Origin: Trebouxia sp. TZW2008 | Lineage: Eukaryota > Chlorophyta > Trebouxiophyceae > Trebouxiales > Trebouxiaceae | Assembly: GCA_002118135.1 (NCBI GenBank) | Contig: BDIU01000366.1 | Coordinates: 62,001-126,000 of the forward strand | Direction: 5' to 3' | Length of the DNA stretch: 64,000 bases | In this document: in pieces, positions 1 to 64,000 of the stretch | How positions within the stretch are numbered: position 1 is the stretch's first letter | Layout: every line of letters starts with the position of its first letter | Program-made: the position numbers and the translations under genes | The notes under the pieces: model-generated | The model's database searches: none | The model's input: only the letters and a program-made list of their open reading frames with translations | What the model was told of the DNA's origin: nothing

Positions 1-3000
1 TCTCTCTCTCTCTTCCTTTACACATCCCTTGTTGAAACGACTCATACTATGCTCTCTGCTGTGTTGTGCAAAGGCTGTTTCCTGTCCCCAACCCCCCCAC
101 AAACAGCATGCTCGTTTGTCACATCTTGCACAGGATCCGTGGACTGATCACTGCAAACCTGTTGCTATTACCCACACTTACACAGCATGACACACCTTGA
201 TCTCGATCCTGTCACTGTAGAGAACAGTTGTCTAGGACAATTGGGCCAAGCAACACATGCCCTAGTAGGTTGCAATTTTGCTTTCCCGGCAAACACTTGC
301 AGGATGTGCACAGCACAGTGCTGTGAATCCAAGTTCCAAAACTCTAGCTGCAGCAAGTGACTAATGCAGAAGTATCACCAACTGCTTTCATGAGGACAAC
401 TATACAATGAGTATGACTGATGGCTCACATGAGCATGCCGTGTCCACCAAAGGTGAAGATGATGTTGGATGCCCCAGCAAAGAAGTTGTACACAGATCCT
501 GGGTTCTCATTGCTCCAGGCTTCAGCCTTGAGTCCATTCTTGATGCCTTGTGAAAACATGAACCTGCAGTGACATATCGCCTCTCAGCAGTTGGCACTGG
601 ATCGTCCAGTTAGCTAATGGCACATATCAGAAGCAGGGAGACCTGACGTGACACAGCCAGGATCAAGGTTTTGGCCTTAACCCAACAGCACTTGGCTGTG
701 CAAGCTGCTTGAGGCTATTGCAACACTTGGCGAGGCTAGACTAGACGGGGGCTCTGCTGTGAAGTGCTCATACTATACTCATCCGTATGAACAGCTGTTT
801 GATCATGACTAATGTGTGTTGCCTCAGGGCATATGAGAGCAACAATGCAGTTGTAGAACTGCTGTACTCATTTTGTCCATGCCTTGACATTGCAGGTACA
901 ATGGCAGCTGCACAAATGCTCACCAGTACCATTTCTGATCATGCCTTGACAGTGTATGGACTCTGGCAATAAGATGCGCACAGTGCACTCTCCTTGTAAG
1001 GACACTTGATGTAAGGACAATGTCGATGCAAGGACAACGCCATTGGTAGCCAGTCACTGCATTCTGACTGCAGTTGTCCCTCTGAGTAAGCACAATTTGA
1101 TGTAAGGACAAATTTCTTGGTAACCAAAGCAGTCGTTACAAAGAGAATTTACTGTACCAGGAAGTAAAGCTGGTGGCCACAAGGGCTAGGAAGGAGAACA
1201 GCCTGAAGTTACGGAAGCTGGGAATGATGCCCATGCACATGCACACCGCCTCCAGATCAAGCCCCAGTCCCTGCATATCATGTAACATGCCGCTTCGACT
1301 ATTTTCATGTGCATGACTTTGGCGTCGGTTACTGTCTGCAGACATTCTCATGCCCGAGACTTTGTCTCTGCATATCACACAGTCAGATGTGCACACAGTA
1401 CACATGCACTGCTCAGGACAGCCTTTGCAAAATTATTCAAGCATGTCATGCTGAACACAGCCTGCATTGCGTGTAAGGCTGAGCTGTTTGCATGGCAAAA
1501 GCATCAGCTAAGCATGCTGCTGCTGCTGCTGCTGCTGGCACAATTTACAAATTTCACACCAGGCATGGTTGACAGTTCCACAATTTAGTCGCCCTATGAG
1601 GATGGCAATGGACAGCCTGATTGAAAGTACCTTTTATTGATGCTGGGCACCATGGTGTGAAAATTGCTGGAGGAAGCTATAATTTGGGCCAGGGCATCAC
1701 CACCCAGGGCAATAATAATGACCAGCCTTGAAAAGCGGCCCAGCCATTTATAAGTGAAGTTGCCCATCACCTCATGGTACTGTGTAGCAATCTTCCTATC
1801 CCTGCCTTCCTTGTCATACCAGTCACCCATCTTGATCTGTAGTCACACTGTAACAGTCTGCTTGACTGGTCAATGCTGCAGCGCATGGCTCAGGATGAGT
1901 CATGCAGGGAAGAGGAAGGCCGCTGGCGGCGGCTGCGCTTACAAGGGAACACTCCAACAGTGTGCTTTACACGCTACCTTGCTGGGATAGAACTAGTCTG
2001 CTACACACACTCTGCAACAATAATTCCTGGAAGCTTGAACAGGATCTCATACTAGTTGCCTCAGTAGAACTGCACTCAGAGAATGCAACATTAAACGATG
2101 GGATCTCAGAATGTCATCTGACCCAACAAACAGTCACTACTTGCAATGTTTCGTACAAAGGCAGTTGACATGACGCTGTCACCCTGAATCCGTTATGTGA
2201 CAGACATTGAAATCACAAAGCACAGCATTTGAAGCATTTTGACAGCACAGCAGCAAACATTATCACTCAGGCATGACGCAAGGAGACACATACAACTTAC
2301 TACAAATACAACATGAGCGCACGATCAGCAGGCAGGACCAGCAGTAGCAGGTGTGGCCATGCTGAGCAGTGATGCTACGCGAAGCACGTACAAACGCAGG
2401 CACACTTGCCTTGCGGTTCTTGTGGTCCAAGTACAGAATGACCATGAGGTAGACAGTCCACATGGCCAGAGTTGCAAACAGAAGCTCCATAATGATTCCA
2501 GCAACCATTCCAGTCTGTGACAGGGAGTGTGGCAAAGACAGGATGACCTGACCAACCTGCAAGATCAGTCATCGACAGCCATTTAGGAGTCAGCATAGTA
2601 GCTGCTCACATGCATGAGACGACACATATGCTAGAGAAAGCCAAGGAGCTTGTTTGTCACATCTAGGATGCATATGCAGAAACAGAATGCAAGTTTTGAA
2701 CGAGGGCACTACGCAACGTGCTGACTTCAAAGTAAGTAGAGCCAGACCTGTGCAGATGCTGCAGTGAAGAATGCATCCCACTCAGTGCCGCCCTCCCACA
2801 GAAAGAACTTGGCCCACCCCACGCTTTTGGCTGATGGGGCAGGGGTGCTGTTGAAGACACCTGCAAGCAACGTTGGTGTCACCTGCGCGACCCGACAAGC
2901 GGCTCAAAGATGAAGTGCTGCTTGGACCGCTCTTGCCAGTAGTACCTTTAGCAACGCCGCGGTCGTCCAGCTGCTGCATGCTTGCCAACTGATCCGAGGC

Positions 3001-3102
3001 TATATCACCCGTTTCCTGGTTTGCCTTGAACGGTGGGTAGTAGGCTGCATTGCCATCATCGACAAAGCCAGGCACTCCGAGAGTGCGCGAATTGTCTTCC
3101 AT
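1..3102 (-). CDS. AUX/LAX-like auxin influx permease (AAAP superfamily), 3' end outside window
   Basis: Multi-pass membrane permease resembling plant AUX1/LAX, which co-transports indole-3-acetic acid with protons at the plasma membrane. Exons placed: 2946-3102 (ATG at 3102, polar N-terminus), 2748-2860 (FFLWEGGTEWDAFFTAASAQ, like the AUX1 block FLWHGG...DAWFSCASNQ), 2392-2556 (VGQVILSLPHSLSQTGMVAG, first membrane segments), 1631-1836, one ending at 1153 (IIPSFRNFRLFSF, like AUX1 FIPSFHNYRIWSF) and 429-546 (NFFAGASNIIFTFGGHGML, like AUX1 LYFTGATNILYTFGGHAV). The order matches AUX1 from its N-terminus to about the middle; the rest lies left of position 1. The start of the fifth exon is unresolved, because the obvious acceptor near 1276 does not fit the phase of the preceding donor. 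Family assignment is fairly secure. Whether it moves auxin in an alga is not known from sequence; amino acid transport is the alternative. Confidence 0.8.
981..1154. mobile_element. TIR element (MITE-like), copy 1
   Basis: A 174 bp element runs from CAGTGCACTCTCCTTGTAAG to a right end whose reverse complement reads CAGTAAATTCTCTTTGTAAC. Inside are several TGTAAGGACA or TGCAAGGACA units. The same element recurs at 26183-26353 and 29455-29664. The ends resemble those of pogo/Tigger-like Tc1-mariner elements and a TA follows the right end; no transposase is present. It lies in an intron of the AUX/LAX-like gene and abuts an exon. Confidence 0.75.
1511..1541. repeat. CTG microsatellite
   Basis: A run of about eight CTG triplets inside an intron of the AUX/LAX-like gene. 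No coding role is seen. Confidence 0.8.
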
Positions 3103-4367
3103 GTCGAAGTCTGCGTGGCTGTCGCCAAGTGTAGGCCGAGACGCTCACCCGTAAGTTGAGCAAACTGCAGAGCCGAGTTGACTGCAGAGAAGGAGAAAAC
3201 CTCAACTAATCAGTGCGATTATACGGTGGGTCGGTTACTTGTTGGCATCACAAGCTGAAGCACTATCACGGCGGCAAGTGCAGCGCCACACCGACTGCGC
3301 AGACTGCGTCTTGCCGAAGCAGCAAAGCGTGACTTTTATTACCCAGCACAGAGCAATTCAAACTTTGTGCTCACTGCAAAAGGCAATATTGGGTTGACTG
3401 CAGCGTCTGCAGGCATTGCTCGCAACTCGCACCTCCCAGGGTAAGCAGAAATCCGTTCCTCCGTGCACTTAAGTTTGCTCAACGTCAAAGCTTGACTCTC
3501 TGTCTGTGACGTTAGGCCTCACAAGCAAGTCAGCTATCAAGCTGGACCGACAAAGACGGTACCAGGTGCGTCGGTACCGGCCCAAGCTTGGGTCACTGTA
3601 CAGCCCGCAGTGATGCAAGGGTGCACTTTGAACGCTTTCAGCTGCTGTAGCACGAGCTCGCGCGTGCGACGTGCGGATAATCTACAGAAGAAGTGGATAA
3701 TCCAAATGGATTCGCTGTTACATAACAATCCGTAACAAATTCCTCTGTACGACATCCTCCTACTATCGGCACGTGGGCCCTTTCGCCCGTGCACGCATCA
3801 CGTGGGGTCCTCGTGCACATGTATGCACGTGCAGTTTCTTGGACTTTGCAGTGCACATCTAGTACAGTGCATGGAAGCTGAACACCTGTGGCTGGAAACA
3901 GCGCATGTCAACATCTGGAACAACTGCTTGCATGCATTGCAAGCTGCAGCAAATAAGCTCAAGGTGCTGCTGTGATCAACCACTGCTTGCCAGCTGACGC
4001 ACAAACAGCAGATCATTGTGATACCTGTACAAGATGTGTTCTGGCCTGTAGGGCCAGGTGTTCAGATGGTGGAGTCAGCCGTGACACCAGGCTTTGGGGC
4101 CCATGCCTTATCCAAAGATACGTCGTACTGACAGATAGCCTTAGCTCTACAGAAACAGCGCTGACATTGGAAGTGTAGATATACACTGTATGCAGCAATT
4201 GTATGCATTGGCACGGACCAGTCTATCAGCCAAGCCAAGTTCACCAAATTGCATGTAATAATGCGTTCGGACCGGCCGATCATCAGTAGTAATGCTTGAC
4301 AACGTATGCAAAACCGATCAGGTAGAGACACTACGCCGTAAGCAAAAGCTGAAGCAGTGGCTACACA
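3103..4367. other. Intergenic region upstream of the AUX/LAX-like gene
   Basis: This 1.3 kb lies between the start of the AUX/LAX-like gene and the stop of the AVT3-like gene, both on the minus strand. It should hold the promoter and 5' untranslated region of the former and the 3' end of the latter. I see no convincing coding exon, tRNA or repeat in it. Confidence 0.5.
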
Positions 4368-7300
4368 TCAGCTCCTTAGAGCCTTGATGATGTCACTGAT
4401 TGCTTGTGCAGAGCCACATATAGCTCCAACAGTACCGAAAACAATGAGGAAGATGTCTTTGCCAACCCAAAACCTGCACAAATGAATCAGCATGTGTCTG
4501 TCAGCGGTTTGCTGCAAGCATCATCATCTTCTGGCTACTCAAACACTCAAGCTGGCCACGAATGTGTACAGCTTGACTTCGATGCAACATGCTGGACACC
4601 CTTGCAATACAGAAACAGTCAATGTGTCCACAAATGCATGCATCATAACTGCGGCTGCAGATGCTATCCAAGTGTGCATGCTGCTCAGGAATAGCATTTG
4701 GAAAGCAATCACATGCCATGCAAGGAACGTCCAGGCTCACCAGTTGAGGTCACTCTTGAAAAGAATAAGGTGACAAAGGGCTGGAACAATGAAGCTCAGA
4801 CTGGCACATGCCAAGGACCCAATGAGGGAGATGAAGAGACCAAAGCCTGGCACGCCAGCTGCGACCAACGCTATAAAGAGCACAAGAGCAATGCGCACAA
4901 CAGAGAATAGCACCCCTTGAGTCTGATCACTGTACTTGTCACCAAAAGATTCCTGCAGCGACAGATGTGCAGCTGAGCATGGCGGCACACAGCTCAAATG
5001 CTTATCTGCTGATGCATTCACTTCTCATTTGTGCGAAATCGCATGCTAGACAGGCTCAGCAGGCCCAGCTAGATATGTACTGGAGCTTTCGACTGTCTCA
5101 ATGCTTATCTGCTGATGCCTGGTGCTGCAACAGCAGGATGCAAGAAGTGCTTTGAGGCTGAAGTCAAAATGCACTGGCTGTGTGCACAGCATGCTGCAAG
5201 CATATTGCAGAGGGTTGCTGACTGACTCAGATCCTGTCGGAAGCAGCGTGTCAGCAATCTTTCTGATGTGATGAAGCATCAAGTCACAGCACAAGCTCTT
5301 TCAGCATGATGCAGAGGATGAGTAATGTCATGTAAGACGGTGAGTAGCTGCTGATGATGCAATATTCTAGTAGTCTGTGCACAGGTACCAAGCCCCAAAG
5401 CCTTGGAGAAACAACAACAAGAACAACACAAATACTACTGGTGACCAACAAGACAAAGGTTCAGCACTGTCGTGAAAATGCTTGACAGTCAGTTGTACCT
5501 TTTGCTGGAGGCTTCTCTCCAGGATCTCAAAGACAGGCACCAGCATGACTGGGAAGGTGAAGAGCAGGCCAAGACACAGGGCCAGCTTGACAGCAATGGT
5601 GCTCCAGTCATGTGGGAGGTTGAGTGTGATGATGTCACGTGTTGCCTCACCATATGCTGCGTACCCAACCTGCAGTATGCACAGGTCTAGCATGAGCATC
5701 TTGCCCTCTTTGTGATGCCCAGAAGAAACTGGCCTGGCAAAACAAAAGTTGACCCACACGCACCAGGCGCCTGTGCTAGAATGTGTACTATAATCTTGCT
5801 GGTATGTTCTTGTGGATGGTAGTATGATCAAGGTATGGCCTGCCACCTTTTGCCATTGGCAGATTCATGTGTCAGTCAGGCATGCAGCTGGATCGCTTCA
5901 GTGACAAGCATGGGCAAGCCGAATACATGTGTACTGGAGCATGACACTTGTCTGTCATACAACAGGCGCAACTGACAATGCACTGACTGCAAAGCTATTC
6001 CAAAAGCTATGTTCCCAGAGCAATGCAAGCAGAAGCAACTTTGTGAAGGTGAGCGCCAGATCGTATTTGCAACAGCAGCTTCAAAGTAGTGAACAAGCTA
6101 CCAAAGAGAAGCCTTGCAATCCGTAGGGTCTAAGGCCTTACCGCACCAAATGACACGTAGATGATAGTGATCAATGTCATGACAAACGTCAGGGTCAAAG
6201 GGAATTTCTCCTTGCGCTTCATGCTGGCCTCAACAGGAAGGATCATTCCAATGCCTTCATAAGAATAGATGACGACCCCAAACAGAAAGGGCAGATTGCT
6301 GAAGGACTTGAATTCAGCAAACTCCACTCGCTGTTTGAAGGCACCAAAGTAGTCATAAAACACAACTATCATCCCTGCGACCAACCGAGGTGTGAGTCTA
6401 GAGAGGTAGAGATGGGGAAGTGCATCTTATTCAATGCCAGTCCAATCAGCATTGAACAGAATTTCATGCACTTCTGACCAACTGACTTGAAGATTAGGAA
6501 ATCAGCACTGAAGGCAGAGACATTGCAGGGACGTGTGGCAGTAACTTGCCTAAAATATTTGCCACATCTGCAACAAGGCTGAAGGGTGCTAAGGCCCGCA
6601 CTCCTCGTAACAAGGCCAGGGACACAACAACTGGACACGCTCCAAGAACAAACCAGAAGCCCCTGTAGCCGGTCATTGGAGCCAAGTTTTGCGCAATAAA
6701 CACCATATACGCTACACAAAAGCCTGCAAGCAGACACAAAAGCAGTAGCTCAAAGGCATGCATATGCACTGTGGTTAGATTGGCAGATGCACTGAGGAAC
6801 GCCGAGAGACCAGGCCGCATCAGGAGCGTAAAGCCTAGACAATCTCAACTTCTACAGGCACGAAAGGACGCAGTCAATCAGCTACACAGACTGTTGACAG
6901 AAAGGCATGGCCAATGTTGCATGCTCATGAATGACTTGCAGCGTCAAGATGATGCTGAACAAGATACATCCACTACTGCTGACCTTTCAGTCTTTGAGCA
7001 GGCACAATGATGCAGCAGTTGCAAACAAGCACTCTGTGCTGTAACCTGCTGGAAAAGGAGTGCTCTGCAGATTTGAGAAATGACATCCCTACTGGCAACA
7101 AGCAAGCAGCTTCAGCAACAGCGTGGGGCTGCACCTGACTGGGACAGTATCAGCAAGACTTCCACAATTCGCTGACCAGTCTTGCCCAGCACAGTTGCTG
7201 CCACTTCGTTGTACGTGACAACACCAGCAGTTGATTCAAGCCGCTTCTTGCATTTGACCTGCAGCAGATAGCCATTGATTGGCAAAGACTGCTGTCCTGG

Positions 7301-8456
7301 CAATTGTAGTGCATAGTGCCCGCATGTAGCTTGCTCATGGTACATAGCACTGCGTACAACCCATGATGAATGGTGCTAGCCAGAGGTTCACAAAAGAGCA
7401 AATGCAATCAATGTCAATGAAATTTCTGCATTTGTACCAGCTGATGCAGGCATGCAGGTTGATCTGTCTCAAGACAGATCAACTTCCTCAACACTCCAAA
7501 ACCTTGCAACAGCTTTAGATGCATGAAATAGGCACGCATGCAAATGAAGCCTCAGGACCTCCAGACATACATCCAGCTGCTGATGACACCGCGCTCTTGC
7601 AAACAACAAGGTTCTGTTGAGCTTCAGCCAATGTCAGGTAGTTGGGTGCAAGTGCTTCCAGACTGCACTCTGGCGTAAGATCTCCCCAGCAACAGCAAGC
7701 AATGTATACTCACAGCTGTGATGAGGACCATCACCACAGTGCAATTTATCTTGAACTGCATCGAGCAGAGGCCTCACCAGCAACAGCATGCAGTGCAGAT
7801 TGAGCGCTGCAATCAGGACCATAATTACAGTCCCCTGAACCAGATCATTACGTGCAATAACCACTGAGACACTGCATAGGTATAAAAGCTCACCAGCAAC
7901 AGCATGCAATGTAGATTCAGAGCTGCAATGAGGACCATGACCACAGTGCCTTGGACCAGGCCACTGCGCTTGAAGGCATACGGCAATCCCAAGACACCAG
8001 CTCCAACAACTGAGATGAAGAGATTGGATGCAGCCCTGACAGACAAGATCTTCTGAATCTGCAGCAAATGTCCGGCAGTTAACGTGTGTATGGGACAGGA
8101 ACGAAAGCTGAAGCTGCCACTCTACGTAACAAAGTATTGCACAAGTGTGAAGCTGTGGCAATGTACATGCATGTCAGCCAAGTCTCTGAAAGATGCTTTG
8201 CATAAAATGTGCTCACCTTCTTGTGAGGTGCTATTCCTTCCTCAACATCCCTTTCTTGTAACAAGCTTTCTTCAGGCCCTGCGAGCCTCTGTCTGCTGGC
8301 TTCGATCTCGCTGACACCTTCATGGTTGCTTGCGGTGGAAGTCGAGGTCTGTCTGCTGATCTGCAGCGGTGAGTACCGTCTGAAAGGCCACGCACTTGGC
8401 ATGCACCTGCTCACAACGTGCTTGCGAAGTCCGCTTACCGCGTCCTCTGCAGACAT
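4368..8456 (-). CDS. AVT3-like vacuolar amino acid transporter (AAAP family, SLC36/38-like)
   Basis: Multi-pass transporter of the amino acid/auxin permease family, most like plant AVT3 proteins that export neutral amino acids from the vacuole. Nine exons join in frame to 448 residues, normal for the family: 8439-8456, 8217-8360, 7894-8058, 7135-7258, 6550-6723, 6142-6374, 5499-5669, 4741-4952, 4368-4473. A hydrophilic N-terminus of about 54 residues is followed by the family hallmark NLFISVVGAGVLGLPYAFKR in the first membrane helix. Later segments include ILSQSG/FCVAYMVFIAQN, GVVIYSYEGIGMILPVEASM and a C-terminal helix DIFLIVFGTVGAICGSAQ. The intron after exon 5 uses a GC donor (TTTTAG/GCAAGT), required by the reading frame. 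The first intron (82 nt) is also open, so exons 1 and 2 could be fused. Substrate is inferred from family. Confidence 0.88.
5043..5110 (-). mobile_element. 5'-truncated non-LTR retrotransposon tail, copy 1
   Basis: On the plus strand this reads GCTAGACAGGCTCAGCAGGC followed by CCAGCTAGATATGTACTGGA. It matches 29068-29150 and the tail of the reverse-transcriptase fragment at 34497. It lies in an intron of the AVT3-like gene and is the shortest of the three copies, as expected of 5' truncation. Confidence 0.6.
7685..7960 (-). repeat. Triplicated exon edge in the AVT3-like gene
   Basis: Three tandem copies (about 7889-7960, 7779-7850, 7685-7757) of the exon 3 end encoding GTVVMVLIAALNLHCMLLL with its donor site. 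The upstream copy is the functional exon. The middle copy still reads as protein (MVLIAALNLHCMLLLV) and keeps the GGTGAG donor. The third has diverged. Spacing is about 100 bp. Confidence 0.85.
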
Positions 8457-8962
8457 GACCTTTATGCTGACGGCCTGCTGGCTATTGAGTTGCGCGACGT
8501 CCCTGAAGTCTCGCTGCTAGCACCTGTTCAAGCCGGTTCACGACCACGCTTGTTATGCGCTCGAGTCTGCAGTGACGACAGGTACACAGTCGAGTATTCC
8601 TGAGTGCGCAGCTCCGTGTCATGCAAAGACATTCATTCAGTGCCTGTCTTATCGCGTACGCCGGGAACGCTGTGTTGCCGAGCGCAACAACCCGGTCGCG
8701 AGCTTAATGCATGACTAAAATTGAGCAGCAATTTTGAAAACGCATGCGAGGTTTTTGGATCCCGAGAAAAAGTTTGGTTCGCCTTCAGCGCAGGTGTCAT
8801 GTGGGTAGTATCGATGCTGCGTCGCGCGACTTTGCTTGAGCATGCGTACTTGTAGCAGAAGCCCTGCTTGAGCTGTGACACTTGATCTGGAGGTTCTGAC
8901 GGGGGTTTGCTTTGTTCCGGTGAGGTAGCTGTCCGATCCATCAGGTGGGAAAGCATCCTACG
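8457..8962. promoter_or_regulatory. Divergent promoter region, AVT3-like / ANTH genes
   Basis: 506 bp between two start codons on opposite strands, so it must hold both promoters and 5' untranslated regions. It has more CpG than the introns nearby. No specific element can be named. Confidence 0.5.
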
Positions 8963-11900
8963 ATGGCGACCTCTACGCTGTCCACCGCTGACAAGACTCG
9001 GCAAGCCGCGCGACAAATGATGCGGCTTGCTGCGGACAAGACAAAGATAGCCACAGCGCGGACAATGAAGGGTGAAACACACGTAAGTTGACATAAGTGC
9101 TTACTTAAACGCCGAGATTGCTCAAAAATCATTGGAACAATAGAGTCGAGATGCTGCCTGCATGTAATATGGCCAAGTGTGCACGGTGTGGTCACAGGAG
9201 ATTGACATTGCTGTGGTCAAGTCGACTGCGGCACAGTTCCATGTGGTGCCAAAAGAGAAGCACGTGCGAAGTAAGCCTGGCTTGCACAGCGGCCATACAG
9301 ACTTGTTCAAGCTGATCATTCTTTGGGACTTCATGTTGCTTTTAGAGCTGTGTCTGCAGTGGCACACTTGACTGATCCTGGTACGCTCACAACTGACTTG
9401 TGCTTGCAGCGCTGAAAAACTGTGTGCACCCTGCTCGGCCGCGTCGCGAGGTGCAGTACGTGATCAGCGAACTAGTGCACAGGCTGCACCATGCAAATGA
9501 CTGGCTGGTAAGATGTGACCTCTTTCTCATGCCTTTGCGCATCAACTCCCAATGCCTGGCATGGCACGCATGATGTGGAGAGCAGTCTCGGCAGTCTTAG
9601 ATGCCTTCTTGCAGTCCTGACTTGACAGCCAGTTGCCTTGATCTCAAGCCCAAACTGCTGTTGCTTGCACGCGCGTGTTGCACCTACAACAAGTCTGCAT
9701 GGTGACCACATTGTCACTAGGGTACCTGATTGATATGATGGCCTTAATGGCAGGCAATATGTTGCTGCACAGTTCTAGCTTGTCATGCTCTCAGCTTGCT
9801 TGTGTCTGTGTGCAGACAGCTTTGAAGACTCTCATGGTCGTGCATAGGCTCATGAGGGAGAGCAACATCTCATTTGTTGAAGAGGTAAATGCTCAAGTAC
9901 TCACGTGTGCAACCATCACTTGACTTGCAAGTTTGCATGTACACGTTGCTGATTGCAGTTTGCACGCTTTTGTTTCGCTCTTAGTGATGCCATACTGTAC
10001 AAGCACTCGTGGCTCATGGCACTTGCTGGCACAATACTAATCAACATGCTCAGTGATATCTTGGTCAGAGAATTGCTTTGCAGCAAGCTTGCCACTCATC
10101 CAAGTCATTGCCTTCAAATGCAGTTGCTCAAGTACAGTGAGACTGTCACTCAAGGCAAGGGGCATGTGTTGAACATGGACAACTTCATTGACACAACCAA
10201 CATTGAGGGGCGCTTTGAGTTCAGCGAGTGGGTGCGTGCCTACGGCAAGTACCTAGACGAGCAGCTTGAGGTGTACCACAAGATTGCCTTCTATCAGGTA
10301 CAGTTGCTTCAAACACTGCAGTCATCTCAAAGGCAGCATGCTGGCACTGAAGTATAGCAGTCCTTCCCAGCATGATAATGCACTAGTGGCTACTGCGTCC
10401 AATTCTTGCAGTTTCATGTAGATCGGGGCTTTGCTTGCTTGGTAGGGCACTGATACTGCAGTAGCTGGGAATGTGCCTGTCGTGTGGCATCAGCCACATT
10501 GCAAACATGTCAGTATTTGCCGGTTTGATTGCCTTGCATTGTTGCATTGGCAGAGTGCCATGCTTTCAATGCTTTGATGCAGTAGAGGCATAGCTGCACG
10601 GGGGCCTTCTGTTATCTGTTGCAGAATGTAACAGAGCTGTCAGCTTGTTCTCATGCGATTGGGATGTTGGGTTTCAGGAACAGGAGCACAGCGGGGAGCA
10701 GTCCAAGCTTCGGCAGCTGCCCTCACCGGAGCTGCTGTTTCAGATGCCCTTTCTGCAGAAGCTGCTGCAGCGGCTGCTGGACTGCCGGCCTACTGGAGCA
10801 GCATCCCATGATGCTGTTGTGCAGGCAAGTTTGATTATCAGTGTTGGCACAGCATTGTGCACATGACAGTACATCAAAGCTCTGTATGAACACAACAATA
10901 AGTTATCAGCGCAATGCTGATAGCGGTGTTCATGTAGCGATCACAAAATCAACCGCACTTGACTTGCAACTCAAGGCGATCGCACTATGCTGAGCAGTTT
11001 GATGCATGACAGAAGCTTTGGCCATACAAACATTGACTTGCCCAAGGCTGCTGATGATTGCCCTGCGCCTGTGCTCAATGAACAATGCAGAAGCACTGAC
11101 AAGGTTGCAGTGACAAATGAAAGGCCTGCTGGCAGCATGCCTCAGAAATGTTACAATGGCCATTAGCTGTTATGTTGTTTTGTCCTTTGGCCTGTTGTGA
11201 GCCCCAGCACACAGCAGCAAAGCACACAACTAAACTCGGTTTTGCTGAACTGCAGCAATCACTGCTGACCATCCTGAAGGAGAGCTTCAAGGTGTACAAG
11301 GCAATCAGCGAGGGCCTGATCAACTTGGCAGACAGGTTCTTTGAGATGGAATACCATGACGCTCACAAAGGCCTGGAGATCTACAAGGAGTCTATCGTGG
11401 CCAATGACCGCCTGCAGCAGTATTACCAGCAGATTGAGCAGATTGAGGAGCTGAGAAGGGCAATTCAATTTCCAAAGCTGGAAAGCCCACCTGCAGACTT
11501 CCTGACCCAGATGGAGGCATATGCCAAGGAGGCTCCAAGACCTTATGATGAGTCATTAGGCGCTGTTGGTGGTTCAAAGAAGGTCAGCAGGCTCTCAAAA
11601 CCTTTTCTGAGAAGCTGCAGAGCGCTAGTTCCACTTGCATGCTTGCCTTATATGCAGTGTGCTAGCTGCATATGCAGGGGTTTTGTGTGCAGCATAGCTG
11701 GCTTGTCTGGCATGCTTGCTCCAATGGATATGACACACTGTGATATGCCGTATAGACAGGGTCCTGAGCAGCATATCAGAGTGGCCATGTCCATTGGGTG
11801 AGCAGAAGACAGCTCACCTGTAGCGCTGACACAAACAGATCACTCACTGCACTGCATAGGGGGGATGATCCGCTGCTCATCTTGCCTACAGTCCAGGCAG

Positions 11901-14900
11901 TGCTGGTGATGTACGCTATGATGCATGCTTGCAACATGCTGCTTCACTTTAAGCCTTGTCCATGCTTTGACGGCTGAGTGTACACTGACGCCTTTCAGGC
12001 TGGTCCATGCAAACACTGATACTGGGCATCAAACACGAAATTTCAATTCTATGTACCTGTTGACTGTTTGTTTGATCATCACTTCTCAAAGTCACTGCTT
12101 CTGACCAGAAGGTTTGCTTTCTGCATCCAGAGGAGTTTGCCATTGAGGAAGGGCAGAAGGGCTAAGGTGGGAAGGAAGGACCCGTCAGAGGGCTTTGCTG
12201 ACGTGAAAGCTCCTGTCATGACGCTCACTGGCGTAGACTTTTCTTTTCTTTCTGACCACTTCTGATCCAAATATACATGGTCTGCATGCAGAGGAGTCCA
12301 CCACTGAGGAAGGGTACAAGGGCTAAGGTGGGAGGCAAGGACCCATCAGAGGGCTATGCTGACATGAAGGCTGATCCTGGAATGGTGCTCAACTACAAGC
12401 CTCAGGAGACACCACAGCCTCAGGCGGCAGCAGCTCAGCCAGACCTGCTTGACTTTGATGGGCTGTCTATGGACAGCCCTGCTACTGCCAACGGTGCACA
12501 GGTCAGAATGCTGTTTGTTGTTCTTGCGTTGCAAGCTGCAAAGCTTGCAAGCCTCAACTGGCAGCAGCACAACCAGACCTGCTTGACTTTGATGGCCTGT
12601 CTATGGGCAGCCCTGCTGCTGTCAACACAGCACAGATCAGAGTGCTGTCTGATCTTGCCCCATGATGCAAGCTGCAAACAATTGTATGTAACAGCTGGCA
12701 GCAGCGCAAATGGACCTGCTTGACTTTGATGGGCTGTCTATGCACAGCCCTGCTGCTGCCAATACTGCATAAGTACGAATGGTGTTTGTTGAGCTTGTGA
12801 TGTAAGCTGCAAATGACTCCAAGTTTCAGACCGCAGCAGCACAGCCGGGCCTGCTTGATTTTGATGGGCTGTCCATAGACTGCTGCTGCCAATACTGCAC
12901 AGGTTAGACTACGTAGCATTTTGAATGGGTTCCACGCTCCTCAGAGGTAATTGCTTGTTGAACATGCTTTTCTTGCTAGCTGAGAGACCGCTGGCTGGTC
13001 ATGTCCTACCCGCTTGTTATGCAACGCCTCAAGGCCTCTGTGCATGAATACTCTGCTGGCCCTCAGAAACTGCTTCTCTTGATGTATAGAACAGCATCTT
13101 AGTGCATGGTGTCATTGATGTCTGATGCGTTAGAGCACCTTGCAATTTCTCCACTTTATAGCATTCATGTATTGGATGTTTGCTTTCATCGGCTGAATCA
13201 AATTTTGTAGACTCTCGGTCAAGGATTACAATCAGACGGCACATCAAGAGCCAAAGTCTTGTGGTTGTTGAATGACTGAACAAATTGCTACAGGCAAATG
13301 GTGCGCCATCAAATGCCAGCTACCTGGATCTGTTGGCAGATGCTCCTGGGCCTTCAGCAACAGCCTTTGACAGCAATGACAACAACCAATTTGGCGGACA
13401 GCAGAGCCAGTTTGGTGGACAGCAAGCAGCACCTCAGCAGACTGGGGCTTTTGGCAACCAACAAGGAGGGCAGTTTGGAGGTCAACAGGGGTCTCAATAT
13501 GGACATGGAGGGCAGTTTGGTGCAGCATCTCAGCCTGCAGGCAAGCTCTCTTTCTGCAGCTCAATGACCATGAGCCTCCTGTAGTTCAGTGCTGCACCAT
13601 TGCATTGAGTAATCATGTTACTTTATGGAGCCTGAGACGCTGCAAAGTGTTGACATGTGATATCAAGCCTGCTGCTGCTGGCTGATGTACATCTTTGCAT
13701 GTCTGCTGCATATGGGATGTTGCCCTTCATGATCCAACACAAAAGGGCAATGGGCGCGGCAAACAATGTGTATTTCTTGCTGTCAGAGGTAGTGTTGCTG
13801 AGCAACACAGATCTGCTTCAGCTGTGTTGAGTCTCTGAACAGACGCTTACAGTACACAATCATTACAGCCACAAGAATGAGACAGACTTGCAGGTGGAGT
13901 GGCGATGTATTTCTCCAGGGTCAAATCTCACATAACCTCACACTAGCTCAAATGCAGACTCCTAGTTCCGGACCAGTTATGCTCACAATGATGACAACTT
14001 GTGCAGGCCAGAATCCCTTTGGTGCACCATCTGGTGCTGCCCCAACATCCAACCCCTTTGCCAACTCAGGGGCGGCAGTGGGTCAGGCTGCTTACCATCA
14101 GCAGCCTCAGAGCGGATTTGGTCAACAAGGAGGCTTTGGCCAGCAGCAGTCACAGGGCGGCTTTGGTCAGCAGTCACAGGCTAATTATGCTCAGCAGTCA
14201 CAAGGAGGGTATGGGCAGCAGTCTCAGGGTGGCTACCCTCAGCAGAGCTTTGGGGGTGCCCAGGCAAGCCTTTAAAGTGTGCCTGCATTGATCGCCGCTG
14301 CATGAACATTGTCGGGTGTATTTGTGCTGGGTCGCAAAGGCTGTGCAAACATTCATGCCTGTGTTTGTGCATGCTATTAAGCACGAGGCCAGGTCAGGAT
14401 GAGGGGGGTGGGGGGGGGGGCTTTCAGACAGCTCGTCAGCACAGCAAATGAACGAAGAATGCCATCATTCTGCTGTGATTGTCAGATATTCTTGCCTTGA
14501 TTAAGCGCTTCATGTATCGTATCTTGAGGAACATACCAATCCCCTTTGATGCCAGTGACTTGGCTGCTGAGACGCTGATCACTGCTAAGGGCATAAGACT
14601 CCAGAATGCTCAGACACTGAGCATGCATTCACAGGGTGGGTATGGTCAGGGTCAAAGCATGGCACCCCAGGGCGGCTTTTCATCTCAGAATGGCTCCCCC
14701 TTCAACAGCATGACAGCAGGCACTGGAGGTGCCTCACCCTTGGCTCAGGGCTTTGGTGGGGGTCAGCAGCAGCAGCAAGCGGGAGCCCAGCAGACTCCTC
14801 CTCGTGCACCCACCAGGAAGGAGGCTGCAGCTGTGCATGACCCTTTTGCTGCATTGACAGGTCAGCAAGATCTTGGCATCAGTTGTGATTTTGATACTAG

Positions 14901-17048
14901 CACACAATGCAGCTGTGCATTAACAGTTCGAGTTGGACTGGAGGGTGCAATCCAGTAGCAAACACATGTATGTCCCTGAAGGTCTCGCTGTGTCATGTCA
15001 AGCAGTTGACCGCTTGTAAGAAGGCAGCACTAAGACAATAGTTGCTTTGTCAATCGTCAGCACAAAGAGCATACAAGCTATAGAAATTGTTGATAAGTGC
15101 TGCTTGCAACAAGTTTCAGCAGCATGTGCTTGCTAGCTTGTTCTACAACATGTACCAACTTTCGTTGAAAGCTGATTGCACATGCGTAATGGACTTGTTT
15201 GTGAAAGCTAGTGATCCAGCTGTAGGCTGCAGGCAAAGAGACTCTGGGTTGCTGTTTGTGATGTGTTCATGAAGCCGCGCAGCCCAGAGTCAAAGCGTGC
15301 TTTTCATGCCATACTATCAAGCATCATCTGCTGCAGCAGCAATTGCATCTAGGCATGGTATTCTGAAAACATTGGTATGCCCATTGACTGCACTGCAGCC
15401 AATCTGTCCTCCACGGTGGAGTCCTCTACCTGCTCAGGACATGCTGTTGCCTTTGAGCACTATGGTGGTCTCAAAGGTGACACCATGGCCTAAGCAATAG
15501 AGGACTTCACACCTGTGGACAAAGTGCCTGTGATGCAGCGCCAACGAGCACACTTTCTGTACAACAATCATATCACTGCAGCCAGTTTGTGCTCCCAGGT
15601 AGAGTCTTCCACCTGCCTAGGTCGTGTGTTCCCTCCTGAGCACTGCGGTGGTCAAGAGGGACACCATGACTTGGGCAAAAGGCGATGCTACTGTCAACAA
15701 ACTGGCTGCAATGCAGCACCAAGGGACGCACTCACTGCACAACAACAATCCTGTAGCCAGTTTGTCTTCTGTCAATGATTTGGCTGTAGTGCAGCAACCA
15801 AGGGGCACACTCATGGTACAGCAACAAATGACTGAAGTTAATCCCTCCTGTTGGGGCAAGCACATAAGGGACCCTTGCTAGCCTTCACCTTGGCATGTTC
15901 TACAAGCGTACTATGTGCAGGCAGCTTGTTGCATTTGCACATCAGCGGCTAGGTTCTTCAGCTCGCATGTACTGCCCTTCTGTGAATGCATCATCTGTTG
16001 CCAGTTGCAGGGGCATGCTGCTTTCCTGACTGACTGTCTACCACCTGTTGGCTATGTGTGCAGGACTCCGCAGCAGCAAGGAAGACAACAAGCCCTCCCC
16101 ACCCTTGAGAGCCTCCCCTGCTAACTCCTACACTGCTGGGCAGCCATCCAACATTCAGGTCGGATGTACATACCACTCTATGCAATTGATACTCATGTGG
16201 TAGTTGCCTTTGCTGCAACATTTTTGTGGCTGGAAAGCGTGACTGTTCAGGTGAATGGGCATTTTACAATGCGCCATGCCATGTTCTGTGAGTGCCTCAA
16301 AAATGTAGAACACCTTGCTTCTTGGTTTCTTGTGCAGCGTCAGGGTTCCATTGTGCTGCAAGTAGGGCAGACACACACGAGCTCTTGTTGCTGTACGGGA
16401 GGCTGCGTGCATGTACGCTGTGCAAGTCTACAGTATATACTGCTACGATCAGAGTTTCATACGTACCCTGTCCCATGTTGGTGGTACAACTGCTGCATTC
16501 ATAGGGTGTCAATGAGCATGCTGTGCAAGTCTGAAGCAGGAGCTATCCAAAGTTATGTGTATGTCATCATATGGCACCCCAGTTAATGTGTATATCTACA
16601 CAATTTGTCAGCAACAACATGAAATGCTGATTGGTTTGATGCAGGGTGGGCCTAGCAACCTGTCCCCAGCAGCAGGTGGGGGCATTGGGCGTGGGGGTAC
16701 ACCTGTGGTGGGTGGGTACCAAGGGGCTCCTGGTGCCAGCCCTGCCCCATTCTCAGGCTACGGTCCTGGCACAGGTAAAACAACATGCCTGCACTTGTTG
16801 AAGTCAGCTGGAAATTAGCAGCAGATTTCTTGTACTGTGGCCAATTGGCTAGGCATCCACAATATGCACTGTGCTTCAGGATGCATTGGTCATATTATGT
16901 ATTGAATCTGCTGCTGCTGCTGAATGAGTGCATTGTATTGACTGTAGGTAACGCCACGGTCCAGGTTGGTCCAGCAGCCCAGAAGGTTCAGCAGGACAAT
17001 GCATTCCACAACTCCTTTGCACAGGATAACGGCAACAGCCTGCTGTGA
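8963..17048 (+). CDS. ANTH-domain clathrin assembly protein (AP180/CALM type)
   Basis: Endocytic adaptor that binds PI(4,5)P2 through an N-terminal ANTH domain and recruits clathrin, AP-2 and EH-domain proteins. The ANTH part starts at 8963 (MATSTLSTADKTRQAARQ) and includes AVVKSTAAQFHVVPKEKHVR (9204-9269), the lipid-binding K...KxKH motif, then TALKTLMVVHRLMRESNI (9815-), RFEFSEWVRAYGKYLDEQ (10209-) and a helical exon at about 11250-11580. The tail is low in complexity: a clathrin box LLDFD (12445), Gln/Gly-rich FGGQQ/FGQQ repeats (13390-13550, 14100-14265), two NPF motifs for EH domains (about 14010 and 14055) and a DPF motif for the AP-2 ear (about 14840). It ends at NSLL and TGA 17046-17048. 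Exon 1 is 8963-9082 and exon 2 is 9198-9270. Some tail exon borders are uncertain because of the tandem copies at 12128-12905. Confidence 0.88.
12128..12375 (+). repeat. Duplicated exon start in the ANTH gene
   Basis: The acceptor side of a tail exon occurs twice, at about 12128-12215 and 12291-12375. Both begin GCA(T)..AG/AGGAGT and encode close versions of RAKVGGKDPSEGYADMKA (upstream copy RAKVGRKDPSEGFADVKA). Spacing is about 163 bp. Either acceptor could be used. Confidence 0.8.
12418..12905 (+). repeat. Four tandem copies of the clathrin-box exon edge
   Basis: A unit of about 135 bp is repeated four times, with the LLDFD codons beginning at 12445, 12579, 12716 and 12851. Each unit contains the exon end AAQPDLLDFDGLSMDSPA plus following intron. 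Copies 1 and 4 keep a donor (CACAG/GT); copies 2 and 3 have lost theirs. Copy 4 has a short internal deletion. Confidence 0.9.
15390..15860 (+). repeat. Intronic tandem repeat in the ANTH gene
   Basis: About 180 bp units containing GCAGCCAGTTTGTGCTCCC, a GAGCACTGCGGTGGTC segment and a GACACCATG segment recur two to three times with substitutions and a shortened last copy. They lie in a long intron between tail exons (about 14860-16640). Unlike the other arrays, no exon edge was recognised in the unit. Confidence 0.65.
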
Positions 17049-17776
17049 AGCAGGCAGCAAGGGCATTAGAGTTTGTCAAGGAAGCGCTCTGTTGACAAGG
17101 CAACAGGAAGGCGGGTCTCCCTGGCAGCCTTGAGTCGTTCTCATGGTGACTGTAATCAAGTTGTGTTCTGAGCCAACTTCTGAGATACAAACGCTCATGA
17201 CCATGTTGAAAAAATGTACACCTCAGGGCTGCTGCAAAGCTTTCCTAGCTCAAGTACAGTCCAGCACAATACACCAGCAAAATTACAACTTTAAGTTGGC
17301 TTTCCTCAATGTCTGGATCCAATTGCGCAGCTGTGCGACAGAAACCACAATATTGGCAAGCTTGCTCATTAACCGGTTACCGCAGCCTGCGCTCTATAAA
17401 CACCGTCCACAGGTGGAGCGAAGCCTTGCTCTGAGCTAACAGGGCTGACTTGGGAGCAGGGTGATCAACGTGCGGGATCGAGATGGCGTATATGGTCGAG
17501 GCTGCAATTTGAGCAACATCTGTAGCGACAACAGCGGAACCGCTTTGAGCGTGTCTGATGTTGTTGCGTGAAGAAGAAGACATCCATCACTTGATGGCGC
17601 AGAGCTGCTGATTCGGCTGCGACTCAAACTGTCGCACGACGTACCAGCTTTGAAATTTCGTACTCGCTACAGCGCTGCACCGCAACGTCTGCAAAACCTT
17701 CTAGTCCAGCGAGCCTGCAGGACTTATTTACTCTGCCTCCTCGACTGCGTCGCTTGGCACAAAAGTTCAGTTTAGC
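17049..17776. other. Intergenic region, ANTH gene to coiled-coil gene A
   Basis: Should hold the 3' untranslated region of the ANTH gene and the promoter and 5' leader of the next gene. The last 350 bp are richer in CpG, like the other promoter regions here. No coding exon seen. Confidence 0.45.
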
Positions 17777-20700
17777 ATGGCCGATGACACAGGCAAAAGA
17801 GGTCTGGGACAGAAACTGAAGGAGAAGCTTCACATCGGTCACAGCCACAAGAATTCAGCAACTTCTGACGACACCACATACGGCACTTCAGGACAGGCAA
17901 GACTGCTTATGTTTGCAAATGCTAGCAATCCAAGCTGTCAATTGCAAAAGACAGTTGTTTTAGGATTTCGTGCGACGCAACAGACATCGGTGGAAGCATT
18001 AGGCATATAGATCCTGTGCCTTATGGCAGTGCGTTACAGGCCCGTGACAGCAGGTTGTTCAAATCTTCCAGCGAACCAACATGCAGGTTTGTTACGTTCA
18101 GGGCTCTCTAGGCCAGCACTCCCCCGCGGCCTCGACCGGGAGCGATGTGACGCCTCGCAGAAACACAAACGACACTGCGACTACCGGCACTAACAATTCA
18201 GGCGTCCAGTCTGCAGCTGGAACCGGGGCAGCAGGATCAGCTGCAACCGGTGCGGCAGGCTCGACAGCCTCTCGTCCCGCAACTGGCACGGCAACATCGT
18301 CAAACACAGGCACACCTCGCGACGCTGTGACTTCACAGAACACCCCAACAGGTGAGGCAGGTGTGAGTCGACACTCTCCGTCTGCTAATGAGCCAGCTGG
18401 TTTTGACACCTGTAACCTCTTACAAACAAGCTGTCAATGCAGGTGTCAGCAAGAACACAGGATCTCACAGATCTGTGACAGGTGATGGCTGTCCCGAACA
18501 TGATTTTGTTTGTCCTCAGCTTTTGCTTCTTTGCAGTCTTGACAATGCGTATGTGGCTTCACAGGTAGCGACTCGCATGGCCTAGAGGAATCACGTGAGC
18601 GCAAGCATGTTGAGGCTGACTCTGTTGAAAGAGGGTACCAAGAGAGCTTCACTGCTGGCCCTGAGTTCAACCGTGCTGCTGAGTATGCACGCAAGGCTGC
18701 TGAAGAGTCTGCTTCAGCTAATGCTGAGAGCAAGGAGGCTTACAAGAGGTGACCACAACATCAATTTCTGTTCCTTGCTGCTGGCAAGTCTGTGATCATA
18801 ACAATTGCTGCCAACATTTGTGACAGCAGGTAACAATTTCGTGGTCAGGGTGATCTAAGCTATGACATGCTGGCTTGCAGGGCAGAGGAGGCCAAGTACT
18901 ACAGGAAGGAAGCTGAGGAGGCTGAGCTCAAGCTATCAGAGGCTCGCAACAAGCTACTGTAAGTTCTATTGTCCTGGCTGCTCAGCATGCCAATCAGCAA
19001 TCAGCTCAATAGTGCAGACTGACATGACTGGTGATCATTATTTTGCTTACCCCAGCTTGATGTCAAGCATGCCTGTGCAGTACAGCTTTGTCTGCATGTG
19101 AGCTGGCAGTGCATTGGCCAGCAGTATTGTGAACTGAATCTGTTTTGTGTTTCAGGGCTGTCCAGACCAATGTTCCAAATGTGGGTGCTGTGGAGCAGCA
19201 GACAGAAATGGCTGAGTCAATGGTGTCCAGGAATGCTGCTTTGGCAGAGGAAGCCATCAAGTGAGTACTGTTGCATGTCAGGCATTTGCGTGTTTCAGTT
19301 CCGGCTAACTGCATGCCATCTCTTGTCTTATGTCAACCACCTCTATGCTGGTCTGCTTGCGATTAGTCATGCATGTCAGTGCTGTTACCGTTTGCATTGG
19401 GATGTGTGCAGCTGCTGCATTCTGAGCAGGAAAATTACTCATTGCAGTGTCACTGGCTGTTCGGCAACTTTTGTGTTGCATCAATCATGTTTGCGTTGGC
19501 ATCACACAGCCAACTCTCCCCGGACCTGCACACCAGTCCAATTGCTGCTTGCATCAGAGCGTGTGCACTGGATTCCACAGTGCTGACATGCCATGCTGGT
19601 GACTACAGGGCAGCTGAGTTGACAGCAGCAGAGGCCCGCCGCAAGTATGAGGCTGCAAAGCTGGCAGCTGATGAGGCTGAGCGTGCACGCTTGGCTGCTG
19701 AGGGTCTGAGCCAGGAAGCTCAAGCTCGTGAGTGGTCGAATTTTGCAACACTAATTTGTGTGAACAGTGTTTGACACGACTCATGCACTTTTGCATGTGA
19801 CCTGTGCATGAGCTTCCAGCGTGCTGATGTGTTCAGTTGTGGCTTTGTGGTTTGCTGCCCTTGGCAGCATCATCTTATTTCTCTTGTTCTGGCTGTGTGG
19901 CTTTTTCACTTGTGCAATGACTTTGAGATTATAGCCACTTCTTCTACATGGTGTTCAAATTAGAATTTCTTGCATGCTGATGTTACAGTCAGGTCAGTTG
20001 ATCAGGGCACAGATCACGTTGTGCATCCAGCCACAATTAGAGATGGACCTGCTATACTGTTGGCATTCATTACAAAGCGTTTCACATATGCTGCTATGAC
20101 AACTATAGCTGCAACGCAGGTCGTGCTGGCTTGCTGGGAGCTGACGAGGCCATTGCCAGGCTCAGGGAAGAAGCTCGCCTCCTGCGTGAGCGCGCTGCTG
20201 AAGCAAGGTCCCGCCTGCAGTCCACTCACGTAAGCAACTAAAATAACCGTGCCGCAGCTTTGCTCCTCATCTTAAGCGGTATTGCCATGCTGTGTCTGTT
20301 CCATTCATCGACCTGCATTGCATCTACAGGACTGACGCAGCTTGCATGCAACTGATAACCATTTGCCTGAGACCTTGCAACCACCGCTTCATAAGCTTCC
20401 TTGCTCAGCTTGTGCATTGCAAGGGAGAGAAGTCTATGACGTCAGGCATCACATCAAAAGCCTGCATGAGTAGAGGCAGTGTGAATCACGTATTGCAGAA
20501 CTGACCTGCGTGCAATGTGCTGCAGAGCGAGTTGGTGACAGCTCAGGCTGCTGCTGAGGAGAAGGCAAGGGAGCTGGCAGTGGCCAATGGCATTGTTGCT
20601 GAGAAGACTCGCCAGTATGCTGAGGTTCAGAGGTTGGCCACAGAGTCAGAGCAGCAGGCTGCAGCCATTGAAGACAAGGTCAGGTTGCAGATGCTTGAGA

Positions 20701-22945
20701 CCAAGTCTGAGAGGTGAAGCTCCAACTTTGTACATGCCCAGCTTGATCGATATGACTTGTGACGTAACATAAAGTTGTCTTGTGACGTCCACTGCATGGT
20801 GCTGAGAGCATCCTGCATTGACATTAGTCTGTTTTACCCCTGTCATCATATTGCTTACATGGCAGTCAACATCAGCAAAACGTATGTGTCATGTTCACCA
20901 CATGTTACCACGAACTGCCTCTCCATATCCAGTCTTTCCTGTTCTGTAGGGAAAGCCTGAAGGACATTGAGGTGCGCTTGCTGGCAGCTGAGGAGGCAGC
21001 CCGTGAGGCCAAGGATGCCGTGGTGGGCCAAGCTGACATTGCCAAGTTGGAGCGTGAGAGAGCCCTGGCTGCTCGTGCTGAGGCTGAGCAGGCCAACAAG
21101 AACCTGGACTCTGCTAGGTAGGCTTCGCCAGCGTATCTGCAGTGCCGATACTGCTTTAGCTCTTCCCGCCGTCATGTAGCTGTAGACTAGCACAGCTTGG
21201 CGCGCTACTGCTGTATATGGGCTGCCCACTGCTTTGCAAGCTCTGGCAGATGTGTGGGCTCTTTGTTGTTACTTGCTGCCATTGTTGTGAACTGCCAGAC
21301 TGCACAACCTGTCCTGTGTCAGTCGATCATTGTTGCTTCGTCTGAAGAGCGGTAAAGGGACGCCACAGTCTATCTGAGGCCTCTCAAACACGCCTATTGG
21401 CGTAGACTTTTTCTTTTCATGCTTTGCCTTAAGCCCTTTGCATGCAGCTGCTGCACAAAGTCAGTGCCTATAGAAACAGTGGCAGCAGTTCCTCACTTCA
21501 ATGAACTGTCTGCAGGCATCTGGCTGCCCTGAAGCAGCGGGAGTTGGAGAATGCCCGCGTGACTGCTGAGGAGATGGAGAAGCAGATGGCACCCCTCAGG
21601 TATAGCAAAATGCTGTGCCTGTTCTAGCTTGTTTTGTACACTTCTGTCCTGCACATTCACTGTAAGTTGTTCTTTACAGCAGTGTGTGCTTCACCATCCT
21701 GTGAGCATTTGTTGTCCTGCATGAACTCTTTTGCACTATGTTTTTTTGTTCGATGAATCTACATTTGACAATGTTGTGCAGTACATGCAATCTGCTACGC
21801 ATACCTGCAGGGCAAGTTTGACTGAGTACCAGAAGACTTCTGAGACCAAGTATGCCTCAGCTGAGAGCAGTGCTCGTGAGTGGGCTGAGGTGACTGCCAG
21901 GGCCAACATGCACAAGGGCAAGTGGTCTGAGTACTGGGCGGAGGCCAAGGCAGCTGGTGACATGGGCAACCAGAAGGTGACTGGATTTCGCTCATGAGCT
22001 GTCTTCTGTAAGCGCTGCTGCTGAAGTCCGCTGGACTCATTTCTGACACAGATCTCCAAAATTCTTGTTCTCATTGCCTCTGTTATCCAAGCAGCAGTGT
22101 GCCTGCACGTACCCTGCATGCTCAAACACTTAGCAATTGCCCATGCAGGTGCCAATGTCCGGCATACTGCCCACGCTTGCTTGCATCTGTGTGTGCTGCA
22201 GTTAGATGCCTACATATGCGCATTATAATGGCTCAACTGAAATCGCATGCATATTCACTTGTCATCTCTATGCAGGCCAACATCAAGTATGAGGAAATGC
22301 GTGAGAAGGCAGGCGAGGCTGTGCCCGAGGGCATCAAGGAGATGATTCACAACCATGGCAGTGATGTCAATGCTGAGGTACAGCAGCCAACATTTTCAAG
22401 CATTCTGCATGAACAAAAATGCAACAGTCCAAGATCTTCTCAACCATTCACATGCGTGTCTGTCTGCACTTGTGCATGCGAGCATACATGGCTTCTGCGT
22501 CCAAAAAGACCTGCACAAACCATTGCTGTATTGTGACACTGTCCACTTTCTTTGGTGTGCCATGGTCTGACTTGCTTGTTTCTGGCTGCAGCACTCCTCC
22601 AAGGCCACCTCACAACACCATGATGCAGCCAAGGAGACCGGCCCTAACGCTGACATTGGTAAGGTTGAGGGCATCTACGAGGGTGGCAGGTCTGAGAACC
22701 AGGGAACAAATCTGTTGGACAAGACCCGTGACAGTGCATATGACAAGATGGGCGGCGGCGGCCACGGCACTTCTGGTCAGACTGGCAACAACAGTCTGAC
22801 TGGCAATAGGACTCAGACTGGCAACAACCAGATCGGGTCAACTGGTCAGACAGGCACCAATCAGGTTGGAACTGCTGGATCAGCTGGCACCAACCAGAGT
22901 GGGTACACTGGTGCAGGCCAGGGCAACCAGGGGTCTTCCTACTAG
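17777..22945 (+). CDS. Coiled-coil protein A with dehydrin-like N-terminus and Gly/Thr/Asn-rich tail
   Basis: No named family recognised. About 13 exons, the first four at 17777-17896, 18102-18351, 18565-18748 and 18881-18958, the last about 22592-22945. The N-terminus GKRGLGQKLKEKLHIGHSHK resembles a dehydrin K-segment. A Thr/Ala/Gly-rich linker follows. The centre (18565-22380) is long charged Ala/Glu/Arg coiled coil, for example RAAEYARKAAEESASANAES, with LEA-like composition. Near its end is a Trp/Tyr block (SSAREWAEVTARANMHKGKW then SEYWAEA) shared with gene B. The tail (22592-22945) is low in complexity with repeated TGQTGTNQ-type units. The first intron has a GC donor (GGACAG/GCAAGA). 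Desiccation or stress protection, or a cytoskeletal or membrane scaffold, are possible roles; none is shown. Related genes lie at 23532 and, in reverse, at 57988. Confidence 0.75.
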
Positions 22946-23531
22946 ATCAGTCAGTGTCAAATGCACTACATGTGTTGCCATGCATTATGCAAGTCTACAT
23001 TGCGGACTCAGTCTGGTTGGTACTGCGTGTGATTCTTCCAATATCGGACAGCATTACATACTTGGCACATGGATTTCTGGCGCAGTTTAGTTATTTAGCT
23101 GCGGCAGCACTGCATCTGTGCATGTATAGTAGACAATGCAAGCTGATTGAAGCTGTTATGTCACTGGTCGAGGGGAGCGATATGCTGGTCTAGATCCGAT
23201 CTGATGATCATGGACATTGGTGGGTGATCATGACACGAGATTGTTATCATAATTATGCTCAATCACAAGCGTTGCATCCTTTGGTTGTGGTGCCAAAGTT
23301 TAGATTGATTGCAAGCTTCAGCAATGCAGTTCAAGCTGGACAAAGCAGTTATGACTGAGCCAGCAGGCTCACAAGGAAGGTAGCCAAAATAGGCACAGGG
23401 TTAGACTCGCAGTTGATCGTACATGTGCTGTACCATCCTGACTGAATCCTGGACGTAGCGCACGGCGCTCTGCTTGTAGAAACTGAGAGACAGCGCACAG
23501 GCGGGACGTGGTTCGGTCTGTGCAGCGCTGC
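22946..23531. other. Intergenic region between coiled-coil genes A and B
   Basis: Holds the 3' end of gene A and the promoter of gene B, both on the plus strand. No exon, RNA gene or repeat recognised. Confidence 0.4.
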
Positions 23532-26500
23532 ATGTCGCACCGCAGCTCTTCGTCCAGTTTCTCGACACATGGCACGGACGACAAGCGGAAGAAGGGAATA
23601 TTTCAGAAGTTGTTTCCAAGCGGCCCTGGCACCCCTAGCGGGCGACAGTACGACGATTCGCCCACCGCATATGCCACACAGCGGGTACAATTTTTCGTCG
23701 CGACTCACACTCCTAGAATCGTGCCCAGCTCGTGCGACACCCATTGCCGTCAGCAGCTCTAGCGCTTCAGCTGTACTTGCATTGTGAATCTGTGCTGTGT
23801 ACCAGTACCTGCTGCTTTCGGCTTGCTGCTCGGCATTTGCTTTCAACATCAATTGCAGGTTTACTGAGTGAAAAATTTGGTTGTAGACTCAGCCTTCAAG
23901 TGTGACAAGCTCATCGTCCAGAAGCACCGACGGTCCACCCCAGTTCAGTGCTGCAACTGAGCAGCGGCAGGTTGTTGGCCTAGAGCCAAGGAGGTCCTTC
24001 ACAGTCCTGGCAGCCATGAAAGAAGTGGCCCAGCCTGATGCCCTATCCCAGCCTGCATATGCTGAAAGTGCTGCAGGTCTGTCACTGAACACCACTCATT
24101 CTCCCGACAACATCTTGTTGCTGCTTTATGCCCCAAGCTTGTCCTGTACAGCCGTCCTCGCCTGATTTGCCTTGAAATTTGCAGCAACAAGCACAGCAGC
24201 AGGCTCAGTGGTGTCAGTCCCTGGAAGCACCATGAGTGATGGCATTCCGCCCTTGCCGCCAGTCATGCCACAGATGAGCGCTTGGCGTAAAGCGCAAGAG
24301 CTGACACGCAAAGCAGAAGAAGAGGCAATGATGGCAGAAAAGAAGTCACAGGAGGCTTACATTTGGTGAGCAAGCCTTGTGCATTCCGTGCTTTTTGGAC
24401 TGGGTATGCTTTGTGAGCAAAGGCAACAGGTTTATGCAGTGATTGTGATGTCCACACAATGCTAGTAAAAGCAGAATACCCATGACCTAGTTGTTGTTGC
24501 AAAGAGGCACAACTAGTGCAGAGACTACAATGCACATTGTTGTAGAACGCCACAAAAACCTAGCCTTCATTTGAGTGGGTAAACGCTGGACATGGCATAT
24601 GTCTGTTACAGAAGCTTCTGCATAACAGATGTGCCACAGCCAGTATTGTTCATTGGAGAATATTCCCTGCAGACTCAACAGGTACAACCTCAAGCAGTCA
24701 GAAAAGCAGGAACAAACACTCTCCAGTGCACAAGTTTGTCACCCTCATTTGTCATGCCTGCAGTGCAACAGAAGCTGCTGCAGCTCAGAAGGAAGCTGAG
24801 GAGGCGCATGAGCAGTATGACAGGTCCAAGGGCCAGCTGCGCATCTTGGAAGAGGAGCAACTCAGAGCTGAAGAAGCAAGGGAGCAGGTTGAGCAGTCCC
24901 TGCAAGCCCTAGCTGCTAAGGAGGCTGAAATGGTCACTTTGCAGACGTAAGCCATTTCCCAGATGTCTGTTCCAGGGCATTTTCTGGTTGTTTCATGGTC
25001 AAGATGCAAGCTTGACAGAACGTGTTTGCCTCATGCACAATGCATTGGGCTTCCTGCTGCTTGTGTGCACATGACATCCATAATGGCCATTTGTGGTGTT
25101 TTCAGAAGCGTGTGCAGACTACCCATGATCATGCAATGGGGCAGACTGCATTCTCAAGTCATCACAAGCATGACATCTATGCAGCGTTAATAAGTCCCCA
25201 GGTTATCAACCTGTTGGTTAACTTGTTAACTGAGGTTAGTAACCTCCCGCGGTTGGATTTGCCTCATTTTGCAGTGCAGGTTGACAATTCCGAGGTTGTT
25301 AACCTGTTCATCAAGTTAGCAACTGAGGTGAATTAACAACCCAAAACTTATTAAGGGTTAACAAGCCAACACTGCCCCACATTGTGCTGTCAGCACTCAC
25401 AACAGGACTCTTGGTGAGACTCATTGGTCATGGGACATTGTGCCTTCAGCCCTGATCAGTCAGAGGCATGGTCTCAGGATCTCCTGACAATCTCATCCAA
25501 GCAGCACCAGCTTCATTTCTCAAGACAATGAGAGATGTCTTATTTCTGGTGTGCTGATCAAAACCCAAGACTATCATTCTGCACCTTGCATATTGTCAAC
25601 TAAACACACATGTATACTGCAGGCAAGCAGAGAGAGCTGCCAAGGTGGCCCGTTCAGAGTACGATGAGGCCAAAGGCCAGCGAGAGGTCGCCAAGCAGAA
25701 TGCATGCTTGCAAAATCTCATGATGGCCCCATAAAAGCATCATAAGTTACGTTTCTGAAAACAGTTGCTTCCACACAGGCAAGCAGAGAGGGCTGCTGAG
25801 GTGGCCCGTTCAAAGTACGATGAGGCCAAAGGCCAGCGTGAGCTCGCCGAGCAGAAGACAGCTGAGCACCGTCAGCTTGAGTCTGAGCAGCAGGCCATGC
25901 AGCAGCGGCTGTATGATGCAGATGCCCAACTAGCCTCCATGAGTGGTGATGTTGAGCAGCATGTGTCAGCGCTGAATGAGGCACAGCACACAAGAATACA
26001 GCAGGCAGGGAAGCTGCGGGAAGCTGAGGAGGAGGTTGAAAGGATAGCGCGCCAGCTGGCAATGGCTCAGGACGTGGTTGCGCAGCTGAAGCAAGATGTC
26101 GAGGCTGTCACGGTAAGCTTGCAGCCATTATTAACACATCTTAGCAATTGTACATATATATATATTGCTACGATTGTCAGCACAGTAAACTCTTGTGAGG
26201 ACAATTGATGTAAGGACAATCTCAATGTAAGGATCGGGCTATTGGGTACCAATCACTGCCTTCTGACTGCAGTGTTCTCCCTGAGTAAGGACAATTCGAT
26301 GCAAGGACAGATTTCTTGGTAACCAAAGCAGTAGTTACAAAGAGAGTTTACTGTATACGCCATATTATGTACTCATGAGACACATGTAACATAGACATAA
26401 ATCTGTACTGTCCCAGGGACTCAGCAGAGGGTCACATATCATGCTGCAGAGTCAACAGTACATGCATGTTTAGTCGTTGTTTGACCTGTGCCGACACAAG

Positions 26501-29430
26501 CTTTCCCTGACTCATCAAACTTGCTGAATGGTCAGGTATTCGATGCTCACGTCCCCATGTCCTGCAAAATCCAGGCAGCAGGTAGTTGCAGATGCAGTAC
26601 TGGTTTGGACACTGCTGACTTGCTGCAGCTTGTCACCTGTGACAAGCATGACTGAAATGACTGCTGTACTTTATGATGCAGAAAGCAGAAGAAGAGCACC
26701 AGGTAGCTGCCAATGCAAAGCTGGAGCAGCAGCGGCTTCAGAGCAGCTTCCTGGAGACCACCAGGCTGCAGGTGGCAGATCTACAGCAGAGAGGGGAAGC
26801 CTCAGCACTCGAAGCTCAGAGGTGCCAAGCTGCCATCCGAGGCAAAGCTGACGTTGCTAAGCAAGAGCGCGAGAAGTGAGTCAGCCGTGAAAAGCAAAAT
26901 GTACTCTGTGTACATCTGAAGCATTAGTCAGCTTTGGTCATGCTATGTCAACGTTCATGACCAGGCTGCTATCTGAGGCAAAGCCGATGTTGCTAAGCAG
27001 GAGCGTGAAAAGCGAGTGGGCAATGGATTCAAGTTTGGACCTGTTCTTGTTGGTGTCGTCATTGACTTAGGACTTGCTCATTGCTCCTTGTCGATGCATG
27101 CTCAGGATGTCATGCAATTATGCTGTAAAAGCTTCAGCATATGATCAGCCTGTGCCGGGTGCAAGTTCTGCACTGGTAGGCAGCAAGCCTGGTGATTGAG
27201 ATAAGGCAATAGGGGTCTTGATTGTGAGGTGTTCCATGATTCACTTTGTTTGCTTTGGCTGCAGCGCATTGGCATGCAAGGCAGCAGTGGACAATTGCCT
27301 GGCAGAGATGGAAGGGCAGCGTGAGTCACATTCCCAGAGGGAACGCGACCTCCAGATCCAGCAGCAGGCGTCTGACCAGGCAGCTGAGCAGATCCCCTCT
27401 ATCAGGTGCTTAGCTTTGTGCAAGAAGCGCTGTCTGTATGACTGTGGCACTGTTCCCTTTGTTCTAGTCAAGCATAACGGGGCCAGCCTTCAGATACAGC
27501 AGATTCCCTCTATCAGGTGAGGCGTTTGCATGAGAGTGATCAAGACTTGCTGTTGGACACCAAGGCACTGAAAGTGCAGAGTGCTCAGTCATGCGATAAC
27601 CCTTTGAACTCAAGGAGCAAGCCTCTGACCAGGCAGCTGAGCAGATCCCCTCTATCAGGTGCTCAGCTTTCCCCAAGACACGCTGTCTGTATGGCTGTGG
27701 CACTGACCTTGCCTTTGTTCCAGTCAAGCATAACAGGGTCAGCCTTCAGATACAGCTTATCCCCTCTATCAGTTGAGGCATCAGCATCAGACCTATTACT
27801 GAGATTTGACGTTGACCACCAAGGCACTGGAACTGCTGGCTTCTCAGTCAAGATTCATAAAACAACCCTTCAAATTTAGCAGCAAGCCTCTGACCAGGTA
27901 GCTGAGCAGATCCCCTCCATCAGGTGGACTGGCATAGCGTGCAAATTGTTGAACGCCGTGGCACTGAATTTGCCTTCAGCTTTGTCAAGCATCATGGGGT
28001 TGGCCTTCAAACCTAGCAGCAAGTCTCTGATCAGGCAGCTGAGGCATCACCATGAGACTTGTTGTTGAGACTCGTGGTCGATCGTGGCACCAAATCTGCT
28101 CAATGCTCAGTCAAAATCAATGAGATGAAGCTGCAGACCCAGCAGTGAGCCTCTGAACAGGCAGCTGAGCAGACCCCTCTATCAGGTGAGCTGACACAGC
28201 ATGAGACTTGTTGAACATGATGGCACTGCTACTCGCTCAGTCAAAAATTATGGGACAACCTTCATACTCAGCAGCAAGCGTCTGACCAGGCAGCTGAGCA
28301 GATCCCGTCCACCAGGTGAGGCACGAGCATCAGAGCTTTTGTTGAGATTTGTTGTTGAACACCAAGGCACTGAGACTGCTGGCTTCTCATTCAACAACTA
28401 TGGGACAACCCTTCAAATACAGCAGCAGACTTCTGATTAGGCAGCTGAGCAGATGGACTCCATCCATCAGGTGAACTGGCTCAACATGTAGCGCTACAAC
28501 CCATGACCCATGACTCTGGTGGACAAGATTATCAAGCAACATGTTCAGCTGCTCAAGAGTTTTTGAGCCTCTCATGTGTTGCCATGACTGCTTGTAAGGT
28601 TTAGGGTGGAGAGAAGATGATGATGTATGCAAAGCAAGCCGGCTGGCCTGTTCATGCAAGCACAAGTCCAAATGAGTCAGTCAATCATGCGGTGGGATGC
28701 AGGGAGGAAGTTGAGATGAGGGCAAAGCAAAACAATCTGAAGTGTGATGATGCAGAGCAAAAGAGCCAAGCTAGTCAGTCAATTGAGAACTTTAGAATGA
28801 GTTTGGTTGAGTGATTGTGAATTTTGGGTGCAGGGAGGAAGCTGAGATGCGGGCAAAGCAAACCAATCAGAAGTATGATGAGGCAGAGCAGAAGAGCCAG
28901 GCATGGATGAAGGCCAAGGATGAGGCTCAGAGCCACAAGAGGATGTGGCACAATTACTGGCAACAAGCCATGGTGAGCGCTATCTTCTGTGCATTGGTAA
29001 CAACTATTGGCACTACGTTCATTGGTGATGAGCCCTCTTCGATGCCATTTGTTTCATTCATTCCAAACGTGTGCTAGACAGGCTCAGCAGACCCAGCTAG
29101 GTACATGCTGGAGCAATCAACTGACTCCCACCAGTTTGGTCCTGTATACAAGGGTACAAGTCATAGCTATCTGTGCTTGTCTAATCATCTTTGATTGGGT
29201 GTGTGCTGCAGCATGTCGGCAGTGATGCTGATGTGGAGGCCAATACCAAACTGAAGGGCCTGGAGGAGAAGTTGGCACAAGTGGGGCAGAACATCAGCCT
29301 CAGGGCTTCAAAGGTCAAGCAGGCTGAGGTTGATGGAGAGGAGGAGGACGAGGGTCTGCAGCAGGACGAGCAGCTGCAGCCACAGTCGCTGCAGCAGCTG
29401 CGCCTGGCTGAGGGCAACGGCAACTTGTGA
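23532..29430 (+). CDS. Coiled-coil protein B, paralogue of A
   Basis: No named family. The start at 23532 (MSHRSSSSSF) is preferred; an in-frame ATG at 23508 is possible. The N-terminal DDKRKKGIFQKLFPSG matches the KRGLGQKL motif of gene A. A Ser/Pro-rich linker (23891-24230) leads into coiled coil: QMSAWRKAQELTRKAEEEAM, ATEAAAAQKEAEEAHEQYDR (from 24766), AERAAEVARSKYDEAKGQRE (from 25782), KAEEEHQVAANAKLEQQRLQ (from 26681), and the block SQAWMKAKDEAQSHKRMWHN then YWQQAM (28900-28972), equivalent to the Trp/Tyr block of gene A. The last exon (about 29211-29430) ends in an acidic Gln-rich tail. Exons between 25621 and 28900 are embedded in tandem copies of their own edges, so the true exon count there needs transcripts. 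Tandem position and shared order with gene A indicate duplication. Confidence 0.72.
25195..25345. repeat. GTTAAC-rich direct and inverted repeat
   Basis: Two related blocks (about 25199-25250 and 25292-25340) carry GGTTAACTTGTTAACTGAGG-type sequence. Each is partly self-complementary through GGTT/AACC and GTTAAC. It lies in an intron of gene B. Nature unknown. Confidence 0.6.
25621..25870 (+). repeat. Duplicated exon start in coiled-coil gene B
   Basis: The acceptor side of an exon occurs at 25621 and 25779. Both begin GCAAGCAGAGAG and encode QAERAA(K/E)VARS(E/K)YDEAKGQRE. The first copy runs into noncoding sequence and a stop; the second continues as the long exon to about 26112. Spacing is 158 bp. 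Confidence 0.85.
26183..26353. mobile_element. TIR element (MITE-like), copy 2
   Basis: 171 bp from CAGTAAACTCTTGTGAGGAC to TTACAAAGAGAGTTTACTG, followed by TA. The ends are inverted repeats of one another. Same family as 981-1154 and 29455-29664. It lies in an intron of gene B, right after a short AT microsatellite. Confidence 0.8.
26820..27015 (+). repeat. Duplicated exon end in coiled-coil gene B
   Basis: The exon end GKADVAKQEREK (about 26842-26877) recurs near 26982-27015 as GAGGCAAAGCCGATGTTGCT onward. Spacing is about 141 bp. The first copy keeps its donor (AAGTGAGT); in the second it reads AAGCGAGT. Confidence 0.8.
27345..28475 (+). repeat. Nine-copy array of an exon edge in coiled-coil gene B
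   Basis: The exon end encoding LQIQQQASDQAAEQIPSIR and its donor (ATCAG/GTG) is repeated about nine times, near 27345, 27483, 27596, 27738, 27864, 28003, 28129, 28254 and 28405, every 115-150 bp. Intervening intron pieces (CACCAAGGCACTG and similar) are repeated too. Several copies carry in-frame stops or lost part of the exon, but copies 3, 7 and 8 keep good donors. Confidence 0.9.
28700..28900 (+). repeat. Duplicated exon start in coiled-coil gene B
   Basis: Acceptor side (GGTGGGATGCAG or TTGGGTGCAG, then GGAGGAAG) at about 28700 and 28833. The first encodes REEVEMRAKQNNLKCDDAEQ and is degraded; the second encodes REEAEMRAKQTNQKYDEAEQ and continues into the conserved Trp/Tyr block. Spacing is 133 bp. 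Confidence 0.85.
29068..29150 (-). mobile_element. 5'-truncated non-LTR retrotransposon tail, copy 2
   Basis: Shares GTGTGCTAGACAGGCTCAGC, ACCCAGCTAGGTACATGCTG and CACCAGTTTGGTCCTGT with 34497-34565. Lies in the intron before the last exon of gene B, same orientation as the other two copies. Confidence 0.65.
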
Positions 29431-29454
29431 GCTACAGTTGGTGAGACCCTTTCA

Positions 29455-29664
29455 GCTGTAACATTAACTTCTCTTTGTAAGGACACTCAGTGCAAGGACT
29501 CAGCTGTTACATCAACTTCTCTTTGTAAGGACACCCAATTTAAAAACCTTCTTGAGTAACCAATAAATGCGCTCTGACTTCAGTGGCAACTCTGAGTAAG
29601 GATAGTCTGATAAGAAAATGTGTTCTTGGGGACCAAAGCAGTCTTTACAAGAGAAGTCGCTGTA
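29455..29664. mobile_element. TIR element (MITE-like), copy 3
   Basis: A longer copy starting about 25 bp after the stop codon of gene B. The left end is present twice (29453 and 29501, both with ACTTCTCTTTGTAAGGACA). The right end reads TTTACAAGAGAAGTCGCTGT. It should be part of the 3' untranslated region and supplies TGTAA motifs, the usual polyadenylation signal in green algae. Confidence 0.7.
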
Positions 29665-32576
29665 ATCCGTTTTGGAAAAAGAGCTTCAATCCTTTGTAAA
29701 CTCTGGGTTTCAGGATCTGACTGCTTGTTGCAAGGGCATAGGCTGCGTAACACCCCTGCACACTACAGATTCCAGCTGTCTCTGCATTGTGTCAGTTGTC
29801 CTTAGGCGTTCAAATGATCACGAAGCAGTGCGCATTGCATATGGCTCCACTGTGTTGAGGAGCTTTTGATGATTTTTTGCAACTTTTGTGAAACACCAAT
29901 GCAACCATTTGCCTGTGTGCCAGTTCCAAGCACTGGCCGGCGCAATGTTTGCAGCCTGCATTGCGCATACTATCAGCTGGTCATGCATTTGCTTGGTTTA
30001 AGCTTAAACACTCGAGGCAAATATTGACTGCAACGAGGTGCATGATTTGGCATGCAGGGTCCAAAAGTATTACAATTTGGGCAAGTCCCATGTGTACAGC
30101 CAACAAAGGATGCAAGGACGATTGAGCATTGAAGCCTTGTCCTTTGTGACGTGACTGAGTGCCAAAAGAAAGCAAGGCAAACAAGTCCACAGTCCTGAAG
30201 CCTTAATTTCGTCTACACGGTACAGGGTTTGTTTGCAGGCTGGCAGTGAGCTTCGTGCCCTTGTACATTTTAGCTTCAGAAGAGTCTTGGGGCGGAAGAC
30301 ATCTGCAGTCACTGTGGTGCTGAATGTGTAGAACGCTTTTTTGTTTTTTCTGCTTGCATCTCTTCTTTTTTCACCGTGATCTTGCAATTGCCAATGCTGC
30401 TTCTTGTAAGAAGTGCTGCTGCAGCGTCAGTTTGCCATTAGCCAGTTTACTGGTTACCTCCACTGTTCCTGTTCAACACGCAGTATTATGGCACAATGTC
30501 GAATCAATCAGACTTGAGCATGTTCGAAAGTTGCAAAGATCATCAAGACAGTGATTCATCAACCACGCACGATCCCCACAACACGTGCAGTTCGACCTCT
30601 TCCACGTCAATCTTGCAAATTCAGCCTATTTAAGCAAGTCTTATGGACATGCCAACCCAGGCCACATAGCATGTGGTCCAAATTGCAAGCAGCAGCTGCT
30701 GTTGCTCTGTGAAGAAGCCATGGCCAGCAATTGTATGCTCAAAATGACTCTCTCAGTGATCAACCCCTGACAATCATGTTTCACGCATCAGGACCTCACG
30801 TGAAGCTGTGGTCAACAAGCAGTTCAACGCTATGCAGCACACCACAACATGTAAACCTGCCATCTGGCTGCAAGTCACAAGGCGTGAAGGGAAATGAGCG
30901 ACCAGCAAAGCCCTTCACGAATCACCACAGACGTCAATTTCCAAAGACATTGACTGCTCAGTAACAAACAACACCATGTGGTCAGGAGATGCAGCTTGAT
31001 ACACGCCCTTTTGAAAGTCAAAGGTCGCTTGAGCATGAGAGTGTCTGCGACACCATTCACATTTTGGCTGATGCATATGCTGCACATTTCCGGACAGAGT
31101 ATAGTCATTGTAGTCGCCCCTGCTGAGGCTGCTGCATCTGTATCAAGCTGATACACACCCTTTGCTAATTCAGGGGTTGCCTGAAACGCCACAACTCATG
31201 CTCGATGGCGCTCTGATCATGCTCAACTGCCCTGTCAGGATATGTCAAGACTCTCAAAGTGGCTGCCACCCGCAAGCTATAGCCCATGACTGGTGCTGTA
31301 GCTTCTGTATCGTTGCAGCAAAGGGTCCTAGTGATCTAAGCCCTGTTGCAGTCCTTTTGAGAAACGATCCCTGCATGCAGCAGACTATTATCAACAGCTC
31401 CAGCAGATTTCTTGCCACAGACATCTTTATTCTGTCTAATGCATGTAACAGTATCAGAACAACTACATATACCTTTTGGCATGAAGCAACACATACAAAG
31501 CTTGACAAAAAGCCATTACATGTACCTCACATGCAACATCACACTGACACAAACAAGCCTTTGGGACCTGAGCTGCAGTGTCATGCAACAGCCGTACAAA
31601 TTGTGTGAATGTCGCGCAACTTGCATGAGAGTCATCTGATGCACACAGCAAACACAGGTGATGTACCCACTGCAAGATACTCTTTGTTATGCAACCAAGA
31701 CAGTCTACATTCACCAATGCTCAAAACCTGAGACACTAATAGCCCCACAGCTGCTGTGTGCCTTGCTCTTACCTGTTTGCCTTGATCAATTGATTTGACA
31801 CCTGTGCCCGCGCAGATGCGAGATAGGTGACAGGCCTCACCCTGTTCCTGTAGGCCATACAGCAGGCTTAGTTTAACACCCTGTTTGCCTTGAGACCCTG
31901 CAAGTAGACAGACATACCTAGTGCATGCTGCAAATGTGCACGGAGGCTTTGTCTTTGAAGCAGCATGTCAACTTGAGACATCCAACAAGATTGATAGACA
32001 GACCTGTGAGCGCTGCAATGATGTGAACATGCAAATACACATGCAAGAGATTGCATCAATGGCGACTGAGGTAAGCCTCTATGCAAATTCAAGCTGCATG
32101 CATCCACATGCACTAGTGTGGATCAAGAAAGCTGCACAAAGGCATCCTGACACGCTTGCAGGATGTGGTTGGTTATGCATCATCAGAAAGACACCAACAC
32201 AGTCACACTTGCAGGCTGTATAACACTGAGATCATGGTCTCAAGTGCTGCAAGCATGCAGCAGTAAAGCAAGCAGTCCTGGCAAACAGCGGACTGGACAA
32301 GCCTGGCTCAAGCCAGGCCTAAGCAAGGCCACGGTCATCCAATTTGAAGCACTGCTTTTCTGCAAGACTGCTTACTTTGAAATTGCACGCTTGCAGCAAT
32401 TGAACCCATGACCTCATTGTCCATGACTCCCCTCTGCAAGACTGCTTGCTTGTATGTTGCATGATGCAAAGTCTAAAACAGCATCTGTGACAATACCTTC
32501 ATCCTTGATCTGCGGTGTCAACTCCAAGCTTCTGCAACCTTCTCTGGCTTCAATGCCAATTTTCTGAAGGTTTGCA
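29665..32576. other. Gene-poor region
   Basis: 2.9 kb between convergent genes. No family was recognised in any frame. A minus-strand open stretch at 30960-31192 (TPELAKGVYQLDTDAAASAG and on) contains a related, diverged piece at 30991-31040, so a small two-copy repeat or an unrecognised exon is possible. Otherwise nothing convincing is seen. Confidence 0.4.
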
Positions 32577-33529
32577 TCACAACATCCTACCATTTCTCCT
32601 CTCTCGGCGCAGATAACTCAGCGTACGGGAGGCTATGCTTTGCTGCCAGCTGCCCTTCTTGTAATTGTACCATGAAACCTCCAAATTAGACATGGAAGAG
32701 TAGTCATCAGGGCCGCTGCTGTTTTTGTCATAATCCCATTCTGCGGCTATGTCAGGATAGTGTGTCTTCAGTGAGTTGCACTTACATACACTGTGACCAG
32801 CGCAATATGGGCAATGCAACTGCCTGATTTCCTGAAGTCGTTGATGTGGTCGGGCTTGCCAAGCGTGTCTATGCCCTAGAGGACACTTTTTGCACAGCCA
32901 GTGTACCTTTTTGTTGCTTTTCAGAGTGATTTTGTCAGGGAAAAGCCCGTCTTTGGCGTTGCGTTCGTGGTCCCACTCGCTCAACATTGGGTGCTGAGAA
33001 TCAGCGAAGCTGGGGTGATGTGTTTGTATTTTGCCTTTACCACCTCGCTTGCATTGCGGACACCCAGTTTTTCTCTCAACTTTGGTACGTGGCTTTGCAG
33101 TCCATTCATGCTGGCATGTGTTACACCGCCAGTGGGAGGTTTGAGAGCTGCTTCCCAACACCATGTCTGCAGTGCAACCGTTTTTGGCGGCATCCCAGTG
33201 AACTGCCACTTGAGGCGCCCGCCTTGCAAGGGAGTTGTGCTTGCACAGTTTGTATCCTGAGCACAGTGGACAACCGCTGCCATAGCTCCGGCTGCCTACA
33301 AGTGCCTGCCATTCGTGCGGATGGCCGTCTGGACATTTGTTGCAGGTCCACCATACTTTTTTCTGACTGCCAGGAGTGACGCTGATGTTGCCGAGGTGCA
33401 AATTGGCTGCATGATGCCATTCTTCTTGCAATGATTGGCTCAAGGCAGAAATGTTTGGGCCTGACTGGTGTGGAATGGGTGTCTGGGAGGAGCTGCTGGA
33501 AATTGTGACCAGCTTGTGCTTTGCATGCC
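32577..33529 (-). CDS. Multi-zinc-ribbon protein (probable zinc-ribbon/treble-clef repeats)
   Basis: A single exon encodes a tandem array of the probable zinc-ribbon domain found in plants, algae, bacteria and large viruses. Each repeat has the form EWD..KN, then W-x-C-x-x-C..GH.HEW.A, then CP-x-C. Three repeats are intact: WWTCNKCPDGHPHEW with CPLC, HWRCNTCQHEW with CPQC, and HWLCKKCPLGHRHAW with CPYC. A fourth (AAEWDYDKNSSG, then SWYNYKKGSWQQSIASRT) has Tyr in place of the first Cys pair and stops before the second. No ATG exists between the upstream in-frame stop and the first repeat, so an upstream exon joined at the acceptor near 33529 (TGCTTCAG/GGCATG) must supply the start; I could not identify it. 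DNA or RNA binding is plausible but unproven. Confidence 0.7.
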
Positions 33530-36272
33530 CTGAAGCAGAGTTTTATGAAATTGTGAAAACAAGATTGGCACCGTAGTGGCACTTTTCTGACGACAGGTTC
33601 TGACCAGTCCTGCCGTTAACTCAGAATGGGAAATGCACCTGAAGTCTGTTTGTGGAACAGTCTATGACGCCCTCGAGGGTCGTAGGCGTGCAGCAGTTCT
33701 CTTCGACATCCAGTAACCTCGAGTTGAATATAGCACCTGTGTGGAGAAAAAAAGCGTTTTCAGTGGCGATTTTGCTTTGAAAGGCGGATTTGCGATCTGG
33801 CTGACACGCGACAAGCATGAGGGACCGGGTTACGGAGCAAGCGCTGATCTCACCTTTGGTTGCAAAGTCGTGACATACTGGCGGCAATGCATAGCAACGC
33901 CATGCAAGGTGCCTCAAGGTCAGGTTCCAGGCAGTGAAGAGGTGGAAACGATGATACCTGTTGAGTGGACCCGTCAAATGACCACAACCAACATTGCACA
34001 GCTCACGCTAGTGAGGCAGACGAAACGGCGGAAAATCCACAGCAAAGTTCAGAATGCAAGCAAAGTGGTGGTTGTTCTCTGACCGATCCTGCGCGATGCT
34101 GCAACTTTGCCATTTGCACGATGCCTTCAATGAGCAAACACCTGCTGCCGTGGCCAGTGTTGTTGATATGTTGCCAGAAGCATTCGTCCAGACACTGTCG
34201 TGGACAACTGATGATTTAGAAGCTTAGCATTGCATGCATGGTGCAATAATTCACATGGACATGAAAAGCGTGTCACATGAAAGTCATGCAATGCAATTTG
34301 CTGAGGCTGGCTGCAAAATATGACTCACAAGCGAAGCTGACGGGCAGAGCTTACGCAGTTAAGTAAATTTATGGTTTCATTTGTGCAGACTGAGTAAAAT
34401 TTGCAATCTCCTGCTGCGGCAACGGAAGTGTACTCAAAAGCTGAAGCACCAAGGCGGCTACACCAAGTTATTGCATTTCATCCACTATTTCACAATGTGT
34501 GCTAAACAGACCCAGCTAGGTACATACTGGAGCTTTCAAATATGTCCAACCAGTTTGGTCCTGTGGTGACTTAGACCATTTGTATTGGACAGGAGGGAAG
34601 AGGGCTCCCTGTACATGGTGGTCTGCCAAGTGTCTCTGGGTTTGCCCGTAGCCTTTGTACCTGGTAACTGCCCACACATACACTGAAAAGGGAGTCTGTC
34701 CCGTGACCTGCGTGCTGTGTGCTCCAGCCGTCTAAGCAATCAAGTGTGCTCAACTGGTCAACAGTGAACAGGGTTTCAAGAGCAAGTGAACAGCTTCATG
34801 CGAACAGTGCTTAGAAGCATTACGGGCTCTCAGCTGACAAACGTCACAGGCAGTTCAGAGGCCCAACTACATCTCCAACATATCATGCATTGCAATTTGG
34901 CATGATCATGGATCCCTGATTGGTCTCTGACAACCACAGAGGGCCATGCATCGTCAACATTAACATTCGTTTGGGATACCCTCATGCATGCAGACACTGT
35001 TGGTGCACTCACCGTTTGCTTGATGGAGGTCCAATATTTGCTGATCAGCATCCAGTTGTTGATAGCTCCAAACCTGAGCATAGTCATTGGCCTTGCTGAC
35101 AGGCCACAACCAGTAAAAATACAAGGAGGCTGAATTGGAAAAGGCCTCACAGATGGGGGGAGAATGAACAAAAAGGTTTGATGATGAGTGGTTCATGCAA
35201 GCCCCTGGACCATAGGCCAAGTCCTTCAACCTGGCCCCTTCATGGCAAATTGCAATGCAAGGGCCAAATATCCTCTACGCCCATTTCTTCACATCACGCA
35301 ACCACTCATAGATTTCATCTGGCCAGAAGCCATTCCGCCCGAGAGTTTCACACGCCATAGAAGATGGTTTGCAAGCCTTCCATGCGCTTGCTTGAACAGC
35401 ATTGAAGTTTTTGCTCTGATGCTGGAGGCGAGAGGTCACCTGGTTGCCAACATGTGATGGTCGCAATATTTGCTGAAGCCGCTCTGGACCTTGAGAGGTG
35501 CCAGGCACAAAGAGGCCAGTTGAACTGTACTTGTGAAGCCTGTCTGCCAGACTGGTCTTCTGGCAATGCTAAAAAGAAAACCTTGGCTGTAGCTCATGTG
35601 TTCAAGCCAAAAGTGGGCAATAGGGAAGGCAGCAGCAACCACAGGACAAGGCAGACTTGTCAAGATTCTGTACCTTGTACCTCAACACTCAGCAGCGGCA
35701 AGCCACCAAGTTTTTTGACCTTGTAGGGGGAGGTTTTACAGGACAGCTTCAGTGATCAGATCTGCAGCGTAACAAGGTGGCCTCAAGCAGCGCTTGCAAC
35801 AAATCAGGCTGGCAACACGCTTTCTTTGCACCATAATAGTCGTTGGGCACTGACTGACCCGAACAAACATCTTCACAAACGCAACTACGAAGCAGGCGTG
35901 AAGCGCAGGTGGCAAAACAGCAAGCATCAACCCTCGTTGCTGTGACGCGGCCAGCCTGATCAAACTTGGTCAAGCAACAAGGCAACAGCGCTTCGCCAGT
36001 AAAACACGGACAAGCAAATCAAGGGTACATGTGCGCTGGTAAGCCTGGCAAAAGCGGTGTTCTCGCAAAACCTTAATAGGCACGCGAGAGATCCTGACAG
36101 CAAAGCTGTAGAGCCTCTGTGTTGAGGGTCAGACACGGTGTTGACGCAACAGCGGGCTGTTGTACTTCGCAGCTCGCTGGAGCCTCACTTCAGGTCGCCT
36201 GGGTGCAGTCTAAGGGCAAGCGATTTGCTCGCAATCTAAAGGAAGCGTAACCTGCTGAATGCAACCGTCACC
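33530..36272. other. Gene-poor region with retroelement remnant
   Basis: Should include the missing 5' exon of the zinc-ribbon gene. A minus-strand stretch at about 35012-35140 (YFYWLWPVSKANDYAQVWSY onward) ends in a good donor (AAACG/GTGAGT), and another at 35275-35345 (RNGFWPDEIYEWLRDVKKWA, then stop) also looks protein-like, but neither could be tied to a family. The retroelement fragment is listed separately. Confidence 0.4.
34497..34745 (-). mobile_element. Non-LTR retrotransposon fragment: end of reverse transcriptase ORF and 3' tail
   Basis: The minus-strand frame 34739-34536 reads HTARRSRDRLPFQCMCGQLP, then GTKATGKPRDTWQTTMYR. This fits the conserved C-terminus of LINE-type reverse transcriptases (DRLP-x-Q-x-x-x-G-x-LPG-x-x-x-x-G-x-PR-x-x-W). 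The tail that follows (GGACCAAACTGGTTGGACAT to GGGTCTGTTTAGCACAC) is shared with 29068-29150 and, in its last part, with 5043-5110. The 5' part of the element is absent. Confidence 0.7.
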
Positions 36273-36473
36273 ATGGAAGATCAGGACATTGAGATTCCCC
36301 CAGCCTTCAAAGAGAAGGTAATGGAGGACATTCTCCGGGTCGGTAGTTTGTCTGACAAGCTCCCATTGCATTTGCAGGCAGACATATACCGGCAGGGGTT
36401 TTGGGAACCAGCTGAGCTGGCGCAACGATATCATGATAGTCAAGACTATCAAGAACAATGGGGATGGCATTGA
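36273..36473 (+). CDS. Possible small protein, 66 residues
   Basis: An ATG in a strong context (CACCATGG) opens a 66-codon frame starting MEDQDIEIPPAFKEKVMEDI. It is acidic and amphipathic and contains an internal donor-like GTAATG and an acceptor-like TTTGCAG, so it may instead be a first exon. No family recognised; the evidence is only composition and start context. Confidence 0.3.
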   Translation: MEDQDIEIPPAFKEKVMEDILRVGSLSDKLPLHLQADIYRQGFWEPAELAQRYHDSQDYQEQWGWH

Positions 36474-37439
36474 GGCTTGAAGCTACCATAATTGCATGAA
36501 TTGTGACATTCCTCTGAAGACCTAGAAGCTTGCAGCGTTGTGTCACCTCGGGGTTGGTATACATGTGCTTCACCCTTAGTGTGCCAAGTGTATTACAGGT
36601 GCGATGTATGCGCAATGCCTTGCCACCCTGAGAATGGTCAATATTTATATTTGTCAAGTCATGTCCTACACCCCAGCTACAAGCATGTAAACTACATTCA
36701 CAGTAAATCAAATACAGTACAAAATGTGATATCTTGCAACGTCAGAACGAGTCGTCATGGAAGTCGCCAGCACATCAATCTCCAAACAACTTGACCGGCC
36801 TGTCCATTCCTTCCCGCATGATCATCATGATAATGATTATAGTTGCCATCATGGATACGTTTGCAGAAGAGGCCTTCTGACCTACTCAGGACATACAGAA
36901 CCAGGCAACTGCTTCATAGTAATTATGTCCTGTTGTGCCCCATCCTGTCACTAACTAGGCTACATGCTATATACAAATGCATGGCAAGTTCAAATTGGTT
37001 GATGCCATGCAATTGTGCCTGGATCATGGCTATCAGCTTACAGCCTGAGGTTCCATCAGAGGTGAGATGCGTAGGTCACAAAGTAGCTTAGTTGCGTGTA
37101 TCACAAAAGGCATAGCACGCCAGCACCTTAGACAAGGCAAGGCTGTTCGGCTCATATCAAGCTCAACTGTATCCAGCCTTAAAGCTCAAATTTCAGTTTC
37201 CTCTCAGACAATCGCTGACCCCAAGGACATGGTTCTAGGCCGTTCAGCACGTTGCAGCTGCCAGGCTGCACACCATTGACACCTGCCCCTTTGCAGCAGG
37301 TTGCAAGGCTGGTTGATACCAGGCCCCTAGTCACAACCCAAGTCTGTGAAGCCTTTCTCTTTATGGCAGAGTCAAAGTCACAGATCAATCTTGCCAGCCT
37401 GCCTCTTGATGCCAGACTATAAGTCAAACACCCAGTGAC
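36474..37439. other. Region without recognised gene
   Basis: Nothing convincing in any frame; short hydrophobic stretch MIIMIMIIVAIMDTF at about 36818 is isolated. It lies downstream of the terminal array of the ABCG gene. Confidence 0.4.
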
Positions 37440-38190
37440 TCAAGCCTTGCACTATCAGCGCTGTCACTGCTCCTGGTGCTGCTTGAATGCCAGAGCAAGC
37501 CAGCACAGCCCAAGACGCTGAATAACAAATTGATCTCGTCAGCGCTGTCATCGCTGCTGATGCTGTGTGACGGCAAAGACAACCCAGCACAGCCCCCATT
37601 GATTTCAGAATATTGGCGCTGTAATTACTTCTGATGCTTCTTGCAGGCTAGGGCAAGCCAGCAAAGCCTGGACAAGCCCAGGCACAAGATCATCTCATAG
37701 GCTGTTGATAGCCCTCACTGTCCTTGCTTCTGATGCTTCTGGAAGGCTGAGGTAAGCCAGCACAGCCCACACAAGCCAAGGAACAAGATGATCTTTCTGA
37801 CTAAGACAAGCCAGCGCTGTCATCGCCTTTGTTGTTTGCTGAAGGCTCAGACAAGCCAACACAGCCCAAACCATACAAAGGACAAGATGACCTCATGATC
37901 TTTCAGAACTTCAGCGCTGTCATTGCTTCTGATGCTTCTTGAAGGCTAATGTGAGCCATCACAGCCCATGGAAGCCAAGTCACAGGGTAGCTTAGAATGC
38001 TACAAGACGCCACCGCTGTCACTGCTTCTGATCCTTGTTGAATGCTAGGGAAAGCCAGCACTGTGCAAAGAAGCCAAAGCATGATATGGTCTTTGTGGCT
38101 GGCAAAATCTGCCGTTGTCGCCGCTGTCATCGCTTCTGATGCTTCTTGAAAGCTAAGGCAAGCCAGCACAGCACAAAGAAGCCGATGAAG
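37440..38190 (-). repeat. Eight-copy array of the ABCG terminal exon edge
   Basis: The end of the last ABCG exon, encoding VLCWLALAFKKHQKR and the stop, recurs about every 95-100 bp at about 38121, 38012, 37913, 37813, 37716, 37617, 37541 and 37449 on the minus-strand reading. The plus-strand signature is GCGCTGTCATCGCTTCTGATG followed by AAGCCAGCACAGC. Copies degrade with distance from the gene. All beyond the first are downstream of the stop and so lie in the 3' untranslated region or beyond. Confidence 0.9.
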
Positions 38191-41100
38191 AAGATGATCT
38201 CGTAGGCAATGAACTCCCAAGCAGTATAGCCATCCAAGCCATAGTACTCCAACACATCTTGCCCAAACAGCTCCACCTGTAGTGAGCAATTGACACACAG
38301 GTTTGAGTGCCCGGTCAGACATCATCAAGTCGCATATGAAGGCAAACACTGATTTAGTGTGCAGCAGCAAGGCAGCAATTTGCAAAACGCGCGCAAATGT
38401 CAATTTCTTAGGTGCTGAAGCAGATGGGAAGCAAGCAATTCAAAAGGGCATCACAACAGACAAACAGCAAGATGTATGTTGTGATTGTAGCCGCGATGCA
38501 ATGTAGTGTGGCCAGGCTTTTGAGATGACTGGTGTCCTTGACCTTAGTATGTCACTCGTTCATGCTGATGTTGAAACTGGTTGATCACAAGGTCGCCCCA
38601 AGCATAGTGCAGGCAGTCAAGATACACTGCCCAGATCACATTCTGGCTATCATGTATCTTGCTTGTACAATCTATGCACAGTGCCTGTATTATATTTAGT
38701 GCTTACATACAGATACCGAAACTTGAGAATCATAAAACTGCCTCGAGCAAAACAACAGAAAGCACTTACATGCTGGTGATGCAACTGATTGAGCGTGGGA
38801 GCACTCTAAGCATAGCGCAGGAAGTCAAGATACACTGCCGAGATCACGTTTGGACCCTGATGCCCGTCGCTTTTTGATCTATGTGCAAGAAGCTCTAGTG
38901 CACAACCCCGTTTACATTTTGGTGTTGGAACTGCTTGATCACAAGAGGGCAGAACTGTGAATTTGCTGTGGTCCAGGAACCACTTACATGCTGGTCTTGG
39001 AACTGATTAATCATCAGAGCTCCCCAAGCATAGCGTAGAAAGTCAAGGTATGCTGCCCAAATCCAGTACTCGGGGATCTTGTCCCATGTGATCAGGAAGC
39101 CGGAGAAGAAGAGAAGGGTGGTGACGTAAGCTGGCAGGGCGGCATTTGCTGTATCCATGTTTGGTGAAATGGCAGCAACAAGGTAGGCCAAAACTGCATG
39201 GCAGCAACATGGCAGTCAGCTGACGTTCAGCATTTTGAACTGCATGGCAGCTATGCAGCAGGCAGCTGCTCTTGATTTTGGATTGTCTTATCAGCACAGC
39301 TTCCAGACTATTGAGGGCTATCTGCTTGACAGCTTTAAGGCCCTTCCTTGTTCTGTATTAGTAGCAAGGCTTGTTCTGCACTAGTTGACCAATGGCAGAT
39401 CTGTTGAGCAGAATACACACAAGTTGCAGTCGTCTAGCGCATTGCTGCAACAGGAAACGCAAACGTCCACATCATATTTTGTTACTGAGCTGGTGGAACA
39501 ATGGGCAATGATGGCAAGCAAAAGTGACAAGCAGATACAGCCAGACAAAGCTTGGCTGGGTCAGATTGGCTTGCTTGCTTGTTCCACAGTCAAATGCGCA
39601 ACAGCATATGGTCAGTGTCAAAGTGCAAAGCTTGGCTATAACTCATTCAACAGCAGAACACAGACAAAGCAATTGCTACAGTAGCGCTGTGCATGCAGAG
39701 TGGTTGATTGCCAACTGGCATCAACGAACTCGACTTGTAATGCGTGAAGCACTGAGCGCTCACATACAAGCTCAGTGACCTCACAGAGTGTAGCGAGTGA
39801 AGGCATGAAGGCTTGCCTACGCCCAAAAGCTGAGTGACAACAAGTCAATGCATTCAGACATGAATGCTCACCCACACCAACAAGTTGAGTCACCAGGAAC
39901 ACGATCCAGACTGGGAAGAAGCTGCCCTGAAGCTTGACAAGGTAGTACACCACCAGGCTGAATGCCACACTGCTGATAACTGCCAACACTACCTCCTCCA
40001 TTACCTTGAAGGTAAGGTATGTAATTACACGGTACAGACCGTCACTCTGCTCACGCACAAAGACTGGCCGCTCCAACACAATGGCCTGCAGTTCAAGGCA
40101 GCCTCTGTCTTTGCATGTAAGATGTGATCGAAAATGAAGATCTCTGTCTCTCATTGACATTGAACCCAGTCAGCTTGCTTGCATTGTGATGCAGTGCTGT
40201 CCAAAAGCATTGTATGCATATCAATCATTGCATTGAGTGGATGCATTGTGCATCAGCCTCACGGCATAATTATGTATGCATGACAAGCGTTACATGATTA
40301 GTTGCACATGACTTAATGAACTCATAACAAATGAATTGAGTCGGACATGACTCGCTGGCTTGTAAGCTCCATATGCTGGCAGAATGACCCACAGGAACAG
40401 AGACCTCTGCTTGTAAGTCACCCATTACATCATGGTACTCATACATGACTCGTGGGGTGGGCACAAGCCCCATAGGCTGGGAGGGGGACCCACACAAATC
40501 AAATTCATGTTTGACACTGTATGAGTCTTTCATGACATGATTACTCACACTGACTCAGTGTCCAGGACATTTCATGAGTGTCGTCATTCGTGACTCACCG
40601 GGGTGTACGCACAAGCCCCATAGGCTGGTAGGGTGACCCACAGAAACAGCAGGCCCCCAATGTTAGGCACATCATACGCGTCTGTCTTGTCACCAATCTT
40701 CCAGTACACACTGAAGACGAGGAAGGCGGCCAAAGCCTTTTCACCCAGCCTTGGCCCTGCAAGGAACCATGCACCCCTCACAGACAAGCAAGGCAATCAC
40801 TGCAGACTGGGACCAATTTGTATACATGAAGGTGGAAATGTGCAGTCCCTTGAGACACATGCTCACAAGCCTTCAACAGCACTGCAAGTGTATACATGAA
40901 GCTCCTCAACTTGAGATGATGCTGACTACTGCAGGCTGCACAGTGACTGTTTGATCAGCTTGTCCCCTCCTTATAGGTGTCGTGGTCTGAAACGGCTGCG
41001 GAAAGCTTGCTGACATGCTGCCAAATGTTATTGAAGCAATGACATGTGCATCAAGCAAGTCTGCTGCTTCTTGCAGAAGACAGCAGGTCAGAATACAACA

Positions 41101-44100
41101 AAATGCAATCAGATACTGAACCCCTAACCAGTCATGCACTGAAGACAGCACTCTCACATTGCACGTCTTTGCACATACAGTGACAGATACTGCCACGTTT
41201 GCTGCAGACATTGCAGAACAACACAATGAAAACAAAACCTACCCAGGTAGTCTGCTTGCTTGAAGTTCTGCCTGGTCCTGTACTTGAACATGATAAGCAG
41301 CGCCCACCAGGAAGGAGTGACAGTTGCCTTCTTCGTCTTCAGCTGCTTCATGGCCTCATCAGACACCTGTCACACTCACAATGTGTGAGCCAGTCCTGGC
41401 AAGAGAGTTTGACTCAGTCACACAGTACTGAAATTGGCAGTTTGGTTGGGCCAAAGCAGACAGGCAAACACAACAGCAGGCTATTTGCATGTCACACTTG
41501 AGATGTATCAGCCAGCCTTGGCACTGCATGTACAGCCAGGGTTGCATGATTGAGATTGGGAGTGAGCAGCAGTGAGGCCTTCAGAAAGCAGATAGGCAAG
41601 CGCAGTCGCCAGCTGTTGCCGCTCCTGAGCCGTGCTTGACAGCCCAGGTGTGTTGCTGCAGAAACTTCTGGTCAGCTGCTGTTGCTAACAGTCAAATGAG
41701 GGCAGGGCAGGGCAGAGCAGAGGTTTGAGCCAAGTCTGAAGGAACCTGATGACACTGATCCACATGTCAAGCCTCGGGCAAAGCACGCATACCTTGCTTG
41801 TACACAACGACTCTAGTCAGATACAATCAACAGCGACTCAAACAGGCTTGCCCCACTTGAAATCATTGCCCGGGTTGCTTGTGCAACTGCGAAAAGCCCC
41901 TACCTGACTGTCTTCATTTGCGAGAAACTTCTGCAGCTGCTGGTCATTTTGCTGTTTCAGCTGGGACTGGCTGTAGGCATCAGCAAACTCAGTAGCTCGC
42001 CCTTGCCTGTCTGCCCAAGTTGTGATGTCCACTATCCATTCTGCTGTGGCTTCTGATTCCCTTGCTTGCCTAACCTGCCATATGTAAAGTCAAGGGTGAG
42101 CCATGTGCGACCTGATGAGTCAGACAGGCAAGCAGGCAGGCAGGCAGGCAGGCAGGCGGGCGGGCGGGCAGCCGGGCGGGCGGGCAGGCTGGCAGGGACA
42201 GATGAGCGTACTGTACAATACCTGAAAATGGAGGGACTGAGCAAGATTGTTTTGCAGCATTGCTATTGTTCCCAAACCAGACAATACACTGTACAAGACC
42301 TGAAAATGAGGGGACTGGGCGAAATACTGTTTTGCAGCATCCCCATTATCTCCAAAGTACACAATGTGCCCTCGTTGAAGTATGAGCACCCGGTCAAACA
42401 GCGCAAAGGTGCGAGGGGTGGGTGAATGGATGGTGGCCGCAATGGTGATCCCACTGCTGACCAGCCCCTTCACCACTTCCATGACCTCACTGGCTGTGAA
42501 AGAGTCCAAGCCTGTGAACAGAAACAGACAGCATTGCTGCAGCTGCTGAGTCAAATTGATGCAACACCTCAGATCTGGCTGTGAATATGTTCAAGCATGG
42601 GGCTGAACAGAATGGCTTTGCTGCAGGGCGAGAGAACCTAGGAAAGGGTGGGGGGGGAGGGCTGTCCAAGTGTCCCAGTGCCCAGTCATGGTAGGCTAGA
42701 AGGTAAAAAAAACAGCTCACTCTTGATGATCCCATGCACTGCACCAGATTCAGGGCACATCTTTGTGCACGACAGGTGTCAAGAGTTGCTCCTTTTGTCC
42801 TACTTTGTGATGCTTGTCACTGCTGCACAGCTCAGACTTGATTGCTTGTTTGATGAATGCAAACCATGGGAAAACAATCAATATGAGCAAGGGTGAGCTG
42901 CTTGCCTGAGGTGGGCTCATCCAGGAAGAGCACTTGGGGGTTGGCCACCAGAGCAATGCCCACATTGGTGCGCTTCAACTGCGGCAACAAGGAAAGCTGA
43001 CTTAGCACGGCATGCAACAGGTACAGTGCAATGATCTGTGCTGCTGGGAAGGATAACGGATGCTGCCCTAGGTTACACAATGCCAACATTGAGTAATGAT
43101 GAAGGTGTGCAAGGGGCAAACTTCTAGCATATATCCTTGAAGCTTGCATGGGCATGAGACAGCCTTGCAGCCTATAGATTGCTGCAGTTAGTTCCCAAAG
43201 CTGCATGCAGACCCTGCAGTGCCAGCTTTGAACAATGATATTGTGCATACAGTGTAAACAAGTTGGAAGGGCTCACCTCGCCTCCTGAGACACCTCTATC
43301 TAGGGAACTGCCAATGGTGGTGTTCCTGCAGGCTTGCAGTGCCAGCTGCTCTATCAGCCTACTGACCCTAGCTTTCTTCTCCTGTGGACACATAAAACAC
43401 ACAATCACAACACATGGGCACACAGTCATGGCAAATGAGCATACAGTTTGAGGTGCGGACTGTAACACGCATTGTGCAAATGGCAATCCACAACGGCCTA
43501 TGCACCAGTGATTGTGTTGTGACCGGATGACACAATCACTTGTACAGTTTAGTTGACCAGACTATGTGCATCAGCAAGTGGGAGCAATCAGTCATGTCAA
43601 CAGCAATCAAGCAAGCCTGTATGCATGGCTGCGCAATCTTGCAAGCTTCCACCTTGAGGTGATGGCAAGCTGTTTTCAACAACGACAGCAGCAAAGTTTG
43701 CAGCACTTTCCTGTGAATGATTGCATGTCTTACCCTGAGCGACACATTCCTGGGTGTCTTCAGTTCTGCTGTGTACAGCAGCATCTCATATACTGTCAGA
43801 ACTGGCAGCAACGTATCAAATTGCTCAACATAGCCCGCATACCGCCGCAGAAATGTCTGTGTAGGCTGCTGACCAGCAATCAGAATTTTGCCCTTTGTTT
43901 TGCCAATAGTTTTGCGTTGAGCCAGGATGTCAAGCAAGGTGGACTTGCCAGAGCCACTGCATATCAGTTCAAGCAAGATCAGTATATCGGGCTGCAGGCG
44001 TGGTGGCAATGTCGAAGCATGGAGTGATGGTCTCCAGAGAGCAAGCCTCAGCTGTGCAATGGAATGCATATATCACAGCGACTGGTGACAGCAAATATGA

Positions 44101-44378
44101 CAGCAGTGTTGTGTTGATTGTTTCTTGCCGTTTACTAGAGGTCTGGTGCAGGCCTTGGTAAGGTGAGGTCACCTGGGACCCATGACTGCTGTCATCTGAG
44201 AGGGGTTGAAGAAACCCGACAGCCCGTGCAGAATGGTCAGCCTCTCTTTCTTGTTCTGCTTGTTTCTCACGTCGTACACAAGGTTCTGAAAGGTGATTCG
44301 CATGCCGAGGCTCGAGTCTTGCTGGCCGTCATTCACGTCCACTATTGCGTCCTTGCACACCGACTGTGCTTCTGCCAT
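38127..44378 (-). CDS. ABCG half-size ATP-binding cassette transporter (WBC type)
   Basis: Half-transporter with ATPase domain first and membrane domain second; works as a dimer exporting lipids or other hydrophobic molecules. Eleven exons join in frame to 613 residues: 44173-44378, 43734-43956, 43277-43381, 42906-42978, 42300-42511, 41904-42074, 41243-41366, 40599-40756, 39872-40085, 38988-39193, 38127-38276. Walker A GPSGSGKSTLLDIL is split by intron 1; then Q-loop YVEQFDTLLP, signature GVSGGE (end of exon 3), Walker B QVLFLDEPTSG, H-loop TIHSP. EWIVDITTWADRQGRATEFA is the ABCG linker. The membrane half includes VFVREQSDGLYRVITYLTFK, LFFSGFLITWDKIPEYWIW and a C-terminal LEYYGLDG. Intron 4 has a GC donor (CCTCAG/GCAAGC). 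Four arrays of tandem exon-edge copies are embedded in the gene. Substrate unknown. All catalytic motifs are intact. Confidence 0.93.
38570..39060 (-). repeat. Tandem copies of an ABCG exon end (penultimate exon)
   Basis: The exon end AAYLDFLRYAWGALMINQFQ with its donor (functional at 38988-39060) has decayed copies at about 38890-38940, 38765-38850 and 38570-38640. Shared plus-strand words are AAGCATAG(C/T)G(C/T)AG and AGTCAAG(A/G)TA(C/T)(A/G)CTGCC. They occupy the last intron. Confidence 0.85.
40350..40670 (-). repeat. Three copies of an ABCG exon end
   Basis: The end of exon 8 (FLWVTLPAYGACAYTP plus donor) at 40599-40670 recurs at about 40430-40500 and 40350-40415. Plus-strand words shared are GCACAAGCCCCATAGGCTGG and TGACCCACAG(A/G)AACAG. 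The middle copy keeps a GTGAGTCA... -like flank (GACTCGTGGGGT). Confidence 0.85.
42120..42196. repeat. GCAG/GCGG tetranucleotide microsatellite
   Basis: A run of GCAG, then GCGG units, then mixed units inside ABCG intron 5, next to the exon-edge duplication. Confidence 0.9.
42195..42365 (-). repeat. Duplicated exon end in the ABCG gene
   Basis: The exon 5 end AAKQYFAQSPHFQ plus donor (CATTTTCAG/GTCTTG, 42300) is followed 79 bp on by a copy ending CATTTTCAG/GTATTG (about 42221). Because the edge reads TTTTCAG, the second copy could act as donor or as acceptor. Confidence 0.9.
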
Positions 44379-44879
44379 GCTTTTTTCGCGGTCACAGCCT
44401 CACCACTGTTTGGTTCGGGACTGCCGCAGTGCTCTAACAGCAACAAGGCTTGAACGGGACTGCGTTTCAGACTGACTGCCCTGCCGTACGCCTTTCAATA
44501 TTGTGGTCGCAGCCTTTCGGGTTGGTTGGCGCCGTCGAGACGCACATAAGTCTGCGAACAGCCTTTCCTGCCACTCACCGCCGTCCTATTGGCACTTGAC
44601 GTCAAGAGCTCCTTTACGGATCGCAACGGTTTTGCTGTGCTCTTGCGCTTGACCCCGATGTCCCGTCGAGGGCATAGCAAACGTCAGAGCGAGATTGGCG
44701 AACGCGCGAGTCGTGATCGCTGCCAAGCGCCGTACGGCTCTATTGTTTAGAACGTGCCTCTTCAGAGCCTTTTACGTAACGCACGTGATCGCGATGACTA
44801 ATAACGTCAAGCCCCTGTCGATTGACCGGTTTCTAAGGTCCGCCAAGAGCGCGCCAGCAACAGTGAATAGCGTTGCAGC
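44379..44879. promoter_or_regulatory. Divergent promoter region, ABCG / PWWP genes
   Basis: 501 bp between two opposed start codons, with visibly more CpG than the introns. Contains an ACGTAACGCACGTGATCGCG stretch (about 44774) with a CACGTG E/G-box. Use of that box is inference. Confidence 0.5.
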
Positions 44880-47800
44880 ATGGATGCTTCAGTGTATGCC
44901 TGGGCATACAGCACACCTATTTTCATGAACGTATCCCATTTGGAGCCTTTGGTGGGTGAAGACGTACAGGCCACGCTAGAGGAGCTGTTTTCAGACTCCC
45001 AGCCTCCCACAACGGGCGATGAAGATATGACAGGGATTGAATGGTTGGCAGGCCCACCTGCAGGTGACTTGCGTGAAACAGCGCATAGCACTCACGACTT
45101 GTTGCGTTGCGTCTGACTAGATTACTCACGAAACGTTGCTCGCAGTGCCTGAGCCAACTTCAACACCCACAGCGGCAGCATTTCTGGCAGATGACAGTCA
45201 GTCTTGTGGCCCGAGCTTTTGCAGTGCAGCTGACCTAGGCATTCTTGCTGCTGAATTATTTGACTGGCCAGCTTCCGCAGCCACCAACAAGCAGAAGGTT
45301 GAGCAGAAAGTCATAGAGTTCACAACAGCTGGCCCCTCACAGGTCTACGCCACTGCCTCAGCGCCTCACCTCAGCACCGCTGCAGCACAGCGTTTGCCAC
45401 CTAGCCACGTCAATGCTGCACCTAACATGCAGCAAGCCTCCAGCAGCACTGCAGACAGGTCAGCCAGTGCGCCCCTCATGTCTCAGCCTTATGTCCAGAT
45501 GCAGCCCCCACCTCAGAAGAAGCCTGCCCAGAGTACGGCTTACGGTCTGGACCCTATGTCTGTCCAGCTTGATTATGGCATGCCTCCAAGGCCTACACCA
45601 CAGCCAACTGCTAAGCCGGTAGCAGCTTCTGGTGGTGCGCCAGTGGACAGTCAAATCAGGTACCGCCTGCCAATTCCCATCAGACAGCCCATTGCACAGC
45701 TGGCAGATGACACAGCAGCTGACCCTGTCATGCAAGCAGCGATCTCAGCAAATTTGCAGACAGGCAGCATCAGCCAGAAGAGGTCACAGAACACTGCCTC
45801 ACAGGCGCTCAGCGGTACTGCTGCAGACCTAGGCATTGTCTCACACAGCAATGGCACCAGCACAGCAGTGCAGGCTGCTGCACCTGATAGTCCTGACACC
45901 TTTGCAGCACATCTAGATGCAGCAAACAGGGGCAAGGGAGCACCAGCCTCTAGTGGACGTGCCCAGAATGGGTATCAGCACAAGGCCTCAAAGGCACTCA
46001 GCAACTCTGCTGCAGGCCTAGGCACTGTGTTTCCAACTGACGGCACCAGCACAGCAGCACAGTCTGCTGAACCCATCATGGATGACACCTTCGCCAAATT
46101 TCTGGATGAGTTAATCGCAGACGAGGCAACAGCAGCGCCTGGTGAATTTGACGCAAGTCTGCCAAGGTCAGGGCCTGCCCGCAAAGCCAGCCGCCCTACC
46201 AATTCTTCAAGATTTCAGCCTTATGCAGTGCCAGAGAAGAGGGCACCTGCAATAGGCAGAATCACAGGCAAGGCTGGGAGTAGTGACTCTCCCATAGATC
46301 TGGACAGCTTTGTCCCCACCTCAAGCGTTGACCTGGCTATAGAGAGGTTCAACAGGGACGCAGCTCGCCCAGGTTCTTTGGCTGCAGCAGCTCTGCACAG
46401 AGCTAAAGCTGCACCAAGGGGGGCTGCTTCAACTGTGAACAGGCCAGACCTCAGCAGCACATCACAGCGCTTTCTTGCAACTTCAGGGGTTGACATGGTG
46501 ACTGCCAGTCAGGCCAGGTTCCCTTCAGCACATGCAAATAGGAGGGCAGCCCACAACATGCCCACATACAACCTCAGCACAGCAGGCCCTTCTGCTGCAG
46601 TTATCAACACGTTGAGCACCGTCAGCAGTCAGGGCAGCATTAATGCAGCAGCAAACAGACCAGGCGTTGTTGCAAGTGCCCAAGTCCCTGACAGCAATGT
46701 CAGAATGACTGTGAAGACCAGTGCAGCTCCAGGGGCGGCACCTGGCCAGAAGAAGAGGAAGGCGCCAGAGGCAGGGGCCCCCGCTGCAGCCCTTATGAGG
46801 GGCAACTCGGGGACTGGCCCTGAGACCCCCACCGTAGATCTGGAGGACATCCCCTTGAGTCAGAGGGCTTTCAAGAGGGTCAAGAGGGAGGCTCCTCAGC
46901 AGCATGAGTCAGCACTCAACCGGCCAAGTGCTCAGAGTGGCTCAGCGACTCAGTTCCATGCTGCAAGTGGCAGGGCAGAGCAGTTTGTCAGTGCCCCAGG
47001 GTTGGCTGCAGGTAATCACAGCAAAATTTTTCATCTGTTTTGGCACTGTGGGCTCATGATTACGACATTTGTTCTGCAAACTGTCCAGACTATCTTAGAA
47101 AATCTTGCCTGGAAACAAGAAATTTGTGCTTATATCAGTAGATTCACTGGAATGTAGTGTTCAATGTAGCAATTCATGTATGGGTTGGCATGAAGAGCTT
47201 GATGTAATGTCTCAACGTGTGGCTGCAGGGGCAGGTGCAAGGCTGGGAGAGGTTGTCTGGGCCAAGATGGGTCGGGACCCTTGGTGGCCTGCACAGGTCA
47301 GTAGATATGTTGTTTCACATGCAATCTGATGGCAAAATCTACTGTGGTGTGTTTGTGAGCAGCACCAAAGCTTTTTGTGCCTGACAAGTCAAGTCTGTGT
47401 GTGTACATCTGATGCGTGTCTTGTTTGATGTTGAGCACTGTATGCCTGTATGTGATCGGCGCGTTCCTCAAGACCTGCATCATGATTTCCTATTGTTTGC
47501 TGCTGTCAAGACAGGAATCAAAATTTGTAGCACAGCTCAATTGACTGCAGCAATCCAAATGTTGTCTGCAATGTGTTCATCCTGCTGCTTCATGCTGCTC
47601 TTGTGCAGTCAGCCTAAGCTATCACGTTCATCTGCAGATCAAGAAGCCACTCAACAAGGATCTCAAAGCACTGCGCGAGGTCTTTGAAACCGCATATGCA
47701 AGAGAGCTGGACAGCACTGCTGTACATGTTTCCTTCTACGGTGATGGTCACCAGTGCGCATTTCTGCCAGCAACAGCGATTGAAGCATGGAACACAGACA

Positions 47801-47889
47801 AGGCAAAAAGGTCTAGGAACCCAATGGTCAAGAGTGCTGTCAAGGAGGCAGAGGCAGCACTAATTCAGCAGAAGCCAGCTTGGCGGTAG
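44880..47889 (+). CDS. PWWP-domain protein, probably nuclear chromatin reader
   Basis: Four exons (44880-45063, 45146-47011, 47229-47296, 47638-47889) join in frame to 789 residues. The C-terminal PWWP domain is split by an intron: LGEVVWAKMGRDPWWPAQ (exon 3) then AVHVSFYGDGHQCAFLPATA (exon 4), the usual beta-barrel strands with aromatic cage positions. PWWP domains bind methylated histone lysine and DNA. The first 600 residues are Ala/Ser/Pro-rich and look disordered. Basic clusters PGQKKRKAPE and FKRVKREAP are likely nuclear signals; VKRE also fits a SUMO site. A 63-residue in-frame duplication lies in exon 2. Class beyond PWWP not recognised. The exon 2 frame continues open to 47157, but the phase of the PWWP exons supports splicing at 47011. 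Confidence 0.85.
45793..46115 (+). repeat. In-frame coding duplication in the PWWP gene
   Basis: Two units about 189 bp (63 codons) apart encode ALSGTAADLGIVSHSNGTST and ALSNSAAGLGTVFPTDGTST, followed by AVQAAAP..DTFAAHLD and AAQSAEP..DTFAKFLD. They lie wholly within exon 2 and keep the frame. Confidence 0.85.
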
Positions 47890-48320
47890 ACCACAGTCTG
47901 GCTCATGATCACCTTGAACTCAGTGCACATCAGGAACAGCAGTCCAAGATGGGATTTTGAGAACAAATGTCGCTCAGCCAGACTTAATCAAAGCAGCAGC
48001 AGCAGAGGCCGCAGTCGTCTTTAGTGTTGAGTTTTGTTTTGCCACACTGCAGCACTGAGCTGCTATTAGGTTTGCATCGAAAAGTGCTTCAGCTTGTCTG
48101 CAAAGTGCTAGTGTCTTGCATGTTGATCTAGTGTACGCCACACAACTAGGTATGTTAGGAGAAGCTTTAGGTTATGTCGATATGATTGTTACATTTGTCC
48201 AATGCTGGCAGTAACTACACCAACAATCTGGATGTGCGCTGCAATTGCCTTGCGGCAAATTGCTGTCTATGCATCTGTCCATGCATGACATCTTGTGAAC
48301 AAAAGCCTCAATAGTAGTCA
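47890..48320. other. Intergenic region, PWWP to oxygenase
   Basis: Both flanking genes are on the plus strand. Should hold one 3' end and one promoter. No exon or repeat recognised. Confidence 0.4.
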
Positions 48321-51300
48321 ATGCTCAGCATGTCTCTTGCAGTGCATGTCCATCCAGATGTGTGTGCAGTGTGCTTGACTGCGCAGAGCTTGCAAGTGTC
48401 GACAAGTTGCAATTGTCTGTGCGACACGCGTCTGTGCATACGAAGAGACATCGCCGTTCTGCTCGAGGGCCGCAACATGACAGCGGACACAATTCGATGG
48501 CCTCAGGACTTCGCCTCGCTCACCCGTCACGCCATCCCTTTGCACCTGTTGGACCTGTTATGTCGGGAAGCGGACGCGATAGCCAAGTGTGACAACTTTT
48601 GGACATCTCAGGTGATGGCAGCGTGCAAGTGGCACGCCAAACAAACACTGCAGCTGTCCAATTGCCGGCGATGCAGGAAACAATCCAGAACACATCAGCG
48701 AGTACTGCCTGGGAGCTTGCCATTTCACACATTCATGACAAAATCGTAAGGCATAAGCTGTCGAACAGCTCGGCAGGCGCGGAGTGGTGGGTACAGGTGG
48801 CGACGCTAAATCGCTGGAGACACCACGCATCCTTGCTAGCTTGTGCATGCAAGATGTCTTTTTGCAACATGCTGCAGGTTTACGAGCCTGGCAAGGGCCT
48901 GGCGTTTCACTTCGACAAGGACGAACATGCCATGAAGGAGCGGCACCAAATGCTTCAGCCTGTGTTGTCTTCAGTGCTCTACCTGACAGGCGAAAGCACA
49001 GCTGAGCGGTTAGGTAAGCTATACAGACACGATGCATGCTTTGTGCTGGTCAAATCAAATGCCAGCATTCCTACTGTCTACAGAAGTAGCCATTCATCAA
49101 AACGTCAGCTCAGCATCACCTTTGTCATGATCAGTCCTGATAGACAGCAGCGTGCATGTGGAACTTTATGCCACGTACTCGTACAATCTTATGTAGTTTC
49201 ATGTGCTGATGGAAAGTAGACAGTCTGATTCCCACATGACTGCACACCTGCTTGTGACATGCCATGTTGTGTGCTATAGTTCCGACTTGCCATGAGGTTT
49301 CTGATTAGCTGTCAGCTTGTTGCAGGACCTACAGCCATTGTTGATCAGGAATATGATGCTGAGCAGCACAAGGCAGTGCCAGACAGCCCGAGCAGAACAG
49401 CCCTTGTGTTCCCCAGCAGAAACAACTACGTTCTGTTTGATGGACGGCTGGGTCACGGTGTGCTAGGCTCATCAAGTCAGCAGCCACGCATGACAATGCT
49501 GATCAATTGGTGGGCTGAGAAACCTCAGGTACAATGCCATCATTAGTGCCAGTGAAGTGGAACTGATGCTGCTATCAACTCGTGCCATCACGCCTGCGCC
49601 TCTGCAATGCACCATTGTCATTTGGCCCTATGAAGTACTCTCAACTACACAGCTGTGCTTGTGATCAACTGCAACTTTTCACCGTTCAACAGTGAGCCGT
49701 TAGAGCTTAGTCGGCAAACAAAGACAATGCGTGACTTGCAAGGAGTGAACGTGAACCAACAAGCAGTTATAAGCTGTGAGAGACGATGTTTGCTTGTATG
49801 TATCAATTGCTGTGCGTTTCTCTGACCACCTTGACTATCTCATGTGCACGACCTTGACACTTGTGAATATCTGCAGACATACTCAAGCCCACGTGTTGTC
49901 CCCACTCTGCACTGAGGTCTGAGTAATCTTGAGCTTGTGCCTGTGCATGGATGGTGCAACTGCGCACATTTGCCAGGAAGCAAGGCAGCGTTGATGCATG
50001 CTTAGTGCAAATTCTTGAGAACCCTGCACAATCAGAGTTATCATACAATTGTTTCCACAATGCCTTACTAGTCTCTTTATTCAAATGAAGTTTACATGAC
50101 GTAAACCCACATCCATATGTCAGAACAATTTGTGTTGAATGGCTTCAACCAAGTTGTTTCATGTCAGCTCCTCAAGCGTGCAGGACGTCAATCCCATTCC
50201 GGACCATGTCATCAAGCAACACGCATTGACTACCCTCAGTCCCAGCAGCAACCGCGCCCCCGAATCTGATGCGCATGACAGCAATTGCTCCAACAAGGCC
50301 ACAACTGAGCTACCTTCTCAGCTACAGCAAGTCAGCCTTGATGAGGCAAACAGCAGCAAAGCACAGGCGTCTCCAGAGGACCAGAGCCACACCAGTGCTC
50401 ACAGCTTTAGCAGCAATGGAGATCATCAGCAGCAGGCAGCTGCAAGCACACAGTTTCCCTCCTCAACTATCTCAGAAGCAAAACGTGCAGAGGAAGGTCA
50501 GCATGACAGCAGCACACAGGCTTCAATTCCAGAGCTGTCATCTGTGCGTCAGCTGCATGATGGTGCAGCACTTGAGCATAGCAATGCAGCTCAACAGCAA
50601 ACAGATAGCAAGCCTGAGCAGCTCAAAGTGCCATGTGTCAGCACCGCTGGTTGGGATGAGTCACCTGTGGCGGTGAGTGCCTATACCAGCATCCTTTTGT
50701 CTGTCAAAGATGTCTAGGCTAGCGATGAAATCTTGCTAGGTTGAAGACGTAATGCATCAGATTCTTCTGAGCATGAGTTGTATGGTGGAGCATGCAGAGC
50801 ATATTTCTATGATGGCATCTTGCAGGCTGTTGCTCACTCGGTAACAGTCAGCAATTATTTGCGCACCACCATTTGAGTCTTAGCATACTGTTTGTTGTAG
50901 AGCTTTCATTGACAACTGTGCGCCACAACGCTGGGGGTGATGTGTTGGGTATTGAGTGCATGTTGGTGTCTTTGGGCAAGTTTGAGTCAGAACGATGTAC
51001 AAGCAAAAGACTGGAGACTAATGCAGCAGTTGGAGACCCGATGAACTTGAAAATCACATGCAAGCAAAACTTGCCATGTCTATCCGCAGGTCAATGACGT
51101 CCTACAGACCTATGACCTGCACTTTGCAGGACCCCAGACTGTACATGCTGTTGTCATTGACCATTGAAGCAAGTGCTGTGATGTCTGTCTGTAGGTGGAT
51201 GCGGTGCTACAGACATGTCGCCTGCAATCAAGCCTCAAGCTGTACATGCTATTGCCATTAACCATGCAAGCAAGTGCTGTGCTGTGCTGTCTGTCTGTAG

Positions 51301-51583
51301 GTCGATGAGGTCCTACCATGCTGTTGCCATTGACTATGCAAGTGAGAGCTGTACAGTCTGTCTGTAGGTTGATGAGGTGCTACAGACATATGGGCTGCAC
51401 CTCACAGGGCCTCAAGCTGTACATGCTGTTGCCATTGACCATACCGGCTTTGAGCTGTTTCCTCTGGATGAAGAGAACTTGCAGGCAAATGCAGGAAATG
51501 TTGTTACTGCAGCTGCCTTTGTTCCAGCAGGGCTTGTCTGTGATGAGTCTGATAGTGCATCACAGTCTGATGACAGCAGCTGA
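48321..51583 (+). CDS. 2-oxoglutarate/Fe(II)-dependent oxygenase (prolyl hydroxylase-like fold)
   Basis: Six exons (48321-48611, 48677-48796, 48878-49013, 49326-49528, 50184-50672, 51368-51583) join in frame to about 484 residues. Catalytic motifs of a double-stranded beta-helix oxygenase are visible: the H-x-D iron triad part in GLAFHFDKDEHAMKE, the distal histidine in NYVLFDGRLGHGVLG, and the 2-oxoglutarate-binding arginine in PRMTMLINWW. The spacing suits this superfamily. The region after residue 250 (exon 5) is Ser/Gln-rich and probably disordered; exon 6 adds a short C-terminal piece QTYGLHLTGPQAVHAVAIDH. The start is uncertain: ATGs at 48321, 48330 and 48474 are all in frame. Substrate unknown. 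The acceptor of the last exon is preceded by three tandem copies. Confidence 0.82.
51067..51440 (+). repeat. Four copies of the last-exon start of the oxygenase gene
   Basis: The acceptor and exon start (TGTAG/GTTGATGAGGTGCTACAG at 51368) are preceded by copies at about 51091, 51194 and 51301. The first encodes VNDVLQTYDLHFAGPQTVHA then IDH and stop; the second has a frameshift; the third is internally deleted. Spacing is 67-107 bp. Each copy keeps a CAG or TAG acceptor. Confidence 0.9.
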
Positions 51584-52624
51584 GATGGACATAATCTTCC
51601 CCGATGTGATCTTCTTGTTGATTTGAGTCAGCAGTCAGCAGGATACGTATGTGTGATTGAGACAGCTTGTACAAGAGACTGTTCACCCTGCTGCTTCAGC
51701 TTCGAATTCGGGATCAAAGCTTGGGCACGAGAATGTCTGCAGACGTTTAACAGTGCCAAACTTATGCACATGAAAACAACTGAAGCGTTAAATTACAGGT
51801 TGAGATGGCGTCTGTAGCTGCCGTTGTTGCTGAAGCTGGTATGTCGAAATAGTGTCTGCAGCTTCGGGACAGAATCTTATGCAATTGAATTGCCGGCCAG
51901 AATTCTGACGAAATTCACCAGCTAGCAAACGCTTGTCTCTTGCATGTCAAGGGCACACAGTAGTCCGTGTCAAAATACTACATGAACCTTGCCATGATCA
52001 GGGCTTGCGTGTACAGTCAGTCTTTGTTTGATGCAGAAGCACACTCCTCATCGCTGTCAGAAACTAACGCATGTACATGTACATGTGCTGATATTTACAG
52101 ATACAGTGCCATATCATCTACACTGCAAGCGGGTTCATATCAGATGTTTGCAAAACAGCAAGGAACAGACAGCTCAGAATGCAAGCAGTGAATATAGCTA
52201 GTCATTAAAGCTGCAGTCAAGTCAAAGTCACAAAGATTCAGCCTGCTAGCAGAAGTCCATTCAGGACAGGCAAAGCTGTATGGACGTCAATGATTATCGT
52301 GCTTGTACACCTGCATAGTACTTGTGTCAACTTGGTAACACAGCGTCAGATTCCAGCCTTGCTAAAACTCTGAACCGCACAGTAGCTTCAGTGCACTGTA
52401 GTCTGCTGTGAGTAGGACCACATACTAGCACTGCCAGGAACTTGCTTTTTTTAAGGCTTTTTCTTGTCCCTTTGCCCATTGCAAAGATTGTTGAGCTGCT
52501 CCTGCAACAACAGTCGCCTGTTGCTGGGTTCCTTTCTGTTACTGCAACAAATTTTGGGCTGCTTCTCAAACAACAGTTGCCTGTTGCTTGTGCCGCCCTA
52601 CCGCCAGAAGTTCTGGGCTGACTC
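51584..52624. other. Intergenic region between convergent genes
   Basis: Holds the 3' ends of the oxygenase gene and of coiled-coil gene C. The part from about 52500 is a repeat derived from the last exon of gene C. No other exon recognised. Confidence 0.45.
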
Positions 52625-52685
52625 TCAGACAACAGTCGCCTGTTGCTGACCCTGTCCTTGCTGACCACCAAAGTTCTGGTCCTGG
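52500..52685 (-). repeat. Tandem copies of the last exon end of coiled-coil gene C
   Basis: A unit of about 62 bp with CAACAGTCGCCTGTTGCTG and (A/G)AA(G/T)TT(C/T)TGGGCTG occurs three times (about 52625-52685, 52563-52624, 52500-52562). The first is coding (NFGGQQGQGQQQATVV and stop); the others lie beyond the stop. Confidence 0.85.
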
Positions 52686-55600
52686 TTGAGCTGTCCTGGA
52701 CCTGAGTTTAGGTCCTGCTGGTTCTGCCCCTGGTTCTGCCCTTCACCCTGGTAACCCTGGCCCTGACCCTGGCCTTGGCCCTGGCTCTGGTTCTGCATCA
52801 CAACTCAGGGGGTTTGCAACAGCTTCAGGAATGGCTCCTGACAGAAAGCAGGAAGGCAGTCCTGCGTTCAAATTTGGCAACTCTGCATGTTGAAACCATA
52901 CAGCCAAACAGTAGTTGTGTACCACACAGGACCTCAAACAGTTGCAAAAACATGCATGGTGCAGACGTATCTTCAAGCTATAGCACAATTGCCTGATGCT
53001 TGTGAATGGCAAGGCAGTAAAGAGGATTGCGCACATGGAAATGAGTAGCAAGACCACACCTGCTCAGCGCTGCGTTTATCTCAATGATGATTATGTGCAT
53101 GTGCATGTGCAGAAGCCCAACAGTGGGCACACACATCATGATGATGGCACTGAGATGGATGAGTTCCACTATAGCAAGCATGTACATGTACATGTACATG
53201 TCGATGATGATGATGATGAGTGTACTACACACCTGCTCAGCGTTGCGCTCGTCCTCAATGATGATGGGTCCCTGCATGTGCTTGTTCAGGGTCTCCTCGG
53301 TCAAGGGATGCACCTTCTGGCCTGTCTCCAAAGCCTCCTGCCACAAGGCAACCTCACGCTCCTTTGCTGCCTCTGCCTCCTTCTTGGCATCTGCACGCCA
53401 ACAGCAACACTTCGCATGCGGACTCCTGATATAGCTTGCACTGACAGCACAAGGTGCATTGAACTGCTCTGCATTAACAGCTGTCTGCCGCAGACGTCGT
53501 CACAAAACAGGACTGAGTACACAAGGCTCCCGCAACAATCTTGAAATACTGAAAGGGAAAGTTGCCTGACCAGTTCTGCCTCCTTAATGGCATCTTGCAC
53601 ATTATACAGCATCCCAGCGTTCACCAGCAGCATCACAGCAGAACGTCCACAAACCTGTTACAAATTTGACATTGTGCAACATTGTGCAATGCATGTCAAG
53701 GCGGCCAATGATGTTGGCAGCTGTGTCAGTACTCAGACCAAGCCACTGATGCTGTATCAAAATCTGCTTGTCTGGATATGGCATACAGCACCAAACCCAG
53801 TCAAGCAAACTTCACGACAGCACCAAACAGCTCAAGCAACAATGTGCTACACCATTGCGTGCCATGACCAGCTCTTTCTTGACTTGTTGACCATCAAAAG
53901 AATCCAACAATGCACAAGTCCACAGTCCAACTGCCGCGTGTTTGTAAAGATCTGTCAAAATGGCAGATGGTTTGAATGACCACAGGCCAGCAAAAGACCA
54001 ATCATTTTGTGGTCAATGAATGACTGCTTGTGGATAAGTAGATCACTGATATCTTGAACAAGGAACAGATGACTGATAGAGGGAAGAAGACTGACCAGTC
54101 CACTTGTCAGCCAGCTGGTAGGCCAACAGGCGCTTCTCATCAGCAATGCGCCTGAAGGCTTCAGCCTCTTCACCCTGCCTCACTGACTTGGCCTCTGCCA
54201 TCTCAGCCTCAGCTGTGGCCACTGCATACTCCTGCACGCGTACACAGACACACATCAGCATGACAAGGTGATGCATGCACGAGCTTCCTTTCCCTGCCTC
54301 ACTGACTTGGCCTCAGCCATCTCAGCCTCAGCTGTGGCCACCGCATAAGCCTGCACGTTGCAAAAGGTACAGGTTAGATGAGTTGAGATGACTGAAGATG
54401 ACAATTGCAAGGCAACACATGCACGAGCTTGTTGTGTCTTTCCCAGTTGCAAAGTGCCAGCAAACAATGGTGACTGCATGCTCCTGAAATGCGTACTTGT
54501 ACACGTTTTGGTGAACACAATGCCGATGGCAATGCATGCAAGAGCCAACTTGCTGCACATTTAAATGTTGCACAGCTTCAGCATCAGCAATCTTGACCAA
54601 GAAGATTTGACAGCAGAATGCAGCCGACTGCTGAACTGTCTGTGCATCAAGATTAGTTTGCCTGCACAGACAGTACCTCAAACAGGCAGCAGGCGGCACC
54701 CCATCATGCCAGTAGTGAACTGGTCTGCCCCGGCTGCATAATTCGGGTACAGTCTTGCCCTATGCAGGATGGTCAATCTTGTTGCAAGTCACAGACGCAG
54801 TCAGTGCTGGTGTATGATCTCACCTGTGCCAGCTTGTCGACCTTGTTACGGGCCATGACCAGGTTCTGTGCGCGCTGGTCGAGCTGGCCGCGTCGCTCCT
54901 CGAGGGTGTGCGCCAGCTCCTTCGCCTCCTGGCTGACCGCTGCAGCACGCTCCTCGGCAGCGTCGGCATCCTGCTTCAGCTGCTGCAGCTTTGCCACCAG
55001 CCTCTCAACCTGCATAGCCGATCATACCATCTATACATTGCCATGAATGAAGTCTTTTGAACATTGCTACTAAGTGTGACGCCAAACTGCATATGTGTTG
55101 TTATGATAGAGTGACGTGCACCGCACCCACAAGCAGAGTAATATCGCCCTGCTGAAACACAGGGTCAAACTCTTGAGGCTGATGTCAGTGTTCACTAATC
55201 ATGACACAAGATCTGCAGTGTGACTGCGCAAGACTGGCAGTGCTCACACCACAGCACCAAAGCTTTGGGCATTGCCAATGTACTGTGGTGTGCGCTTTGC
55301 TAGTATTGGGCAATCACACTGCCCTGTTATATCACAATCTCTTGACATGCACACAACCCTCAAGGGCCTAGCTTGATCTCTAGCACAATGGAATATTTCT
55401 GCTCAAAGACAGCTTGATATCCCCACAGCTGTTGAGCAGCAAACCTGATCAGACAGCAAAAGGGCAGTGTAAGCGTTGATTAGCGGTGTCCTATCGATGA
55501 TAGACATAATGGCAAAATCTCAAGCTTTTTGTGTTGCTGTTGACACAACTTAAAGCTGTGCAGCAGATTTAACCCGCTGCCAGAAGCTTTACAATTCTAC

Positions 55601-57988
55601 CCGCAGCCAGAAGCGTGACAATTCTACCCGCTGCCAGAAGCGTGACAATTATACACGCTGCCAGAAGTGTGACACTTGTATACGCTGCAACAAATTCTGA
55701 CGGCTTGTGTACAACCTTCTACGCCAACAACAGGACAAAATGTATACAAGCAGCACACACACTGCATGATGTCTAATTTGGCGCAGGTCAAAATCAGCCT
55801 GATTGCAGTGACAGCCTTGTTGAACAGACATGTGTTGAACACGCATGTGTCACACCAGAAAGCAGTGATTCCAGAAGACAGACTGAAAGTTACCTCTCCG
55901 ACTTCAGTACGCTTGGCAACAGCCGCCTTGTTGACCAGCTTGGCCTCGTGAGTCTTGTAGCGTAGGTCGAAGTCAGCCTTCTCCAGCTCACGCTCTGAGG
56001 CAGCCAGGTCACGCACACGGTCATCTACATCACCCTTGGCATCAGACAGAGCCATCCTGCATGCCAATGATACCATTGTCAATTTGATCATAATCATGAT
56101 CACGGCAGAAATATTGACCATGTCCATCCATCATGACGACTATCATGACAACTGTTGAAATTTTCACACACTGTATTGCCAAAGATGCTTGTGACCATTA
56201 CTGTGATTAAGCTTCATGCCATCAGGCCAATGATCACTGTACATGAACGCTGTCCAGGGTGTAATGAGCAATCTCAAATGATTGCAACACAGCCCATGCT
56301 CAAGCATTGTCACCACAAGTGTGCAATGCCTGACCTTGGGCGTACCGGGAGGCCCTGCTGCACGAGTGTCGAGCTGTTACAAGCATTGTGTGCAGCTGTG
56401 TCGTTTGATTCTGTCACATGCTCTGCCCCTGAAATATACAGGTAGACCCTGGTTGCAGGCGTTCTAGTCCCTGGGCTCAAGAGAGTCAGATTGCCATATG
56501 AAGTGCTGACCTTGTGTCATACAGGTAGGCCCTGGTGCAGCCAGGCAGGTCCTTGGCGTCTGGTGAAAATATTTGTTTCACGAACTTTGCCATTCTGAGA
56601 GAAGTGGTGTGCAAAATAGTGATGAATGCTTGTCCTATCAGTAAACAGTTCTACTGGGGAAGCCAATGCATAGGCGTTGTTAGTGTAAAGACGCGATGGC
56701 TGACCTTGTGTCATACAGGTAGGCCCTGGTGCGGCCTGGCAGGTCCTTGGCAGCATTTCTGGTCTCCTGCTCCAGCTGCATGGCCTGCTCAGCTTCTGAG
56801 CGGGCCTCATTGCTGCGGCGTGCCAAGTCAGCGGCCTCGCGCATCTTGTACTCAACATGCCTGGCCTCGCGCTCAGCCTCTGAGATCTTGACGCGAGCAT
56901 GCTCCCACTGCAACAGCATTGCTGCGCTGACGAAAGGGTAGACTTTACTGACAGACAGCACAACTTTTGAGTTAACAAATGTCAGCAGTCTTGTCCATGC
57001 GGCGGGCATGCTGCATGATTTTGGTGCAAGCTTTCTGTCACAGCAGCAGGAGGCGAAGAAGCAAGGAGCACATAGACATGAGACATGGCTACACATGATG
57101 CAGCAAGTTCTGGTGTGCTTTGCAGCATGATGAGTACTGAGCGTGTACTTCTGCAAGCTTGAACGATTACGAGTGGTGGACATCAAAATAAGACTATCTC
57201 CAAACACACAGCTGGCGGTTAAAATTTCAATGATGCTCAAAATTGCATGAAGTCTGCTCAGCCTGTGAGTGATGTATGCCACCCTACTTGTGTCAATGCT
57301 GTTACAGTACGTCAGCCAAGTTAATAGATTTTGCTGTCTACCTGCTGGCCAGCCTCATCATAGTGAGGAACTTCAGCTGTCTCAAGGCGCTTCTGCACAA
57401 TCTTGGACATTGCCAAGTTTCCAGCCTTCCTGTGCCTGCTGCCAAGCTCATACTCGTACTCAGGAGTCTTTGGCTTGAACAGAGGGCCCTGCTCTGCGCG
57501 CAACCTGGCCTCTGCTTGTGTCTGCAACATGCAAACCAGCTTGTGACTAGCAGTCAGGCTAATTGCACAAAACAGACTTTTGCACGACAGCAATGCATCA
57601 AGTTGTGATAGTTGCTGTTTGCGGCCACCAACGGCCGGTCCAGACATGCAGCGAGCGTTGTTCTGGCACGGCTTAGTCATAAGCATGTACGCCTGCTCAC
57701 CAGAAAGCCGGGCACGACTGGCTTGAGCTCCACGTCGGGATCTTGCTTGAATCTGAAGAGCATGCGGTCTGCAGTTCGGCTGGTCTTGCGCGGGGTCACA
57801 GCCTGCCTTGGAAAGCCGCTCGGGTACAGCTCGTTCACATACTCGGGAACAGCACTGGACTGCAAGTTGTCGCGGCGCATGTGCCCATAGGTGTGGGTAC
57901 GAGCATGTGCATTTCCGTATCCAGATGGAGGGTACTTAGAGACGGAAGTGCCGATCTCGGGATCCTGAGTCCTCTCGACACTAGCCAT
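52625..57988 (-). CDS. Coiled-coil protein C with Gln/Gly/Asn-rich tail
   Basis: No named family recognised. The start is ATG at 57988 (MASVERTQDPEIGTSVSKYP). A Tyr/Pro-rich N-terminus (about 95 residues) leads to exons at about 57342-57522 (GPLFKPKTPEYEYELGSRHR), 56720-56910 (EAEREARHVEYKMREAADLA), 55893-56056 (DAKGDVDDRVRDLAASEREL), 54824-55011 (KLQQLKQDADAAEERAAAVS), 54098-54233 (EYAVATAEAEMAEAKSVRQG) and 53231-53391 (ALWQEALETGQKVHPLTEET). The final exon (52625-52787) encodes a low-complexity tail of NQ, GQ and QQ repeats ending QQQATVV. Long charged coiled coil plus a polar tail matches the build of genes A and B, though direct sequence similarity is weaker. Three of its exon edges and its last exon are tandemly copied. 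A structural or stress-related role is a guess. Confidence 0.7.
53055..53275 (-). repeat. Duplicated exon end in coiled-coil gene C
   Basis: The donor side of an exon (plus strand CACACCTGCTCAGCGTTGCG then CTCAATGATGATG, at 53230-53272) recurs at 53057-53098 as CACACCTGCTCAGCGCTGCG. The copy lies in the intron before the last exon. A GATGAT/ACATGT microsatellite separates the two. Confidence 0.85.
54150..54500 (-). repeat. Two to three copies of an exon start in coiled-coil gene C
   Basis: The acceptor side encoding YAVATAEAEMAEAKSVRQG occurs at about 54165-54240 and, nearly intact, at 54287-54360. A much decayed third copy (ACTGCATGCTCCTG) lies near 54475-54500. Either of the first two acceptors could be used. 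Confidence 0.8.
56430..56765 (-). repeat. Three copies of an exon end in coiled-coil gene C
   Basis: The exon end AAKDLPG(R/C)TRAYL with its donor (plus strand GTGTCATACAGGTAGGCCCT) is at 56710-56765, again at 56507-56560, and partly at 56430-56460. The second copy is nearly identical to the first. Confidence 0.9.
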
Positions 57989-58411
57989 GTTTACTACTCT
58001 ACGTTAGAGATCTGGGATCTCAGCACTGCTAAGCGACACACACGCCGCTGAGATATGCTCCTGTGACGCTGTCGGAAGACTAAGCCTACTGTCGCGCTAC
58101 TGTGCTGCGACAAAGTTTTGATGAGGTCCGATTCTGAGCTGCGCTTGTTCGGACAACACCAGCTCACTCGTTTTTCCAAAATTTGCAGCTGCGGCCACCC
58201 GTGTCGGCTGAGCAATGATTGATGATTTTGCACTGCAATGCAGTGAACGCTGCCCAGTGCCACATCTGACGTAGCGGTGGGCCAGCTGATTAGGTCAACG
58301 CAGTTGCGCTGCGCCGGAGGTAACAACGCCTCGTCGACAGCCTGTCGGAGTGAGTTTTGACTTGTAGCTCGTATCTAGACGATCAGGTGGCGTCAGCCTA
58401 TATTGATCAGG
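57989..58411. promoter_or_regulatory. Divergent promoter region, coiled-coil C / DJ-1-like genes
   Basis: 423 bp between opposed start codons, CpG-richer than the introns. No specific element named. Confidence 0.5.
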
Positions 58412-59891
58412 ATGCCTCGGCTGAACGGTCGTGTCGAGTCGCAACGCATATTGCTCGTGTGTACCAGCAATCCGAGACTCGGGGACTCAGACCGTGAGAC
58501 AGGTGTTTGGTAAGTTTGCCGAATATTGCCACTAGCAGTTGCTTCAGGCTTGCAGAGGAACTGCTACTTCGCATGTCACGGCATCCGAAAGCCTCGCAAA
58601 TGCGTATCACAACTCAGATCCTGCGTTGTTAGTGTAGCTTTCGGGTGGTATGCAGAGGCTTATGCTGCGTCGTCTGGCTTCGTTTGTGGTCCCAACTTTG
58701 CACGATGCGAGAGTTATGTGATCGTGTAGCCCAGTACGGTGCTGTTGCTTGCAGGGCCGAGAGTTTGTTCGCAGCTTACTACTTTTTCACCAGGAAAGGA
58801 TACGAGGTCACTTTGGCTTCAGTCAAGGGAGGCAAACTACCAATTGACCCCAAGAGTGTGCAGTCACCATTTCTGTCCACAATCGTGAAGAAGGGCTTGA
58901 CAGATGGTATAGTCTATCACCAGCCAGGAATACAGTCAGCTATGCTGCTTACTAAGCATCAATGTGAATTGCAAAACTTGCACAGTGTCACATGTGATGG
59001 TGTTATCTTGTTTTGCAGTCAGCTATGACATTTTGGCTTGCTTGCTAAGCATCTTTGTGGCTCCACAACTATCACAGTCTCAAATGCATGATCATGTCAT
59101 TCTGCATTTTGAACAGACAAGACCGCACAGTTTGCGTCAACAAAACAAGCTAACCAGTCCTTTGTTGCGGTACAGACTACGTCATGGCAAGAGTAAACAC
59201 CAGCGCCTGCATTGTCTACATTGACGGTGCTGAGTTCGATGGCATCTACATTGTGGATGGCCTTGGCATCATGTGGGATGGAGTGTACAACAGCGAGATC
59301 ATCAGAGTTGTGCAAGAAGCTTTGAGAGCTGGCAAAATGGTGGCAGCTGTTGGTCATGGTGTTGGCGCCTTGTGCAATGTGACAGATGACAGAGGCAACT
59401 TCATTGTTGCTGGCAAGCAGGTAGACAGCAACATATGAATGCTTGATCTCTCATCTCCACAGCATCGTGTCCTCATCCATTTTAGGTGCCTCAGGATTTC
59501 CAAACGCATGCATGATCACATCTGTCATGTGAGAGACACGTCTGATGGTTTGAGAGTTGATGTTGTATTGCTGCTTGCGCCTCTGCCTGCGCAATCAGGA
59601 TGCCGGTTTTGTGTGAGAACAGCGAAGCTGACTGATGTGTGTTAATGTCAGGTGACCGGTACAACAGACACAGAGGAGGAACTACTTGGAGCAGGCGGCA
59701 TGGTCCCATTCTCCATTCAGGCAAAGTTGAGGAGATATGGTGCAATCTTCAGACAGGGCACCAGTGACACAAGGCCCTTTGCCACGCGATCTGGCCACAT
59801 TGTGACAGGGCAGAACGCTGCCAGCTCACTCATAACAGCAGAGGGCTTGGTTGAGGCTATGAGCCTGGGTGTACGTATGACTGTTGTATAG
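58412..59891 (+). CDS. DJ-1/PfpI superfamily protein (Hsp31-like) lacking the nucleophilic cysteine
   Basis: Four exons (58412-58509, 58755-58906, 59176-59420, 59652-59891) join in frame to 244 residues, close to Hsp31/class I glutamine amidotransferase-like proteins. Family landmarks are RILLVCTSNPRLGDSDRETG near the N-terminus, GYEVTLASVKGGKLPIDPKS, FDGIYIVDGLGIMWDGV, and VTGTTDTEEE with HIVTGQNAASS near the C-terminus. Active family members carry a nucleophile elbow of the form A-V-C-H-G-P; here it reads AAVGHGVGAL (GGT at the Cys codon), and the usual G-G-H-G-P is DGLGI. The glyoxalase/deglycase or peptidase activity typical of the family is therefore unlikely; a binding or chaperone role is possible. 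The last exon contains a donor-like GTACGT at 59871, so an alternative end is possible. Confidence 0.85.
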
Positions 59892-60745
59892 GGGTAATGA
59901 TGATTCATCAGAGGTGTAGCACAATGTGACTGTGTGGAGTTACACCGCACTGAGCCCTAGCAATTGACAGTAATTGTGGGTGTTTACAGTTATCAAGGGT
60001 GCGAGCAGCATAACATAGATTGAGGTAGCAATTGATCCACAGTGTTGTTTTGCACATAATGCAGTTCTAACAGCAGGTACCCTGACATGTACTGATGACC
60101 AACTTGACTTTGAATTTGACGGGCAACGGCATTGTGATTAAGTCCCTGCCATCAGCTGAAACTACAGGCAGGCTGTGCTCTTTCTGAATAAGCTGTGCTC
60201 AGTTCAACTGAAACCAGTCACTCTTTTCGCTGTTGCCTGTGATGTGCTGTAAGCCTGAATGTCACGCGTACGGCCAATGGTCATGCATCACAGCTGCTCG
60301 GCTTGCTGCATATCAGTCGAATGCTGCAATTTTGCAAGTTGATATCAGTCTCGTGTCTGGCTGCTATGACAGACAAAGTTGACGCTGCACAATTTCAAAT
60401 AACATTCACCTGGCGAATCAGGAAAGTGAGCAATAAGCAATGCCCTGATGTTGATGTGGCGCAGCAGTTTTCAGAAAGTGATGACAGAAGGGCTGTGTAC
60501 CAATGCCCAAAAAGATTGTTAGCCATACAAATATACTTTTCTGACCTAGCCAGCGAAGAACTCAAAAATCACTGATGGGCCACCATCCAAGATTTGGCTG
60601 CACCCAAACTCACTTCTTTGACACAATGAAGCAGACCACCAAGCTAGAGTAGAGCCTGCATCGCATGGTGCAAACACCGTAACACATAGTCCGAATTCAG
60701 CAGCATGTGGAATGTGAGTTCTGCAACTCATCCGCAAACAAAGGG
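59892..60745. other. Intergenic region between convergent genes
   Basis: Both neighbours end here. An open stretch at about 60378-60575 (DKVDAAQFQITFTWRIRKVS) has no recognised family and no splice support. Otherwise nothing seen. Confidence 0.4.
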
Positions 60746-63700
60746 TTATAGAAGCGTGATTGAAGCTTGCTTCGTGAGCAGTCTATGCAACTGGTCTGTC
60801 AGCTTGTCTAGCCTTGAAACAATAGTGTCTTGCCTGCTGGCAACAGCTTCAACCACTTGCAGCAGCTCTGCCTGCAAAATAAACGACAAGTGGTGAGCAT
60901 AGTAAGTGCTTTTGAAGCAATAGAGCAGCTGTCTGTCATGTGCAAGAATTGGTGACCAATCACTTGCTGGATGCAGTCTCAAGGGAACAGGTCAATGGTG
61001 AAAGTGACGCACAAACGAGCATGACAGATGCAATCATGGTCTCACAACAATGTGCACACGATGCTGCTGCTGGCGCGCTGCAGCAACGATGACAGCCACA
61101 AGTGTAAAGGGCAATTTGAGACTGCTTAGCTGATGCTATGCAAACTACTGGATCAGCTGCTGCAACGGCATGCAATCAACACCACAGTCTGCATGCTGCA
61201 GCAACACTATCAACCAGAACTGTGCAAGGTAGGCTGGGACTGCCAACTGGTGACAGTTACAGTGCTGAAAAAGCCACTGCAACAGCATGCAAAGCACTTT
61301 ACAGTTTGTGTGCTGTAGCGACACTCTTAGCCAGAAAGGCAGGCTGAAAGTGCCGACCTGATGCTGCGCAAACTGCTGGGTCAGGTGCTGGTTTGAGGCC
61401 TGCAAATCCTCTCTGAAGCCCATCAGCCTGTCTTCCATCGCCTGCTGGACTGCCTGCAGCACAACATCAGTCAAGCCATGATGTCTGCTAAGAGACATCT
61501 GTGGCGACCAAAGCAGGATTCTTTGGTTGATGCCTCATAAACTTCTTAAGCATATGCCGGCTTAAAATTGGGACATCCTTGGGCTATAATCTGAACCACC
61601 TGTGATAATCTTGCTTGACCTCAAGACATGCTGTGTATATGATTTTTGTCAGCAGCATGTCAAGAGCTGATGTCCAGGGCTAATAACAGGACAGCTACAC
61701 CTGGACTTTGTTGAGATACCATCTCTGAAAGTATTGACTTTTCATGCTGTTCTGACCTGGCAAGCGTTTCACGTTAGGTTTGGCAAAGAGTTTGCCCCAG
61801 ATTGCTGAATGCAGCAAGATAGTGTCAGGCAATTGACGCTATACTTGATACAAGACATAAGCTGGGCATCAGCATGCAATGAATCTGTGCTCTTGAGGCT
61901 TTGCAATATCCTGTTTGGCTGCCACGGCTTGTCGATACAAGCAACTATATAAATCCACCATGCAAGTGCATTAGTCTGAAGCAGACTGCCGTTAAGAATT
62001 GAACATGCAAAAAGCAGCAGGCAGAAGCATACACACCGCAATCAGCTGCTCTGACTGAAGCTGTGCAGATGGACCCATCAGCACGCTCCTATGGTCAAAA
62101 TGCATTTCACTATGCCCATGCTCCCTAGGGCTCTGATGCAATCCAGGGTGTATGCTTTGTGCCTGTGGAGTGTCTGCAATCACTTCTGCAGCTATGTCAG
62201 CCAGCTTGCTGTGGGTGTCTCCTTGAGCACCAGGGGTCTGATGGGGGTGGGGTTGGGGACCCTGTGATCTTTGCCAGATGCCGTGCACAGGGCTGTTGGG
62301 CCAAGCAGCCCCTGCCTGAGGGACAGGTGCCTGGGGCAGGGCACTTGAGGCAGGGCCGTCCGGTGCAGCCCCTGCTGCCTGAGGCAGGGCAGGAGGCACA
62401 GGACTGCTTGGCGCAGCCCCAGATAAAGGTGGCCTGCCAGCATCAGGCAAGGCTTGTGCTCCTGACTGTGACATCAGTCTTGAGGAATCTGGCTGAAGCA
62501 AACCAGGGCCAGCAAGAGTTGGGGTGCGCTGTTGGGCCTTGAGAGCAGGAGTGGCAAAGGTGAGTGTGGGTGTTGCAGCTTTGTCATCAGGCGTTGTGGG
62601 TTGCTGCTCTTGCTGAGGAGCTTCTAGACGCCTGCCAACCCCTGCAAGTCAAGAGTACAAGCTGTCAGGTGTTAACCTTCAAGAATGGGTTGCTTTGCCA
62701 AAATGTGGCAAGTTCTGACAACAAGTCAAGCTGAGGCAGCGCAGCAGTGAGCTGCTGTAGGCTTTCCTGGCTTTCAGCTCGAACAGCCTTCACTTCTATG
62801 CGTGGCTTTGCCGATCATGTCACTAGCAGCGCGTAGACTATTCTGTCTTGGCACAGACCACAAGCATGAATGCAAGCCTAGTCAAGTTCTTCAATGGCAA
62901 TACCTGCAGTGCTGGGTTGTTGAGCAGTGTCACTAGGCTTTTTGGCCCATGCCGCCAGTGCTGCTCTGGGGCCCAAATCAGGGAAGGTGGACATAGGGGT
63001 GGCTGCCGAGCTGAACTGAAAGCCTGACATGATGTTGGTGTCCAAAGGGGAGAACACTGCCATGGCTGCATTGTTGGCCTGCATGACAGCAGCCAGGGAT
63101 GGTTTGCCTGGATGTCAACTGTGTATTCAGCTCATTGCAAACGGCACTGGAGCACATGCCAGCATTGCCAAGAACACATGTCAGCTTAAGTTTGGCCTAA
63201 GCAGACTACATCCAAAAACATTCAAAAGAGATACCATGTGGTCTTCAGCCCATGCATAGCCCAGACAGTGGCAACGAACAGCTTGCAGGTGCTTACATGC
63301 GTTGCTGGTGCAGGCGTAGCGAGCATAGCTGAAGACTGCTCTGGAACCACAGTTGGTGGCATGGCATGGCTGTCAGCTGAGCTGTGCATGCTGTATGTCA
63401 CATGGAATGATTAAGTACATGCAGAAGCCAGATTGTGGTACTGCATATTGCTTACATGAGTTGCTGGTGCAGGCGTAGCAAGCACTGCTGACGACTGCTC
63501 TGGAACCACAGTTGATGGCATTGCGCTGCCGTCAGCTGAGCTGTGCATGCTGCGTCTTGCATGAGGGTCTGCCTTGACAGCCGTCTTAGCGGACTTTGCC
63601 ACTGCGGTGTGCTGCCAATGCAGGTCTTTGATTGGCTGAAGGCCAGGGCAGGTGGTCTGGTCCCAAGGGGCTGCCAGCTTTCTTGGATCGTACAGCAGCA

Positions 63701-64000
63701 CAGTGCCCTCTGCACACAACAGCTCCTTTGCTCTGCTGTCACAGTATAGCATGCAACTTGCATCCCTCACAACGCTTGACACCATCGCGTTGATGTCAGC
63801 TGTGGGCCAAGGACAGCAATCATCTTACAAGCTGGTGGACAGACGTGCCTCATCAGGTGACAATTGTCACAAGCACAGACTGCTTGATGCCGTTTGGGAC
63901 ATTGTTGAGAAGATGCATAAAACATGCTACCGTGGAGAATGGGCTTCATGGTTGACATTCAAACCGCTTGCGACACCATCTTGTGCTGACTGTTACCATG
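60746..64000 (-). CDS. NEDD1-like protein (gamma-tubulin complex adaptor), 5' part outside window
   Basis: NEDD1 recruits gamma-tubulin ring complexes to spindles and nucleation sites via an N-terminal WD40 propeller and a C-terminal helical region. Visible exons: 63456-63799 (end of the propeller, EGTVLLYDPRKLAAPWDQ and PIKDLHWQHTAV, as in the last WD40 blade of NEDD1), 62904-63078 (AMAVFSPLDTNIMSGF, like the FSP motif in the NEDD1 linker), about 62040-62640 (Pro/Gln/Ala-rich linker), 61350-61455 (AVQQAMEDRLMGFREDLQAS then QHLTQQFAQHQ, like the NEDD1 helix IQETLDDFREACHRDI with KQFHMQ) and 60746-60872 (LLQVVEAVASRQDTIVSRLD and stop). The first WD40 blades lie to the right of the window. The assignment rests on order and short motifs, so a different WD40 coiled-coil scaffold is possible. 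Confidence 0.65.
61070..61400 (-). repeat. Tandem copies of an exon end in the NEDD1-like gene
   Basis: The donor side of the exon ending QQFAQHQ (plus strand CTGATGCTGCGCAAACTGCT, 61358) recurs at about 61128 (CTGATGCTATGCAAACTACT). Intron words such as GCAACGGCATGCAATCAAC and GCAACAGCATGCAAAGCAC repeat between them, giving two to three units. Confidence 0.75.
63290..63560 (-). repeat. Duplicated exon end in the NEDD1-like gene
   Basis: The exon end STVVPEQSSAVLATPAPATH with its donor (63456-63560) recurs at about 63296-63400, 163 bp away. The copy keeps an identical CAT/GTAAGC donor and has an acceptor-like ACATACAG just before MHSSAD, so it could be spliced as an exon, though out of frame. 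Confidence 0.9.

Follow-up and report, generated by a model that had tools for sequence, protein, structure and literature searches.

The window (the whole stretch analysed, 64,000 nucleotides of contig BDIU01000366.1) belongs to a 68.5-Mb assembly of a Trebouxia-like alga, a green alga of the lichen type. Self-BLASTN of the window gave 47 forward matches at distances below 1 kb, which were merged into 19 loci with best-match spacings of 78–253 bp and identities of 67–96%. A first-pass annotation had named 18 tandem duplications of exon–intron junctions; 17 of these are recovered by BLAST as local direct repeats (matches for the starts at 40350 and 56430 begin about 75 bases later), that at 52500 by TRF only. 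Predicted edges of both kinds, donor and acceptor, are affected, as had been claimed. The features are as follows; extra, additional copy of the duplicated stretch.

7676..7959, reverse strand: donor edge, amino-acid transporter gene, exon 7894-8058; two extras downstream in the intron (BLAST; spliced protein P0002 has the functional copy only).
12120..12391, forward strand: acceptor edge, AP180/clathrin-assembly gene, exon from 12292; one extra upstream, 12131-12229 (BLAST; skipped in P0125).
12416..12908, forward strand: donor edge 12502; three extras, 134-bp unit, exon end coding for DLLDFDG (TRF, BLAST; P0125 has DLLDFDGLS once).
15391..15827, forward strand: intron-only duplication, spacing 183 bp, 73% identity, no splice edge; absent from the earlier list (BLAST).
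25620..25856, forward strand: acceptor edge 25787; one extra upstream, 91% over 81 bp (BLAST).
26825..27017, forward strand: donor edge 26876; downstream extra with a stop codon and GC replacing GT (BLAST).
27348..28488, forward strand: array of coding end (ASDQAAEQIPSIR), donor and intron start; ~9 copies by eye (nine BLAST matches, the best 894 bp long at 70%).
28695..28902, forward strand: acceptor edge 28834; one upstream extra, 88% (BLAST).
37455..38207, reverse strand: array of ~99-bp units, end of an ABC-transporter gene; no credible splice edge, since at 38127 the model places a stop codon rather than a splice site (TRF, BLAST, gene model).
38561..39063, reverse strand: donor edge 38988, ABC transporter; two extras (BLAST).
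40423..40646, reverse strand: donor edge 40599, ABC transporter; extra with donor lost, another copy near 40350 by eye (BLAST).
42210..42365, reverse strand: donor edge 42300, ABC transporter; extra 78 bp away (BLAST).
45774..46073, forward strand: exon-only duplication, spacing 189 bp (63 codons, in frame), 75%; absent from the earlier list (BLAST).
51076..51442, forward strand: acceptor edge 51368; extras upstream (BLAST).
52491..52648, reverse strand: 59-bp array (TRF only; no BLAST match).
53055..53289, reverse strand: donor edge 53233; extra downstream (BLAST).
54173..54357, reverse strand: acceptor edge 54232; extra upstream, both modelled as exons, one in orthologues (BLAST, gene model, orthologues).
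56505..56751, reverse strand: donor edge 56705; extra 96% over 53 bp, another copy near 56440 by eye (BLAST).
61077..61336, reverse strand: weak intronic repeat, 67%, no predicted edge within (BLAST).
63290..63552, reverse strand: donor edge 63456; downstream extra, 89% (BLAST).

Splice sites were predicted with a self-trained gene model, which fused three genes (10046-30331), dropped segments contained in P0002 and called some extras exons; the functional copy of a pair is the model's choice. In the window, a predicted edge lies inside the best-match copy at 16 of 19 loci, where random shifts give 9.8 ± 2.0 and reach 16 in 4 of 2000 cases; 15 of the observed 16 are credible, because 37455-38207 qualifies solely by a dubious small gene call on the opposite strand.

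The pattern had been described for seven neighbouring genes but is not confined to them. In a first sample of 305.1 kb, window included, 118 local direct-repeat loci were found, and 12 more in a held-out 40 kb fetched later. One stretch (L003; GC 0.415, 7 loci) was excluded after this initial count and kept only in the histograms and the shuffle; another (L020, 1.1 kb) was excluded from the placement tests. The combined set, L003 removed, is 123 loci in 334 kb, about 0.37 per kb sampled, with a recognisable local duplication roughly every 2.7 kb. When 345.1 kb was shuffled with an order-1 Markov model, the identical pipeline gave no loci, so that chance is excluded as their origin and the pattern is not peculiar to the seven genes. 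The repeats are direct, with a single inverted pair within 1 kb against the 123 direct loci. Median spacing is 147 bp (100–200 bp in 86 of 123). Identities range over 65–98%, which bears out the wide divergence noted earlier; the accompanying claim of a continuous process is less well served, pairs of at least 95% identity occurring at only 3 of 118 loci (L003 among them), a scarcity that would follow if the events are older or if the assembly collapsed young repeats.

Where exactly one edge falls in the chosen copy and the match does not exceed spacing + 10, a limit that leaves arrays out of the codon counts, 59 loci are available. The extra lies on the intron side in 53 of the 59, upstream of the acceptor in 33 of 35 and downstream of the donor in 20 of 24. 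For two window genes splicing could be checked at the protein level: P0002 and P0125 are near-identical to window exons, their source contigs are too short to hold the introns (hence spliced), and at three window loci they contain the functional copy only; at two further loci the orthologues P0122/P0123 have no extra. Amino-acid differences fall on the extra in 29 of 31 cases (8 extras; among the 31 are a few residues lying beyond the end of the duplication and one site that enters twice, through two copies). Splice dinucleotides are intact in the extras at 33 of 55 donors (GT) and 51 of 73 acceptors (AG), near expectation from the 82–83% identity of the flanks. Intron flanks 6–15 bases from the edge are 0.42–0.64 identical, over a baseline of ~0.25; identities from global alignment were set aside, because random intron pairs scored 0.73. 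Copies differ by pS 0.29 and pN 0.09, and 11 stops occur in 1278 codons of extras (0.0086). Exon-edge copies in introns appear to be ignored by the cell while they decay.

These observations are best explained, with a probability of about 0.66, by a general habit of tandem duplication together with a filter of selection and decay behind the visible edge-spanning copies. Local head-to-tail duplication of ~100–200 bp would have been frequent over a long time, in introns and exons as well as between genes, and the visible remnant would be determined by selection and decay. Exon-internal events would probably often be purged unless in frame (exon-only loci, 7 of 123, 4 of the 7 in frame), the numbers being too small as proof of purging. 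Intron-only events would soon become unrecognisable, with drift in both copies. Duplications across one splice site would do no harm, because splicing uses the copy still joined to the remainder of the exon, and the other leaves with the intron; they would also be recognisable longest, because one copy is conserved exon. Introns would therefore accumulate, on the flanking side, decaying exon-end copies that include splice sites, most of these copies presumably neutral. Replication-linked slippage or template switching would be the likeliest mutational mechanism, since the unit size is near the length of nucleosomes or Okazaki fragments.

The first-pass annotation had staked its reading on splice sites being overlapped more often than uniform placement predicts, and they are: 86 of 123 loci have a predicted splice site within the copies, against 62.1 ± 4.8 under random placement, and among two-copy pairs of at least 80% identity the figures are 41 of 54 and 21.9. 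Its further proposal, that duplication is targeted by transcription or splicing structures, would have the mechanism itself favour exon edges, through R-loops, stalled transcription or chromatin change at exons; beside this excess, a spacing of ~147 bp might stem from a single nucleosome at each exon edge. We regard such a mechanism as unlikely. Noncoding-only loci are not sparser in intergenic DNA than in introns (10 in 65.1 kb predicted intergenic; 14 in 182.2 kb intron), and the held-out 40 kb alone has no significant excess (7 of 12 edge loci; 5.2 expected). In simulations, edge-spanning duplications are detected at 1.2–5.5 times the rate of intron-only ones (1.2–4.3 with neutral extras), so that survival and recognisability can account for much or all of the excess. 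By rough arithmetic edge loci have ~5–6 times the density of noncoding loci per available base, against the simulated 1.2–5.5; the excess may thus be larger than decay explains, and some splice-site preference in duplication is possible.

Strict neutrality fits the coding comparison less well. Between copies pN/pS is 0.31 (bootstrap 0.25–0.38; wider set, 0.38, 0.32–0.45), against 0.47–0.52 for simulated neutral extras; stop frequency in extras is below the 0.012–0.015 of neutral simulation; and 7 of the 47 loci with at least four differences (per-locus pN/pS set) are individually short of amino-acid changes (p<0.05). Among 12 simulation settings the pN/pS ratio is best fitted by an extra-copy omega near 0.5, and none of the settings tried matches all observed measures together. 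In pairs of at least 85% identity homology ends ~8 bp beyond the splice site, whereas neutral simulations in which many ages are young give a median of 60–70.

This constraint, with splice sites frequently intact, would suit extras in use as alternative exon ends, or introns or exons being born by tandem duplication; in potato RdRp (PMC4974935), an intron was gained through duplication of the intron 3' side and exon 5' side. We judge this quite improbable. Besides the skipping in P0002 and P0125, the orthologues lacking extras and the location of amino-acid changes on the extra, second in-frame splice sites in the 59 extras are not above chance; where the best second site scores >4 (n=14), length is divisible by 3 in 3 of 14. 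The in-register structure required by the intron-gain model is found in 2 of 493 predicted introns; neither is convincing, and both were dropped on inspection as looking like gene-model errors. Cassette or mutually exclusive exons, with both splice sites and frame kept, are not the pattern across the 59 extras; some single extras could qualify. The intron gain in progress proposed earlier thus finds no support, and the earlier explanation as a whole (splice-targeted duplication, intron gain) is mostly unsupported.

Homology ending 8 bp beyond splice sites had first prompted ideas of splice-site-guided copying, RNA-templated insertion and cDNA conversion. These were dropped after the position profile; they are unnecessary, because intron flanks are above baseline and splice sites are not specially kept. 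Two results run the other way: in 43 pairs the intron flanks hardly rise over the null (11.6% lie above its 95% level), and among the 30 extras whose exon part is best preserved, 9 are at most 0.4 identical at intron bases 6–16.

An assembly artefact, in which ends of divergent haplotypes or strains were set in tandem, is very improbable: although the copies are diverged as alleles might be and their homology falls off at exon edges as between species, three tested regions are each single-copy in the assembly, arrays reach ~9 copies by eye, and N is present in just one (L005) of 29 fetched stretches. Protein changes are polarised onto the extra, unlike those of two functional alleles, and such an artefact should not spare exons, yet exon-only repeats make up 7 of 123 loci as compared with 693 in 6000 random genic placements. 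For the regions searched, no source in a paralogue or second haplotype came to light. Introners or other mobile elements with exon fragments as cargo, despite the location in introns beside splice sites, are extremely unlikely, every copy deriving from its own adjacent exon and the two loci searched genome-wide (12426-12902, 7600-8060) matching only themselves.

Minisatellites and intronic VNTRs are arrays of many similar short units; the arrays of ~100–250-bp units at 27348 and 37455 resemble them, whereas at many Trebouxia loci no more than two or three copies are recognised, tied to an exon edge. Partial duplication within genes is reportedly frequent (the internal gene duplication of Gao and Lynch 2009), its cases being coding duplications; the frequency is common to both, but most Trebouxia extras look non-coding. 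Introners (PMC9860276), extra sequence in eukaryote introns, share the intronic location; the Trebouxia copies are not dispersed (two loci searched) and come from the adjacent exon. A further related system is intron gain by tandem duplication of an AG/GT-containing stretch (PMC3443670; potato, PMC4974935; Drosophila, PMC2891723), a leading proposed intron source with few proven cases (PMC3443670). The likeness is the local head-to-tail copying of DNA that includes an AG/GT splice motif; unlike there, the Trebouxia copies lie within existing introns, are skipped where checked and have demonstrated no new intron, and they number ~0.37 loci per kb against single cases. No report of exon-edge tandem duplication in Trebouxia was found in literature surveyed at title level; in Trebouxia genome papers searched by term, 'tandem' is absent and 'intron' occurs only in one reference title.

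A more far-reaching reading is doubtful: an unusually active duplication, favouring exon edges and proceeding in nucleosome steps, would keep seeding introns with second splice sites and exon ends, part of them used temporarily. The temporary use draws on the omega of ~0.5 in the best-fitting simulation. If this were true, introns would grow from exon-edge copies, and those of Trebouxia would be a large natural experiment on intron origins and on the rules by which the spliceosome picks one duplicated site over another.

Extrapolation from the 0.5% sampled predicts that the whole genome contains duplicated splice sites by the thousand, of varied ages. Such a genome would reveal the rate of intron birth per duplication (here, not visibly any), the choice between two equal splice sites, and the lengthening of introns.

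Recurrent tandem duplication at exon edges, proposed by the first-pass annotation for about eighteen loci, was confirmed: one BLAST pipeline returned 19 tandem-repeat loci in the window, 118 in 305.1 kb of the same genome (68.5 Mb, 527 contigs), window included, and 12 further loci in a held-out 40 kb fetched later, and none in 345.1 kb of shuffled sequence. The proposed restriction to seven neighbouring genes was too narrow; duplications do occur there, yet they are general across the sample, the main tally being 123 loci in 334 kb (two sampled stretches, L003 and L020, omitted). L003 (GC 0.415) is more AT-rich than the rest of the sample, is crowded with tandem repeats and was omitted from tests. 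Direct repeats are mostly local: across 28 stretches, direct matches numbered 159 at 30–300 bp, 91 at 300–1000 bp, 12 at 1–3 kb and 5 at 3–10 kb, inverted matches 7 over all distances from 30 bp to 10 kb, and a single inverted pair lay less than 1 kb apart (L003 omitted). Median repeat spacing is 147 bp (quartiles 117.5 and 176). Loci are clustered within the 334 kb, with 12 in stretch L005, 7–9 each in L004, L007, L015 and L029, and none in L014, L021, L023 or L030; some genes may be duplication hotspots.

Other repeats in the window, numbered along its forward strand, are as follows.
978-1156, 26180-26355, 29524-29654: dispersed repeat with TGTAAGGACAA units, copies 71–83% identical
5044-5099, 29072-29145, 34501-34564: another short dispersed repeat, its copies about 84% identical
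55572-55688: clean 27-bp tandem array, 4.3 copies, in a predicted intron away from an exon edge
42121-42196: CAGG tetranucleotide array in the ABC-transporter gene, called coding by the gene model, probably wrongly

Splice edges were predicted by a self-trained gene model, whose donors resemble CAG|GTAAGC and acceptors TGCAG|G, with median exons of 117 and introns of 279 bases; all three predicted proteins submitted were backed by Pfam. GC replaces GT at about 13% of predicted donors, for which gene-model error may partly account. A predicted edge lies inside a copy at 86 of 123 loci, above the 62.1 ± 4.8 expected from random shifts (reached in 0 of 2000); window loci alone gave 16 of 19 against 9.8 expected, one of them (37455, the array at the ABC-transporter end) included solely on the strength of a questionable gene call. 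In the held-out set the count was 7 of 12 with 5.2 expected, not significant by itself. Loci confined to noncoding DNA numbered 10 in 65.1 kb of predicted intergenic sequence versus 14 in 182.2 kb of introns. Rough arithmetic on placement shares puts the density of edge-spanning loci, per available base, at five to six times that of noncoding loci. Simulated detection is biased the same way (1.2- to 5.5-fold, varying with age and constraint; 1.2- to 4.3-fold with neutral extra copies), so that much of the excess, perhaps all of it, is due to survival and continued recognisability. A modest true preference of duplication for exon edges may contribute.

At 33 of 35 acceptor loci the extra copy is upstream of the splice site, and at 20 of 24 donor loci it is downstream (59 loci whose chosen copy contains exactly one edge); the exon-attached copy is thus retained and the extra left in the intron, as simple tandem duplication predicts. 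Window exons are matched near-identically by P0002 and P0125, spliced proteins corresponding to the window's amino-acid transporter (75% identity to Trebouxia sp. C0004, 69% to C0009) and its clathrin-assembly protein (73% to Trebouxia sp. A1-2); their source contigs are no longer than 1663 and 2671 bases, less than the genomic introns would need. In both proteins the functional copy occurs a single time, and the extras of 7685, 12128 and 12418 are missing; in the orthologues P0122 and P0123 the exon ends of acceptor-edge locus 54150 and donor-edge locus 56430 are likewise present once. A second in-frame splice site was no commoner in the extras than expected at random (of 14 lengths, 3 were multiples of three). 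The proposed targeting of duplication by transcription or splicing structures is for the most part unsupported.

Intron gain by tandem duplication likewise found little support: the two ends were similar above the 99.5% null level in 48 of 493 predicted introns and in register in two, both apparently gene-model errors at ordinary extra copies. The closest published case (PMC4974935) is a potato gene in which duplication of an intron end and exon start turned into a new intron.

Near the edge, the exon part of extras is 82–83% identical to the functional copy, the splice dinucleotide survives in 33 of 55 extras at donors and in 51 of 73 at acceptors, and intron-flank identity drops from about 0.6 to 0.35 (baseline near 0.25), the pattern expected when a neutral copy lies next to a conserved exon. 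Comparison with orthologues to polarise the changes places 29 of 31 amino-acid differences at eight extra copies on the extra; six residues common to both copies in three of the eight comparisons occur in no orthologue compared, which suggests that these three duplications postdate the lineage's split from the sampled species. Between copies, pN/pS is 0.31 (0.25–0.38; 265 synonymous and 265 amino-acid differences), below the 0.47–0.52 of neutral simulations, and stops (0.0086 per codon) are scarcer than the simulated 0.012–0.015; alternative sampling of copies gave 0.38 (0.32–0.45) and extra-versus-extra comparison 0.55 (0.46–0.69). Of twelve simulation settings, the nearest fit came with an omega of about 0.5 for extra copies and with ages between 0.1 and 0.5 substitutions per site; none of the twelve matched all observed measures. 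The low pN/pS and scarce stops may stem from short-lived use of some extras, from divergence that existed when the copies arose, or from errors of the model. CpG is depleted across the sample (observed/expected 0.40), and CpG-context positions of noncoding copies differ about three times as often (0.38 vs 0.12), which may reflect methylation.

Exon-only repeats make up 7 of 123 loci (spacing divisible by three in four), against 693 of 6000 randomly placed genic units lying entirely within exons before any detection difference; this scarcity points to selection, although the number is small and out-of-frame cases may be hidden by the gene model. Confidence in the overall reading is slightly reduced by this thin evidence for purging and by the one doubtful window edge. 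With a probability of roughly two in three, the repeats are best explained by a general, local habit of tandem duplication in this genome, of roughly nucleosome length, with selection and remaining detectability filtering which duplications would be seen.
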